From NCBI GenBank assembly GCA_022606425.2, contig JAHDVF020000851.1, positions 248,001 through 312,000 of the forward strand: a stretch of DNA of 64,000 bases. Reading direction: 5' to 3'. The stretch's first letter is position 1. Every line of letters starts with the position of its first letter. Positions 1 to 64,000 of the stretch are shown here, one piece after another. The DNA is from Lepidostoma basale. Lineage: Eukaryota; Arthropoda; Insecta; Trichoptera; Lepidostomatidae. The notes beneath the pieces are model-generated. The model saw only the letters and a list, made by a program, of their open reading frames with translations. It was not told the origin of the DNA and searched no databases. A program made the position numbers and the translations under genes.

Positions 1-149
1 TACACTGAGGAAAAAAAATTGTTAAAAATAACATGTTTGATTTCAAGAAGTCCCTATTCAACAACCGATTATTTTCTTTCGTTAATTTATAAATCGTAAA
101 TAAAGAAAGAAAATTAAAGACAATTGTATCATAAAGATTAGGAAAACGA

Positions 150-366
150 TATATTTGGGACACATTTTCCATAGCAAAAATTACGGTTTAGCGCCTCAAC
201 ATGAAAGAAAGGTTGAGGGTAGTCGCGGTGTGGGAAGACGTCAGATGTCCTAACTATTAAACATCAGAAAGTGGACCGGAAACCAGTTGTTCTGGATAAC
301 ACATGCCAGTTGTCCCGGAGTAGCCTACGCCAGTGTGAAAGCCGATGTCGGGGGGACCTGAGATGG
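150..366 (+). pseudogene. Non-LTR retrotransposon C-terminal remnant (family C)
   Basis: The DNA resembles the last part of the reverse-transcriptase ORF seen better at 4293-4845, including the block encoding a GRRQ-like stretch and the 3' end reading GGGGACCTGAGATGGCAC. The reading frame is broken and the 5' part is missing. It is a dead LINE fragment with no expected function. The family match rests on comparison within this window. Confidence 0.5.
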
Positions 367-395
367 CACTTGCAGTATAAATAAATTCAGTTTTT

Positions 396-772
396 TAGAA
401 TCTCAAATGCTGATATAAGAAAGGAATATTGAACGGAAGAAGGTATTATGAACAAAATTGTGAAAGGATCTCTATGATGGTTCGGACACATGGAACGCAT
501 GAATGAAGAAAGAATGGTTAAGAAAGTATACGTTATGTTGTAAATGGAGTACGGAGTCGAGACAGACCTAGGAAAACATGGCATGACCAAAATAATCAAA
601 TTTAAAGGTTGGTCATGTTAGAAGTCAGAGGAATCGACGTACGCGTATGACTCGTTGTATGAATGTGGAGGAAGCTAGGGAGGTTTGTCAGGATAGAGTA
701 GTGTGACGGTCCATTCTCTCTGCCTACCCCTGCGGAGAAACGGCGTGATGGTTTGTTTGTTTGTTTAGTTAT
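396..772 (+). pseudogene. RTE-like retrotransposon 3' fragment, (GTTT)n-tailed
   Basis: Translation in shifting frames gives the family's C-terminal landmarks: a SNADIRKE-like block, MNKI, KGS, WFGHMERMNEERMVKK, an RRACMTRCMNVEEA-like block and SAYPC.E. Stops and indels break it. It ends with the shared 3' motif CTGCGGAGAAACGGCGTGAT followed by (GTTT)3. The copy is 5'-truncated, as expected for target-primed reverse transcription. It belongs to the tail subfamily whose hairpin loop reads CCCCTGCGG. Confidence 0.8.
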
Positions 773-857
773 TTATTAATAGTTACTTTATTAAAATAAT
801 ATAATTAGAGGAGACCCTATTAAGACCAGCCTTACAATATTGTTTTACCATTGACAT

Positions 858-885
858 GAAGAAGAAGAAGAAGAAGAAGAAGAAG
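858..885 (+). repeat. (GAA)n microsatellite
   Basis: About nine GAA units. Similar GAAGAA tails follow LINE fragments at 2745, 4850, 40850 and 59870, so this is probably the tail of an unrecognisable LINE fragment upstream (780-857). Confidence 0.9.
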
Positions 886-1032
886 TTTATATATTGCACT
901 GTAAATTGCAGGTATATTTTGTTTCATAAAATATATTATCTATAAAACTGATCGTGTTACAAATAATTCATCAAAAACTAATTTACTTAGGTAATTGAAA
1001 ATAACTTTGTTTAATCCACAAAGTATTAAAAA

Positions 1033-1073
1033 ATCACGACATGTTTCGGAGGATACCTCTATCTTCAGGTATA
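1033..1073 (-). ncRNA. Small hammerhead-ribozyme-like motif (family H)
   Basis: Read on the minus strand the order is ACCUGAAGA, a hairpin with GAGG pairing CCUC around UAU, GAAAC, AUGUC and GUG. CUGAAGA fits the hammerhead core CUGANGA and GAAAC fits the second core strand. Stem III is only the palindrome ACAUGU. Stem I is short (G-C, U-A, G-U). Flanks on both sides recur at 11334, 25942, 26057 and 53858. Activity is inferred, not shown, and one stem II pair is A/C here. Confidence 0.55.
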
Positions 1074-1159
1074 ACTTTGCGTTATCAGCGATACGGGCAT
1101 TAATCAGCTAATTGAACTCTAAGGAATTCCATAGTAAATACTTAGAAAATTTCCTTAGT

Positions 1160-1640
1160 ATATCTATCTATTTATCTATCTAACCATCTGCCGTCATCGA
1201 CTGTCACACTTTAACCGATGCGGCACTCCATCCTTCTCTTTTCGCCCCGCGGGAGACGCGGTGTGATGGGTTGCGAACCTCATCCCCACCAATAGGCATC
1301 TCCCGCGCACACTTCGATCGTCCAAGATCCACAAAATAAATCTAAAACAAATAATATAAAATACAATGATATAAAATAAACATTGAAAGGATCATTAAGA
1401 TGGTTTGGACATATGGAAAGAATGAATGAAGAAAGAATAGTAAAAAAATATATGTTAATGATGTAAATAGAACCAGAAATAGAGGAAGACCAAGAAAAAC
1501 GTGGCACGATGGTTAGTTAGTTACAATAGTTAGTTTTTAAAATAAAATAAAAAAATAAAAAAAATTTAACACAAAATGTTATTTTTAGATGGTGCACATA
1601 TTGTCTATTTAATTTATGCTCCACGTTTTCCTAAGTATAT
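1160..1640 (-). repeat. Non-autonomous element N, copy 1, split by an RTE insertion
   Basis: Minus-strand copy of the element seen uninterrupted at 13024-13415. It has the RTE-like tail (CTAT-rich, then TAACCATC.GCCGTC), the GC-rich block with GGGAGACGCGGTGTGATGGG, and the AT-rich part ending near the GGTGCACAT motif. A truncated RTE copy at 1381-1537 sits inside it between two ATAAAATAAA-like stretches. About 28 bp next to the tail are deleted relative to the other copies. Confidence 0.7.
1381..1537 (+). pseudogene. Internally deleted RTE copy, (GTTA)n-tailed
   Basis: It encodes fragments of the WFGHMERMNEER block and a NRGRPRKTWHD-like block, then jumps from TGGCACGAT directly into GGTTAGTTAGTT. 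The roughly 200 bp between these points in full copies are absent. It is nested in element N. Confidence 0.75.
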
Positions 1641-1760
1641 TACTATGGAATTCGCGGCGAAGGCGCCAAGACTGTGGTATTCCATAGGTAGGAAATTTCC
1701 TAAGTATATTACTATGGAATTCCTTGGCGGTTAATGCCTTAGCGTTCAATAAAACACTAA
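1627..1760 (+). repeat. Tandem pair of a TTACTATGGAATTC repeat
   Basis: The 26 bp motif beginning TTCCTAAGTATATTACTATG occurs at 1628-1653 and 1697-1722, followed by GTTAATGCCTTAGCGTTCAAT. The same string follows hammerhead-bearing repeats at 11437-11480 and 26650-26692, so it is probably another part of that mobile family. Confidence 0.6.
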
Positions 1761-2224
1761 TTTCATAGTAACGTAATGAAATGGGGTAAAACGTTGTTCG
1801 TTAAAATTTCGGCGGCATTGTTTGGTGATGCAGGAGCGGAAATCCACTAAGCTCACGCAGCCGGTCAGTAGTCCGCATTGTTAGCCAAGGCGTAATAACA
1901 CATTAGCCGTATGCCTGCGATAATTAATACACACTTTCATTACAGATGTGCACTAGTGAAAATGCAACGATAATTTTTGGACATTTCTCTCTTACCTCGA
2001 TATGAATTCAGTGTGCGAGAAAGGTGTGCAAACATTTCCATAATTTAGATTTCTAAAAATCTTTAATTCTGCGACCGAATACTTTGTTGCGTTTAATTAA
2101 AATGGCGCTGTCGTCAAAATACAGGAAACAAATTAAGAAGCAAGTTTCAAAATGAATTGAAAAAATAATTTATTTATTTTACCAAAAACATATCACTCAC
2201 ATCAAGTGATTGTTTTTTTTAGAT

Positions 2225-2745
2225 AATAATATGAGGTTTCAGATATTTGGTAGTAGAGATCTGCAGCCAAAAAAACCTTTATACCGAAGTACATGAAGAA
2301 GTCAGTAAAGCCTCTGCCGTGTCAGGATGCCTGAAGAATCTGGTCTGGAAGAACAAGCACATGCGTGTCGACAGCAAGATCAGAATCTATAAAACATGCG
2401 TGCGACCCATCATGACATACGCTGTAGAGACGCGGGCTGACACTGTGCGAACCAAGGGACTACTAAGAACATCTGAGATGAAGGTCCTAAGATCAATTAC
2501 TGGAAAAACCCTCCGAGATCGTGTCCGCAACGTAGACATAAGAAAAACTTGCGAAATAGAGGATATTGTTCAGTGGAGTAGATCCAGAAGAAGATACTGG
2601 AGGGACCATGTAGCCCGAATGGATGGTGACAGACTTGCATATACAGTCGCTTATGAAATCCCCTCTGGACACCGCCCACCTGGAAGACCGCCTAAGAGAT
2701 GGAGGGATAGCTGGATCTCATCATCCGATGAGACATGATGAAGAA
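2225..2745 (+). pseudogene. RTE-like reverse transcriptase C-terminus (family B), open for 163 codons
   Basis: The open frame at 2247-2738 shows the post-polymerase region of non-LTR elements: SKASAVSGCLKN, RIYKTCVRPIMTYAVETRA, LLRTSEMKVLRSITGKTLRD, a basic SRSRRRYWRDHVARM block, and RPPGRPPKRWRD just before the stop. The 5' truncation removes the endonuclease and the polymerase palm. Two close relatives lie at 45893-46230 and 59503-59880. It is followed by GAAGAA. The frame is open but cannot encode an active enzyme. Confidence 0.85.
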
Positions 2746-2754
2746 GAATAGTAA

Positions 2755-3065
2755 TATGATGGTGTTTTGAATGCGCAGCTTGGTGTTTCTGAATATGCTT
2801 TGAATTTTGTAACATATTCAAGGAGGCTGCAGCACATAGGCCAATTAGAACTCTGTGTTCCAACTCCGCGTGCATATCATTGGCTTCCGTCATGACCGTA
2901 TCGAGATAAGTAAACTCTGTAACTTGCTCAATTTTATTTACTTCCATGAAACAGGGGTCAGACTAAGCCAATATTCATCCTGAAAACACGCATCCACTTG
3001 GTCTTATGGGTATTGACTTGCAAACTAATTCCGGCTGCTGTATCCTTTGACTTTGAGTACATTTC
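2755..3065 (-). pseudogene. Antisense RT fragment (IEQVTEFTYL motif)
   Basis: The minus strand encodes KIEQVTEFTYL followed by an EANDMHAELEHRV-like stretch. This is the thumb-region motif of RTE-type reverse transcriptases, usually KIE.V..F.YLGS. Frame breaks surround it. It abuts the family B copy tail to tail. Confidence 0.6.
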
Positions 3066-3589
3066 TATAACATCACAATTTTTCAAAATATTTCCACCAG
3101 AATAGGATCATTTAAAAATATACGTTTTGAATCTCTATCTGTTTGTATGTTTATACACGCCAGAGTTTTTTCTTAAGCCACAATGTTCTTTTCACCACAT
3201 ATTAAAAAAAAATCACTTATTTATATTGTTACAATAGTATAAACATTTAATAATGTAAAACAACAGCTGGTATAAACAATACTTTAATTTTATTATTACA
3301 CCTAAAGTTATCGAGGCCAGTTGACGCTATAATTTTTCCACTTCAATACTGGTTGGAGGCCGATAGGGTCTTTTTTTGAAGAGTTTGCTGCCTCTTGCGA
3401 TGTGGACTCCCAGCTGGAGCTGTCTTTCCATCTTATAGCTGCCACAGCAATTTATAATTGTCTTTCCGTGTTATAACTGCTGTGAATAGATAATTGTGAT
3501 ATATTATTTATATACAGGGTTATCTTTATAAAGAAGTGTTCTAATAATTTCATTTATAGGCGTCAATGTAAGTGTATATATAAATATAA

Positions 3590-3978
3590 GAAGTAAATTA
3601 TTCAGTGCGAATAAAAGTGTTTTTGGACCTACGCTAGAGGATGGAACTTGCAGAAGTAAAAGAAACCTTGAACTTGAAGGACTGATTAACCAGGAAACAG
3701 TAGTGAGATTCTGCAAGTCTCAACACCTACGGTGGGCTGGCTATGTGGAAAGCATACCAGGGGGTAGAACACCACAAATCATATCCAGATGGGTGACCCG
3801 CGAAAAGAGACTAAGAGGCAGACCGAAGAAAAGATGAGCGGATTGCGTGGAAGAAGATTGGGAGAAAATGGAAGGAGCTGGGGAATGGAGAAAGATGGCC
3901 AGAGACAGAAGTCAGTGGAGGACCGTTGTGGAGGAAGCTAAGTCCCACACCGGGATGTAGCGCCGAGAAATGAAAGAA
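3590..3978 (+). pseudogene. RTE-type retrotransposon C-terminal remnant
   Basis: Frames encode LRWAGYVES, GGRTPQIISRW, LRGRPKKR, EWRKMARDRSQWRTVV and a final SHTGM before a stop. This is the classic C-terminal tail of non-LTR polymerases (GHV.R, GRP..RW, W...A.DR..W). There is an internal stop after RPKKR. The same 3' end is seen split by a SINE at 10095-10470. Confidence 0.75.
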
Positions 3979-3982
3979 TGAA

Positions 3983-4240
3983 TGAAAGTGTTATAAACAA
4001 GATAATTAAAAGGATCATGTATGTCAACGATGACAGTGCATGTAAACAAGGTTAATAGAACAAAACGTGACACGATCAAATTTACCAAATATTAAATGTC
4101 AGCCATGTGAAGAGTCGGAAAAATCGAGGTTCGTGCATGATATGGTGTATGAATGGAGAGGAATCTTTATACGAACGTTAGGATAGAACAGTGTGGCGAT
4201 CCGTTATTTCTGCCTTTCCCTTGGCGAGATGATGTGAATA
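3983..4240 (+). pseudogene. Decayed RTE-like 3' fragment
   Basis: The DNA matches the main RTE-like family: MNKI-like start, AACGATG, CACGATCAAAT, ATTAAATGTCAGCCATGTG, the CGxCGxGCxTG arginine-rich block, and GTGTGGCGATCCGTTATTTC. The frame is destroyed and the tail is eroded. Confidence 0.65.
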
Positions 4241-4284
4241 AGCGCAGTTGTCATAAATTGTATTCTTTATTTTTTCTTTTCTTT

Positions 4285-4850
4285 TAAATTCCTTGGACAT
4301 TGAAATACGAGTAAAATGCAGAACTGAAGTTGCACGAGCTGCATTTAATAAAATGAGAACATTATTTTGCAACGATAATCTTAACTTGAAACTACTGCAA
4401 AGAATGATAAAATGTTATATATGGTCTGTGTTACTATATGGCTGCGAAACCTGGACTCTGAAAGTGAATGCAATGAACCGGTTGGAAGCGTTCGAGATGT
4501 GGATATACCGCAGAATGCTCTGTATACCGTGGATTGATAGGGTCAGTAATGCAGATGTACTACAGAGAGCCAGAGCCAATAAAGAGCTGTTGTCGAGTGT
4601 GAAAATTAGAAAGGTTTCATATTTGGATCATGTGCTAAGGGGAGAAAAATACCATCTCCTTCGACTGATATTAATGGGTAAAGTGGAGGGACGTCGGGAA
4701 GTTTGTAGAAGGCAGCTGTCTTGTCTGCGGAACATCAAAGAGTGGACAGGAATAACAAGAGTTCAGAACCTGTTCCAAGTGGCGCAGGATAGATTTGCCT
4801 TTTCTGGAGTTCTTTTCTGGGGGACCTGACACGGCACCAAAAAAAGAAGC
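4285..4850 (+). pseudogene. Non-LTR retrotransposon RT C-terminus (family C), 178 codons open
   Basis: The open frame at 4293-4829 contains LLQRMIKCYIWSVLLYGCET, WTLKVNAMNRLEAFEMWIYR, RMLCIPWIDRVSNADVL, a VSYLDHVLRGEKY block and FWGT at the end. These are family landmarks downstream of the polymerase domain. The apparent start is internal, so the protein is 5'-truncated. A short A-rich AAGAAG tail follows. Fragments of this family lie at 150, 20990, 24085 and 49322. Confidence 0.85.
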
Positions 4851-5417
4851 CTTTTTTCTTCAAAATAGAACAACTTTAAAAAGCAGAGATCATTGTATTG
4901 AAATCGGTAAATAACATCTGTTTGCCTTTTGATATTTGTTATTAATCATCACTCTTTTAATATACCTTCTTGAATTGTAAAGCTCGTAATGAGTAACCAC
5001 AAACGAGAGTTGAACAATGCAAATACAAAAGATAATTTTTAAAACAATTTCTATTAAAATTTGCACCAAACATAACCCAGTTAACAGATGCTTACACATT
5101 CGTGACTGTATCACTTAAGATTTAACACACATACATTAAAAAGAGATTATAGTGTTAAGATCCGTAAAATATATTTATCCAAATGAGATAAATGCCGCAA
5201 TAATTTTACTTTTGTATTTGTTGTGTCACTTTCAATGTTTCATCGTTAATTAAATTAACATGTTAAAAATAAATTTATAGTACTAAAATATTTTTTTATT
5301 TAAAATTGCTCTCAAATAAAACCTCTCTATAGTGGTACAGTTACGAAAATGCATAAAGTGTACTAAGATATATTTTTGGTGTTGTAGAAAATTTATATGA
5401 AACTCTATATTATATAA

Positions 5418-5790
5418 TGAATACTCTCTCAGTGTCTTACCTGCTATCGTCCTTAGTCTCCTCATTTCGGAAGTCCTCAAAACTTGTTTGGTCCTTACTG
5501 TGTGTGCCCTTGCTTCGACGCCATATGTTATTATTGGTCTTACGCATGATTTATAGATTCTCATCTTTCTCTTAATGGCCATGTCTTTGTTTTTCTATAT
5601 TGTGGATTTTAGAGCCCCAGAGATTGCAGCTGCCTTATTTACTTGGGCTTGTATTTCTTCCGGTAGATCAGCTTCCCCCACCAGGTCTATGCCTAGATAC
5701 TTGAAGGTCCTAACCTGTTCTATGGATTGATTTTGTATAACCAGGTTACATGTTTTGGGTGTTTTGGAAAAGGGTATTAATGGTATCATC
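5418..5790 (-). pseudogene. RTE-like RT remnant, antisense
   Basis: The minus strand encodes NLVIQNQSIEQVRTFKYLGI, then EEIQAQVNKAAAISGAL, then in another frame KRKMRIYKSCVRPIITYGVE, TVRTKQVLRTSEMRRLRTIA and GKTLRE. This is the polymerase thumb through the downstream region of a family B relative. One frameshift near 5590 separates the two open blocks. Confidence 0.8.
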
Positions 5791-5849
5791 AAGTTGTTAT
5801 TAATGAAACTTTTAAAGTATAATTGAAAACAGGTTAGTACAATTATGCG

Positions 5850-5912
5850 CCCTTGAGGTGATTACATCATAAAAACGGCGCATTAAAAGTTAGCATATTA
5901 TTATTATTATAA
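5850..5912 (+). repeat. 3' end of an L2/CR1-like LINE, (ATT)n-tailed
   Basis: GCGCCCTTGAGGTGATTACA followed by AAAACGGCGCATTAAAA and (ATT)n closely resembles the 3' end of the longer fragment at 6455-6995. It is read as a solitary, heavily truncated copy. Confidence 0.6.
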
Positions 5913-6454
5913 CAAAGATGCTAAATGTTTTACACATGAAAAAATGGTATATTGTTACATTTGTCATGTAGCACGGGTGAAATATTTATGATGAAGTTTG
6001 AACTGCACTATGTAATTCAATCACTTTGCACCTTTGCATACTTATTGGACTTCATGTTTAACGCCAATTGGAATCAAAACCCATATTTTACTTTTTTGAT
6101 ACTTGGCACCGTTGTATGATCAGCCCTCATTTCCTCTATTCATACATTTTACACGAAGGTTCGTCGATTTTTCTGTGAAATGAGAACATGAAAAAATTAT
6201 AGACATTGATTGATTATTCGAGAATGGTTCAGTTGCAGCTCAACTCCGCTGTTTAGAGCTGCTGTATCAATTGAAGCAATTACCATGATGATGTCCAACT
6301 TCCAATAGGAGAGGGAATTCAACAACAACAAGATGAAGATTGATTTTCCCCTTATCCATCCTTACACACATAAATTCAAATCATTCAAGCGACCCTTACA
6401 TATTTTTATCGATTATGCATTCATCTGCTTTACATTTTTTCTTGCGTCTTCATT

Positions 6455-6995
6455 ATGCAGTTGTTACACGCTGGATTGCCAAATAATCAATTAAGCAGAA
6501 TACAAAGCGTATACATTGCTGTTGCCCGATTGATAATGGGGCAAAAAAATACTGTCATATCACGCCGCTCTTGAAGGAACTTCACTGGCTTAAAATCCGA
6601 GAGCGATTAAAATACAAATTGTGTTTGACACTGTTTAAGGCTCGACACCGGAAAGCGCCAGCGTATACGAGTATATCGGACCTCTGCGTGACACCCATGT
6701 CAACGGAAAGGCAAAGTTCACTCTGATCAGTAGAAACAAGTGCAAACAACATAACAATTCCAGTCACAGCCAATAAAGCAAGTTTCAATGATCGTGCTTT
6801 CAGCGTTGCGGGTCCGTTGGCGTGGAATAGCCTCCATGTTAGTATTATGTATGAGAATAGTGACGTTAAATTTAAGAAACTTCAAATACTGCACAGTTCG
6901 GACAGTCATTTCCTAGTGCGCTCTTGGAGTAATTGATTTTACAAAACGGCGCACTTAAAATACAAATCATCAGAATAATAATAATAATAATAATG
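6455..6995 (+). pseudogene. L2/CR1-like LINE C-terminal remnant
   Basis: One frame reads GLPNNQLSRIQSVYIAVARL, the next ITPLLKELHWLKIRERLKYK followed by LCLTLFKA, and after a stop and frameshift NKASFNDRAFSVAGPLAWNS. The order P..L..IQ..Q..AARL, LHWL.. R..YK, and RAFS.AGP..WN is the hallmark of L2/CR1/Rex-type reverse transcriptases after the palm. The 3' end is GCGCTCTTGGAGTAATTGAT, an ACGGCGCACTT block and (AAT)n. It is dead. Confidence 0.8.
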
Positions 6996-7798
6996 CATAT
7001 TATTTCAAATAGTTTTGAGCAAAAATATTAATTAAATACATTTATTTTTACTTGCCGCCACTGTTCACTTGAAACACACTCAATCCCATTTATAAATTCG
7101 CATTTCTTCGCGAAATAAGTGCAGAGTAAAAGTGCCTAATAATACAATAATACGAAAAAAAAATACACCAAGTGCTCGGAAGTCGGATGCTTGGAGCTAT
7201 CAAATTACTAGTTGTTAACTATACATTTTTTATCGCAAACAAAGCGGAATTCTGGTGTACTATGTAGCTGCATATAAAGATAAAACATTAGTGGTTATCT
7301 TATGTATGTGTATCCGGCTTTTCGTTGCAGTGGGAAATGTTTTGGTATTGTGACAAGGCAACGTGTGAAACCCAGCTTCCGGAAATCATTACAGATTCTA
7401 ACTCATAAAATAATCATCTTTCTTCCAATCTGCTCGGGTGCGCTGATCAATCTTACATACGCTGTCTCAGCATGACTCCAAATGAATGGACGGGAATTTG
7501 TAATCACGCTTTTATTCTGTATCCAAATCGAATACATTACTTGTAATACAGTTACATTCAGTTATAATAAAAACAATTCCATACACATGTACATATCATT
7601 TTATATTCCGAATTCAACATTACAAACCATTTTTAATACCAGTCATATTATTAATATTAGTTTCTAACATTTTAAAACAAAATCTTAAGAAAATATTTGA
7701 ATTCGAAATCACATTTTTCTTCTTCTCAGTTTACAAAAAAAAAATTATAATTTATTTATTAATATAAAACTAAATAATATAATATTTACTTAACAACA
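6996..7798. other. AT-rich intergenic stretch, no gene recognised
   Basis: No coding signature, palindrome or family match was seen here. A 61-codon open frame at 7482-7667 is low-complexity and AT-rich and is not supported. Confidence 0.6.
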
Positions 7799-7975
7799 CG
7801 ACGACAATTTTCGTGGAAGAGTGGCAAGAACAATGACTGACACACAAAAGGTCCCGGGTTCGATTCACGGCGATTATAGTGTGATTGTCACACTGTCGTT
7901 GGTCTGATTGGCGATAGATGAAATTTCACGAGAATAAAAAAAATATCTGAAATTAATCGTATACAGTAATTGGAT
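7799..7975 (+). mobile_element. tRNA-derived SINE, 3' subfamily II
   Basis: A tRNA-like head has TTCGTGGAAGAGTGG (eroded box A) and GGGTTCGATTCAC (box B). The SINE body follows: GTGTGATTGTCACACTGTC, TTGGTCTG and TTGGCGATAGATG. It continues into GTATACAGTAATTGGATTCA, the alternative 3' end shared with the copies at 16830 and 44116. Confidence 0.8.
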
Positions 7976-8021
7976 TCAAACTAAAAAAGGTAATTTATTT
8001 AGAAAAAGTTCTAAATATATG

Positions 8022-8338
8022 GTAGAAATGAGGTCCCTAAGACGTATGTGTGGTAGAACGATATACGACAGAATCTCAAATGCAAAATAAGAAAGGAATG
8101 TAGAACGGAAGAAGGTATTATGAACAAAATTATGAAAGGATCGCTGCGTTGGTTTGGACATATGGAGCGCATGGATGGAGAAAGAATGGTCAAGAAAGTA
8201 TGCGTTAATGATGTAAATGGAGACAGACCGAGTAGAACATGGCGTGACCAAATGAATCAAAGTTTAAAGGTCCATTTTCTCTGCCTACCCCTGCGGGGAA
8301 ACGGCGTGATGGTTTGTTGTTGTTATTGTTGTTGTATT
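8022..8338 (+). pseudogene. RTE-like 3' fragment, (TTG)n-tailed
   Basis: It encodes a VEMRSLRRMCGRTIYDRISN-like block, then MNKIMKGSLRWFGHMERMDG, ERMVKKVCVNDVNG, and RTWRDQMNQSLKV. It then skips the arginine-rich RRACM block and joins PFSLPTPAG-type 3' sequence with GGTTTGTTGTTG. It is truncated at the 5' end and internally deleted. Confidence 0.8.
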
Positions 8339-8542
8339 TAAAAAAATTACAGTTTGTGTATAGCCCAAGGAAGCTCGCTACAGAGCAACACCGGTTGGCG
8401 ATCCTAACTCAAACGTAGTTTATACTAAGTTAAAAGGTATTTATTGTTTTTAGAAAAATGATGTAAAAATCCATATTAAATAATTAATACGAATGAAAAA
8501 AGTTATATTTTTCTAGAAGTTTTATTATATTTTTTTATTATA

Positions 8543-8578
8543 TTATGACATGTTTCGCCCTTCTAAGGCATTATCAAA
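8543..8578 (-). ncRNA. Hammerhead-like motif, degenerate core (family I)
   Basis: On the minus strand UUGAUAA stands where CUGANGA is expected, then GCC pairs GGC, then GAAAC, AUGUC and AU. The C3 and G8 positions of the consensus are changed, and the same changes recur in the other copies of this family, so activity is doubtful. Ancestry from a hammerhead is inferred from architecture. Confidence 0.4.
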
Positions 8579-8614
8579 TTGATAATGCATTAGGAGGGCG
8601 AAACATGTCATAAT
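8578..8614 (+). ncRNA. Hammerhead-like motif, degenerate core (family I), mirror copy
   Basis: It repeats the neighbouring minus-strand motif on the plus strand: UUGAUAAUGC, a disrupted hairpin, GGGC, GAAAC, AUGUC. The two motifs point away from each other across a 1 bp centre. Confidence 0.4.
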
Positions 8615-8685
8615 ATAATAAAACAATATTATAAAACTTCTAGAAAACATAAGTTTTTTCATTCATATTAATTAAGTTAAAAGGT

Positions 8686-8814
8686 AATAATTAAATAAAA
8701 CGATGTTTTCTAACTACTTTCACTTTTGTCTTTATTTAGACAGCGACCGGTTTCGCCAGGCTCGCTGGCATCGACAGACTGGTGTCATCGATGACATCGT
8801 TTTATTTAATTATT
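8686..8814. mobile_element. Short TIR element with a family D ribozyme-like centre
   Basis: Perfect 21 bp inverted ends lie at 8686-8706 (AATAATTAAATAAAACGATG plus T) and 8794-8814. Inside, the minus strand at 8737-8776 reads CUGUCGA, a GCCAG/CUGGC hairpin, GAAAC, CGGUC. The core A6 of a hammerhead is U here and in the relative at 41473, so it is listed as ribozyme-like only. Related centres lie at 28950, 41473 and 48727. Confidence 0.6.
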
Positions 8815-8926
8815 ATTTTAAATGAACTTCCATCAAGAGATTTCAGTGAAATCATTTGATTATCTTAAAAAGTTAAAATATTTTAAGTGATTAAACGTAT
8901 CATAATTCATTTATACGTGTTTTTTT

Positions 8927-8968
8927 CACGACAGATGTTTCGCCAACCTATGTTGGCATCATCAAAGG
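8927..8968 (-). ncRNA. Small hammerhead-ribozyme-like motif (family G)
   Basis: The minus strand reads UUUGAUGA, U, a 6 bp hairpin GCCAAC/GUUGGC around AUAG, GAAAC, AUCUGUC, GUG. Only C3 deviates from CUGANGA. A partial plus-strand copy (GGCGAAACAGCTGTCGCGAC) begins at 8967, giving an outward-facing pair. Relatives at 39431 and 52945 carry a compensatory stem II change. Confidence 0.6.
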
Positions 8969-9044
8969 CGAAACAGCTGTCGCGACAAACTCATAAAAAT
9001 GATTTGTGATACGTAATAATGGTCATTCAAATTTAAACATTTTA

Positions 9045-9095
9045 TAATGTTAAAGTATCATAGTGTTTTGGCCAAAACACTGGATTACCGATAAT
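9045..9095 (+). repeat. Family G flank: TTAAAGTATCATAGT repeat
   Basis: ATGTTAAAGTATCATAGTG, a TTTTGGCC block and AAAACACTGGA recur at 39533-39572 beside the better preserved family G ribozyme-like motif. This shows that the motif travels in a larger repeat. Confidence 0.6.
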
Positions 9096-9547
9096 ATTAC
9101 ATTTAAATTTTCCTTCTATAGTTGAATAAATAAAAGTAACATAAACGATAAAGGCATGCGTAAAATTAGTCAAGCAATCGTAAAGAGTGAGTAACGTCAT
9201 TCACTTTTCACTGATGAAAGACGTAAAAACTGTTGGAAGTCCAATATCAACCGCGCTGACCGTGTCGGCTGCCAAGTTCAAGACCCGCGCCGAACGCTCA
9301 CCTTTCTCCACTGATGCATTGGTACCGAAAATCCAGTTGTGTAAACCACTTACGGCTGGGCATGAATGATAAACTAACATGTTAATCATAAAATGGCGCC
9401 TGGGTCACGTACTTGATGTAACAATATAATCTTTCACTATAAATCTGCATGTTGCAGAATGCATTGTAGAAGCAGTTTCCAACACTGCACACAATAGAAT
9501 TAATTTATTTTCTCGTGTTACAAAACCGTAGTTGAAAATAAAGCATC
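9096..9547. other. Intergenic stretch, no gene recognised
   Basis: The moderately GC-rich patch 9225-9365 has short open frames on both strands (60 and 62 codons). They share no domain signature and overlap each other, so no gene is called. Confidence 0.5.
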
Positions 9548-9965
9548 CTAAAGAGCTTCTTCTTCTTCTTCTTCTTCGTCAGCCTTTATCGGTCCACTGC
9601 TGGACATAGGCTTCCCTTTCCTTCCACTCGTCTTTATCTCCTGCCAGCCGTAGCTACATTTTCTCCCCCACGGCAGCAATGTTTTTTGCGGCCTGCCGAC
9701 GTTTCTCCTATTCTCCCATGGTCTCCACCTTATTATTTTCTGGGTCCATCTATCCTCACTCTGTCTCGCCACATGACCCGCCCATTGCCACTTCAGTCTC
9801 GCTAGTCGTTCCATGATGTCTGTTATTTTTATTCGGCGTCTAATCTCCTCATTTCTGATTTTATCTCGGAGACTGACGCCGAGCATATGTCTTTCCATGG
9901 AACGCTGGGTGACTCTTAATCTTTCTACATTTCTCTTGGCGAGGGTCATAGTTTCCATTTAAATA
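9548..9965 (-). pseudogene. RTE-type retrotransposon C-terminus, antisense
   Basis: The minus strand encodes RVTQRSMERHMLGVSLRDKI, RNEEIRRRIKITDIMERLAR, LKWQWAGHVARQSEDRWTQK and NVGRPQKT. RWAGHVAR and GRP..RW are the signature of RTE/BovB-like polymerase C-termini. The frame is shifted near the end and runs into a (GAA)n-derived acidic tail. Confidence 0.85.
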
Positions 9966-10059
9966 ACACTTTATTTCACAATGGGTGCGTTGAGTTAATA
10001 TCTTATATCGAAAAATCTAATTTACAATTCCAATTTGATACAAAAGTTTTCACATTTAT

Positions 10060-10130
10060 TTAAAAGCAGTGCTTTTTGTGGAGAAATAATAAAAATCTGG
10101 AGAATGGAGAGAGATGGCCAGGAGAAATTA
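10060..10130 (+). pseudogene. Left half of a LINE 3' end split by a SINE
   Basis: CTGGAGAATGGAGAGAGATG followed by GCCAGGAG matches the EWRKMARDR coding stretch at 3885-3905. The rest of this 3' end resumes at about 10405, on the other side of the SINE. Confidence 0.6.
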
Positions 10131-10387
10131 TTATTATTATTATTATTTTGTTGTATGGCTTTTTACACAATGACAGCATGAGCCAAATCGATGTAAAGGG
10201 TATTATAGCTATCATAGTGATTCTCGTGACATGTGATGAGTATCTAATCTATCGCCATTTTATTGTCACGTGAATTCTACACCAGACCAAAAACAGTGTG
10301 ACAATCACACTTCCCTCGCCGGGAATCGAACCCGGATCCTTCGGGGTAACAGTCAATGCACTTACCACTTGTCCACGAAAGTCGAAA
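10131..10387 (-). mobile_element. tRNA-derived SINE, 3' subfamily I
   Basis: The minus strand shows TTCGTGGACAAGTGG (box A), GGGTTCGATTCCC (box B), GTGTGATTGTCACACTG, TTCACGTGACAATAAAATGG, CGATAGATTAGATAC, CATCGATTTGGCTCATGC and an (AAT)n tail. It lies within an older LINE 3' end, so it inserted later. Confidence 0.85.
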
Positions 10388-10404
10388 AATGGGGGGAATA
10401 TCCA

Positions 10405-10470
10405 GGCACAGGATTCAGTGAAGAAGGCCAAGTCCCTCACCGGAATGTAGCGCTGAAAATAAGAGAAGAA
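10405..10470 (+). pseudogene. Right half of a LINE 3' end split by a SINE
   Basis: GAAGAAGGCCAAGTCCCTCA, then CCGGAATGTAGCGCTGAAAA and GAGAAGAAGAAG correspond to the GTCCCACACCGGGATGTAGC ending at 3945-3975. Confidence 0.65.
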
Positions 10471-10489
10471 GAAGCTTTCTGTAGTAATG

Positions 10490-10745
10490 GATGTTGTCGG
10501 GGGGTTACGCTCAAACGATCATTTGCGGGACATGTTGCCAGATTGGTAGACGATAGATAGACCAGAATGGTGGTGGAGTGGAAACCTTACGATGACAGAA
10601 GAAACAGAGACCCCCCACACGATGGTCCGATGACTCTCGAAGAATTGCTGGTGATTGGATGCGAAAGGCATAAGACAAGAATGCGTGGAGAAATATGGGG
10701 GGAGCCTATGTCCAGCAGTGGACTATAACGTCGGTTTAAGTAAGA
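10490..10745 (+). pseudogene. RTE-type C-terminal remnant (AGHVAR block)
   Basis: Frames encode KRSFAGHVARLVDDR, a stop, TRMVVEWKPYDDRRN, then a frame with RIAGDWMRKA-like and SLCPAVDY-like stretches (the usual CPAVD ending of RTE tails). Several stops and a premature truncation mark it as dead. Confidence 0.7.
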
Positions 10746-10799
10746 AAGTTCTTTCTGTGAACGGTAAATCATCATTGATTAACTTATGCATGGAAGTGA

Positions 10800-10955
10800 A
10801 TCATAGAACTTGCAAAGGAATGATGAAATTAGAATAAATGCAATAGAAATGAGATCTCTCAGACGAATGTGGTAAAATCTGTATATGATGTCAAATGCAA
10901 ATATAAGAAGTGAATGCAGTGCGAATGAAAGTATTATGAAGAAAATAACGAAAAC
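10800..10955 (+). pseudogene. Small RTE-like fragment, main family
   Basis: AATAAATGCAATAGAAATGA and TCTCTCAGACGAATGTG, followed by AGAAGTGAATGCAGTGCGAA, match the NAVEMRSLRRMC to ECGANE coding region of better copies. The 3' end is missing. Confidence 0.65.
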
Positions 10956-11150
10956 ACTTATCTAATATAATATGATAATTGATTGCCTAAAAATGAAATT
11001 TTTAATACATATTTTGTTATTTAATCATCTTGTGCGATGATACAATGAGTTTTGACTGTTTTCACGCGAAATTATAGCATGTAGACATAATCGCAATATG
11101 TTGACACATGAAACATGCATATTGCATAAATTAAAACATAATTATTTGAT

Positions 11151-11435
11151 CTACTTTGGGAATTAAAAAAAACATTGTTAAAACCACTTTTTAATAAAAA
11201 AAATATTAAATATAGGAAGTGAATAGCCAAATATCCAAATAACCCAACTTAATTTTTAAATTTGAATTTTTGTATCGAATTTTAAATGCGTTTTTTATAA
11301 GTCTTTCTTTGTTAAGTTTTTGTTATATTTTTTACACCTAAAGATGGAGGTATCCTCCGAAACATGTCGTGTATTTTAATATTTTTATTTTGTTAAAAAG
11401 TGGTTTAAACAATGTTTTGTTAATTCCCAAAGTAG
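11151..11435. mobile_element. Element with 43 bp inverted ends and a plus-strand hammerhead-like motif
   Basis: The left end CTACTTTGGGAATTAAAAAA continues through AACATTGTTAAAACCAC. The right end at 11393-11435 is its near-perfect reverse complement. The interior carries the family H leader (TTGTATCGAATTTTAAATGC) and the ribozyme-like motif at 11334-11372. TTACTATGGAATTCGACAGT follows immediately, as beside other family H copies. Confidence 0.65.
11334..11372 (+). ncRNA. Small hammerhead-ribozyme-like motif (family H)
   Basis: ACACCUAAAGA, then GGAGG/CCUCC around UAU, GAAAC, AUGUC, GUGU. Stem I ACAC/GUGU pairs four times and stem II five times. The conserved G5 is A in this copy, which should inactivate it. 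Confidence 0.55.
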
Positions 11436-12115
11436 ATTACTATGGAATTCGACAGTGTTAATGCCTTAACTTTCGATAAGATAATTATTTGAACTGAATT
11501 TCTTTAAGCTATTTCATTAAAACAAGTTATAAATGTAAATATTCATGTTTAGGCCGCATTTGTTAGTTAGATACAATAGAAAACATATACTTTTCTCCTT
11601 GTGGAGTCATCCAATAAATAAGTTTGTCGTATTTGGAAATCTTTGTTTATTTAATTTAAAAGCCGCATGTATTTAAAGAATCCTCAGTTGGATCTCATCT
11701 TCTATACATTTCTAAATGTATGCAAATATGTAGCTAAACCTCTTTCACCAATAATAATTATGGCTAACTTAATAGCTCTACCAATTCAGATTCTCGCTGG
11801 ATTTTGCACGTGTTGAAAAATGTATAAATGTATATTTTCGATTGACGAGTTTCACTCCCGTGCCTTTATGCATATTGAAAGTCGCTAAAGTCAATTTCGT
11901 AACTGTTTACTGAATGGAGTTGGAAGTTTAAAGTTCTGTAATAAAAATCAAATTGAAATATTCGAATTCAAACAAAAGGACGAATTCAATTAGAACCAGA
12001 AGATGGCAGCGAGCTCCCGAAACCGGTCGAAGCCATAAAACCAAATGTATGAATAATTAAACTAAATATATATTTAAGATGAGTTTTTAATTTATTTTTG
12101 TTATTTTCATTAACT

Positions 12116-12885
12116 AACTATCACGCCGTTTCCTCGGAGGGGTAGGCAGAGAGAATAGACCGCCATAGCGTTTTGTTCTGACATACCTCTCTAGATTCTT
12201 CAACATTCATACATCGTAATATGCACGCTCGTCGATTTTTCCGACTTCGAATGTGGCCGCCTTTCAGTATTTGATTAATTTGGTCATGCCATGCTTTCCT
12301 TGGTATTCCACGGGTTCTCTTTCCACTCACACCGCTTCTATACAACATTTTAACAATTCTTCTTTCGTCCATTCGTTCCATATGTCCAAACCATATCAGA
12401 GATCCTTTTTTTAATTTTACTTATGATACAATCATCTGCCTTATATTTCTTCATTATTTCGTCGTTCGGTATTGTATCATATATAGTTTTCCCGCACAAT
12501 CTTATCAATGATCTCATTTCAACGTCATTTATCCTACTTTCATCCCTTTTTTGCCAGCTCCAAGCTTAACTTCCATACATAAATGTTGGGATTAGAACTC
12601 CATTATGTACTGCCATCTTTGATTTAGTTGAAATATTTATATTTGCAGTGATGACTTTGAGAACACAATTAATTTTGTTTCCAGGACCGACCCTTCTTTC
12701 GATATCGTTCTCCATTTTTCCAACTCATGCTTACATGCTTCCCAGATGATTAAATTCGGTAACTTGCTCCAGTTTCTCTTTTCATTATTTATATAATAAT
12801 CTGTTGAGAGTGCATACTGATGCCCATATCTAAGTCTATTGTTTCTTGGATATATTATTCCATCTTCTACGATCCATGACTTTCT
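12116..12885 (-). pseudogene. RTE-like retrotransposon, longest 3' piece (antisense)
   Basis: The minus strand gives, in broken frames, KLEQVTEFNHLGSM, a KMENDIERRVGPGNKINCVL region, MAVHNGVLIPTFMYGS, WQKRDESRINDVEMRSLIRL, and MERMDERRIVKMLYRSGVSG. It ends in RRACILRCMNVEESREVCQ and SAYPSEETA. This is the polymerase thumb to the C-terminus of the main family. The 12121-12381 part is open for 86 codons. It lacks a clear tail repeat. Confidence 0.85.
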
Positions 12886-13023
12886 TCTTCCGGCTCACCT
12901 AATCTATACATTTAGATCACCGCAACGTGCTGTTTTTTCTTAATAATTTGATTCAACCGACCCTCAGAGTATTCACACTTGTAATGACTGTAACTTTTTA
13001 TTTACTGCGTCAATATAATTCTT

Positions 13024-13415
13024 CCATGTCAACATGTGCAACATCGAAAACAACATTATGTGTTATTACATTATGTGCTAAATTAAAAAACAGTGGATTC
13101 GTGGAAAATAAATTAAATAGACAATATGTGCACCATCTAAAAAGAACATTTTGTGTTAAATTATTTTTATTTTGTTATTTTATTTTATATCATTGTATTT
13201 TATATTATTTGTTTTAGATTTATTTTGTGGGTGTTGCACGATCAGGGTGTGCGCGGGAGATGCCTATTGGTGGCGATGAGGTTCGCAACCCATCACACCG
13301 CGTCTCCCGCGGAGCGAAAAGAGAAGGATGGAGTGCAGTAAAAGTGTGACAGTCCATTCTTTCTGCCTACCCTTTCGGGGAGACGGCGTGATGGTTAGTT
13401 AGTTAGTTAGTTTAT
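13024..13415 (+). mobile_element. Non-autonomous element N, uninterrupted copy with RTE 3' end
   Basis: It runs from TCCATGTCAACATGTGCAAC through an AT-rich body, the GC-rich block 13240-13320, and GTGTGACAGTCCATTCTTTC, to TTCGGGGAGACGGCGTGATG followed by (GTTA)n. The last 75 bp are nearly the terminus of the RTE-like family (compare 19930-19998). No RT is encoded. A GGTTCGCAACC string resembles a pol III box B, but no convincing box A is seen at the right spacing. Confidence 0.7.
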
Positions 13416-13664
13416 ATAATTCTTCGTTATTAAATAATAATAAGTCATAAATAAAAATAAAATCTTTTCTCTTTCGATAAACTTTACAATGACTTCCAAG
13501 TACTTGAAATTTTACCGTGCCTTAACACAAGAACAGCGATACAAAATTTAGAAGGACAACAATCGTACGACACACAGAGATAACCATGCGGCACTAAAGA
13601 CTAAATCTTTTTATAAAATCTCTGTTTCAATATGAGCATTTTGTGTTTCTGCTGGATTGACGCT

Positions 13665-14152
13665 GGATTGAACCCGTATATATGGAAGCGAAGGATGGAA
13701 CTGGCAGAAGAAAGATGAGAGCAGAATAAATGCGGAAGAGATGAGGTCCCTAAGACGTATGTGTGGTAGAACGATGTACGACAGAATCTCAAATGCTGAT
13801 ATTAGAAAAGAATATAGAGCGAAAGAAGGTTATATGAACAAAATTATGAAAGGATCGCTGCCTTGGTTCGGACATATGGAGCGCATGGTTGAAGAAAGAA
13901 TGGTTAAAAAAGTGTACGTTAACGATGTAAATGGAGTAAGGGGTCGAGGTAGACCGAGGAAAACATGGCATGACCAATTTAATCTAATAATAAAGGTTGG
14001 TCATGTCAGAAGCCGGAAGAATCGACGTGCGTGTATGACTCGATGTATGAATGTGGAGGAAGCTAGAGAGGTGTGCCAGGATAGAGTAGTGTGGCGGTCC
14101 ATTCTTTCTGCCTACCTCTGCGGGGAAACGGCGTGATGGTTTGTTGTTGTTG
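13665..14152 (+). pseudogene. RTE-like C-terminus, (TTG)n-tailed, 131 codons open
   Basis: The open frame at 13741-14136 reads MRSLRRMCGRTMYDRISNAD, then MNKIMKGSLPWFGHMERM, VKKVYVNDVNGVRGRGRPRK, KNRRACMTRCMNVEEAREVC and WRSILSAYLCGETA. It then meets a stop and GGTTTGTTGTTGTTGTTG. This is among the best preserved copies of the TTG-tailed subfamily. It lacks the endonuclease and RT palm. Confidence 0.88.
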
Positions 14153-14159
14153 TTGCTGG

Positions 14160-15361
14160 ATTGATTTACAATTAAGTCAAAATTGTGAAATCTTGACACA
14201 AGAATGTATAATAAAAAAAAACACGTTACGTTATGGAGATACATGATGTGCATGACACGAGAGTTTGTTAATTTGTGAATTCGTATGCAAATCTTAATTC
14301 CTGTTCTTTGAAGATAAATCTGCGCGTAACGTATTCATGAAGAATTAGAAATGCCTCGTCTCTTGAGCCGCCTGTGTAGCGAAAAACTCTCATCACGGCT
14401 ATAAGAATGGCACAACATTACTTATGTTTTAATAACATTCAATAATTACTTAACGGCTCCGTAATGTAATTACCCACACCGGAATACCCGTGTATCGATC
14501 TTAGATCCAACAACTGAGCCAATAATCACTGGATGGTGAGATAATAGGTTATCTTGTGGTAGAAAGTCTAAGTTTTTATTGAATATTTTTAGAATACACC
14601 AACACAAAAATGTCGACATTGAGAATAGTAAATAAAGAGAAAACTGTAATTTCAAAAACAGTTAAGCTTTTGATGAGCTTTAGAGCCAACAGGTTTTATA
14701 TAATAATAATAAATATCAGCTGTTCAATCCTCGATCATGTACACACTGAATTTTCCTTGAGTTCTTTTCATCAAGTTCAATCGCAACGTATGATGATCTT
14801 AGGAGAAGATTTCATCTTTAAATATATCTGATTAGTACCCTCACAGGACTTGTAAAAAGAAGAAAATATCATTCGAATACTTCTAAGTATCACTACTTTG
14901 CCCGATTATTCATTTCGTAATATTTTTATAATAGTGTTTTATTTTCATAATAATACTCGTAATTTTAATTTCCTTGAGTTCGATTTTTTTATCTACGTTT
15001 TTTATCCACACTTATACTCTACAATTACGATGTGTAAAGAATATGGCCCATATTTTTTTAATTTCCATTGTGTATAATTATTTTCTCCACAATTCTTATC
15101 AGTATTTTCTTTAGCCCCCTTCTTCATTCCTAAAATACTTTATTCGTATTTGCCCTAAACATTCTTATTAGTTTCATTATGTGTTTAATTTAAAGTTAAT
15201 ATACTCGTATGTTTAAATGTATAATGAAAACACGATTGCTTTTTCGGTTTTACAAATGACGTATAAACTTATAAACAACATATATTATAGTATTATAAAT
15301 TTGTTTCGCCTTGCGTTAACATTCTCAAACCATGGCGAATTTAGTTTGAGAATGTATATTG
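14160..15361. other. AT-rich intergenic stretch
   Basis: No coding, repeat-family or ribozyme-like signal was found. Short open frames here are AT-rich and lack domain motifs. Confidence 0.55.
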
Positions 15362-15369
15362 CTTATATT

Positions 15370-15613
15370 GACGACCTTCGTGGCCGAGTGGTAAGTGCAT
15401 TGACTGCCACCCCGAAGGTTCCGGGTTCGATTCCCGGCGAGGGCAGTACGATTGTCACGCTGTCTTTGGTCTGCTGTAGAATTCACGTGACAATAAATTG
15501 GCGATAGATTAGCTACCTATCACATGTCACGAGAATCACAATTATAGCAGTAAATACCCTTTACATCGATTTAGCTCATGCTGTCGTGATGTAAAGAGCG
15601 ATTCAACAAAATA
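15370..15613 (+). mobile_element. tRNA-derived SINE, best full-length copy (3' subfamily I)
   Basis: Pol III box A TGGCCGAGTGG lies at 15381-15391 and box B GGTTCGATTCC at 15424-15434, inside a tRNA-like head that still forms CCGGGTTCGATTCCCGG. The tRNA-unrelated body follows (GTCACGCTGTC, GTGACAATAAATTGGCGATA, CATCGATTTAGCTCATGCTG) and the end is AACAAAATA. CTTATATT flanks it at 15362-15369 and 15614-15621, consistent with a target-site duplication. Mobilisation by a LINE with an AAT-type tail is inferred. Confidence 0.9.
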
Positions 15614-15621
15614 CTTATATT

Positions 15622-16402
15622 TTATTTTTCATAATATATAAATGAATAAATGTAATACCGAAATAACATTTTATAATACAGTTTGGCTATATTTAAACCG
15701 CAGAATCAATAAAAATTACTAATTATTCTAAATAATGGTTGTAAGTTTATTAAAACACCTAATGATGCCACTATCGGTGAGCGAAAACAATAGTTAAATT
15801 AGGATAAAATAACAGTGTTTCACTTTAAACAGTTTATATGTTATACATATATTATAATTCCTTATCATTATAGTGTCTTATTTCTGAACTACATACCTCA
15901 TAAAATATTCCACATTTTCTAACACAAAATGAAACAATTAATCGTATTTAAAATCTTTGATCCATTCTAATTTATTACACATGAGGTTTATGAATTCTTT
16001 GGAGTCTTATATTTAAAATATAATACCATTGTTATAATTCAAACTGAACACTTGATACTACAATAGAATCCGCAGTTATTAATTTATGTGTGAATAATGG
16101 TTATGATTCTGTTAAAAAGTAAAGATTTCTGGAATGATAAATATACAAAATAATTTATGTATCCAAAGAAAGTGACGTACTTTCGTTCACGTATTATGTT
16201 TTGGACTAACATTATGATGTAAACAATTTGATACTTTCTGCTTATTGTGTATTATAAGAAAACTCTTTTTATCGTTTCTCACAATACAGAGTCATCTTAA
16301 ATAGCTTTAACTAATTATATGTATGTAAAAGTTACTCTTAGAACATGGTTCTATCAACAAAATTTCTAAAACAATATAAAAACTTTATAATAAAAATAAT
16401 AA
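15622..16402. other. AT-rich intergenic stretch
   Basis: Nothing beyond low-complexity AT-rich sequence was recognised. Confidence 0.55.
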
Positions 16403-16805
16403 AATAACAAACTAACCATCACGCCGTCTCTCCTAAGAGTTGAAGGGGTAGGCAGAAATACTAGACTGCCACACTTTTCTTTTCTGATATTCGTCTCTCG
16501 CTTCCTCAACAACATGTCATGCACAATTTATACATCATGTCATGTACGCACGTCGAATTCTTCGACTCCTCACGTGGCCAACATTTAATATTTGATTTAT
16601 TCGATCGTGCCACGTTTTCCTGGGTCTTACTCTCTTTTTCTTTCTATTTACATCGTTAACATATACTATTTTTACATTTCCATATGTCCAAACCATCTTA
16701 ATGTTCCATTCATTATTTTGTTCATAACACTTTCATTCGCACCGCATTCATTTATTATATTTTCATTCGATACTCATCACATATTTTCATCATACACAGA
16801 TTTTC
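16403..16805 (-). pseudogene. RTE-like copy, 3' part, (GTTA)-type end
   Basis: The minus strand has the terminal motif GGAGAGACGGCGTGATGGTT, the arginine-rich RRxxM region and the WFGHMER coding DNA, all broken. The 5' continuation of the same copy (CAGTAGTAATGAGATC) reappears at 17062, beyond a SINE. Confidence 0.75.
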
Positions 16806-16829
16806 TACACACTTTTTTTTTCCTTGTAT

Positions 16830-17055
16830 ACAACAGGTCGTTTGAACCGAATTACTGTATACAATTTATTTTAGCAATTATATCGATTCTTATGACATGT
16901 GATAGGTAGCCAATCTATCGCCATTTTATTGTCACGAGATTTCTACACCAGACCAAAGACAGTGTGACAATCACACTGCCATCGCCGGGAATCGAACCCA
17001 GGACCTTCGTTATGGAAGTCAGAGCTCTTACCACTCTGCCACGAAGGTCGACAAC
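16830..17055 (-). mobile_element. tRNA-derived SINE inserted in an RTE copy, 3' subfamily II
   Basis: The minus strand carries TTCGTGGCAGAGTGG (box A), GGGTTCGATTCCC (box B), GTGTGATTGTCACACTGTC and GGCGATAGATTGG. It ends in the alternative 3' sequence with GTATACAGTAATTCGGTTCA. It separates two halves of one RTE copy. Confidence 0.85.
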
Positions 17056-17059
17056 TTGT

Positions 17060-17150
17060 CCAAAAGATCTCATTACTACTGCATTTATTCTAATTTCATC
17101 CTGTTTTGCCAGTTCTATGTTTCTCTTACACACATAAGGGTCAGTACAAG
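17060..17150 (-). pseudogene. RTE-like copy, 5' part beyond the SINE
   Basis: The minus strand has CTTATGTGTGTAAGAGAAAC, GAACTGGCAAAACAGGATGA and GAATAAATGCAGTAGTAATG. This is the LMYG...NWQK.DE.RINAV coding region that should join the piece ending near 16800. Confidence 0.7.
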
Positions 17151-17553
17151 AACACGATTGTGCTGACTTATTCATTCATTATTTAAATTAAATATAATAT
17201 ATTTTACTTATAATATATTCGATAACCTGTAATCTAATTTCTACTGGGTGATGAATTAATTATAAATCGGAAACGTATTAGTAAACGAGAAGGCCGTTTA
17301 TTTTGTTATCTAAATTTCTTTTCGAGTTTTTTTTCCACGATATTACGAAACTGCACTGGGTAATAAATTCCTAAACTTTCACGACAAACCCATTCGGTAT
17401 TTCCATTCCAGCCGTGAAGCGCAGATAGCATCATCCGCAAGGCAGTTCCGACAGTGTGTGCATTCTTATGTGGGTTACATAAAGTAGCTATCATCGAGGT
17501 GACAGTGACAGTTGAGAGCATCTATCAGAAAAGAACATAGACCCACAAGAATT

Positions 17554-17996
17554 TAACAACAACAACAAATCATCTCGCCGTTTCCCGCAGGGGTAGGCAG
17601 AGAGAAAGTACCGCCACACTACTCCATCCTGACATACCTCTCTAGATTCCTCCACATTCATACACCAAGTCATACACGCACGTCGATTCTTCCGGCTTCT
17701 GATATGACCAACCTTTATTATTTGATTAATTTGGTCATGCCATGTTTTCCTCGGTCTACCTCGACTCCTGATTCCATTTACATCGTTAACGTATACTTTT
17801 TTAACCATTCTTTCTTCACCCATACGCTCCATATGTCCGAACCAACGCAGCGATCCTTTCATAATTTTGTTCATAATACCATATTTCGCTCTACATTCCT
17901 TCCTAATATCAGCATTTGAGATTCTGTCGTACATCGTTCTTCCCCACATACGTCTTAAGGACCTCATCTCTACCGCATTTATTCTGCTCTCATCTT
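17554..17996 (-). pseudogene. RTE-like C-terminus, (TTG)n-tailed, antisense
   Basis: The minus strand is open for about 150 codons: MRSLRRMWGRTMYDRISNAD, IMNKIMKGSLRWFGHMERMG, VNDVNGIRSRGRPRKTWHDQ, NRRACMTWCMNVEESREVCQ. It is followed by a SAYPC.K.-type ending and (GTTGTT)n. It is truncated upstream of the RINAVEMRSLR block. Confidence 0.88.
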
Positions 17997-18109
17997 TAAT
18001 TTAACGCATTGAATTTAATTTTAATTTAATTTTAGAATTTAACGCTTCCCTATATCCCGCGAAACACTGTTATGCAATTAAAGAACACATTTTCAAAAAT
18101 AATTTAAAA

Positions 18110-18325
18110 CTATTTTGTTTTTTTGTTTTACACCACTTTTTTTTGTTTTATCGAACCAACCGGTTTTGCTGTCGTCAAGGTTACAAAAAATATTTATTAT
18201 TTGTTTTGGAATCCCTGGCTAAATTCTGGCGAGAGCGAAACCGTTTGCTTCAATAAAGTTTTTTTAAAAACAAAGCGCACAAGTGTTGTAAATTGTTTTT
18301 AATAATGCCATACCATAAATTATAA
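18110..18325. repeat. Inverted pair of CCGGTT ribozyme-like units
   Basis: The minus-strand unit (GTTTTATCGAACCAACCGG at about 18138-18160) faces a plus-strand unit with CTGGCGAGAGCGAAACCG at about 18222. Each resembles the unit at 18961-19005. The cores are degenerate. AACAAAGCGCACAAGTGTT and AATAATGCCATACCATAAAT follow, shared with the downstream repeats. Confidence 0.5.
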
Positions 18326-18344
18326 TATATCCATAAATATAAAT

Positions 18345-18880
18345 AGATCCACAGAAGCAAAGATGGCAGTACACAATGGAGTTCTAGTACCAACCCTCAT
18401 GTATGGAAGTGAAGCTTGGAGCTGGCAAAAGAAGGATGAAAGCAGGATAAACGCCGTAGAAATGAGATCACTAAGAATAATGTGCGGGAAAACGTTGTAT
18501 GATAGAATACTGAACGATGAAATAATAAAGAAATGTAAGGTAGATTACTGCATCATGGATAATTTTAAAAAAGGATCCCTGAGATGGTTTGGACATATGG
18601 AACGAATGGATGAGAGTAGAATGGTTAAGAAGTTTGACACTAACAGCGTGAGTGGAAAAAGAAGCCGAGGACGACCGAGGAAAACATGGCATGACCATAT
18701 TAATCAATTACTAAAAGGCGGCCACATTCGAAGTCGGAATAATCGACGTGCGTGCATGGTACGATGTATGAATGTAGAGGAAGCTCGAGAGGTATGCCAG
18801 GACAGAGCATTATGGCGATCTATCCTCTCTGCCCACCCTTTCGGGGAAATGGCATGTTGGTTAGTTAGTTAGTTAGTTAA
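18345..18880 (+). pseudogene. RTE-like C-terminus, (GTTA)n-tailed, 169 codons open
   Basis: The open frame at 18363-18872 reads MAVHNGVLVPTLMYGSEAWS, QKKDESRINAVEMRSLRIMC, GKTLYDRI, SLRWFGHMERMDESRMVKKF, RSRGRPRKTWHDHINQLLKG, NRRACMVRCMNVEEAREVCQ and WRSILSAHPFGEMA. It ends in GGTTAGTTAGTTAGTTAGTT. This is the longest uninterrupted C-terminus of the family. CCATAAATTA occurs on both sides (about 18312 and 18886), a plausible target duplication. Confidence 0.9.
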
Positions 18881-18881
18881 T

Positions 18882-19136
18882 CACACCATAAATTAAGTGC
18901 TTCAAACGAAAGCAACACGTTATTTAATTACCTTATTCAACCGAGTGTCGCGGTTTGTATTCCTGACAAAGCTCTCGTGGGAGTTCAACCGGTTGATTCG
19001 ATAAAACAAAACAAAGTGGCGAAAAAACAAAGCACACAAGTGTTTTAAATTATTTTTAATAATGCTTCACCATAAATTCAGTGCTTCATACAAAAATAAC
19101 ACGTTTTTTAATTACCTTATTCAACAGAGTGTCGCG
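18882..19136 (+). repeat. Direct repeat with a 186 bp period and CAACCGGTTG core
   Basis: The 69-70 bp segments at 18882-18951 and 19068-19136 (CACCATAAATT.AGTGCTTCA to GAGTGTCGCG) are about 90 percent alike. Between them lies CCTGACAAAGCTCTCGTGGG, then AGTTCAACCGGTTGATTCG. A CUGACAA/CAACCGGUU arrangement looks like a decayed hammerhead core. Confidence 0.6.
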
Positions 19137-19469
19137 AAATAATTAGATATTTCAAAAGAACGTTGACCCAAAAAAATGTTTGTGGAAAGGAAACCTATAG
19201 TTGTCGTTCTGTAATAAAATAATTAAAAATTATATTATTAAAATATCTACATAGTTTTCATTCAGACTAAAGTTTTTTTCAGATTATTTTAATTATTATA
19301 TTTTACTGGTTCGTATTTTATTATATTTTACTTAGATATTAAAAAGTTTATGCAGGAAAAAGCCACAAATATTTAAGATATTTATTTTTAATAAAAACAT
19401 TACGGTTTCTATAAATGGTTCTGCAATGATAAACTGAATTTGAAACTTAGGCAGATAATATTATAGTTA

Positions 19470-19998
19470 ACCAAAATTCTGAAAATGTACACAATGTACA
19501 ATGGTGTTCTTCTACCGACCCTAATGTATGGAAGCGAAGCATGGAACTGGCAAAAGAAGGATGAAAGTAGAATAAATGCAGTAGAAATGAGATCTTTTAG
19601 ACGAATGTGTACATATTTTGTGTATGATAGAGTGTCGAATGAAAATATAATAAGTGAAAGCGGTGCGAAGGATGGTGTTATGAACAAAATAATGAAAGGT
19701 TCATTAAGATGGTTTGGACACATGGAAAGAATGAATGAAGAAATAATGGTAAAAAAAATTAAATGTTTACGATGTAAATGGAACCAGAAATAGAGGAAGT
19801 TCGAGGAAAACGTGGCACGATCAAATAAATCAAATATTGAATGTGGGCCATGTGAGGAGTCCGAGAAATCGACGCGCGTGCGAGACACGATGTATGAATG
19901 TTTAGGAAGCGAGAGTAATATGTCAGGAAAGAAAAGTGTGGCAGTCCATTATTTCTACCTACTCCTTCGGGGAGACGGCGTGATGGTTAATTAGTTAG
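19470..19998 (+). pseudogene. RTE-like C-terminus, (GTTA)-tailed
   Basis: The first frame (19485-19793) encodes MYNGVLLPTLMYGSEAWNWQ, KKDESRINAVEMRSFRRMCT, and VMNKIMKGSLRWFGHMERMN. A frameshift near 19770 moves the GRPRKTWHDQ region to other frames. It ends TTCGGGGAGACGGCGTGATG followed by GTTAATTAGTTAG. Confidence 0.88.
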
Positions 19999-20004
19999 TT
20001 TTTA

Positions 20005-20988
20005 CAATATACGAGATAACGGATGACGCCGCGTATTTCTCTCTTGGCGGGAGATTGGATTGACATTTTTCACGTCGCGTCGACACTTCTCAACGTACTG
20101 ACCTCGAACCGGTCTCGTTGCGGAGGGGAAGGGTCAGGCTACACAAAAGTGTAGCCAATATCTCGAAAATAATATCCATCCGGTCGTGAGAGCCTCAGTA
20201 CACTTACTTTCTGGATATGCCTCGTACTAAGAACCGATTATAGACATTCGAAAAGTGGCTACACAGAAGAATGCCAAGTATACCTTATGCAGATTTGGTC
20301 AACAATTCGGAAGTTCTATGGAAAGCCCATTGCAGCAGATGTTGAAATGCAAACAAATATGAGATCCTCCAACAAGACAAACGACTTGACTGCGCAAGAT
20401 TAGATACTGGACCGGAGTTAGAAGCGGGGAGAAGGTTTTCTGGTGCAAGACGTAGAATAATTTAATAAATAAAAAGTAATGGCAAGGAAAATCGGAAAAC
20501 AGGAAAGCCTGATAAAGCATAGAAAGAATATGATAATTATGACACTTAATCGGATTAAAAATCACGATTTGCCATGTTCATTACACCTTTTTCCCCTTAT
20601 AAAACTTGTAAGAAATAAATATTAAGCAAGTATAGATGAAAGAAAAATCTAATTTTTTTTTTTTTTTTAGAAAACGTAATTGTTGTAGCTAATAATCACA
20701 TCGTTTCGTAAAGAGAAGGCAGAAAGGATGGATCCACAAAATAGTCCGTCCATTCATACTTCTATAGCCTCTGCATACATATTAATTTGTCAACTCCACA
20801 GATTGAGAACATTTTTGTGGTGACAGTTTTTTTTCGATTAAGTGCTCTATTCACATCCCTGTTTCCACTTTAAAAACACTGAAATTATATCATATCAAAA
20901 TATACAACTATTCAATTGAGATATTATATCTTACATTAATTAATTACTGTACATAATTTGATTTTTTTAGCTATAATATTAATTCTCA
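20005..20988. other. Intergenic stretch, no gene recognised
   Basis: The GC-richer patch 20020-20290 includes CCTCGAACCGGTCTCGTTG, which faintly recalls the CCGGTC-type repeats. The remainder is AT-rich with a poly-T run at about 20655. No coding signature was seen. Confidence 0.5.
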
Positions 20989-20989
20989 T

Positions 20990-21186
20990 ACCATGTGTTG
21001 GAGGGAATGGTCGAGGAATCGATTGGCAGAGGACGACTTCGCTAGAAGTACCTAGACCAGATTTGCCGAGATATTGGCTGCACCTCTTATGCGGAGTTGA
21101 AGAGAGTAGCCGAGGACCGAGCGGAGTGGAGAAGGAGATGTGTCGCTTTGCTGCAGATGAATCATTAGATTGAGACCGGAGAAGAA
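20990..21186 (+). pseudogene. Family C LINE 3' fragment
   Basis: GAGGGAATGGTCGAGGAATC, CCTAGACCAGATTTGCCGAG, then CTGCAGATGAATCATTAGAT and GAGACCGGAGAAGAAGATG match the end of the copy at 24365-24540. Only the last 200 bp survive. Confidence 0.7.
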
Positions 21187-21187
21187 G

Positions 21188-21343
21188 ATGCCATGTGATA
21201 GGTAGCTAATCTATCGCCATTTTATTGTCACGTGAATTCTACACCAGACTAAATACAGTGTAAGAACCACACTGTCATCGCCGGGAATCGAACTCGAAAC
21301 CTTTGGTGTGGCAGTCTAGCTCTAGCCACTGCCACGAAGGTTG
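21188..21343 (-). mobile_element. tRNA-derived SINE, 3'-truncated
   Basis: The minus strand has CCTTCGTGGCAGTGGC (damaged box A), GAGTTCGATTCCCGGCGATG (box B region), and TTCACGTGACAATAAAATGG with CGATAGATTAGCTACC. It stops at CACATGGC and directly abuts a LINE 3' end. Confidence 0.8.
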
Positions 21344-21344
21344 T

Positions 21345-22018
21345 TAAGCAGTTGTTATTAGCTCTAATTTTCAAATAAAGAATTTCATCTTGTTATGATT
21401 TATTTTATTATAATTCAGAAAAGGAAAATGTCACCAGCCGCCTTTGATATTTGTCTTATTGCCGTGTTCCAGACACCTGCCAAGAATACTTTTTTCAAGT
21501 AGTTACTGAAGACGACGTATTATATTTGTATGTATATTGTTTTATATAATTGACAAGCAGACTGTATTTGTCTGAGACCAGAATAAAGTCATTTGTAATG
21601 TTATAATGGGTTATTTTAAGATCACGGTTGTTTTATAAATGTATCATTTTCTTTAAAAAAATATTGTTTGGAAGAGAAAATGTCATGCGATTTTGGATAG
21701 TCACCATTTTGTTATGCTGACGTGTGTCAGTTCATACATATGGAATTGACATAGATGGAAAGTGTTCAATTACAATTATCTAAAATCAACTTACAAATGA
21801 CCGAATTAAAATAGCGACCAAGCATGTTGGCCTGGAACATAAAATATACTAGTCTCTGGTTTTGATGGCAGAAAATACGAGTACATAATGCACGAGTGTT
21901 AAATAAAGAGTATTCAATAGAAAACTATCATTTTTCACTAGTTAATGAAGAGAACAGATATAGTAATTAAACTTATAAAAATATTATGGTGAAAATCTGT
22001 GTGAATTTATGTTTAAAG
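21345..22018. other. Intergenic stretch, no gene recognised
   Basis: No coding or repeat signature was recognised. AATAAAGTCATTTG near 21582 could be a poly(A) signal, but no associated ORF is seen. Confidence 0.5.
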
Positions 22019-22019
22019 T

Positions 22020-22412
22020 GCACAATGTATGGAAGTGAAGCATGGAAATATTTAAATGAAAGTAAATATAACGCATTATAAATGAGATCTCTTAGAAGAA
22101 TGTGTGATAAATCTGTATTTGTTAAATGCAAAAATATAAGATGTGAATTATTATCAAAATAATGAAGGGTTCACTAAGATAATTTGGATAGTAGGAAATA
22201 ATGAATAAAGAAATAATGGTAAAAAAAATGTAAGGTAACTATGCGAATGGAACAGGAACTAGAGAGAGACCGAGAAAAACTTCAAGTTAGAAAAATCGAC
22301 ATGGTGTATGAATGTTTAGGTAGTAAGAGAAGTATGCTTGGAAAGAACGATTTGATGGATTATTAGTTTTGGATACTCCTTCGGGGAGACGACATGATGA
22401 TTAGTTATTTGC
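22020..22412 (+). pseudogene. Heavily decayed RTE-like 3' fragment, (GTTA)-type end
   Basis: TGTATGGAAGTGAAGCATGG, ATGAGATCTCTTAGAAGAAT, ATAATGAAGGGTTCACTAAG and CTTCGGGGAGACGACATGAT mark the family in the right order. Many indels separate them. Confidence 0.75.
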
Positions 22413-23220
22413 ATTCAAACGCAAAGATAAAAAAAATAAGGATGTTAATTTACTAATCCTAAATATATGAATATTGTATCCCTTGCCCCCCCAAAAAAGC
22501 TGGCTTCTATTTTTAAAAATATGTTGTTTAAAATACATTTCCTTCTACTTCAGTAAATAAAAATAAAAATAACAATAGTTAAGAGATACTCATAAATATC
22601 GTTAATCCGATTAAAAAAGCGTGATAATTGTAGTTCAAATATACCTATATAATTATCAACACGCACATTTGTGCATGTATGCAAACACCCTCTGCAACCT
22701 ACACATACATGTATAACTCACCTTGAAACCAAAGCGCATTATATTGTACATGGGATGTAACGAACAAGAAACTCGTCTGGAGGTATTGTTGAAGCCGCGG
22801 TATAAAGTAAAACCTTATAATATATTCAAGAGCAATCGCCGAGATGATCCACTCTTTCGATGCAGTGCCTAGTCTAGGCGAGCCGCTTCGATCAGGGGCA
22901 GTGTCAGACGAGGTAAGCCCGCCGTGGTGCAAACAGGAAAGTTACTTCAGTTTCCCTTTCACGTCACTCACGACTTGAACTTGTATTTCAGCGGAAACCG
23001 AAATGACCACGTGGGATTTAGTTACGTCGCTATTACGTGACTGCAGTTCAACGGAAGAGTTATCTTTTCTTTTATATTTATCACAACATTCTTTTTTTGG
23101 TATAATTGCGCCCATTATTTGAAAGTATTTTATTTATTACGACAGTAGGGTTCTGAGGCCGTTTCGATATCTATTGAGGCGTACGAGTATATGTGTGTGG
23201 GAAGAAACACGTGCTTAACA
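22413..23220. other. Intergenic stretch, no gene recognised
   Basis: AT-rich apart from a GC-richer patch at 22840-22930 with no recognisable motif. No coding evidence. Confidence 0.5.
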
Positions 23221-23221
23221 G

Positions 23222-23607
23222 TCTAACTAACTAACTAACTAACCATCACGCCGTCTCCCCGGAGGGGTAGGCAGAAAGAATGGAACGCCACACTGTTCTG
23301 TCCTGACATACTTCTCTCGTTTCCTCTACATTCATACATCTTGTCATGCACGCACGTCGATTTCTCCGACTCCTCACGTGACCGACATTTAATATTTGAT
23401 TGATTTGATCGTGCCACGTATTCCTCGGCCTTCCTCTATTTCTAGCTCCGTTCACGTCGTTTACATGTACCTTCTTTACCATTCTGTCTTCGCTCATTCT
23501 TTCCATGTGTCCAAACCATCTTAATGACCCTTTCATTATTTTGTTCATAACACTTTAATTCGCAACACATTCACATCTTACACTTGCAATTGACACTCTA
23601 TCATATC
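23222..23607 (-). pseudogene. RTE-like C-terminus, (GTTA)n-tailed, antisense, 3' part
   Basis: The minus strand from 23548 is open for 100 codons: MNKIMKGSLRWFGHMERMSE, VNDVNGARNRGRPRNTWHDQ, RRACMTRCMNVEETREVCQD, and a SAYPSGETA ending. It is followed by GGTTAGTTAGTTAGTTAG. The upstream coding part stops abruptly at GACGATATGATAGAGTGTCA. Confidence 0.88.
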
Positions 23608-23754
23608 GTCGCCCTAGAGCAATAGTGAGATAAACCAGTGGCATCTTGACAATATAACAAGCCGTAATGTTTCTTTGATATTGTTTATGGTTTGACTTGG
23701 TGGAGGCCTTGCACTTATTTGAGTCTCCTAGGCCTTAGGAGACTCAAGGCATTC
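23608..23754. repeat. 147 bp insertion with a 12 bp hairpin inside an RTE copy
   Basis: This block interrupts the RTE copy between its YDRV and EMRSL coding regions. It contains a perfect inverted repeat, TTGAGTCTCCTA at 23719-23730 and TAGGAGACTCAA at 23736-23747, with loop GGCCT. No matching copy was seen elsewhere in the window, so its identity is unknown. Confidence 0.6.
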
Positions 23755-23872
23755 ATCTTAGAGATCTCATTTCTACTGCATTTATTCTACTTTCATCTTT
23801 CTTTTGCCAGTTCCATGCTTCACTTCCATACATAAGGGTTGGCACAAGTTTGGTTCTTGCTTAACAGTCGAC
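23755..23872 (-). pseudogene. RTE-like C-terminus, 5' part beyond the insertion
   Basis: The minus strand has CTTATGTATGGAAGTGAAGC, GAACTGGCAAAAGAAAGATG and GAATAAATGCAGTAGAAATG, encoding LMYGSEAWNWQKKDESRINA. It rejoins the piece that ends at 23607. Confidence 0.85.
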
Positions 23873-23884
23873 AATGATTAAACT

Positions 23885-24065
23885 ATAACAACAATAACAA
23901 CGGCGCTACAGCCCACTATGGGCCCCGGCAATCCTCCAGAATTTTTCTTGCCCCTAGGTCCCCCTCCACACCATCCATCCACCTCAGCTTTGGTTTTTCT
24001 ACACTTCGCTTTCCATCTGGTCGTGTATTCAGAATCTTCTTCTCTGGAGGTGTCCCAACTTATAA
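23885..24065 (-). pseudogene. Antisense LINE 3' fragment
   Basis: The minus strand has GCTGAGGTGGATGGATGG, GGGGACCTAGGGGCAAGAAA, GGGCCCATAGTGGGCTGTAG and a (GTTATT)-like tail. The CTGTAGCGCCG ending also appears at 27590 and 59055 (minus), so three copies of one LINE 3' end are present. Confidence 0.6.
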
Positions 24066-24084
24066 ATGACCTCTTATTATTTTA

Positions 24085-24545
24085 GTTGTATGGTTTATGT
24101 ATTTTTAAAAACATTGGTGTGGAGTGTTTTAATGTACGGCTGCGACACTTGGTGCCTGGGCGAAAGAGAGCGCAAAAGGCTGGAGGCATTTGAGATGTGG
24201 ACCTACCGAAGAGTTGCCCATGTTTCATGGAGGGACCACATTACAAATGAAGAGGTTCTCAGCAGAGTTGAAGAGAGTAGGCGCGTGTTGAACGTCATAG
24301 TGGAGAGGCGCACAAAATGGATTGGTCATGTGTTGCGACAAGAACGTTTCCTGCATAATGTGGTGGAGGGAACGGTCGAGGGATCGATTGACAGAGGACG
24401 ACCTCGCCAAGAGTACCTAGACCAGATTTGCCGAGATATGGGCTGCACCTCTTATGAAGAGAGTTGACGAGGACCGATCGGAGTGGAAGAGGAGATGCGT
24501 CGCCTTGCTGCAGACCAATCATTAGATTGAGACCGGAGAGAGATG
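24085..24545 (+). pseudogene. Family C LINE RT C-terminus, about 115 codons open
   Basis: The open frame encodes WSVLMYGCDTWCLGERERKR, LEAFEMWTYRRVAHVSWRDH, ITNEEVLSRVEESRRVLNVI, RRTKWIGHVLRQERFLHNVV, and RGRPRQEYLDQICRD. RRTKWIGHVLR and RGRPR are the expected C-terminal landmarks. A frameshift near 24465 ends the frame before the true 3' end (ATCATTAGATTGAGACCGG). Confidence 0.85.
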
Positions 24546-24649
24546 GTTTAAGCATCGTAAAATAAATACGATAATTAATAAAAAATACTAGTGCATCTTT
24601 TACGATTTTTTTTAGGTTCTGTTACTTATGTAATTGGATGTGTAGCATA

Positions 24650-25012
24650 AAACTGGCAAAATAAGACTCAAATGCAAATATAACAAATGAATGGAGTGCA
24701 AATGAAAGTTTAATGAACAAAACAATTCATGAAGATATGATAGGATATAATTCATAAAAAGGGACGTTATGATGGTTTGGAAGAAAGATTGATAAAGAAA
24801 GTACATGTTTACGATGTAAATAGAATGAGAAATAGAGGAAAATAAGGCATAATTAAATCAAGGCCGCGTGAGGTGTCGGGGAAATCGACGTGCGTGCATG
24901 ATACAATGTATAAATGTTGAGGAATCGAAGGAAGTACATTTTAAAATAACAGTGTGATGGTCTATTCTCTTTTCCTATCCCATCGAAAGACAGGGTAAAG
25001 GTTAAACATGGT
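24650..25012 (+). pseudogene. Heavily decayed RTE-like 3' fragment
   Basis: AACTGGCAAAATAAGA, AATGAATGGAGTGCAAATGA, GGAAATCGACGTGCGTGCAT and TATCCCATCGAAAGACAGGG fall in family order. Frames and tail are lost. Confidence 0.65.
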
Positions 25013-25034
25013 ATATATTTTTTTCTGGTGAATT

Positions 25035-25228
25035 AATCTTTACATCATTACAGTGCGACCCAAATTGATGTAAAGGGTCATTATCATATTGATTGTCGTG
25101 ATTTGTGATAGGTAGCTAATCTATCGCCATTTTATTGTCACGTGAATTCTGCTCCAGACCAATGACAGTTTAAAAATCACACTGCCATCGACGGGAATCG
25201 AACCCGAACCCTGCCACGAAGCTTTTCA
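25035..25228 (-). mobile_element. tRNA-derived SINE, 3' subfamily I, head truncated
   Basis: The minus strand has GGTTCGGGTTCGATTCCCGT (box B), GTGACAATAAAATGGCGATA, TTAGCTACCTATCACAAATC and CATCAATTTGGGTCGCACTG. The box A region is deleted between CTTCGTGGCAGG and GGTTCG. Confidence 0.8.
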
Positions 25229-25689
25229 AAGTTAGTTAGTTTAGATTATTTAACATCCTCTCATATTGCATAGTACACTGATATATGTGTTTTGATTTTA
25301 CCGACCGTTGATTAAAGCTTTATATGAATCCGTTCGTCCTGCAGGGTTCGTTTCCATCTCGCTCGCTTTCTCTTCCAGTCTACAGAAAACCAGTCAGGTG
25401 CGTTTTTGGCAATGCTGTCTGGACCTCGCCTTAGAGTATCAAAAAATCGATTGCCATTTACGTTAAGCAATTCGATCCTTGGTTTGTGTCGCTATTTAAA
25501 ATTAGTACGAAAATGGGGTTTTCAAAACGATCGTATCAAGTCTTTAGTTAAACTTTACCCCTCATAAAATTCCTACTCGTACATCGTTATTTTAGAAGTA
25601 TCGTGTAGTAAGTATTGTAGTAAATATGTACGAGTATTTGTATAGTAAATATTTAGACAACTTAAAACAAGTATATTTATTCTAGACAA

Positions 25690-25835
25690 AATTAATTGTT
25701 TCTTGAACAATGATGTAAAACTATATATAAAATAATTAATACGAATGAAAACGTTTCTTTTCTAGAAGTTTTATTATATTTTTACGAGAATAACATGTTT
25801 CGTCCAAGGAATTACCAATTGTAGCTACTTGTAAC
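25690..25835 (-). repeat. Family I unit, single decayed copy
   Basis: TAATTAATACGAATGAAAAC, TTTTCTAGAAGTTTTATTAT and AATAACATGTTTCG match the left arm of the palindrome at 8481. The hairpin part beyond TTTCGTCC is rearranged. Confidence 0.6.
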
Positions 25836-25941
25836 TTGTTCAATAAAAAAACTAAGAGTATTTATAAATAAACTGTTTTATTTTTACACTTAGGAAATCG
25901 AAAATAACTTTGTTTATAATCCACAAAATATTTAAAAAAAA

Positions 25942-25979
25942 ACACGACATGTTTGGGGGATACCTCCATCTTCAGGTTT
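25942..25979 (-). ncRNA. Hammerhead-like motif (family H), G12 altered
   Basis: The minus strand reads ACCUGAAGA, GGAGG, UAU, CCCCC, AAAC, AUGUC, GUGU. CUGAAGA is intact, but the GAAAC strand begins with C instead of G, so it should be inactive. It faces a plus-strand partner at 26057. Confidence 0.5.
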
Positions 25980-26056
25980 AAATTTAAATTATTGTATCGA
26001 ATTTTAAATGCGTTTTTTATATTAGTCTTCTTTTGTTTAGTTTTTATTATATATTT

Positions 26057-26092
26057 ATACCTGAAGATGGATCCTCCGAAACATGTCGTGTT
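26057..26092 (+). ncRNA. Hammerhead-like motif (family H), short stem II
   Basis: AUACCUGAAGA, a collapsed GGAUCC hairpin, UCC, GAAAC, AUGUC, GUGU. Stem I AUAC/GUGU pairs four times, with one G-U. Five bases of stem II are missing compared with 11334. An RTE copy begins about 40 bp downstream. Confidence 0.5.
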
Positions 26093-26119
26093 TTTTTTAT
26101 ATTTTGTGGATCTTTTGTG

Positions 26120-26612
26120 GATTTGTGGACCCTTATTTATGGAAGCGAAGCATGGAACTGGCAGAAGAAAGATGAGAGCAGAATAAATGCGATAGAGATG
26201 AGGTCCCTAAGACGTATGTGTGGTAGAACGATGTACGACAGAATCTCAAATGCTGATATTAGAAAGGAATAAAGAGCGAAAGAAGGTATTATGAACAAAA
26301 TTATGAAAGGATCGCGATTCGGACATATGGAGCGCATGGGTGAAGAAAGAATGGTTGAAAAAGTATACGTTAACGATGTTAATGGAGTAAGGAGTCGAGC
26401 TAGACCGAGGAAAACATGGCATGACCAATTTAATCTAATAATAAAGGTTGGTCATGTCAGAAGCCGGAAGAATCGACGTGCGTGTATGACTCGATGTATG
26501 AATGTGGAGGAAGCTAGAGAGGTGTGCCAGGATAGAGTAGTGTGGCGGTCCATTCTCTCTGCCTACCCATGTGGGTAAATGGCGTGATGGTTTGTTGTTG
26601 TTGTGGTTGTTG
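26120..26612 (+). pseudogene. RTE-like C-terminus, (TTG)n-tailed
   Basis: Two overlapping open pieces encode LIYGSEAWNWQKKDESRINA, IEMRSLRRMCGRTMYDRISN, then MNKIMKGSRFGHMERM, VYVNDVNGVRSRARPRKTWH, RRACMTRCMNVEEAREVCQD and SAYPCG. A stop follows the RKE of the first piece. Loss of the LRW codons distinguishes this copy. It ends in GGTTTGTTGTTGTTGTGG. Confidence 0.88.
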
Positions 26613-26644
26613 TATAAACCAAGCTATTTTGAATTTCCAAGGTG

Positions 26645-26692
26645 TATTACTATGGAATTCCACAGTGTTAATGCCTTAACTTTCAATGAGTT
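26645..26692 (+). repeat. TTACTATGGAATTC repeat
   Basis: ATTACTATGGAATTCCACAG followed by TGTTAATGCCTTAACTTTCA is the same string found at 11437 and in tandem at 1628-1760. Confidence 0.65.
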
Positions 26693-26793
26693 ATTTTATT
26701 TTTCTTACCATAAATGCATTATATACAATAAGATTTTATTTTTGACTACTTATTTGGCAAAATTGTTTTTTCACAACACTTTCTTGCACATTT

Positions 26794-26837
26794 AACAAAC
26801 ATGTTTCGGGTCACAAACTTCCCTTCTTCAGTGTATG
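26794..26837 (-). ncRNA. Small hammerhead-ribozyme-like motif (family E)
   Basis: The minus strand reads ACACUGAAGA, A, GGG pairing CCC around a 10-nt loop, GAAAC, AUGUU, UGU. All invariant core positions (CUGANGA, GAAA, U before H) are present, stem I ACA/UGU pairs, and stem III is only the palindrome ACAUGU. Confidence 0.6.
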
Positions 26838-26893
26838 AATTTTAACCAATTCATACGCTAAAGGTAGTGGAAGATCATACACTTGTTAAAATT

Positions 26894-26936
26894 CATACAC
26901 TGAAGAAGCGACGTTTGTGTCCCAAAACATGTTTGT
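26894..26936 (+). ncRNA. Hammerhead-like motif (family E), damaged mirror copy
   Basis: ACACUGAAGA is intact, but stem II (GCG against CCC) and the second core strand (AAAAC for GAAAC) are mutated. It should be inactive. Confidence 0.45.
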
Positions 26937-27327
26937 TAAATTGCAAAAAAGTGTCGCGAAAATACAATGTTTCAAATGTGAATCCACATCAATTACCCTT
27001 TCGATATGTGATACCACAATATCAATGTATTTTCTTCAGCATTTAGGAACCCACTGAGCGTGGCGTGGGAGCTGTTCGCTCCACCGCCCATCTAGGGAAC
27101 TGAGCTAATAGGAAGAGAAGCCGGCATTACGACTCACAACATCGCATGACCTTACTTGCATTTCAATACGAAACCACTTCATTTCTGTCACTTTTTAGAC
27201 AGAATGCATCAATTAAAAAAAAGCGTGTCAGTAAATATGTCATGATTTTGTTTTTACAGTTTCGTGATTATTATTAGTTTTTCCTGTATAAAAATAATAA
27301 CGGTAGTGAATAATATTATATTTGTCT

Positions 27328-27560
27328 TTTTCTTTCTTATATATTATACTTTGTATACAACACTAACATTTAATAAAATTAAAATTTTATATCAGACATG
27401 TTTCCGACAACCCGGTCGTTCCTCAGTGATATTATAAAGATATAAAAATATTATTTAAAAAAATACAAAAATGATCAGTTTTGACAGATGTTATATAGAT
27501 TTATTTTGGAACATTTATGCTTTTGTTATAACAAATATTATAAATCAATTTAAGTTTTTA
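27328..27560 (-). repeat. Family F repeat, copy 1
   Basis: About 230 bp shared with 52368-52580: ACTTTGTATA, the ribozyme-like core, TGACAGATGTTATATAGATT, then ATGCTTTTGTTATAACAAAT. The similarity extends well beyond the ribozyme core, showing a dispersed element with a common origin. Confidence 0.75.
27389..27432 (-). ncRNA. Small hammerhead-ribozyme-like motif (family F), best candidate
   Basis: The minus strand reads AUAUCA, CUGAGGA, A, CGAC, CGGGUU, GUCG, GAAAC, AUGUC, UGAUAU. Stem I AUAUCA/UGAUAU pairs six times, stem II four times, and all invariant core bases are present. Stem III is just ACAUGU, so cleavage would need two RNA copies to pair there, as in the small hammerhead variants described from Penelope-like elements. 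The predicted cleavage site follows the C of AUGUC. The other copy has a compensatory stem II pair. Confidence 0.72.
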
Positions 27561-27584
27561 TTGGGGTTCAGGTAATTAATTACT

Positions 27585-27830
27585 TTCAACTTCTTCGATG
27601 GCCCTACAGCCCATATCGAGCCTTAGCCTCCAGTATTATTCGCCTCCAACTCCTCCTGTCCTCCTCTTCGACCCTCCAATCTAACACTCTTAACAATCTT
27701 GCCCCATCTCTCCCAACTTCATCTCGGTGTGGAATTTGGTCTCCTTAACTGACTATTGTCCCTGGCCATCCCTCTCCATTCCAGGTCTTCTTTTCCAGGT
27801 TTTCATTAGTTTGTTTACCCCAAAAAATCT
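27585..27830 (-). pseudogene. Antisense LINE 3' fragment
   Basis: The minus strand has GGGATGGCCAGGGACAATAG, GAAGTTGGGAGAGATGGGGC, GAGGAGGACAGGAGGAGTTG and ATATGGGCTGTAGGGCCATC. It shares the GGGCTGTAG ending with 23885 and 59040. The frame is broken. Confidence 0.6.
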
Positions 27831-28131
27831 CTAAGGCATCAGTAATTTATCACCGGGTATGCTACTTTCAAAACATTAATGAGAAAATTTTAACTTATAT
27901 TAAACTTAACACATGGATTTAATCAAGAAGAATTAAGAGTTTTAGCGATAAATATAATGAATGATACTGCATTCTTACTGCAACGTACAAATTCACCACT
28001 TCAAAACGAGTAATTTATGAGTCGTTAAACTCACTTGAAGTTTCTTTTCATCGCAAATAAGAAAAAAACGTTTTTATTGCTTACTGATTAATTAATGACT
28101 AACACTTATTTTTTTGGTAAAATCAGCTTCG

Positions 28132-28330
28132 ACCTTACCCAAGCTTAATCAGAATTACAATCAATTCAATATATAATAGAATAGAATCTTCATAGAGGGC
28201 GCTGGTCTGTAAATTGAAACTGACACGTGAATTGTGGTGTTGCATATTAACATATATACAACTTCCAAAAAAATTGTCAGACATGGTGGTCATAAGAAAG
28301 GTGGAATGGGGAATGTTGTATTTCATAAAG
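28132..28330 (-). repeat. Dispersed repeat K, copy 1
   Basis: The minus strand has CTGTCATTGGTTGGGTTAAG, GTTGTATATATG and AGCGCCCTCTATGAAGATTC. Two other copies lie at 42030-42250 and 61317-61565. No ORF, inverted ends or pol III boxes were recognised, so its class is unknown. Confidence 0.7.
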
Positions 28331-28365
28331 CGTGCGCTTAACCCAACCAATGACAGTAAAAAATA

Positions 28366-28499
28366 AAGAATCATTAAGATTGTTTGGACATATGGAAAGA
28401 ATGAATGAAGAGAAATAATGGTAAAAAAATTGTATGTTAACGATATAAATGGAACCAGAAATAGAGGAAGACCGAGTGGTTAGTTAGTAAGTTAGTTCA
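28366..28499 (+). pseudogene. Internally deleted RTE copy, (GTTA)n-tailed
   Basis: It holds the WFGHMERMNEE to RNRGRP coding stretch and then jumps from GAAGACCGAG straight to TGGTTAGTTAG. Compare the copy at 1381-1537, whose deletion begins about 20 bp further along. Confidence 0.75.
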
Positions 28500-28951
28500 G
28501 TTGTTTCGTTTATTTTATTGTAAAATTCGTTTCCAATTTATTAATGTACTAGAATTAATAAGGAATAAATGTATTAGAATTTAATAAATCATTGTTATGT
28601 CTATTAATTACACGCACCGAGCGATATTCATACAAAAAGTTATTGCTTTTTGATCGCGCAATGAGAAGAAGAGCACATTCCCCGTAATTTGGGATAGTTT
28701 AAGATAATTACAAGAGAATACCTTTCTTTTTCTGACCGCGATTAACTTTATCGCAAATAATCATACCGCAAGGAGTATCGAACATAATTTCCGGATATGT
28801 TGGGGCGGAACGATAAACTAGCGAACCCCGAAGCGATTATTATTCATTGAGAATACACCGTTACTGCAGTGAAAATTATAAATTAAAAAAGAATCACTTT
28901 GATAGAAGTTCATTTTAAATAAAGCTTTGTTTTTCTTCCACTTTGTCCTGA

Positions 28952-28995
28952 TTTCGACAGCGATCGGTTTCGCTAGACTGGCTGGCATCGGACTG
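28952..28995 (-). repeat. Family D ribozyme-like unit
   Basis: The minus strand reads CCGAUGCCAG, a weakened hairpin, CUAGC, GAAAC, CGAUC, GCUGUCG. It matches the centre of the TIR element at 8686. The core is not consensus. Confidence 0.45.
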
Positions 28996-29084
28996 GAACA
29001 GTCTGTTGATATATGAGAATATCGGATCCTTGGCGGTGACCAAATAATGGAACTATATTCCAGTCGACTTCTTACCAGGGAATT

Positions 29085-29345
29085 ATCATCATCATCAGCC
29101 GTCTGTCATCCACTGCTGAATGTAGGCCTATCCCAAAGCACGCCACCGCCCCCTATCCATTGCCGCTCCCATCCATCCATATCCAGTAATCCTCTTAAGA
29201 TCGTCGGTCCAACGGGCAGGGGGACGTCCAACTCTACGGAATCCTGTACGCGGTCTCTACTCCAGAACCCACAGATATGGCCAGCCCACTGCCACTTCAG
29301 CCCGCCTATCCGTAGAGCCACCTCAGTCACCTTCACTTCACGTCA
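29085..29345 (-). pseudogene. RTE-type C-terminal remnant, antisense
   Basis: The minus strand encodes VTEVALRIGGLKWQWAGHIC, then (with a frame change) VGRPPAR-type and a WQWIGGG-type stretch, ending CCACTGCTGAATGTAGGCC on the plus strand. LKWQWAGH is the diagnostic block, as at 9548. Confidence 0.75.
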
Positions 29346-29790
29346 CTTCAGGGAATTATACAATACCCGAAGTACCTGAGTGTCTGAAAATATCTTGGCA
29401 TTCCTAAAAATAAATCCAAGCATTTTATTGGAACTATTACATAGAGCAACTCTGAAGAATGAACGATAATTGAGCATCGAACAGAACACCGAGATCTCTG
29501 GATGTAGAAGCTCTTTCAAGCTGAACCCCATCCATGAGATAGCAGAAGAATAATGTTTTCGATGATCATATGTATGACATAATAAAACACTTGGAGACGT
29601 TGAAGGCTAAAGAACAATAAAATATTGACAAGCAACTTGGGAGTAATGACGTCACGGAATATTTAAAATGTGAATCACTCCGTCAGTATTATAGTAACAT
29701 TGCTAAACAAAAAACTATAGTTACATTGCTTCGAACATTTGTGAAAAATGGTTCATAGATGCGAGTATCGTTCAGTATTCGGGAAGAAAG
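29346..29790. other. Intergenic stretch, no gene recognised
   Basis: No domain, repeat or ribozyme-like signal was identified. A 62-codon minus-strand frame at 29343-29531 lacks motifs. Confidence 0.5.
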
Positions 29791-29792
29791 AG

Positions 29793-29917
29793 AACTAACT
29801 AACTAACCATCACGCCGTCTCCCCGAAAGGGTAGGCAGAAAGAATGGACTGTCACACTTTTACTGATGCGGCACTCCATCCTTCTCTTTTCGCCCCGCGG
29901 GAGACGCGGTGTGATGG
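29793..29917 (-). repeat. Element N copy 3, portion left of the BEL insertion
   Basis: CTAACTAACTAACCATCACG, CCGTCTCCCCGAAAGGGTAG, CTGTCACACTTTTACTGATG and GAGACGCGGTGTGATGG match copy 2 at 13240-13415 in reverse. The sequence stops at GATGG and resumes as GATGGGTTGCGAAC at 37638. Confidence 0.85.
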
Positions 29918-30391
29918 TGTATCGGACGTACGGGGGCGATTAAAACTTCCCGATATTATCACTTAATTTCATCTATCTATTTGTGTTTGTGCGGCGTTGG
30001 AATCGTGGGCTGAATTAGGTAACGGGCGGAGAGAGGGGACTGCGCTGAAAGTCTGCTACCTAGGACGCCGAGGCCAGCAAGCTGTGTGCGAGCGAGAGAG
30101 GGCACACAGGGGTCCGCGGCGTCCATTTTGGCCAGTCCCACAATTCTCCCCGTACATTTTTTGCTCCCGGTTTTAACGCCGCAACTTTGTGTATTTAGAG
30201 TATAAGTCCTATTTTTTGTATTTTTCTTGTATAATTGATCATAAGGAATAAACGAGGCGGTCGGGACGGAGTGAAGTGTGAACGGTCGAAGCGTGGGGTG
30301 GCGAAAACAGTGGGAGGCCTCGCGGCCGGCAGGTAGCTTTGGGAAAGTGCCGCCAGGTGGCACTGCTACCGGGACCGCCGCCGGCAAATCG

Positions 30392-30426
30392 TATAAATAG
30401 GTGGGCCCTGGGCAGAGCAAATCAGT
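30392..30426 (+). promoter_or_regulatory. LTR core promoter (TATA plus arthropod initiator)
   Basis: TATAAATA at 30392-30399 is followed 32 bp later by the A of TCAGT, the arthropod initiator consensus. Transcription is predicted to begin at 30424. The same pair recurs in the right LTR at 37347-37381. Confidence 0.8.
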
Positions 30427-30644
30427 GCATGCCTAGAGCCTGCCAAGAGCATCAGTTGAAAATAGCCTTTATAAAGGCTGAGCCCTCGCACACCCCACTT
30501 CGCATCACGCTTCACTCTCTACCGATCGCCGACTAAATATAACTTGCTTATTATTTTTTCGCCCGCTTTCGGTACGAGAGTTAAGTAGCATCACGCCCCT
30601 TTCCCCGTGGACTACATCGGAGACGAGCAGCAGTCGGCGCCACA

Positions 30645-30650
30645 AATAAA
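30645..30650 (+). terminator. AATAAA poly(A) signal in the 5' LTR
   Basis: It lies 32 bp from the LTR end. The equivalent in the 3' LTR (37600-37605) would direct 3' end formation of the genomic RNA near the LTR edge. Confidence 0.6.
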
Positions 30651-30682
30651 AAATTACAGGGACGTCCAGTGCGTCCCGTACA

Positions 30683-30700
30683 TGGTCCTTCGAGCCGCGG
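30683..30700 (+). promoter_or_regulatory. Primer binding site, tRNA-Tyr type
   Basis: TGGTCCTTCGAGCCG starts at the first base after the LTR. It is complementary to CCA plus the acceptor and T-arm end of animal tRNA-Tyr, whose 5' strand begins CCTTCGA. Fifteen bases match before divergence. The tRNA assignment rests on general knowledge of that tRNA. Confidence 0.75.
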
Positions 30701-30716
30701 ATCAGTCTCATCTCCG

Positions 30717-31136
30717 ATGTCGCCTTCACTCCGCTCCGGGAAGGAAGCCTCCAGTGGGCCCGCTGGACCTTCCACCACCACAGCCGGAGGGAATGCACCG
30801 CCTTCCACCCACTTCGCTGCCGCCCCGGGCCTAGCGCCCCCGGCAGCCCCTCTCACCGCAGCCGAGCAGCCTGCGCCCGCCGTTCGTGTGCCTTCCGGGG
30901 ACCAGACGACCGCCGAGTGGCTGCAGACATGTTCATCTGCGCCCGCCGACAGCGGGGCTTCCGCAACAGCCGACCTCACCACGCCGTGTCCGAGCAGGAG
31001 CACGGACACCGAGGATGAGGACCAGCCGTCTTCGATCTCTACCCAGGACACCGTCCGCCTGCTCCGCAAGGAGCTGCGGAGGCGCGAGCGGGAGGTCGAG
31101 AGATACGCGGCACAGATGGAAGATCTTCAGGCTTGA
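30717..31136 (+). CDS. BEL/Pao gag N-terminal segment, ended by an in-frame UGA
   Basis: This open segment begins at the first in-frame ATG after the primer site (30717) and runs 139 codons. It is Ser/Pro/Ala-rich, then acidic (STDTEDEDQ), then a strongly charged predicted coiled coil (VRLLRKELRRREREVERYAA) close to its end, a feature often found near the start of Pao-type Gag. It ends at UGA (31134-31136) followed by C. The downstream 1891-codon frame is in the same register, 12 sense codons later. The stop could be a nonsense lesion (UGA is what CpG decay often yields) or a leaky stop used to limit product. This single sequence cannot decide. Confidence 0.7.
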   Translation: MSPSLRSGKEASSGPAGPSTTTAGGNAPPSTHFAAAPGLAPPAAPLTAAEQPAPAVRVPSGDQTTAEWLQTCSSAPADSGASATADLTTPCPSRSTDTEDEDQPSSISTQDTVRLLRKELRRREREVERYAAQMEDLQA

Positions 31137-31172
31137 CTGCGTGCACTCACAGGACGAGCGCCGCCAGCAGGA

Positions 31173-34100
31173 ATGACCGCTCCCGGCCCAGGCGGGCCGG
31201 CACAAGCAGGTCAACCGCGGCAGGATCCAACGCCGTTCATGCCCGGACAGCAGACCCGGGCCAGCGCGCCGGCGCCCGGCCGAGACGGCCCGGCCCACAC
31301 CGGCGCGCAGTGGAGGCATGGCGACCCCACATCACAGGAGGACAGGGCGCAGTACCACGATGACGCACCCGCGCCCGGCGCACCAAGCCTGGCGCCAGGT
31401 GCGCAGTGGGAACAAGCAGATCCTACTCCGAGCGGCTGGGCGCGGCCTTACGACCCGCGTTCAGCCCCCGAACGAGCGCTGCCACTGGGGATGACACCAT
31501 CCGGTTACAACGGACCGGCACAGGCGTGTCAACCGCGGCAGGTGCCGCCAGCACTCACCCACCAGGAGCCCGGACATCAGCATCATGCAGACGCGTCAGG
31601 CGCGCATTGGAGCAGAACGGATCCGACTCCGAGCAGCAGGGTCCCATCATACGACCCCTATGCTGCTGAGCGCAGGATGCAGGACCACAGCAGCGCGCCC
31701 GCGCCCGGCCCGAGGGCCCCGGCGCCGGCCGACACGCGGTGGGGACCCACGCAGCCTGTGCAGAGCGGCGAGGAGCGGAGCAGCCACGGGCGCTCCGCCA
31801 ATCGAGAGGAGCCGCACTACAACGCCGCGCCCGGCCTACAAGGCCCGGCGCCGGACAACACACGCGGGTACGCGGCCGGCACACACGCCCCGCCACCCCG
31901 CATGGACGGAGCGCCGATGCAGGCGCTTTGGCCCCCAGTGAGCGGTGGAACGGACGAGTCACTCGCCCGCCTGACCGCCTTGATGGAGAGGGCTGAAGCC
32001 AGGAGCCTCAACGATGGCCCTTCCCACTCAACTGAACAGGGGAACCAAATGACGGCCTTCCTCGCCAGACAGTCCATGGCGAAGGACCTTCCCAACTTCG
32101 CCGGCGACCCCCTGGACTGGCCGGGCTGGCAGGCCCAATTCTGGTCGTCTACCACCACCTGCAAGATGACCAAGGCGGAGAACCTGATGCGACTTCAGCG
32201 CGTACTCGTCGGGAAGGCGCGGGGAGCAGTAGCAAGCCTTCTTTTGGACCCGGAGCACGTCCCGGAAATCCTCGAGGTCCTGGAACGCCGCTTCGGTGAC
32301 GTCCACTCGATTGCGACACTGACCCTAGAGAGGGTTAGGAAACTCCCCGACCTCCCGGACAACGCAACGAACGAACAGTTCTTCGATTTTAGTGCGGCGA
32401 TCCAAAATCTAGTGGCGCAACTAAATCTCATGCCCTCGGATTACTTGGCGAACCCGGCGCTGTTGTGCGACGTAACTGCAAAGTTACCTTTCTTTCTGCG
32501 GGTGAATTGGGCGCAGACTGCAACCGAGTCAACCATCACCGAGTTCTCGAAGTTCCTCCGGAACATCATGGACCGGATGCCTCGTTTCGGTTGCTCGCTG
32601 AGATCAGGAAGGGCCGCGACGGGACGCGAGAGGCGCGACTTCAAGGCCACAGTGCACGCGACAGCGTACGAAGCAAAAGAATGCGCCGCGCCCGCGCGCG
32701 ACACCGTGAGTGCCCCGCCGCGTAAACGCCCCAGTGAATTAAGTGACAATAAAAGTGTAAGAAACGCTTGTGCGATCTGCCAATCACATAAACATAAGTT
32801 GAAAAAGTGCCCCGAGTTTACGAAAAGTGATCCGAAACGGCGCTGGGTGCTCGTTCGAGCGGCCGGCGCCTGTGTTGTTTGTTTGGCCTTACACAAAGGT
32901 CAGTGTGTGCAAGGACCGTGCAACATCGAGGGATGCGGCGGAGATCACCACGAACTCCTACATAGGACGCAAGCGGTGACGTGCATGCACGTCTCGCGGC
33001 CCGACCCAGATGTCTACCTCAAAGTTGCGGAGGTAACGGTGACCGGACCTAGAGGTGCAGCCCCAGTGCACGCTCTCCTCGATGAGGGGTCGACGGTCAC
33101 CTTAATCGACGCCAGAACGGCAAGAGACGTCGGCGCCACGGGACCGAAGTACGAGCTCCGCCTACACGGAGCACTCGGAGCGTGCGCAAAGGACTCTCAC
33201 TCCCGGCGAGTATCGATATCCCTCCTTAACTCGGAGGGACAAAAGTACACCGTGGAGGCATACACGGTGGAGGGTCTAGACCTCCCACTACAGCCGCTAC
33301 CCGACGGGCGACGCGTACGACCGGTCATACTGATCGGGAATGATAACGCGCACCTAATAGTGTCACGGGAGGTCTCTGAGAAAGCGGACCTCCCCCTCAT
33401 GTCCCGAACGGCCCTCGGCTGGTTAGCCAGCGGGAAGATACTTCACGCAACAACCTTGGCGCTACGATCCGAGGACCGGCAGGACACCCGACTAGACGAG
33501 CTGCTCCGCTACAATTTCGCGGTCGATTCCCTCGGAGTAACGGCCGCGGAACGCATCAACGCAGACGATCAGAGAGCGGAGCAGCTGATGGAGCAGACCA
33601 CTCGGAGACTGGCGGACGGCAGCTGGGAGACGGGCCTATTATGGAAGGAAGACTCCTCCCTGCTCCCGGACAATCGTGCGTGTGCGAGGAGGAGGCTACT
33701 CACGCTTGAGAAGAAGCTGCAGAGGGACCCGCCACTAGCTGCCCAATACACAGAGAAAATGGAGCTCCTGCTTAGCAAGGGTTACGCTAGGCAGTTGAGC
33801 GAAGCGGAGGCCGCTGCACCAGCACCACGAAGATGGTACCTGCCCCACTTCTCCATATCAAACCCGAATAAGCCAGGGAAGTTCCGAGTGGTCTTCGACG
33901 CCGCCAGCCGCTGCCGAGGGACCTCGCTGAACGACCGTCTGCTGACCGGCCCCGACTTGCTGACATCTCTGCTCGGGAACCTCATCCGCTTCCGCGAGGG
34001 CAAGGTGGCTCTCGCGGCTGACATTAAGGAGATGTTCCTGCGCATCAAGATTCGCCCGGCCGACTGGCCCTCGCAGACGTACCTATGGCGCCCGAATGCG

Positions 34101-36848
34101 CAGTCGGAGCCCGCCGCCTACGTCCTCACGTCCGTGATGTTTGGAGCGACTTGCTCCCCGAGCAGCGCGCACTTTGTGCGCAACAAGGCGGCGGAGGCTT
34201 GTGCGCTGAAGTTCCCCGAGGCAGCCATCGCGATCAGAACCAAGTTCTACATGGACGACTATCTGGACGCGGTGGACACCCCGGAGGAGGCCGCCACGCT
34301 CGTCCGAGACATCCGAGACGCCTTGGCAGCCAGCGGTTTCGAACTGACAAACTGGGCGACCAACGAACCCGCGTCCATCCAGAGTGTGCCCATCGACGCC
34401 AGAGCCAAGACGGCTGTAACCATCGACGGAGGCGAGGAGACAGAGAAGATCCTGGGACTGGAGTGGAGTCCGGCCGCCGACCAGTTCCGGTTCAACTTTA
34501 GGAGGACCGAGGACGTGGCGGCCCGACCCACCAAGCGACAGCTGCTGAGCGCCGTCATGAGAATTTTCGATCCGGTGGGCTTCATCACCTGCCTGACGAT
34601 CCGATCGAAGATCCTCCTACAGGCCGTCTGGCGGTCGGGCATCGAGTGGGACGAGGTCATCCAACCGGCGCAGGCCAAGAAGTGGCAGGAATGGTTGGAG
34701 CTCGCGAGCCACATCGATGTCAAGACCCCGCGTTGCACGGCCGGGAGAAGCGGCGGCGACGTCACACTGCACGTCTTCTGCGACGCGTCCGAGCTGGCGT
34801 GTTGCACCGTGGCTTACATAGTCGGGGGAAAGGACGTCTACTTCATTGCCGCGAAAACAAAGGTGGCACCCCTCAAGCCTCTGTCCGTCCCCCGAATGGA
34901 GCTGCAAGCCGCCCTGATGGCCGCCCGCCTGGCCGCCACCATACGAAAAGAGACGCAACTACACATAATCAAGACGACTTACTGGACGGACTCCTCCACG
35001 GTCCTATGCTGGATCCGGACGGACCCGCGCAGTTACTCCGCCTTCGTCGCCAACCGCCTCGGCGAAATCGACGAGTTGTCATCTGCCTCGGACTGGAAGT
35101 GGGTGCCCACCAAACTCAACCCCGCTGACGCCGGGACCAGGGACGGCGAGGCGCCGGATCTCACACCCGCTGGGAAATGGTTCGGCGGCCCCGCATTTCT
35201 GAGGGCACCGGAGACCGAATGGCCACGTGAGAGGGCGCTCCAGCCCCAGCCCGATGACCTAGAGTTGCGACCGCAATTCGTCGGGACACTTACACAACTC
35301 GACGAAGGAGGATTACCTGACGTCACACGGTTCTCATCCTGGAGCCGTCTGACCCGCGCCACGGCGTGGGTCCTGCGATTCATCCGCCGATGCCGCGAGG
35401 GAGCAGCAAGCCGGGAACCAGAGGGGACGCTCCGCGCCGAGGAGGTCCGCGAGGCCGAGAAGAGGCTGACACAGGCCTCGCAATCCCGATCCTTCCGCAG
35501 CATGCGCTCGAGCCGACTAGCCCCTCTCGCGCCGTTTCAGGACCGAGAGGGCCTATGGCGCGCTGACAGCCGCCTGAGGAAACTCCGCGGAGTGTCGGGC
35601 GACACGCGCTCGCCGATAATCCTCGACGGGGACGACCCATACACCCGTCTCCTGCTCAACCACATCCACCACAAAGGACTTCACCCGGCGATAGAGACGA
35701 CTGTGGCAGAGGTGCGCAGCAGCTTCCACGTGCTGAGATTGCGCACTAACTTGCGCGCCTTGCGCTTCCACTGCCCGACGTGCCGCTTCAGACGCTGCCA
35801 GCCACTACCACCCAGAATGGCCCCCCTGCCATCGATCCGGTTGGCCGGACGCGTCCGGCCCTTCACCCACTGCGGATTGGACTACTTCGGGCCGATGGAG
35901 GTTACCATCGGCCGACGGCGGGAGAAGAGGTACGGAGCGCTCTTCACGTGCCTGACGACGCGCGCCGTGCACCTTGAACTCGCCGCCTCACTGAGCGCGG
36001 ACTCCGCCATCATGGCGCTCCGCCGGATGTCCGCCCGCAGGGGCCAACCCGCAACCATACTCACGGACAATGGAACCAATTTCCACGGCGCTGACAGAGA
36101 GATGAGAGAGGCCGCCACGGAGCTGTCTGCGAATGAGAAGATCGCAGAGTACCTGGCGGGGAACGAGACCGAGTGGAGATTCATCCCCCCCGGAGCCCCG
36201 CACATGGGGGGAGCATGGGAAAGGCTAGTGCGGTCGGTGAAACAAGCCCTAAAGGCGATCCTAAGGGAGCAAGCCCCTCGGGAGGAGACCTTGCTGACCG
36301 CACTTGCCGAGGTGGAACACACCATCAACAACCGCCCGCTGACCCACGTCGCCGTGGACCCGACAGAGGAGGAACCCCTGACCCCCAACCACTTCCTGAT
36401 GGGGGGAGCCTCGCGACGACCGCATCTCACCATCCTCGCAAGAGGAAAGCCGGACGCCTGCCTGCGAAAGCAATGGCGCATCAGCCAACAACTCGCGGAT
36501 GGATTTTGGAGACGCTGGCTAAGGGATTACGTCCCCACCATCAGTCACCGGCAGAAATGGCACCAGCAGCGACCGCCCATCAAGGTGGGGGACTTGGTGC
36601 TACTCGCCGACCCGTCGCTGCCAAGGAACACATGGCCCCGCGGACGCGTCGTCGAGGCCACCCCGGCAGCTGACGGCCAGACCAGAACCGTGACAATACA
36701 GACGAGCAAGGGAACATATACGCGGCCTGCAGTCCGCGTCGCTGTATTTCAGCCGGAACCAGACACGCCACTCCCGAAGGATGCTCTTCCGCCGCCGAAG
36801 ACCCGTCGACGACCGACCCCCCGCCTAGGATACGCCCGAAAGTGTTAG
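31173..36848 (+). CDS. BEL/Pao gag-pol polyprotein (1891 codons)
   Basis: The polyprotein covers retroelement capsid and replication functions in the cytoplasm and nucleus. Residues 1-270 are Pro/Ala/Gln-rich and repetitive. A DUF1759-like gag core starts near LPNFAGDPLDW (306-316). A Cys/His zinc-binding region lies at about 533-600 (C533, C536, then CVVC at 567). The A17-type aspartic protease has LLDEGST at 635-641. The RT has FRVVFDAA near 907 and FYMDDYLD at 1025-1032. RNase H acidic residues are D1204, E1243 and D1273. The integrase zinc finger is H1497 with H1533-C1534-C1537 nearby, and its catalytic residues are D1570, D1632 and E1683. The C-terminal DUF5641-type domain follows (VGDLVLL at 1805). 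All catalytic signatures look intact. The ATG at 31173 is simply the first after the upstream UGA, and the native start is probably further upstream. Confidence 0.95.
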   Translation: MTAPGPGGPAQAGQPRQDPTPFMPGQQTRASAPAPGRDGPAHTGAQWRHGDPTSQEDRAQYHDDAPAPGAPSLAPGAQWEQADPTPSGWARPYDPRSAPERALPLGMTPSGYNGPAQACQPRQVPPALTHQEPGHQHHADASGAHWSRTDPTPSSRVPSYDPYAAERRMQDHSSAPAPGPRAPAPADTRWGPTQPVQSGEERSSHGRSANREEPHYNAAPGLQGPAPDNTRGYAAGTHAPPPRMDGAPMQALWPPVSGGTDESLARLTALMERAEARSLNDGPSHSTEQGNQMTAFLARQSMAKDLPNFAGDPLDWPGWQAQFWSSTTTCKMTKAENLMRLQRVLVGKARGAVASLLLDPEHVPEILEVLERRFGDVHSIATLTLERVRKLPDLPDNATNEQFFDFSAAIQNLVAQLNLMPSDYLANPALLCDVTAKLPFFLRVNWAQTATESTITEFSKFLRNIMDRMPRFGCSLRSGRAATGRERRDFKATVHATAYEAKECAAPARDTVSAPPRKRPSELSDNKSVRNACAICQSHKHKLKKCPEFTKSDPKRRWVLVRAAGACVVCLALHKGQCVQGPCNIEGCGGDHHELLHRTQAVTCMHVSRPDPDVYLKVAEVTVTGPRGAAPVHALLDEGSTVTLIDARTARDVGATGPKYELRLHGALGACAKDSHSRRVSISLLNSEGQKYTVEAYTVEGLDLPLQPLPDGRRVRPVILIGNDNAHLIVSREVSEKADLPLMSRTALGWLASGKILHATTLALRSEDRQDTRLDELLRYNFAVDSLGVTAAERINADDQRAEQLMEQTTRRLADGSWETGLLWKEDSSLLPDNRACARRRLLTLEKKLQRDPPLAAQYTEKMELLLSKGYARQLSEAEAAAPAPRRWYLPHFSISNPNKPGKFRVVFDAASRCRGTSLNDRLLTGPDLLTSLLGNLIRFREGKVALAADIKEMFLRIKIRPADWPSQTYLWRPNAQSEPAAYVLTSVMFGATCSPSSAHFVRNKAAEACALKFPEAAIAIRTKFYMDDYLDAVDTPEEAATLVRDIRDALAASGFELTNWATNEPASIQSVPIDARAKTAVTIDGGEETEKILGLEWSPAADQFRFNFRRTEDVAARPTKRQLLSAVMRIFDPVGFITCLTIRSKILLQAVWRSGIEWDEVIQPAQAKKWQEWLELASHIDVKTPRCTAGRSGGDVTLHVFCDASELACCTVAYIVGGKDVYFIAAKTKVAPLKPLSVPRMELQAALMAARLAATIRKETQLHIIKTTYWTDSSTVLCWIRTDPRSYSAFVANRLGEIDELSSASDWKWVPTKLNPADAGTRDGEAPDLTPAGKWFGGPAFLRAPETEWPRERALQPQPDDLELRPQFVGTLTQLDEGGLPDVTRFSSWSRLTRATAWVLRFIRRCREGAASREPEGTLRAEEVREAEKRLTQASQSRSFRSMRSSRLAPLAPFQDREGLWRADSRLRKLRGVSGDTRSPIILDGDDPYTRLLLNHIHHKGLHPAIETTVAEVRSSFHVLRLRTNLRALRFHCPTCRFRRCQPLPPRMAPLPSIRLAGRVRPFTHCGLDYFGPMEVTIGRRREKRYGALFTCLTTRAVHLELAASLSADSAIMALRRMSARRGQPATILTDNGTNFHGADREMREAATELSANEKIAEYLAGNETEWRFIPPGAPHMGGAWERLVRSVKQALKAILREQAPREETLLTALAEVEHTINNRPLTHVAVDPTEEEPLTPNHFLMGGASRRPHLTILARGKPDACLRKQWRISQQLADGFWRRWLRDYVPTISHRQKWHQQRPPIKVGDLVLLADPSLPRNTWPRGRVVEATPAADGQTRTVTIQTSKGTYTRPAVRVAVFQPEPDTPLPKDALPPPKTRRRPTPRLGYARKC

Positions 36849-36864
36849 TACGGCGCAGCCGCAC

Positions 36865-36872
36865 GGGGGGAG
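36865..36872 (+). promoter_or_regulatory. Polypurine tract
   Basis: GGGGGGAG abuts the right LTR and would prime plus-strand DNA synthesis. It lies 17 bp after the gag-pol stop codon. Confidence 0.8.
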
Positions 36873-37637
36873 TGTATCGGACGTACGGGGGCGATTAAAA
36901 CTTCCCGATATTATCACTTAATTTCATCTATCTATTTGTGTTTGTGCGGCGTTGGAATCGTGGGCTGAATTAGGTAACGGGCGGAGAGAGGGGACTGCGC
37001 TGAAAGTCTGCTACCTAGGACGCCGAGGCCAGCAAGCTGTGTGCGAGCGAGAGAGGGCACACAGGGGTCCGCGGCGTCCATTTTGGCCAGTCCCACAATT
37101 CTCCCCGTACATTTTTTGCTCCCGGTTTTAACGCCGCAACTTTGTGTATTTAGAGTATAAGTCCTATTTTTTGTATTTTTCTTGTATAATTGATCATAAG
37201 GAATAAACGAGGCGGTCGGGACGGAGTGAAGTGTGAACGGTCGAAGCGTGGGGTGGCGAAAACAGTGGGAGGCCTCGCGGCCGGCAGGTAGCTTTGGGAA
37301 AGTGCCGCCAGGTGGCACTGCTACCGGGACCGCCGCCGGCAAATCGTATAAATAGGTGGGCCCTGGGCAGAGCAAATCAGTGCATGCCTAGAGCCTGCCA
37401 AGAGCATCAGTTGAAAATAGCCTTTATAAAGGCTGAGCCCTCGCACACCCCACTTCGCATCACGCTTCACTCTCTACCGATCGCCGACTAAATATAACTT
37501 GCTTATTATTTTTTCGCCCGCTTTCGGTACGAGAGTTAAGTAGCATCACGCCCCTTTCCCCGTGGACTACATCGGAGACGAGCAGCAGTCGGCGCCACAA
37601 ATAAAAAATTACAGGGACGTCCAGTGCGTCCCGTACA
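36873..37637 (+). repeat. BEL/Pao 3' LTR
   Basis: 765 bp that read as the same sequence as the 5' LTR. The predicted antisense 147-codon and sense 65-codon frames are also the same in both, which supports identity. It is followed by the GATGG duplication. Confidence 0.95.
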
Positions 37638-37875
37638 GATGGGTTGCGAACTTCGTTCGTCCAACACCCACAAAATAAATCTAAAACAAATAATATTAAA
37701 TATAATGATATAAAATAAAATAAAAAAATAAAAATAATTCAACACAAAATGTTCTTTTTAGATGGTGCACATACTGACTATTTAATTTATTTTCCACGAA
37801 TCCACGTTTTTTAATTTAGCACATAATGTAATAACACATAATGTTTTTTTCGATGTTGCATATGTTGACATGGAC
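37638..37875 (-). repeat. Element N copy 3, portion right of the BEL insertion
   Basis: GATGGGTTGCGAACTTCGTT, CACAAAATAAATCTAAAACA, GATGGTGCACATACTGACTA and GTTGCATATGTTGACATGGA match 13024-13285 in reverse. A further partial duplication of the CCACG.TTTTTTAAATT part continues to about 37945. Confidence 0.8.
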
Positions 37876-37949
37876 GATCCGGACTTTTGTGTTTATTAAA
37901 TTTATATTACACGTATCCACCGTTTTTTAAATTGGCACTTAACTAGCAA

Positions 37950-39420
37950 GAACTTAAAAATAATATTGAATAAATTATTCAAATTGTCATTGGAACAAAT
38001 AAAAAAAAATTTTACACCTGTAAAAATTCTTTATTAAAACGATAAAACTAATATAATTTTAACAGCAAAACAGTACAAACGTATTACGTGTCACAATTAA
38101 CTATTATAAAGTGCGGCAACCGTTAAATTGACCAAAACAATTCACTTATACACGAAATATCTCCAAATTTACCATGAGACCAAGGCCAGTTTTTCAAGAA
38201 TCAGGATGTCTTTAATTCTGTTCTGTATATCAGAATATATATGTTATATATGTATATATGTAATATATGTATATATGTATATGTTCAATAATAATAATAT
38301 ATGTATAATAATAATATGCCAATATAATATGCATATATATATATTCTATATCTCGTATATAGAATATATAGAAAGAGAATACTAAATTATTTGTAGACAC
38401 AACAGTACATGTACTGGCATACCACTTGACATGTTAAGAACCGCAAATAGTTACGCTATTGAACAAAATAGTAACTAACCTGATCGGTATACCGTGCATG
38501 GACATGTGGTTCGGTGATTATCGACGGTAGTGGAAAAATAATTTTTATGGATTCCCCGCGCTTATGCAACTCCGTGCGAGACTTATTGCGCAATAATTGC
38601 TTTGAAAATTATATCAAAATCAAATGCAAATTGCTTCCCATGGCGGGAGATAAAGAAGAAAGGCAATTACTAATTACAGCCGCACCTTTCTCTCGCAAAA
38701 CGCCCATTCTTGAATTCTAAAAATTCTCACAGGTAATTAAAAGACCGAATGCGTTCGTACGTACGTATAATAACACATATAATACACACGTATTACAATG
38801 AAAACGTTAAATTTAGCTAAATAATAATTCATTATTTTCTCTTAATATTTCATTATTATATTAGTGGATACATTATATTTAACCGTTAATATATGTATTT
38901 GTACAGAATTAAATACATATAAACTGTTAAATTATAAAAATCTGTATTTTTTAACATCACAATTTTTATTTTTCATTGAAATTTTAAAAGCAAAGAAATG
39001 TCAATTGATTGTCATAAATAACCAAATTCCAGCTTATTCCTCTTTAGTATTATATATAATACATTAAAAACTTTTTCTTTATACAATCTAACAAAAAAGT
39101 ATAAATACTATCTGCCACTTTTGACCCCTTTCCTATTCATGTAATCTGCTTCCTTATAAAATGTTTATCTTCTTGAATGTATAATGATTCATGGTTTTAG
39201 ACACTTAATTATGTATAATTTTCCTTCTAATTTCTGTTTTTTCCACCTCTTATATGTGCTCCTATAAATAGTAACCAACTGTTCTATTAATTAACTTTAT
39301 TTAGGTACCTAATTCGACTGCAGCAAGAAATACAAAATTATAATGAAGAAATAATACAAATTTACATAGGAAAAAAATCACATAAAGGTTCGAAAAATCG
39401 CGAAAATTAAACAGTTGATA
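37950..39420. other. AT-rich intergenic stretch with short TATATG/TAATAA microsatellites
   Basis: The segment 38230-38370 is low-complexity (ATATATG and AATAAT units). The rest shows no coding signature. A 68-codon frame at 38514-38720 lacks motifs or flanking gene signals. Confidence 0.55.
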
Positions 39421-39430
39421 TATTTTTGTA

Positions 39431-39475
39431 ACACCTGATGATGTCAAAATAGATTGACGAAACAGCTGTTGCGTA
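39431..39475 (+). ncRNA. Small hammerhead-ribozyme-like motif (family G), consensus core
   Basis: ACACCUGAUGA, U, a 5 bp hairpin GUCAA/UUGAC, GAAAC, AGCUGUU, GCGU. Both core strands match the hammerhead consensus exactly (CUGAUGA and GAAA). Stem III is the palindrome ACAGCUGU. Stem I pairs at three of four positions. Stem II pair 2 is U-A here but C-G in the copy at 8927, a compensatory change. Confidence 0.7.
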
Positions 39476-39532
39476 ATATAAAAATAAAAATTGTGGTGCA
39501 CAAAAATAGAGTTTTATTATTAAACAATTTAT

Positions 39533-39572
39533 TATGTTAAAGTATCATAGTTTTTCGGCCAAAACAATGGAC
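39533..39572 (+). repeat. Family G flank repeat
   Basis: ATGTTAAAGTATCATAGTTT, TTCGGCCAAAACA, TGGA mirrors 9045-9095 beside another family G motif. Confidence 0.6.
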
Positions 39573-39574
39573 TG

Positions 39575-40260
39575 TAGAATAAATATTTTCAATGCAATGT
39601 GCGTTATATTTTTTTGCTTGTAAAACAAAAAAACAGGACGAAACAATGAATTAATATGAAAATATAAATTCTTAAATTATCTACCACAATGGAAAGAGAT
39701 GAGGGCTATCTTTACGAAACTAACTTGCAGAAGAATAAGAAAAATGCGTTAATTTTAATAACCGGTTATTTTCAAAAGCAATTTTTAAAGAACTTTTAAT
39801 TCTTATTAAAAATTGCTTCATCCCATTTCAACCTAATCATTTTGATTTTTTTCTAATTTCAAAAATGTAATTATTAAATTACTTAAAGGTTTTCTCAACT
39901 CAAGCAACTGTGAATATAAGAAAAGTATTTTTTTAAGCAATGATTTTAAAAATATATATAATATATTCGATGTGATCAAATCTCCAGAATTGGACCCAAT
40001 TTCCCTGGATCAGAAGCCAAGCATTCTGTCGCCTACATCCAACATACACTTGTATTAAGTTTTCTAAATTATTCACATATATCTTCGTAAGATGATTTCC
40101 TTGTTATTATCCATTATATTTTAACAACAGTTACGAAACGTCAACTATAACAATAGTAATTATGCTCATGAGTTAGTTTATCACCCACGACTAAATTCAA
40201 TAGAGATATTTTACCTGCGATAGAAAATTTTGCTTCCTGAAACCGGTCGTGAATACCATA
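39575..40260. other. AT-rich intergenic stretch
   Basis: No gene was recognised. CCTGAAACCGGTCGTGAA at 40236 is a half-site of the CCGG-type ribozyme-like repeats. Confidence 0.5.
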
Positions 40261-40261
40261 T

Positions 40262-40400
40262 TAAATTTCTTCTTCTTTAGTCTTCTTTCTTCCACTGCTG
40301 GATATGGGCCTCTTCCATTTACTTCCACTCGTCCCTGTCTTGTCCTTTCCGCATCCAGGTCGTTCTAGCTATTTATGCAATATTGTCAGTCCACCTTTTA
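40262..40400 (-). pseudogene. Antisense RTE-type 3' end
   Basis: The minus strand ends GAGGCCCATATCCAGCAGTG followed by a GAAAGAAGACTAAAGAAGAA tail. CCCA.T.CAGCAGTGGA is the usual ending of RTE-type C-termini (compare 10710-10725). Confidence 0.65.
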
Positions 40401-40459
40401 GCTTTGTTATAAATAACTAGTGACATAATTAATTGTAATGCATTAAATATCGGTCAGAA

Positions 40460-40850
40460 TATATAAGGCCTATACTGACATATAGCATTGAGACAAGAGC
40501 GGATATCACAAGAACGAAGGTTAAAGTACGGGTGGCAGAGATGAGGACGCTGAGGATGATAACAGGAAGGACTATTCGAGATAGGGTGAGGAACACGGCT
40601 ATCCGCGAGATCTGCAAGGTGGAGGATCTCGTGAGACGGGGCAGACAACGCAGAAGATACTGGAATGCGCACGTGCAGAGGATGGATCCCACCAGAATCC
40701 ACACGCTGTGGCGCATCAGATGGCGGCTGCCGTCCCCCCGTAAGACCGCCGAAGAGATGGAGAGATAGTTGGGAGTCAACCTCCCAAGAGAGGCCAGCCT
40801 GATTTCAGGAACAGACCAAAGGTCTATAAGGAGAAGAAGAAGAAGAGGAC
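40460..40850 (+). pseudogene. RTE-like RT C-terminus (family B relative)
   Basis: Frames encode YSIETRADITRTKVKVRVAE, MRTLRMITGRTIRDRVRNTA, IREICKVEDLVRRGRQRRRY, WNAHVQRMDPTRIHTLWRIR, and a stop in place of the GRPPKRW stretch. It ends in AAGGAGAAGAAGAAGAAGAG. It diverges from 2247 but keeps the same order of motifs. Confidence 0.82.
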
Positions 40851-40854
40851 TATT

Positions 40855-41540
40855 ACATTCATAAATATATAATTGAAATGTTTTAGTATTACATCGAAAG
40901 TACTAAATTCAAAAGTCCGAAATTAATTAAAATGAGAGGCAATAAATTGTTGTTTTTTTTCTTCGAAATTGAGTATGCAGTTCGGTGCTATATCGCATAT
41001 AGAACGAATTTTCATGCTTTGTATGATTTTTATTTATTTATTGTCTAGTTTACTTCAACCATTCATCCGTAAAGCTATAAATTCGTAGCACAATATAGTC
41101 TACGTATAAATTATATTAATGTATTGCTTGTCATGTCAAGTAAAATAACAGGAAGGAAAAAGCGAGGCATCAATCCGACAAAGTGGAAAATTTTGAAATG
41201 TAAGCGCGACTTTTCCGCATGAATTAAAAAGTAGAAATGAATTATTATGAAAAGAGGTACAGCAAGTGCCAGGGACGAGTCGTTCCTTTTCAAAGAAACT
41301 AAATTAGACCAGTTTTGAAAAAAATCGTGACGTATACGTCTGGTTCGATACTAAGAAAATTCATATTTTATATCTTTCATCTAAGCTCTCTAATCTGTTT
41401 ATCTTTTTCTTTAAATTATCAGTTATTTAATAACAATTATTGTAAAAAAAACTCTTTCTGCTTTTAATCTTTATTTCGCCAGGCAAGCTGACATCGACAG
41501 ACTGAGTCAGTTCAATCAGATATTTATTTTATAATATAAT
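40855..41540. other. Intergenic stretch; family D half-unit at 41473
   Basis: The only recognisable item is the minus-strand CUGUCGA, GUCAG/CUGGC, GAAA fragment at 41473-41505, matching 8737. Confidence 0.5.
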
Positions 41541-41544
41541 AGCA

Positions 41545-41662
41545 GCTATAAGGAAGGAATGTAGAGCGGAAGAAAGCATTATGAATGTGTGGCGATCCAT
41601 TCTCTCTGCCTACCCCTTCAGAGAAACGGCGTGATAGTTTGTTATTGTTTTTGTTGTTGTAG
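41545..41662 (+). pseudogene. Internally deleted RTE copy, TTG-type end
   Basis: AAGGAATGTAGAGCGGAAGA and GCATTATGAA are fused directly to TGTGTGGCGATCCATTCTCT, CAGAGAAACGGCGTGATAGT and a TTGTT-rich tail. About 270 bp of coding sequence are missing between the two parts. Confidence 0.75.
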
Positions 41663-42029
41663 TCATCTACTTTAAAGATATCAGTGTCGAGCTCGATGTT
41701 AGTAAAAGAAGCGCTCGTTGTTACAGCACCGTTAAAAATAATATTTGAATAATTCGAACAATTTAATTTTTCTTTAGAACAAATACTAAACCCCCCCTCG
41801 CCCTCTTTCGGAGAGACACTCCGGGCCATACATTTAGTCCCATCATAAAACAACTACCAAATCACATTCCATTAATGTTTCCTACAGACATAAGAGGAAT
41901 AGCCCTTTGAGCTGAACCTCTGTAAGCCAGAAGATCCAAGTTCAAGTCCAAGTTGTTACATGTTTTTAGAATTTGTTTTTTTTTATACAAATACTTGTAG
42001 ACAAATACTGGATTTTTACCCATTGCGGG

Positions 42030-42250
42030 TTAATCAGGATTAATTGTATCTCAATAGAAACGAAGATGTTAATTATTTGGAAACAGAATATGGTAGTCGA
42101 GGCGTTTACAGGACTTATGACCTGTCATTGGTTGAGTTAAGCGATCACTTTATGTTAACAACATTCCCTATTCCGCCCTTCTTACGACACCACATTTTGA
42201 CAAATTTTTGGAACTTGTATATATGCTACTATTTTTAAAATACACTACAC
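42030..42250 (+). repeat. Dispersed repeat K, copy 2
   Basis: ATTGTATCTCAATAGAAACG, GAGGCGTTTACAGGACTTAT, GACCTGTCATTGGTTGAGTT and ATATGCTAC are shared with 61317-61565. The 64-codon open frame here is not conserved in the other copy. Confidence 0.8.
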
Positions 42251-42254
42251 AGCT

Positions 42255-42945
42255 GCCAAAATGTCCACTAGAACAGTACTTTGTTGATTACAATCCCACA
42301 GAAATATTTAAGCTTTACGCCATTTTCACTGAAATTTCATGATATCTTTCTGTTAATAATATACTTCCCTTGTAAATGTTTCTACTACTGTAAAGTACCC
42401 TTGGTGACACTAATATTTAGCAACACGGACCAGTAAGCTCACTGAACCAACGAATTCGATTGAGAAACAAGAGGAATGTAATAACAGCATATGTATTTAA
42501 CTTTCATTTTCTTGATGTAGATTAATAGTCCTCGGAGTCTTCTTAATATATCAACGATGGTCACATTAATTAGCGAAGTACATATATGTACATGTACACT
42601 TCATCCCGTTTGAGTCCACATTCCTGGCTGCTTCGCTCAAATTATCTCAGATTTCTTTTCGGAGAGACTTACTCCGCCTGGTAATTATCGACCGGAATTT
42701 TTTTCGTACTCGATTGTCTGTTCTGACGAAGATCTTTGATACATTATATGATCTGTATCTTTACGAATTAAATTTATTCGATCACTTACATAAATAAAGT
42801 GTTTGCATAAAATTTTAGAATTATATCCCATTTAGGATAAATATCATGCGTCTATGTGATATGTAAGGCACTGAACATATCTGAAGATGTTATGAAGTAA
42901 GTGAGAACTGAAAATTTATAAAAAGATCAAAAAATTTATTTACTA
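42255..42945. other. Intergenic stretch, no gene recognised
   Basis: AT-rich with a slightly GC-richer patch at 42600-42735. No coding or repeat signature was seen. Confidence 0.5.
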
Positions 42946-43061
42946 AACACAAAAAATTATAAAACAATATTAATATTTATTTAGTAACCTATAAATAAGT
43001 ATTTTTGATTAATGTGTATTAAAACTTATGTTTTCTAGATGTTTAATTATAATTTATGGGA

Positions 43062-43133
43062 ACGACACGTTTCGCCTTTCTAAGGCAATATCAAATGTGA
43101 CATGATAGTCACATTTGATATTGCCTTAGAAAG
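43062..43133. repeat. Family I palindrome with perfect 26 bp arms
   Basis: CTTTCTAAGGCAATATCAAA at 43076 and onward is exactly reversed at 43108-43133 around ATGATA. The left half continues to GACACGTTTCG, the ribozyme-like GAAAC.GUGUC on the minus strand. The right half lacks it. Core positions are degenerate as in other family I copies. Confidence 0.75.
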
Positions 43134-43239
43134 TATTAGAAGAAGACACATATAAGAGTATTAATTATTTAATATTTAGTTTAACATCATTACCTAAGTA
43201 ACAATAAATAGGTTATTTTTCGTATTTTTTTTAAATTTG

Positions 43240-43345
43240 TAGTCTGTTTTCAGAATGTCTTACACTGTCCTCCCTGCTATAGTTTACAGTGGTCTCATCT
43301 CAGACTTCCGAACAAGATTTTGGTCCTTACTTTGTCCGCTAAAGT
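43240..43345 (-). pseudogene. Antisense family B RT fragment
   Basis: The plus strand has TGTCTTACACTGTCCTCC, CAGACTTCCGAACAAGATTT and TGGTCCTTACTTTGTCC, paralleling CAGTGTCTTACCTGCTATCG to TGGTCCTTACTGTGTG at 5437-5500. Confidence 0.6.
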
Positions 43346-43349
43346 TTCT

Positions 43350-43935
43350 ATACAATATCAAATCAGATCAAATCAGTTTATTTCATCAACAGACATTACA
43401 AAATTCATTTTTAAGGCATCTATTGAGAACAGGTCAAATAATATATTGTGTATAGAATACTACCAGAAAAGCATGAGAGATAGTTCAATATTAGGAAGAC
43501 AGGATACTCTCCAGAATTAAGAGAATTTGCTTTCTGAACGTACTTAAACTAATATGAAAGACTTCGATCTCCGAGGAGACCGCGTTCAGCAGATTGATTG
43601 CTCTTCCCACCGGTGTCACCAGAGGCAGGCCGGTAGGTAAAACAATCTATGCTCTCGCTGTCGGAGATATCTACAGGGACAAAAAGCCGAAAACTCTCCA
43701 TTACGGCCGAGTTCTCGAAATATCCCCTGAGTAATCTAAAGAAATGGGTTATGAGATGCCCATCTCTTCGAAGCTGCAGAGAGTTAGCCCCATCGTTCCA
43801 AAAAGAAATGCTGTGGGATAGAGCCACGGATAGCTACCATGCTCCCTCATGTAGAGATACCTCAAATTTTTTTTCTGAACCCTCTCCAGCATAACGGAAT
43901 ATCTCGCCTAGTGAAGACTCCATATCACAGAACCA
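43350..43935 (-). pseudogene. Jockey/CR1-like LINE C-terminus (family M), antisense
   Basis: The minus strand encodes LLRGYFENSAVMESFRLFVP, a DCFTYRPASGDTGGKSNQS block and SFWNDGANSLQL, the C-terminal region of a non-LTR polymerase. The 3' end is marked by GATTTGATCTGATTTGAT on the minus strand near 43354. Relatives are at 45197-45935 and 53200-53565. Confidence 0.65.
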
Positions 43936-43959
43936 CTTTCGAGTATGCTGCGAATATGT

Positions 43960-44115
43960 CATAACGAACGAGAGCATATTAACAAAATAATAAAAGGATG
44001 GTGTGGACAAACAAAAAAAAATTAAGAAATTATGGTGGGTATGGAATAATGTTTACAATGTGAATAGAGCGCGAATTAGAAGTTGACAGAGAAAAACGTG
44101 GTCCACGTAGGATGA
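43960..44115 (+). pseudogene. Decayed RTE-like fragment
   Basis: AACAAAATAATAAAAGGATG, TGTGAATAGAGCGCGAATTA and GAGAAAAACGTGG match the MNKI.KG to RKTW region. A SINE follows directly. Confidence 0.6.
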
Positions 44116-44332
44116 CGACATTCACAAGAGTGCCAAGAGCTGTGTTTGCTATACTGATGGTCCTGGGTTCGATTCCCGGCAAGGGCAGTGTGATTCTTAC
44201 ACTATCTTTGATCATATATAGAATTCACGTGACAATAAAAATGGCGATAGACTAGCTACCTATCATATGTCATAAGAATCAATACAATAACAAAAAAAAA
44301 TTTGTATACAGTAATTGGGTTCAAACGACTTG
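44116..44332 (+). mobile_element. tRNA-derived SINE, 3' subfamily II
   Basis: Box B GGGTTCGATTCCC is intact and box A is eroded (TTCACAAGAGTGCC). The body has TTCACGTGACAATAAAAATG, CGATAGACTAGCTACCTATC. The 3' end has TTTGTATACAGTAATTGGGT and TCAAACGACTTG, as in the reverse of 16830-16860. Confidence 0.82.
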
Positions 44333-44334
44333 GT

Positions 44335-45195
44335 GTATATAATAAAAAAAATAGTTAAGTTGGTGGAACCAGTGTCCGTACACGATCCGATGCATATCAA
44401 TGGAATTTTGTTTCCTGAGATTAAATTCGTGTTTTTGGTTGAGACATCAAATTTTAAGGCGAATTCCTTTTATAGCATTAGTTATTTTCACTAAAAACAA
44501 ACATTATCATACAAGTACACCAACAAATCTCTCCGAGTTTCAAAATTATGGTTCCTACGATTACACGGTCTCCCCACGCACTCACATTCTATCGGTTATA
44601 ATTCCCATTCACGTGAAATCGTATATAATAAATATTGATTATAATTGATATCACGGTCTTACATTTATCTGTGATTGATATGAAGAAACGTTATGACATG
44701 AAAGTGTTGAGCGAGGTTATGACACAGGCTTAACACATTAAAGTTAAAAATAACATTACTCATGCTTATTTGTATACGCCTTGTACATTCAAGATACTCC
44801 TGTCTAGTTGATTGAATTATTGGTCATTAAAAAATCATCGAAACTGTTTGGCATGTATAACCTTAATGTTTATTACACAATAGTAAGTATTATTTCATAA
44901 ATGATTCTTAATGTTAACAGTTTTGTTTATTATTGGGTTTATTTCTTAATAAGTAGAAGTCGTATTCTAAGTTCGGTTGCTTCATTGATTCAGGAAGCAT
45001 TATTTTACATTTCAATATTGTGTGGTTCAAAATACATCAATGCAATATTATTCTTCTTTCCCTTTGCGGGTTCTTCCAATAATTTGTAAAAGGGAATGAA
45101 AATGAAAGAGCGTTCATTTTCACATGAATATATTTTTCTTTTTAATAGATCTGACGATCTGTGGCACAGAAATCATGTCTCCTGGAATGATGAGA
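44335..45195. other. AT-rich intergenic stretch, no gene recognised
   Basis: Short open frames at 44400-44648 and 44901-45089 are AT-rich and lack motifs. Confidence 0.5.
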
Positions 45196-45196
45196 A

Positions 45197-45935
45197 TTGA
45201 TGATTCAATTCAATTCAATTTATTCAAAAAAATATAAACATTACAGAATAACAAATCCAAATCGTTTATAATCACAATATACAAATCTAAAATTAACATT
45301 TTTTTTAAAATTAATTACAAATAATATAATAAGAAAACAAATGAGAGCAAGTAAGAAAAAAAACCAGAAGACAATTAAAAAATATACGAGTATATTCGAG
45401 AACAGTTTGGTAAAGATAAACATTTTTGTACAATAAGAAGAGAAGCAAATAGCAATTTAATACATAAGATATAGATGCTTTCTGAGGGTAGCCTCACTAT
45501 CGTGAAAAATGTCCACATCCGAAGTGATGCGGTTTAATAGGATTATAACCCTACCCACCGGCATTACCTTTGGTAGATTGGTTCTACACAGTGGCAGGTG
45601 AAATAATCTATGTTGCCTTTGTCGCAGCTAATTGTCGGGAACAAACAAAGTCAAGTCATTCAAAATATCAGAGTTATGTATTCGACAGTCAAGTGAAGTC
45701 AATCAGTTGAAAAAAGTGAACACCCAGGTGGATAGTTCGTCTAATTTCCAATGATTGGTAGTCCAGCATACCCAGCAAGAAATCAGATGGGTACAGCCAG
45801 GGGTAATAACCGTTTTCTTTAAGGTACAGAAATCGTAAGAATTTTTTCTGTACCTTCTCGATTAACAGACAATATTTTATGCCTATGGAGCAAATAATGA
45901 GCTTCAGATATTTTAGAGTAGAGATCTGCATTCAT
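45197..45935 (-). pseudogene. Jockey/CR1-like LINE C-terminus (family M), antisense
   Basis: The minus strand from 45931 encodes CSIGIKYCLLIEKVQKKFLR, FLYLKENGYYPWLYPSDFLL, GMLDYQSLEIRRTIHLGVHF, then decays. IE.VQK.FLR.L and P..FLLGML.Y.SLE.RR are diagnostic of the region after the polymerase in Jockey/CR1-like elements. The 3' end is TTTGAATAAATTGAATTGAA on the minus strand, a short (AATTG)n tail. Confidence 0.8.
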
Positions 45936-46230
45936 TATGACCTTTATACCGAGGAACGAGAATGAGTCAATAAAGCTCCGGCCAAGTCAGGGTGTCTGAA
46001 GAATCTGGTCTGGAAGAACAAGCACATGCGTATCGACAGCAATGTCAGATTTATAAGACATGAGTACGACCTATCATGACGTATTCTGACACTGTACGAA
46101 CCAAGGGTCTGCAAAGAACATGTATGATTGATGACGGTCCTAAGATTCATTACTGAAAAACTCTCCGAGATCGTGTCCGTAACGCAGACATTAAAAAAAC
46201 CTGCGAAATGAAAATATTACCATGTGAAAA
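45893..46230 (+). pseudogene. RTE-like RT remnant (family B), close to the 2247 copy
   Basis: GTCTGAAGAATCTGGTCTGG, AGAACAAGCACATGCGTATC, CCGAGATCGTGTCCGTAACG and AAAAACCTGCGAAATGA align with 2310-2560 of the copy at 2225. Deletions and frameshifts run throughout. Both copies start at the same CAGATATTT.GTAGAGATCTGC point. Confidence 0.8.
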
Positions 46231-46504
46231 GAGTCAACCAAATCAAAGTTAGCAAATAAATCATGTGCGACCAAATCAATTAATATTAAAACTTTTGGCC
46301 ATTTTAGAAGTATATTGCACCGTATACATTTAGAAGTGTCAAGAGTATTCAAGAGTATCCAATTCTGCAATATTTGCGCACCTATGAGAGAAAAAGTTAA
46401 GTGAAAATATTAGATTTTTTTTTCACAATACATAAACGTTTTTATAATGAATACTTTTATATTAACACTCTAGCATTTTTTTATTACATAATCAACATAA
46501 CGTT

Positions 46505-46932
46505 CACAGTGGGTTTCTTGTGCCGACCCTTATGTATGGAAGCGGAACATAGAACTGCCATAAGGAAGATAAAAGTAGAATAAATGCAGTAAAAGTCTGT
46601 ATACGAGTATGATTGAGTGACCATGTAAAATGCAAATATGAGAAGTGAACGCAGTGCGAATGGAAGTACTATGAACAAAAAAATTAACGGGTCATTTAGA
46701 TGGTTTGGACATATGGAAAGAATAAATTAAGACAGAATGGTGAAGATAGTATATGTAAACGACTTGAACGTAGCTAAAAATAGTGGAAGACCGAGGAAAA
46801 TGTCGGATATTGAATGTCGATCAAGTGAGGGGTTGGAGACGTGCGTTCAAGAGACGATATATGAATGTAGAGGAAGCGATAGAAGTATGGTATGTCCGGA
46901 CAGAACAATGTGGCGGTCCATTATTCTTGAAT
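46505..46932 (+). pseudogene. Decayed RTE-like fragment
   Basis: TGCCGACCCTTATGTATGGA, ATGAACAAAAAAATTAACGG, TTTAGATGGTTTGGACATAT, and GGACAGAACAATGTGGCGGT keep family order. It ends at CCATTATTCTT without the tail. Confidence 0.75.
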
Positions 46933-47158
46933 AGTTTTAGCCTCCTTGATGATTTTTCACCAAGCCCCTCGATCCTGCACCTTTTGCTCCCAGTAGTCCG
47001 ATTCGCCCAACCTAGCCAGGTCAGCCAGAACATTGTCCATTAGGCGCTGTCTAGGCCTTCCTAGAGGTCTTATTCCAGTCGGTCTAGACCCGTACAGGGT
47101 TTTGATTGTTCTGATCTCTTCGGCTCGGCATAAGTGCCCAATCCATGCTAGTATTACT
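46933..47158 (-). pseudogene. Antisense LINE fragment (LGRPRQR block)
   Basis: The minus strand has TAGCATGGATTGGGCACTTA, GAACAATCAAAACCCTGTAC, GACCTCTAGGAAGGCCTAGA and CAGCGCC. It encodes a WIGHL.R-like then PLGRPRQR-like order typical of non-LTR C-termini. Confidence 0.6.
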
Positions 47159-47544
47159 TAAATTACTGTTTATTACTTAAATATAATTTTTCGCATTTGA
47201 CGTAAAATAAAATTAGTAAAATGAATAATTGTTTTATTTTTATCTTAAGTATTCTAAGACACGCATTTAAAATGATATAATCAGTTTTGTGCTTCACACA
47301 ATTTTCTAGAATTCAGTCATTTACTCTCACGTATTATTATCGCAATAAGATGGCTATCTGACGATCTCATGTCAGCCATAGACTTCAGCGTAATTTAATG
47401 TCAAAAAAGTCACACGCAAACGGAAAATATTTGGTCCAGAGCTTTATTGCGGGAACATGCATAAGATTTGTACAACAAACATTTTTGTTTACAACATTAT
47501 TAAAAACAGGTTTTATAATGAGAAATAAAGGTTTCACAGATAAA

Positions 47545-47906
47545 AAAAACGATAGAGTGTCAAAAGAGTGTCAAATGCAAGTATAAGAAGTGAATGTGGT
47601 GCGAATGAAATCGTCATGAACAAAATAATGAAAGGGTCATTAAGATGGTTAGGACACATGGAAAGAATGAGAGAAGACAGAATGGTAAAGAAGGTATATG
47701 TAAACGGCGTGAACGGAGCTAGAAATAGAGGAAGGCCGAGGAAAACGTGGCACGATCAAATCAATCAAATCGATGTGCGTGCATGACAAGATGTATGAAT
47801 GTAGAGGAAGCGAGAGAAATATGACAGAATAGAACAGTATGAACAGAACTTTCTGCCTACCCCTCTGGGGAGACGGCGTGATGGTTAGTTAGTTAGTTAG
47901 TTAAAT
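47545..47906 (+). pseudogene. RTE-like C-terminus, (GTTA)n-tailed
   Basis: The open stretch 47568-47786 reads SNASIRSECGANEIVMNKIM, KGSLRWLGHMERMREDRMVK, VNGARNRGRPRKTWHDQINQ. A deletion then joins directly to the CGTGCATGAC arginine-rich region. The end is CTGGGGAGACGGCGTGATGG followed by (TTAG)4. Confidence 0.85.
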
Positions 47907-48009
47907 AGAAGTTTTAATAATTTTTATGGAAATGAAATATTTCGCCTTACTAAGGCAACAAATATTAAGCGAAATAGTAATTCACAAAAACATTAATAAA
48001 CCATTATTC

Positions 48010-48275
48010 TATCATCCACTCGTTCCGTATATCCAAATCATCATCTTTTTTATTAAACCAGTTATCCTTTTTTAATTTTACTTAGTTTTCAATTCCTTAT
48101 TTCGTCTTTCGATATTCATCATTTAATGTTTTCCCACATATATTCTCAGTGATCTCATTTCTACGATACGAGTATATCATATGGTGATCTTTTTTCCGAC
48201 AGCTCCAAGCTTCATTTCCATACATAATGGTTGGCATTAAAACTCCATTATGTACTGCCATCTCTGCTTCAGTGG
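48010..48275 (-). pseudogene. RTE-like fragment, antisense, 3' truncated
   Basis: The minus strand has GAAGCAGAGATGGCAGTACA, TAATGGAGTTTTAATGCCAA, TGGAAATGAAGCTTGGAGCT and a WFGYTERVDD-like region. It resembles the 18345 copy in its first half. Confidence 0.75.
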
Positions 48276-48726
48276 ATGTTCAAATTACATGACACGTATT
48301 CTTCAACTCTGCAAGCAACATTAAACTGTCCACTGTATTACATAATATTCCAAGTGCCAATGGACCTACAGCGCGGATATAGTTAGTATTCAAATGGCAA
48401 AAGATGATACGATGTAAAAAAGTAAAGGAATGCGTAATATGTATTGTACATAATCCCACCAACAAATATTAACATTGAAAACGTTTACATAACGTAAATT
48501 TATAACAAAATTCATCACAAATGTCAACTTTCTAATTGTAACCTTTGGTATTTTACTATTATAATTTTTCTAAATTATCTGATACTTAAACACATTTTAT
48601 TAGTTGGTTCACATTAGTAATACATCAATACGTTTATTGTATTTGAATATAATTTAAAAAAACTATAAAATTACTTGTATTTTATTAAAAATTTCATTTT
48701 AGATAAATTACACTTACTTTTATGAC

Positions 48727-48766
48727 TTAGATCGGTTTCGGCAGATCGCTAGTATCATCGTGTCAA
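48727..48766 (-). repeat. Family D-like ribozyme unit
   Basis: The minus strand reads ACGAUGAUA, CUAG, CGAU, CUGCC, GAAAC, CGAUC. Hairpin pairing is poor. Assigned by GAAACCGATC and flank resemblance to 28952. Confidence 0.4.
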
Positions 48767-48799
48767 AGAAAATTGCTTTAAGTAAAAAGAGACATTTAT

Positions 48800-48932
48800 T
48801 TATTGTTTCTTAAACAATTATGTAAGACTCCATATTAAATAATAAATACAAATGAGAACGTATATTATCTAAAAGTTGTATTTTATGGGAATAAAATGAT
48901 GTGTTTCGCCCTTCAAAGGCATTATCAAACAT
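48800..48932 (-). repeat. Family I unit with ribozyme-like end
   Basis: TTATTGTTTCTTAAACAATT, CATATTAAATAATAAATACA and GTGTTTCGCCCTTCAAAGGC, then ATTATCAAAC match the left arm of 8395-8578. On the minus strand UUGAUAAUGCC, GGGC, GAAAC, ACAUC. Confidence 0.6.
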
Positions 48933-49036
48933 TTAATGAATCAAAACACGTTTTTTTATCCCCCTAAAATATAATGATATTTCTAGAAAAATGTTCATTC
49001 GAATAAATTATAAAATACCTTATAGATATATTATAT

Positions 49037-49308
<272 letters not shown>

Positions 49309-49321
49309 ATATTATATCTTC

Positions 49322-49484
49322 AAGTGCCATGTCAGGTCCCCCAGGTGTAGGTTTCTCTGTCATATGTTAGTCGGAATAACTACCCTACCCTCTGAATTCC
49401 GGTCCACTCTCTGATGTTTCTCAGCCAGGACATCTGGGGTCAGCCACACAGCGACTACCCAGAATCTTTCCCAATAATGAAGTG
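49322..49484 (-). pseudogene. Family C LINE 3' end, antisense
   Basis: The plus strand has AAGTGCCATGTCAGGTCCCC, CCGGTCCACTCTCTGATGTT and TCAGCCAGGACATCTGGGGT, the reverse of the ending at 220-366 and 4690-4835 (CGTCGGGAAGT.TG to CTGACACGGCAC). Confidence 0.65.
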
Positions 49485-49492
49485 TACTAGAC

Positions 49493-49805
49493 CAGTGTTC
49501 CGCAAACTTTTTGTGTTCAAGGTACACCTATCAAATCAAGAAATCTTAGAGGTGCACCAAAGAAAAAAGCAATATTTATTTAATATTTATTTATTACTAA
49601 ACGAGTAATAAAAGTACTTACTCGATACGCATGCGTGCTAAGTTCGGCGATAGCTTGTGAGCGAGGCGCGCAACGCGGGTGAGGCTATCTCGCCCCTCGC
49701 GTAATAAAGTGTATTATTTTCACAAAACATTGACTTTTTTGACGGCACACCAACTGATGACCACGGTACACCAGTGTGCCGCGGCACACGCTTTGCGGAA
49801 CAATG
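49493..49805. mobile_element. hAT-type non-autonomous MITE with perfect 8 bp target duplication
   Basis: The left end CAGTGTTCCGCAAACTTTTT is answered on the right by TTTGCGGAACAATG. This is the CAGTG..CCGCAAA-type terminus common in hAT MITEs. TACTAGAC flanks both ends (49485-49492 and 49806-49813), and 8 bp is the hAT duplication length. No transposase is encoded. A GC-richer core (CGCAACGCGGGTGAGGC) lies at 49665-49700. Confidence 0.92.
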
Positions 49806-50164
49806 TACTAGACAACGCAAAATACGATTTTCTGCACCTCATCCACTATAAAAAAATGTAATACATCTTCGCAGTTTCGATTCTGGTTTGCAGTAAAGTC
49901 TTGTACCTTGTTATCCACTGCGCTTGATCTTCTGCAGTTCTGTTCACTTCGCCATATGAGACACTGCTCATGTTCTTGCATACCAGTTATAAATACTTCC
50001 GTCGGGGACACCCCCTGTAATTTCCCTTCAACCAACCCCTCTATTATGTCGTCTAGGAGACCCTAATAGAGCAGTATTTGATCGATATTTTGTGCTTGTA
50101 TTTTTGTGATAGTTTTTCCTCCTTGATTCTACTCTGATCATTCATTGATATGATATGTCTAGAA

Positions 50165-50325
50165 ATTTTAACACTTTCATTCGCACTGCATTCACTTCTT
50201 ATATTTTAATTCGACACCCTATCCTACTTTAATTCGACACATTCATATAAGAGATCTCATTTTCACTGCATTTCTTCTACTTTAAACCTTCTTTTGCCAA
50301 ATTCATGCTTCACTTCCTACAATTT
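50165..50325 (-). pseudogene. Decayed RTE-like fragment, antisense
   Basis: CATTCGCACTGCATTCACTT, GAGATCTCATTTTCACTGCA and TTTTGCCAAATTCATGCTTC follow family order in reverse. A short internal duplication of TAATTCGACACC is present. Confidence 0.65.
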
Positions 50326-51003
50326 CATTTTAGCTTTTTTGGATAAGTTTGTTATCATTTAAAATTAAAACATATTAATTATTATCTCAATTCGAAAGCT
50401 CATATATAGTCACGATGTATGTAAAAAAACAAGTTTCGTTGATCGGGAGCCAAGCTTACTATCACCCATGACTGCCACTTCTATTCTAAATAAGCTTTAA
50501 TTAATGATTTCCAAATTCAAAATTTATTATCAACGTTGATCAAAGAAGATATGATGTAAATTTTTATGGAAATATTAATTGATATAATTATTTCATTCTT
50601 TGGTTAGTTAAACAAAATAAAAGTATGATTTTCTCTAAGATATAAAAGTTAACAATTAAATCGTCTCGTTAGTTGACACAAAAATATATAATTTTGATAA
50701 GATGTGATTGAATATTCATTTATATATGCAAATAAGATAAAATAGAACATTTATATTAATATTTGTATTAATGAATAAAGTGACGGAAATTTCAGAGAGT
50801 TTCGTACAAGACGGAATGAAATACTGTGCTCGAGTGCTCATGCGTGTTCACTTTACTTCTAGCTATTATGTTATCAAAAATTGATATTAAAAATGCAAAA
50901 AAACGTAACATAGAAATAACAGTTTACATGTACTCTGATTTTCAATAAAAATAAATAAATTTGAAGAATTTTTATTTTAATAAAATGAAATATAATATTG
51001 TTA
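50326..51003. other. AT-rich intergenic stretch
   Basis: Nothing was recognised apart from low-complexity AT-rich sequence. Confidence 0.5.
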
Positions 51004-51004
51004 C

Positions 51005-51085
51005 CACAGAACCGAAGTGCGAATGAGAAAGCATTAAAGACAAATAATGACCGGTTCGTTAGATTATTTTGACACGTGAACAAAC
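51005..51085 (+). pseudogene. Tiny decayed RTE-like fragment
   Basis: CCGAAGTGCGAATGAGAAAG and CATTAAAGACAAATAATGAC, then GGTTCGTTAGATTATTTTGA, mirror the ECGANE-MNKIMKGSLRWF coding DNA. Confidence 0.5.
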
Positions 51086-51539
51086 AAATTCATTTTATTT
51101 GTTTATTTATTCTTAATTAATTAATTTCATAAATAATACATGTATTTATTTAGTTATTTATTGATTGATTTAATTATTTATTATATATATTCAGACATTA
51201 CATATCATCTTTTTGAAAATCATTGTATTCTCCATATTCATAGTTAACAGCTTATTTTGTGTTTTTTTTTTTACAAACAAGTATCATATTTAAAATTGTA
51301 ATTTAGTTATTTAAACACCTAAATATCTTGTGTATCTTCGAAACATATAGTGGTAGTAAATTTTTAATGGCAAAAATATATTAAAACTGCCAAAAGAGTA
51401 CATTTCTACGAACCGTGCAAATCTACCCACATAATCGGTTTTTTTTCCTACCCAATCGAGTAAATTTCTCAGATATGCAAAAATATTTCAATTAAAAAAA
51501 CATCTAGTAACATTCTACTAATTATGACTATTGTGTTTC

Positions 51540-51835
51540 AAATCATAATTAAACATTGGATTGCATGCGCATATAACGTAACCTACTGTTGCACATGCAG
51601 GCGTCAATTAAATTGAACTCCGTTTCCCCGGTAACATAAGCTCCTCCGTGAAATGCATACAAACGCAGCCGCAAGCCCAAAGCTTCTCGCCGCTGCGCTG
51701 GTACCAAGAGCGACCGCGTACTCCAGACAGCCCCTTCCGGGCTAGGAGCTTCGTCACTTTGACTCAAGTTGTTAGCCAATATTCCCGTAATGTTCACTAA
51801 GTGGCTTAACTGCACGAAGATCTATTAAGGTATAT
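51540..51835. other. GC-richer patch of unknown nature
   Basis: Against very AT-rich surroundings, 51600-51780 is markedly GC-rich with several CpGs. An 88-codon frame lies on the minus strand (51549-51815) but has no recognisable domain or repeat match in the window. It could be an exon, a promoter or an unrecognised repeat. Confidence 0.4.
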
Positions 51836-52365
51836 GTTATTGGAACTAGTTGAGATCTTCGAGCTCCAGTGTCCCCGTGAGAAGACATCTACGTTCTAGT
51901 GACATAATAGCTAAAAACAGTAAGCAATATCAATTATCAATTGGGTATCGCTTTACTGAAACACATGATATAAAATACAAAGCTTGCATGAAATATATTA
52001 TGTAATTTATAGTTTCTTGAACAATTACGCGAAAATTTTGTATTAAATAATTTTAATTTTGAAACACTGATAGGTACTATACTTTATTTACTTATTTATT
52101 AATCGCTTACCTTTTATTTTATAATATATGGTTTCAATACCTTCCAAATAAGGTAACCCGTTCTAAGGAAGCATTTTTCACACCCTATATAATCTCAATA
52201 TATAAAATACAAATTTAGGGAATAAATAAGGAATTAAAATAAATTGTCTTATGGGATATAACATATAAACACCGTATTAATACTAATTATAATACTTCTT
52301 CTACGTGTTTTAATGACGCGTGACTCGTTTAATGACTATGTGTTTTAATGACGCTTTATTTCTTT
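51836..52365. other. AT-rich intergenic stretch
   Basis: Only a partial family I flank (TTTCTTGAACAATTACGCGA at about 52013) is recognised. Confidence 0.5.
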
Positions 52366-52367
52366 TT

Positions 52368-52580
52368 TATATTTATTTTTTATATACTTTGTATATATTT
52401 AAAAAAATACATAGACATGTTTCGGACAGCCAGTCCTTCTTCAGTGAAACATATAAAGATACATTTTTCAAAATATTATAAAATTGTTTACATGATCTGA
52501 CAGATGTAATAAAGATTTATTTTAGAACGTTTATGCTTTTGTTATAACAAATATTATATTTCAATTTAAAATTTAAAATA
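52368..52580 (-). repeat. Family F repeat, copy 2
   Basis: It shares the ribozyme core and both flanks with 27328-27560, including TGACAGATGTAATAAAGATT and TATGCTTTTGTTATAACAAA. Confidence 0.75.
52410..52450 (-). ncRNA. Small hammerhead-ribozyme-like motif (family F), copy 2
   Basis: The minus strand reads CACUGAAGA, A, GGAC, UGGCU, GUCC, GAAAC, AUGUC, UAUG. Invariant core bases are intact. Stem II is GGAC/GUCC where copy 1 has CGAC/GUCG, a C-G to G-C swap that keeps pairing. Stem I is weak beyond the first pair. Confidence 0.65.
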
Positions 52581-52944
52581 ATCATTTAAAGTTCTTGGAT
52601 CAAAGATTGGACTTTACGTTAAATTTATTTGATTATTTATAATATTTTCTTTATTTTTAATTACTTTTTTAATTTCTAAAATTTGGGGATTGCTCAAAAT
52701 TATATTTCAACGCCAATATCTTTATTAACTGAATGATCTTTTTCTATGAGGTGGTTAACAAATTCAGAAATTATTATTAAGAGTTATTAATAATTACTTC
52801 TTTTTTTAGGTATACTACATTCGAGCCGACGTTTTTTTGTAATTTTTTGTAGTTTAATTATATGTTTGTAAATTATATTGATTAGTTTGGGTACGAGATA
52901 TTAGCAATGTCTGCGTAAACAAATTATTTTTATGAGATTGTCGC

Positions 52945-52985
52945 GACAGCTGTTTCGCCAACCTACGTTAGCATCATAAGGTGTT
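52945..52985 (-). ncRNA. Small hammerhead-ribozyme-like motif (family G), copy 3
   Basis: The minus strand reads CCUUAUGA, U, GCUAAC/GUUGGC around GUAG, GAAAC, AGCUGUC, GCGA. The G5 position of the core is altered. Stem II still closes through one U-G wobble. Confidence 0.5.
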
Positions 52986-53199
52986 AACCTGTACTCCGGC
53001 TCATTGATGGCTCTGACATTAGATCATGGCTGCCTTCTAGTATTTTATAACTATAGTTTTGTCATATTTTTCTGCATATTTATCGACTTCATTCCATTGA
53101 TATTGCGTTTCGTTCAATACACCAAGGATACTTAACACTGTTACATTATTTTTTCGTAATTGGCATTACTAATCATGTACCATGTCTTCAAAGTTCAAA

Positions 53200-53565
53200 G
53201 ATTTCAGTAATTTATTTATTTATACATAATACACAAATGAGACGTAAGAAAAGAAAAACATTTGGAAATAAAACGGTGTTACAAAGATAAGACAAAGATA
53301 AAACAACATGAAACCAAAAAATCTTACATATCAAAAGGAACCCAAAAATGTCGACGTCAGTGAGGCAGAACTCTTTCCAGAATTTTTAATATATTTTTTT
53401 ATGAATACTGCCTCACTGACACTGAAAATGTCCGAATCCGAGACGAAACGTCCGAATTGCTCTTCCTACTGGTATCACCAAAGGCAGGTTGGTTCTGCGT
53501 GACGGAGCAAAGAACAATTGATGTCGGCGCTGTCGCGGGTAATTATCAGGAACAAAAAGATGGAC
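53200..53565 (-). pseudogene. Jockey/CR1-like LINE 3' fragment (family M), antisense
   Basis: AATGTCCGAATCCGAGACGA, TTGCTCTTCCTACTGGTATC and ACCAAAGGCAGGTTGGTTCT, then GGTAATTATCAGGAACAAA parallel 45505-45650 in the same orientation. The frame is broken. Confidence 0.65.
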
Positions 53566-53857
53566 CTTCACCCTGTTTTATCCTGACATGCCTCTTTAAC
53601 CTCCTCAAAACTTTATCTTGCTTTATTATATTAAGTATTATAGTAAAATTTTCCTAATTGATATTTACCCTTTTTTATGTCATAAAACGTTTCTCCACAA
53701 ACCAACATAATCTTCTCATATTTATATTATTTTAACTATTTTCATCGTCATTTCATTACATAAACTTGACACTAGAACTCTTTTATGTTATAACTTTTGT
53801 AATATATTTAGGAAATTGAAAAAAAAAATTTAATCCACCATTTATACTTTTTTTTAA

Positions 53858-53895
53858 ACCACGACATGTTTCTGATACCTCCATCTTCAGGTGTA
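53858..53895 (-). ncRNA. Hammerhead-like motif (family H), damaged stem II
   Basis: The minus strand reads ACACCUGAAGA, GGAGG, UAUC, A, GAAAC, AUGUC, GUGG. The 3' side of stem II has lost CCUCC, while the core strands are intact. The leader (ATTTTAAATTTAAAAATA and CGATACAA on the plus strand, 53955-53985) is the family H leader. Confidence 0.5.
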
Positions 53896-53999
53896 AAAAT
53901 ATAATAAAAACTAAACAAAGAAAGACTAATAGAAAACGCATTTAAATTTCGATACAATATTTTAAATTTAAAAATAAACCTGGGCTATTTGTTATAAGT

Positions 54000-54608
54000 A
54001 GGTACTAACAATTATTTTTTAACAGTAAGAACTAATAAATAATATTAAAAAATAATTATACATGATGACGATATAAAAAATAAATAAAAATAATAAAAAT
54101 AATTGTAATTTAGAAAAAACATACATTTAAAAAGACATAATTTATATAGAAATTAATAAATGGTTAATTTGCATTTGATTGGGATTGGGAGCTTGGGAGA
54201 TTATATGTAGACAAAGTATTTAAGGAGAAAGGAGTAAAAGGAGGAATCTGATTATTAATTATGGTTTAAATAACTTTTGTGTATCTCTGGTGCAGTAGTT
54301 GTATTAAATTTATAATTGATTTCGTTTGTCATTATTTAATGAGTATTAATAAAAAAATATTGTATGAAACTTAAAATACGTGATAAATCCTTTAAAATAA
54401 TTTGCATTTTTTACGCTTTACGTATCGAATTGTAAAAATTACTCTGTTACCTCACGTACCTTAATAATGTACAAGACAAAATAAAATTACTTGGAGCAAG
54501 ATTCCGGAATACTGTAGTTCGAGCCGAGTTTGTTTCTCACCAAAACATAAGATATAATAAGCAAAAGTTTGATCTACCACTATCTGCGTTCATTTTTTTT
54601 TCGTTATG
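54000..54608. other. AT-rich upstream region of the glycine-rich protein gene
   Basis: No repeat-family match and no coding signature. Composition changes sharply at about 54640, where GC-rich promoter sequence begins. Confidence 0.5.
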
Positions 54609-54610
54609 GA

Positions 54611-54652
54611 AGAGATGAAAAGTGATTGCAAAAAGAAAACGATTTGCGGGGT
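54611..54652 (+). promoter_or_regulatory. Candidate upstream element, duplicated at 58741
   Basis: AGAGATGAAAAGTGATTGCA to GATTTGCGGGGT matches 58741-58782 at 36 of 42 positions without gaps, in the same orientation. It lies 31-72 bp upstream of the TATA box. Preservation beside a promoter suggests a shared regulatory element, but it could be a remnant of a duplicated gene. Confidence 0.5.
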
Positions 54653-54682
54653 CACCCCCCCTCCGCGCGGCCTCTCGCGCCG

Positions 54683-54711
54683 TATAAATATGCCCAAGAC
54701 TCGCCATTCAG
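54683..54711 (+). promoter_or_regulatory. Core promoter of the glycine-rich protein gene
   Basis: TATAAATA at 54683-54690 is followed by an ATTCAG initiator whose A (54710) is 27 bp downstream, the canonical spacing. A GC-rich block CCCCCCCTCCGCGCGGCCTC precedes the TATA box. The predicted 5' UTR is about 70 bases. Confidence 0.8.
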
Positions 54712-54780
54712 CAACAAACAGTGTTCAGCTCCGTGGAAGACACCACACAGTCAGTCAGACTCGCTGATTCAAGCTTTAGG

Positions 54781-57191
54781 ATGACTTCCCTTCTCAGTGT
54801 GAGTACACTCAAGCACTCAATTTCGGTGAGACGCATCACCCACCCGATTTGGATTCGTCCTTCAGACACGCGGATAGTAATAATTCGGGAATATCTCCTA
54901 AACAAAAATTGTGGATTAATCCAATCAAATCAACAGTGCAACGATTTACAATAAAAAATATTCATAAGCTTGGTTTTGTGATGCGTGACACCCCTATAAC
55001 TAGTTTTAAGCTTTAAATAGTTCTAAATTTGAATATTTACATTCTGATGACAAAAAATAACTTTTATTTTAAATAAACAATTAATTTTTAATGCTTTTAA
55101 AACAACTTTATTTATCATAAAACCACAAGAGGTATCATCGTCATCTTTGGCGCTGTTGACCTCACGAAAATTTTCATTTTTTAAATATCGCGTTTTATAC
55201 ATAATTATATACGAGTATACAGTTTTTTTTTAAATAAAAAGTTAATTTTTTGTCGAAATATGTATTCGTTAATAAATATATTGTACATATGATATACAAA
55301 ATGAGTGTTAAAATGGTAAATTTCAGGATATAAAACAGATATTTTTAATTAAATAATTTGTAATATTTTATTCATATAACATGTAATTTTGTTACGATAT
55401 TACAAAAGTATTATTTCATTTCAATTAAACATTAGTTTATTATTATTTTAATAAATATATAAATAATGTTACGAAACTACACATTTGAAAATACGAATAT
55501 AATCGTTTTACAATGACAGAATTGTAAATCCTGAAATTTTCCATTACCGGCGACCATGTGTACATAAATATTTTTATTAACACTAAACTTGTGTATCTTT
55601 TACTACAAACTGCAAAATTGCTCAATTTCAGTTTGCCTGTGCGGTGCTAGCGACATTAGCGGCTTGCGAAGCAACCTTTGGCGGACATGAACAGTTAGTA
55701 TTCACTTCTACCTTCACACATTCTGCATTCACTTTCATTCGCCCAATCCCTATCATTCCACTTTAGAAAGCCGCCATATCGTGCTACCTCAAAGCGTTCC
55801 TTTAAATGCTTATTTGACATTGTGTGTATTTTAACTGTTTTTTTTATTTATTCACATTTTATTATGTCAGCGTTTGCATATTGATATTACCATACATTGC
55901 GATGTTTACTTTAATTCATTATGTATGCGTATGCAATGTTGTAAATAATTGAAATTGATAAACAAAAACTGACATATTGTTTCCTCTTTTCAGTGTTCAT
56001 ATCCGCGTACATCTTCCGGAAGAACATCATGAAATCCACCACCAGAAAGAAGTGATAATTCATGACCACGATCATGGTCACGGAGGACATGGAGGCGGCG
56101 GTGGCGGTGGCGGCGGAGGACACGGGGGCGGAGACTTTTCCTCCCACCTCCACGGCGGACTCATAGACCACATCACCAGCGGCGGCGGCGGCGGCGGCGG
56201 CGGCGGCCACGGCGGCGGCTTCGGAGGCGGATTCGGAGGCGGCTTCGGCGGTGGTCACGGTGGCGATTTCGGAGGCGGATATGGTGGTGGACACGGAGAC
56301 ATTGGCGGCGGATTCGGCGGTGGTCACGGAGACATCGGCGGCGGCTATAGCATCGGCGGACACGGAGGCGGTGGCGGTGGCGGCTACAGCAGCGGCGGAC
56401 ACGGAGGCGGTGGCGGTGGCGGAGGATATTCTTATGGCGGAGGACACGGATCGTCCATTGGTGGTATCGGCGGAGGGCACGGAAGCTCTTTCGGTGGATC
56501 CATTGGTGGAGGACACGGAAGCTCTTTCGGAGGATCCATCGGAGGAGGCGGAGGACACGGCAGCTCGTTCGGTGGCTCCATCGGAGGTCACGGCAGCTCT
56601 TTCGGCGGGTCTATTGGAGGGCATGGTGGATCATTCGGAGGGTCTAGCGGAGGTCACGACATCGGTGGAAGCATCGGAGGAGGACACGGTGGCTACAGCA
56701 GTGGAGGATACTCGGGTGGACACGATAGCTACAGCGTAGGAGGCGGACATGGCGGCGGTGGCGGCGGTGGCTTCTCTTCCTCAGGAGGAATTGGCGGCTA
56801 TTCCAGCGGAGGTGATCACGGATATTCTTCAGGCGGTGGTTACTCTTCCGGCGGCAGCGACCATGGATTCTCATCTGGAGGCGGCGGTGGCTATTCCTCG
56901 GGAGGTGGACACGGATTCTCGTCAGGCGGCAGCGGCGGCTATTCCTCCGGCGGTGGCCACGGATTCTCCTCTGGCGGCGGCGGCGGCGGCGGCGGTCATG
57001 GTTTCTCGTCCGGCGGCGGCGGCGGCGGTCACGGTTTCTCGTCCGGCGGCGGCGGCGGCGGCGGCCACGGCTTCTCTTCCGGCGGCGGTGGCGGCGGCGG
57101 GTACGACTACAGCGTGGGCGGCGGACACGGAGACTCCGGCTCCGGCGGCCTAGACTCTTACGGCGGCGGGGACCACCACTACAGGAAGTGA
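54781..57191 (+). CDS. Secreted His/Gly-rich cuticle-type structural protein, 3 exons, 425 aa
   Basis: Coding exons: 54781-54798, 55632-55693 and 55994-57191. Donors are GTGAGT and GTTAGT, acceptors are TTTCAG and TTTTCAG, and phases join without a shift. Exon 1 gives MTSLLS, exon 2 gives FACAVLATLAACEATFGGHE, and exon 3 carries the rest, ending GGGDHHYRK then TGA. Residues 1-20 form a signal peptide with probable cleavage after ACEA. Residues 27-60 are His-rich and charged (VHLPEEHHEIHHQKEV). The remainder is low-complexity Gly/Ser/His with FGGG, HGSSFGGSIGG and HGFSSGGGG-type repeats and no cysteine. An intron interrupting the signal peptide and this repeat style are typical of insect cuticular glycine-rich proteins. 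No Rebers-Riddiford chitin-binding motif is seen. Extracellular cuticle or a similar secreted matrix is the likely site. Silk or egg-shell roles are alternatives. No symbol is assigned. Confidence 0.88.
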
Positions 57192-57500
57192 GCCGCAGGC
57201 GACATGTTCCTTTCACCTGTAAATACATTCCCTTCGCTCGATAGTAACTCTTCTCCCGCTCGACTAGTCACCTCGAGCAAGCGTGTGCGATTTCCGTCGT
57301 ACGACTGAACGACCCGAAGAAGTCGAATCCTAAGTCAAGTATTACCAAGTACCTACGAGAAAGTGTACGAATACCATTAAATAATTTCGCTATGAAAATA
57401 CCTGAGCTATTCTTTCTTCTGTACACTTCTTTCTAATTTTATTTTGTTGATTTTTGTTGTTGTATTATATTATTGTAAAATAAATTGTTATTATAAATAT
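57192..57500 (+). other. 3' UTR of the glycine-rich protein gene
   Basis: After the stop the sequence runs about 290 bp to an AATAAA at 57479-57484, the first plausible poly(A) signal. A second AATAAA is at 57543-57548. The UTR contains CG-rich segments in its first half and becomes AT-rich before the signal. Confidence 0.65.
57479..57484 (+). terminator. AATAAA poly(A) signal
   Basis: First canonical hexamer downstream of the glycine-rich CDS. Use is inferred. Confidence 0.6.
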
Positions 57501-57559
57501 GACGCAATTTTGATTAACACCCCTATTTATATTCCTTGATTAAATAAAGATTGCACCTA

Positions 57560-58735
57560 ATCCGTGACATCCATGCTAGTAATAGTACGTTAATCGCCAG
57601 GCCTTAAGTTCTAGACACTCTAAAAAGGAACTGTGCCCCGCTGTACCAGAAGTTAAGCTACTCCTCTACTACTTTCACTTTCGGATGGAGAATGGCATTA
57701 TAGTGGCTCCAATTACTTCAATCATTAATTAAGTGCTCAAAGTGAAGTGCGGATTACTGAAATCTGGGTATTTTCATTTAATGCGTGAAATAATTTCAAA
57801 TGAGTTAATTGTTTAAATTTAAAAGTTTCCAACAATAAACAGAATCAAAATAGATGTTGGTATCAAGCATCCTAATCTCACAAACTGTAAGATGAACAAA
57901 AACTATATTGTGACGCCTTGTATGAATAAGGCAGCGTCTTAAATATTATTTAATCCTCAATAAAAATAATCGTTTGGAGTTCATCAATGCAACCGAACCA
58001 AAAAATATATAGAATTGTAATGAATATTAAGGCAATCAATAAAGTATTTGCATTGAAGTAACACTTATATAATTTCACAAGATCAGATATAATTATACCA
58101 CAATTGATTTCATAATCGTGTAAAAAAATATTCGTAGATAAAATAAATGTTCATATTACAAAACAAGTTTAATTTAATAATGTAGACATCTACAGATAAT
58201 ACGCCCAGTTAATTAATTCAAACACTCAAATGCTTTCGTAAAATTTCTCCTTTTTTTAGATAACTCCCATTCGCAGCAAGCTATTGCATACATTATTAGC
58301 GTTAAGTAAGCGCAGAAGCGAATTGAAAAGTTCAACACGCATTCAACATTAGTTGTCTGAGTTCACATGGTTTGTTTGGATCGAGTGAGGCTGTGTTGAG
58401 TAAGGCGAAATAGTAATTAATAATTAAACGTAGTCGTGACCTCTTGGGAATTACGTTATTCTGGTTGAAAATAAATGATTGGGCTGCTTAATTAACCTTA
58501 AATTGTTTAGGTTAGGTAGGCGTTGCACATTTGTTAGATGTGTGTTTATAAATGTAGATACGTTGTTTTATGAGATTTGGAAAAATGTAAATATATTTTT
58601 ATGTAATGCTTAAACTATTAAAAACACAAATAAAATGATAAAATCATTGTAAATTGTGTAACACAAATACTTTATTACTTTTACTGTTTTCTCAAAAAAT
58701 ATTTAAAAAATCATTTGTCAAAATAATATATAATA
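57560..58735. other. Intergenic stretch downstream of the glycine-rich gene
   Basis: No gene or known repeat recognised. Largely AT-rich. Confidence 0.5.
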
Positions 58736-58740
58736 GATGA

Positions 58741-58782
58741 AAAGATGAAAAGTGGTTCCAAAAATAAAGCGTTTTGCGGGGT
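58741..58782 (+). promoter_or_regulatory. Second copy of the 54611 element
   Basis: AAAGATGAAAAGTGGTTCCA to GTTTTGCGGGGT, 36 of 42 identical to 54611-54652. No TATA box or signal-peptide exon follows within the next several hundred bases, so it may be a relic of a lost paralogue or a distal element. Confidence 0.45.
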
Positions 58783-59039
58783 TAAATAAATCACCACCAA
58801 GAATTAAAATCAATGGTTTTATAATTTATAATATATTCCATCTCCAATATGAGCAAAAAATAGCTCATTATTATACCATGGTGATGTCCAGGTTTGAATA
58901 CAAATAACCTGGATCAGGAGACAAGCTTTCTGTATTCTTGACCATCACTAAAAAATAATTATAATAATAGTAAAAACACTCATTATTTTAAAAGAGTTAA
59001 AATGTATTATATATTCTATTTAGGGAAGTGTATATGATT

Positions 59040-59205
59040 TTATCATCTTCTTCGATGACGCTACAGCCCAAATCGAGCTTTGGACAGCTTCACCTCTTCC
59101 TATCCTCTGCCGCCGTCTTCCAGTTTGTAATTTGTAGAAGCTGCGCTGCATCTCTCCTCACTTCATCCGCCCACCTCAGCCTGAGCCTTGCGATACCAGA
59201 AAAGC
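59040..59205 (-). pseudogene. Antisense LINE 3' fragment
   Basis: CTTCTTCGATGACGCTACAG, CCCAAATCGAGCTTTGGACA and TCATCCGCCCACCTCAGCCT correspond in reverse to 27585-27720 and 23885-24000. It shares the CTGTAGCG ending. Confidence 0.65.
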
Positions 59206-59502
59206 AACGCATTAAATCACTTAGTAAATTAATAGAATAATTTCCGATTAATTCATTTCGTTTTTATAAGACACATAAATTATCGTCCACACGATTGGAG
59301 AGTTTTCAACTATCACCGAAAAGTCGTCTATGCAAGAAATCACGGAATAAAGTTACATCCAAAAGTCAAGAGTATCAACTTACGATCTTTTTATACCGTG
59401 ACCCTTTTTCTCGTAGTTACAACAGTTCTATTAAAGTCATTCATATGTTAATTACATTATATTGTGCTTAGAAAGGTTTTTTTAAAATTAACTGTTACAA
59501 TA

Positions 59503-59880
59503 CAGTTGACCTATCATGACGTACGCTGTAGAGACGCGGGCTGACACTGTGCGAACCAAGAGACTACTAAGAACATCGGAGATGAAGATCCTAAGATCAA
59601 TTACTGGAAAAACCCTCCGAGATCATGTCCGCAACGTAGACATAAGAAAAACTTGCGAAATAGAGGATATCGTTAAGTGGAGTAGATCCAGAAGAAGATA
59701 CTGGAGGGACCATGTAGCCCGAATGGATGGTGACAGACTTGCATATACAGCCGCTTATGAAATCTCCTCCGGACACCGCCCACCTGGAAGACCGCCTAAG
59801 AGATGGAGGGACAGCTGGATCTCATCATCCGACGAGATATGATTTCTGTGTCACAGATCGTCAGTTCTATTAAAAGAAGA
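59503..59880 (+). pseudogene. RTE-like RT C-terminus (family B), 108 codons open
   Basis: The open frame at 59516-59842 reads MTYAVETRADTVRTKRLLRT, SEMKILRSITGKTLRDHVRN, VDIRKTCEIEDIVKWSRSRR, RYWRDHVARMDGDRLAYTAA, and RPPGRPPKRWRD. It is almost identical to 2425-2738, so both derive from a recently active source. The end has AAGAAGAAGAATAAT. Confidence 0.88.
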
Positions 59881-59884
59881 AGAA

Positions 59885-60412
59885 TAATACAGTTGGCATC
59901 GTAACGAAACCAGTTATATTGAAGTAAACAATATTCCCTTTACTTGGACAAATTGTTAATGTGTTACGCTTCGTAAAAATCAAGGGGCATTAGGTGTACT
60001 GTTTTTTTTATTTATTCCATAATTTGTACCAAGGTTCTAATGTTATCATTTATCTTGGCAAAGAGCGGTTGTTATACGCCTCATGCTGTGAGTACTTTCA
60101 CTCGTTTGAGTGTTACAGAAATATTAAATAATTCTAATCTCGACAAGAAAATAAGAAATCTTATGCGAAAAGGAAATGTCTAAATTGCCAGCGATTTTAA
60201 ATGTGTAGAGAAAGAGCACGCATTTCGTGTTTTTAAACAAAAATGTACATTTCCAAATAAAAGTTTATGCAGAAATAAACTTTAAAATCAGATGTTTTCT
60301 TGTTTCATTAAGGGAACCTTAACAATGTTTTTTTTTTAATACCATTCATTTATTTCATTTTTGATAAACTTGAGGCGTTCACGCGGTGTCATTCCAGAAT
60401 GACGATTTTTTT
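59885..60412. other. AT-rich intergenic stretch
   Basis: No gene or repeat was recognised. Confidence 0.5.
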
Positions 60413-60414
60413 AG

Positions 60415-60911
60415 TAGTAGAGTAGAATAAATACAGTAGAAATGAGATCTCTTACACGAATGTGTGCATACTCTGTGTATGATAGAGTATCGAATGAAAA
60501 TATAAGAAGTGAATGCGGTGCGAATGATGGTGTTATGAACAAAATATTCAAAGGATCATCAAGATGATTTAGACACATGGAAAGAATGAATCAAGAAATA
60601 ATGGTAATAAAATTATATGTTAACGGTGTAAATGGAACTAAAAAGAGAGGAAGACCGAGTAAAACGTGGCACAATCAAATGAATCAAATATTGAATGTCG
60701 GCCACGTGAGAATTCAGAGAAATCGACGCGCGTGCATGACACGATGTATGAATGTTGAGGAAGCGAGAGAAATATATCAGGAAAGAAAAGTGTGGCAGTA
60801 CATTCTTTCAAAGGATCATTAAGATGGTTTGGACACATGGAAAGAATGGTAAAAAATTATATGTTAACGATGTAAATGGAACTAGAAATGGAGGAAGACC
60901 GAGAAAAAAAC
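60415..60911 (+). pseudogene. RTE-like copy with a partial tandem duplication
   Basis: The first part runs from GTAGAATAAATACAGTAGAA to GTGTGGCAGTACATTCTTTC and includes the open frame MERMNQEIMVIKLYVNGVNG, RGRPSKTWHNQMNQILNVGH, RRACMTRCMNVEEAREIYQE. It then restarts at AAAGGATCATTAAGATGGTT with a second GHMERM-to-GRPRK segment. The 3' tail is absent. Two copies, or a duplicated one, are fused at about 60810. Confidence 0.82.
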
Positions 60912-61316
60912 TTATAGTTTTCATTGTATTGTCAGATTTAAATATACTGTTGTGGGAATCTCGAATTTAAAATGTATATATACCAATGCCGTAAGAATAA
61001 ATATTAACGTAACCTTCATTTTTTTTCAAAAGCTACAAATATCTGATTAATATCTCCAACTGAACACGCATAAATATTCTCACCGTCTCATGTAATGCCA
61101 GAACAGACTGTAGATCCAAAAAAATTCCCATTCATTCTTTGTTGTTCTTATATCGCATGGCCTAAAGCAAATAAAATTGCATTCCAATGCTCATTACACC
61201 AACTATTCAACGAGGTACTTTCCAGTTCTAGGAACACCTTTCAAATATGATCTGCGATTTATGTGAAACATTCGCTTTGGCGTACTCTCGATACAAAATG
61301 TGTGAATAATCTTTAA

Positions 61317-61565
61317 TGATCAATTGTATCTCAATAGAGACGAATATGTAAATTGTTTTGTTTTTTTTGGAATAGAATATGGTGACCGAGGCGTTTACAG
61401 GACTTATGACCTGTCATTGGTTGGGTTAAGCGATCGCTTTATGTTAACAACATTCCCCATTCGCCCTTCTTACGACCACCACGTCTGACAAATTTTTGAA
61501 ACATGTATATATGCTACAATGTTGAGATACACTTCACATTTTTTAGGTCAATCTACACTAGCGCC
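61317..61565 (+). repeat. Dispersed repeat K, copy 3
   Basis: ATTGTATCTCAATAGAGACG, GAGGCGTTTACAGGACTTAT, GACCTGTCATTGGTTGGGTT, and TCTACACTAGCGCCATCTAT give the longest version of the repeat. AGCGCC.TCTAT is also found in copy 1. Confidence 0.8.
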
Positions 61566-61821
61566 ATCTATTAATAATATATGTAAGAATAATATAATAT
61601 AATTATATAATATTATATAATAATAATAATCTTTAATGACATAAAAAATAATTATGAATGCCAGGGACAAGAAATTTTCTGACTTTATTTTACGAATTCT
61701 AAGATCCTCTTCTAACCCTAATGTGATCGTGACCTTTTCTATCATTTGCCCCCCCACTTCACCCTTAAAAATAAACACGCGTCTTGGTACACCGAAATAC
61801 CCCAAAATGATTATCAAGAAC

Positions 61822-61925
61822 AACAACAACAACAACAAACCATCACGTCGTTTCTCTGCAGGGATAGACAGAGAGAATGGACAGCCACACTACTCTATCA
61901 TGATATACCTCTCTAGCTTTTTTTA
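61822..61925 (-). pseudogene. RTE-like 3' terminus, (TTG)n-tailed, antisense
   Basis: (AACAAC)n, then AAACCATCACGTCGTTTCTC, TGCAGGGATAGACAGAGAGA and ATGGACAGCCACACTACTCT. Only the last 100 bp of the family are left. Confidence 0.8.
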
Positions 61926-62365
61926 TTTGAAAAAAAAATCATTTTTCTCAAACATGTCGTGCGCCGCAGACGTAGAGACCTTCCTTAAGGTATTTAAACA
62001 ACAAACTGCGGTTCGAAACAGGTGTATTTTAAGAGTTCAAAAAAATATTTAAATCCGAACAATGTTTTTAAAAGATATTCAAATGTTAATCCATAACACA
62101 GAGTGGTGCCGAATATAAAATAAAAAATTAATAACTGCTCATCGATAAAACTTGATTCAACTTATTATCCAAAGTGACGCACAGAAGCACTTTAAACATC
62201 CATGTATTAACTAATAATATAAATATAAACAATATAATTTATATTGATATTATATAATTTTTTTTCTATTTGTCCTCGTAGACACTTTCTCCTACCCCTC
62301 TTTCACCCCTCCATTTTATATTTCTTTTTTCATATGTTGTTCTCTGATTTTATGTTTAGTATATT

Positions 62366-62409
62366 CTGTTACCCTGACGAAACTACGTCGGGAGTGAAAC
62401 CGGTTAGTG
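62366..62409 (+). ncRNA. Hammerhead-like motif, CCGG type
   Basis: CUGACGA at 62374-62380 fits CUGANGA exactly. It is followed by a short ACU/AGU hairpin around ACGUCGGG, GAAAC and CGGUU. Stem I pairing is not convincing. A half-copy with GAGTTTCACTCCCGTGCC lies near 11850 in reverse. Confidence 0.45.
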
Positions 62410-62544
62410 TTAATAACAAATAATTGGTTTAGATACAAATATTACAAGTCTATTATTATTTAATCGCTATTATATGTTAATGCAGGAACGCTACGAAATA
62501 AACAAAATTCACCAAATAAGTTATTGCAAAGTTAATGTCATTGA

Positions 62545-62583
62545 ACTTTGATAATGCATAAGAATGGCGAAACATGTCATTCC
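62545..62583 (+). ncRNA. Hammerhead-like motif (family I), degenerate
   Basis: CUUUGAUAAUGC, AUAAGAAU, GGC, GAAAC, AUGUC, AU, as in the family I palindrome centre. It lies just upstream of an RT remnant. Confidence 0.4.
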
Positions 62584-62629
62584 ATATAAAAAGACATTGA
62601 ACTTGGTTTTGAATAATATTTGCTTCACT

Positions 62630-63620
62630 GATGGTCCCGAAATGTTTGTTAAGATTGTACTCCTCTTCACGATGGAGTAAAGGCAACAGTCTTAAGTAAT
62701 GGAGCTCTGTCTGATATTTTTAATGTCAGGGCTGGAGTGACGCAGGATTGCGTTTTTACACCAACAGTGTTCTCATTAACTTGGCCGCCATTCTGGAAAT
62801 TATAACGCACAAGGTATCACAAGGCAACTGGTATACACCTTTCAAACTGCATCGAAGGAGGTCTCAACCTTAGAAAGCATCAATCCAAAAGGATCACGCA
62901 AGACCTGTCCTGTTACTGGACTTATAATACGCAAATGATTCTGTTTTTTCACGGGACTTCAAGAAATTATTAATGTGTTTGTAGAAGCGTACGATATGAT
63001 AAGAAGAACCAAAATCTCCAAACATTGCTCAACAACTGATATTTGTAAAATACAACTTGAGCCTATCTCACATTACACAGTCCTTGGTTAATACATTATA
63101 TATCCCATAAACACAAATTGATGAAGAGATCCAACACCGAATAAAGCCGGACAGCGTCGCCCTTGAGCTTATGAAAAGAATAATCTTTGATAACAACAAC
63201 CCAAGGAAGGACACCAAAATGCTCGTTGTCCTGCCAATACTCCTATACAACTAAGATACACGGACCATACAAATAAAGCATTGGAGAGGAACCACCAACG
63301 TTGTCTACGAAGGATGCTAAACGCGAAATGTCAGGATCTATGCTGACAATGTAACAAGTGATAAGACCGCCATTATTCAGCGATAACTGAGCAGGCCATG
63401 TCATAATTATCCCCGAGACTAGACTCCAAAGAAAATTATTTACTCTCAGCTGACCCACCGAAACGTTCACGCGGAGGTCAGAGGAAAGTTCCAGGAAAGT
63501 TTCTTTAAAAGCGAAACTCGAAAGGACGAACATTGAAAATGAATGCTCAGAAAAGACGATGAACAGCAGTACATAAAGGTACGCAAGACTACGAAGCACA
63601 GTTCGAGACGATACTGCTGG
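62630..63620 (+). pseudogene. Decayed RTE-type reverse transcriptase palm region
   Basis: The first frame reads KATVLSNGALSDIFNVRAGV then TQDCVFTPTVFSL, corresponding to the V..GV.QGC.LSP.LF palm motif of RTE-type RTs (G to D at the usual GC). GGLNLR follows and the catalytic YADD region cannot be found because of stops and frameshifts. It is the only palm-domain remnant of a LINE in the window. Near-direct repeats flank it at 62590 and 63818. Confidence 0.6.
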
Positions 63621-64000
63621 AGGAAGAGAAGAAATGAGGGACCATCGGAAGATAGTGTTGTTACCATTGCTCTAGATGCTGCTGAGTTTATGGGTCCAGG
63701 AATGGACTGTACAGCCATATGGGAACTCACATCCGTAAAATACAGTCTTTGATGACGATGAAATAGTATGTTTGATATAAAATAAAACACAATTCACACC
63801 ATGAGTGATAGTAAAGCAAATGTCATTGAACTTGATTTTGAATGATATTTTTTTCACTGGTCGGCGATCGCATATAAATACATACATAAAAACCATATAT
63901 GTAATACTTGACGTTGCACCACTAAAACAGCGGAAATACACGGTGTTCAAAAGTAGAATGAAGGTTTGAAATTAGATATTACTATATTGAACTTAAAACC

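Follow-up and report, generated by a model that had tools for sequence, protein, structure and literature searches.

The window analyzed here, a 64-kb stretch of DNA from Lepidostoma basale, contains two related repeat blocks of a family that we call F, both on the minus strand (copy 1, 27329-27553; copy 2, 52359-52569). Pairwise alignment of these blocks, which are about 225 bp long, showed that they are diverged, with 74% identity over 229 columns. Each carries a hammerhead motif, also on the minus strand, at 27389-27432 in copy 1 (C3 at 27426) and at 52410-52450 in copy 2 (C3 at 52444); both were identified by direct reading, a descriptor match and their base pairs, together with folding energies for copy 1 and a rival fold for copy 2. 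Copy 1 reads AUAUCA-CUGAGGA-A-CGAC-cggguu-GUCG-GAAACAUGU-C-UGAUAU, and copy 2 reads CUGAAGA-A-GGAC-uggcu-GUCC-GAAACAUGU-C. The two motifs agree with the hammerhead consensus used in the available text of PMC3088659 (C3 U4 G5 A6 N7 G8 A9, G12 A13 A14, A15.1-U16.1 and H17), and the predicted cut in copy 1 would fall after C17, the C of AUGUC. These readings bear out the structural part of the original prediction, namely intact cores in both copies (CUGAGGA or CUGAAGA, then GAAA), a stem II of CGAC/GUCG in copy 1 and GGAC/GUCC in copy 2, a 6-bp stem I (AUAUCA/UGAUAU) in copy 1, and a stem III that consists only of the palindrome ACAUGU in both copies.

The copies differ in stem I, which has 6 bp in copy 1 versus 1 bp in copy 2. 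In both, a single unpaired A separates A9 from stem II and the N10.1-N11.1 pair directly adjoining the core is absent; mispairs at this position are rejected by the strict criterion that the available part of PMC3088659 describes. For copy 2, the best predicted structure pairs AUGUUUC with GAAACAU in a rival helix, at -9.3 kcal/mol versus -0.6 kcal/mol for the hammerhead pairs, and relative to their composition the F copies have ordinary folding energies (z of -0.20 and -0.82). Copy 1 may retain activity in dimeric form, and copy 2 is probably dead. The two copies lie 25 kb apart, and no further F copy was found in the window, which therefore offers no F tandem for dimer cleavage within one transcript; because they are related, they do not count as two independent matches. 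No clear inverted partner for F was found in the window, where one AT-rich 26-nt pair (77%) flanks copy 1.

Other motifs were found elsewhere in the window by a descriptor (CTGANGA, a stem II of at least 3 bp, GAAA and a 6- to 10-nt palindrome) and by a mismatch scan. Family A is represented at 26061-26087 (plus strand; mismatch scan and descriptor), which shares a palindrome with its inverted partner (25946-25975, minus); at 53863-53890 (minus; mismatch scan and descriptor), with stem II decayed beside the core; at 1038-1068 (minus; mismatch scan), with the outermost stem II pair mispaired; and at 11338-11368 (plus; mismatch scan), where the core G5 is replaced by A (CTAAAGA) and inverted repeats lie on either side. 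A family G motif ending in AUGUU (26798-26831, minus; mismatch scan and descriptor) has an inverted partner at 26900-26933 (plus), likewise within a palindrome. The descriptor also detected motif X (39435-39471, plus), with the stem III palindrome ACAGCUGU and a stem I of 1 bp beside the core, and motif Y (62374-62406, plus), with the stem III palindrome ACCGGU and no stem I pair beside the core.

The mismatch scan further yielded family H, whose core is UUGAUAA (U3, A8), as a head-to-head pair at 8547-8609 (8547-8577 minus, 8579-8609 plus; palindrome 8509-8647) and as a single copy with no inverted partner at 62548-62578 (plus); motif J (8745-8777, minus), with the variant core CUGUCGA and the palindrome ACCGGU, between 22-nt inverted repeats; and motif I (8932-8965, minus), which lies in a short palindrome and has the variant core UUGAUGA and the non-palindromic GAAACAUCUG. 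Rfam also gave a miRNA-like match at 8539-8620 that fell short of the gathering score, and we attribute it to the palindrome there. Because H, I and J were chosen by eye among the 37 rows of the mismatch scan, they carry selection. Family H is a lead and not a result: besides this selection, the combination of a U3/A8 core, stem II and a palindrome occurred once versus 0.085 times per shuffle, two of the three copies make up one palindrome, and in two of the three stem II is reduced to two outer pairs. Some copies of families A, G and H thus stand head-to-head in palindromes, while no inverted repeats at E 1e-3 were found for F, X or the single H copy. Ten of 16 motifs examined have an ATG whose A is A9, and neither F nor G is among them.

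The number of descriptor matches in the window, seven spread over five sequence groups, far exceeds that obtained from 200 rounds of dinucleotide shuffling within 4-kb blocks (mean 0.015, maximum 1 per shuffle). When all CTGANGA...GAAA matches with a gap of 6-34 were taken (n=12), eight had the palindrome, and a stem II of at least 3 bp was present in seven of these eight versus none of the four without a palindrome; in random window segments the frequency of such a stem was 11.3%. For the comparison of stems, fixed-length composites were used, because MAFFT, applied to whole motifs, failed to line up the cores of the different groups and was rejected. Eight motifs were picked with no regard to stems I and II, and 83.9% of their stem I/II cells were paired; the corresponding figures were 50.2% for shuffles and 21.9-41.7% for slid versions. 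Adding H and J gave 85.0% versus 59.6%, a count that includes stem III, itself a selection criterion, so the eight-motif test of stems I and II is the fair one.

These results also change the footing of the claim that covariation between the F copies argues for selection on an RNA fold. Taken from F by itself, the argument is weak, because it involves one compensatory change at one pair, copy 2 has no stem I, and simulated neutral change preserved stem II along with a two-sided change 3.3% of the time, a figure uncorrected for the C-G/G-C swap having been noticed first. Selection on the fold is well supported once the motifs of the window are pooled, and only by this joint comparison.

The hammerhead pairs were the lowest-energy single-strand fold in none of the 11 motifs folded and came within 1 kcal/mol of the best in two, F copy 1 and the family A motif at 11338. 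Dimer folding, in which the best structures were other duplexes, was given no weight, since the crossed pairing of a dimer hammerhead is not representable. A search with the Rfam hammerhead models (Rfam 15), proposed as a check on the original prediction, gave no match in the window at the gathering threshold or at E 10. A near-ideal motif, L002, was likewise unmatched by these models, which thus seem blind to the form, so that the Rfam miss counts little against the claim. Pattern scans gave no matches for two patterns in viral contigs and for one in genome contigs, and 3 and 3 matches with two further patterns. A Pao polyprotein search, made to place the host, yielded at least 120 matches (120 of 427 listed); among those listed, the named ones were almost all from arthropods, with one from a sponge, and none was close.

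On balance, we consider it likely, with a probability of about 0.7, that the F copies are relic, solitary repeats resembling the pseudo-LTR (pLTR) found in Penelope-like elements or in non-autonomous elements derived from them, each with a minimal dimer-type hammerhead, a kind already known. The repeat of about 225 bp bears a minimal type I motif with a 6-nt palindromic stem III. The analysis shows this motif, its excess over chance and the covariation of stems I and II across the motifs of the window, and from there we infer cleavage, the dimer form and Penelope-like descent. In the proposed working, two transcripts that meet, or two copies carried by the same transcript, would pair through their ACAUGU palindromes and form a full stem III, upon which the RNA would be cut after the C of AUGUC; such a cut would serve to process the element's RNA close to its start, perhaps assisted by a protein that the element encodes. 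Minimal dimer-type hammerheads of Penelope-like elements were reportedly described by Cervera and de la Pena in 2014 and by Lunse et al. in 2017. The F motifs share with them the type I topology, the core, a very short palindromic stem III and a location in a short non-coding repeat of an animal genome, but differ in that the window has no F tandem or recognised Penelope ORF and that copy 2 lacks stem I. The likeness to Penelope hammerheads put forward originally is borne out by the core and the palindromic form of stem III, by the size of the block and by the other motifs that accompany it in the window. Regular expressions in six frames, a crude test, recognised no Penelope RT or GIY-YIG coding sequence in the window; a Pfam search covered five ORFs. 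Also against this reading stand the spare base between A9 and stem II, the ordinary folding energies of the F copies and the failure of the hammerhead pairs to give the lowest-energy fold in any motif folded.

Reviews, in the passages available, describe Penelope elements as carrying minimal type I hammerheads without helix III that act as dimers through a palindrome, and the available text of PMC6466107 states that a dimer-type hammerhead requires a tandem arrangement on one transcript. According to the accessible part of PMC11167929, PAc, a Poseidon element of Anolis carolinensis, has its hammerhead at the pLTR/ORF border with the ORF beginning at stem II, and its cut required added protein. 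The ATG at A9 in 10 of the 16 window motifs matches this ORF start, but F and G have no ATG there, and PAc differs further in being coding and repeated. Rotifer Penelope pLTRs, as described in part of PMC3846280, measure 181-218 bp, similar to the F block, take in the first ORF codons and stand in direct or inverted orientation, often head-to-head with palindromes. Families A, G and H resemble them in size and in their head-to-head inverted repeats and palindromes, whereas F has no clear inverted partner, and hammerheads go unmentioned in the sections of that paper at hand.

An alternative is that the motifs lie in non-autonomous DNA elements of the fold-back or MITE-like sort, in which the inverted ends would act at the DNA level and the hammerhead would be inherited sequence with no role in movement. 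The palindromes that hold A, G and H motifs and the inverted repeats flanking J and the family A motif at 11338 fit this explanation, but F, X and the single H copy have no such repeats at E 1e-3, and a DNA-level role leaves the constant hammerhead core and the covarying stems I and II unexplained; we regard it as unlikely. Improbable, in our judgment, is a broader proposal in which one genome would hold several diverged hammerhead families in short palindromic elements, with a ribozyme on both strands, one family having moved from C3-G8 to U3-A8, and dimer or trans action that would cut the RNA of either strand as in avsunviroids.

A metazoan-type non-LTR retrozyme, with short tandem repeats, type I hammerheads and a circular RNA product, seems quite improbable. 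The type I hammerhead in a short, low-GC, non-coding repeat is shared with such elements, and retrozyme-like repeats have been reported from insects (PMC7229834, available portion). Retrozymes as described there are, however, tandem and have fuller helices, whereas the F copies are solitary and 25 kb apart with a minimal stem III, and in the window Tandem Repeats Finder detected no array with units of 150-450 bp. A further alternative is that the core arose by chance in an AT-rich repeat. In its favor, F alone offers a single compensatory pair, obtainable by drift in 3.3% of cases, and a copy 2 lacking stem I, but chance is extremely improbable given the excess of descriptor matches in five sequence groups, the covarying stems and the confinement of stem II to palindrome-bearing matches.

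A literature search found no paper joining hammerhead, Lepidoptera and Penelope, although absence from print is not claimed. The role of hammerheads in Penelope-like elements is called a mystery in the available part of a review (PMC7761336), and the hammerhead was dispensable for PAc insertion in vitro according to the accessible text of PMC11167929. Overall, a 64-kb stretch holds several dimer-type hammerhead relics that go unreported by Rfam 15, and the number of such motifs may therefore be underestimated. Their groups, which differ in stem II and in the stem III palindrome, are naturally suited to tests of the dimer model and of the role of the hammerhead in Penelope-like elements.

The window is eukaryotic, AT-rich and laden with repeats, many of them decayed. 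It includes a Pao-type LTR retrotransposon (29917-37637) with a 1891-aa open frame, which is a young insertion because its 766-bp LTRs are identical; among the 120 matches listed, the named relatives of its polyprotein are almost all arthropods. Both copies of family F, the pair of hammerhead-like motifs at 27389-27432 and 52410-52450 (both minus strand), read just as the original prediction gave them, including the 6-bp stem I of copy 1. Their blocks (27329-27553 and 52359-52569) share 74% identity over 229 columns, and an AT-rich 26-nt inverted pair (77%) surrounds copy 1. The hammerhead pairs of copy 1 have a predicted energy of -6.9 kcal/mol versus a minimum of -7.8 kcal/mol, and this copy is a plausible candidate dimer ribozyme. 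Copy 2, with a stem I of one pair, is probably dead as a ribozyme, judging by predicted folds: its hammerhead pairs reach -0.6 kcal/mol versus -9.3 kcal/mol for a rival fold that pairs AUGUUUC with GAAACAU.

Both strands were searched with a descriptor (CTGANGA; a stem II 3 bp or longer, allowing at most one spare base; GAAA; a 6-10-nt palindrome from core position A15.1), and 200 dinucleotide shuffles in 4-kb blocks served as the control. The window contained seven such sites, compared with a shuffle mean of 0.015 and a maximum of 1. When the stem II condition was dropped, 12 CTGANGA...GAAA sites (gap 6-34) were found in the window, eight of them with the palindrome; stem II was present in seven of these eight and in none of the four others. 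The palindrome-bearing motifs form five sequence groups, namely A (three motifs), F (two), G, and X and Y, the last two occurring once each in the window. BLAST comparison of the 1-kb surroundings placed cross-group matches only in the flanks (AT-rich sequence, or a separate repeat common to A and G), except for one 31-nt stretch in which the inverted A partner matches (87%) the 3' portion of F copy 2, namely its palindrome plus the T-rich sequence beside it. Two further sites, 45151-45179 (+) and 59836-59864 (-), have CTGACGA, a short hairpin and then AAATCATGTC or AAATCATATC, with related repeat sequence adjoining; lacking a proper GAAA after the stem, they are probably coincidental as hammerheads.

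Within F, the single covarying pair (C-G in copy 1, G-C in copy 2) is real, but it gives at most a hint of the selection on the fold proposed from it, having drawn attention before any test was run: in neutral simulations at 26.9% divergence with substitution types as observed, all four stem II pairs were kept in 19.1% of runs, and kept with a two-sided change in 3.3%. We also tested seven stem I and II pairs across the eight motifs, picked by core and palindrome alone, with the one-base spacer before stem II set by us for every row. Standard pairs filled 83.9% of the cells overall, with 78.1% for stem I and 91.7% for stem II, compared with 50.2% in shuffles and 21.9-41.7% when the partner was slid by 1-3 columns. 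All seven pairs showed two-sided change (equalled in 11 of 500 shuffles), as did 20 cells versus 6.2 in shuffles (equalled in 0 of 500); the eight rows are not all independent, since family A contributes three of them and family F two.

One unpaired base separates A9 from stem II in six of the seven descriptor matches; the published criteria, as set out in PMC3088659, reject a mispair next to the core at stem II. An ATG begins at A9 in 10 of the 16 motifs examined, the exceptions being both F copies, both G arms, Y and one A copy. This resembles PAc, the Anolis carolinensis Poseidon element, whose ORF, as described in PMC11167929, likewise begins at stem II, C3 and G8 lying ahead of it; according to the same account, its hammerhead cut needs added protein and is not required for insertion in vitro. 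A search for core variants yielded family H (three copies), whose core UUGAUAA has U3 and A8, a type of natural covariation already recorded in PMC3088659; by the descriptor alone H was not significant (1 match versus 0.085 expected).

Head-to-head pairs lie in palindromes in families A (26061 with 25975), G (26831 with 26900) and H (8577 with 8579), and motif I lies in a shorter palindrome. A11338 sits between inverted repeats of ~62 bp (91%) and motif J between 22-nt ones; no inverted repeat was found at E 1e-3 for F, X, A1068 or H62548, and none spans Y or A53890. The different motifs H, J and I fall within ~510 bp (8481-8989) and each has a palindrome or inverted repeat to itself, and 11997-12028 (+) looks by eye like a decayed relative of J (CAGAAGA...GAAACCGGTC). 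Unrelated fold-back elements would be the other reading; we prefer relics of Penelope pseudo-LTRs (pLTRs), because those described from a rotifer in PMC3846280 are similarly arranged, being 181-218 bp long, inverted head-to-head and with palindromes, and extending into the start of the ORF by its first few codons.

Three matches (L001, L002 and L003) came from scanning prokaryote assemblies with one of the patterns. The L002 and L003 contigs, both of which carry a minimal hammerhead motif, were deposited as bacterial MAGs (Zoogloeaceae and Prevotellaceae). Since the motifs lie in AT-richer stretches adjoining ORF-dense, bacterial-looking sequence, both contigs are probably chimeras in which L002 2000-6691 and L003 1-410 are of eukaryotic origin. 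Both have a 4-bp stem I that the pattern did not require (L002: CCCC/GGGG, with stem II GGCGU/ACGCC), and the first stem I position is unpaired in L001 and in all three matches from viral contigs; the outer stem II pairs and spare base of these outside matches were built into the patterns and do not count as evidence.

Overall, on sequence grounds, family F is a real instance, correctly described in the original prediction, of a known kind, the minimal hammerheads with palindromic stem III of Penelope-type repeats, with catalytic activity as a prediction. These hammerheads are old and partly broken, and we infer that the repeats carrying them descend from Penelope elements.
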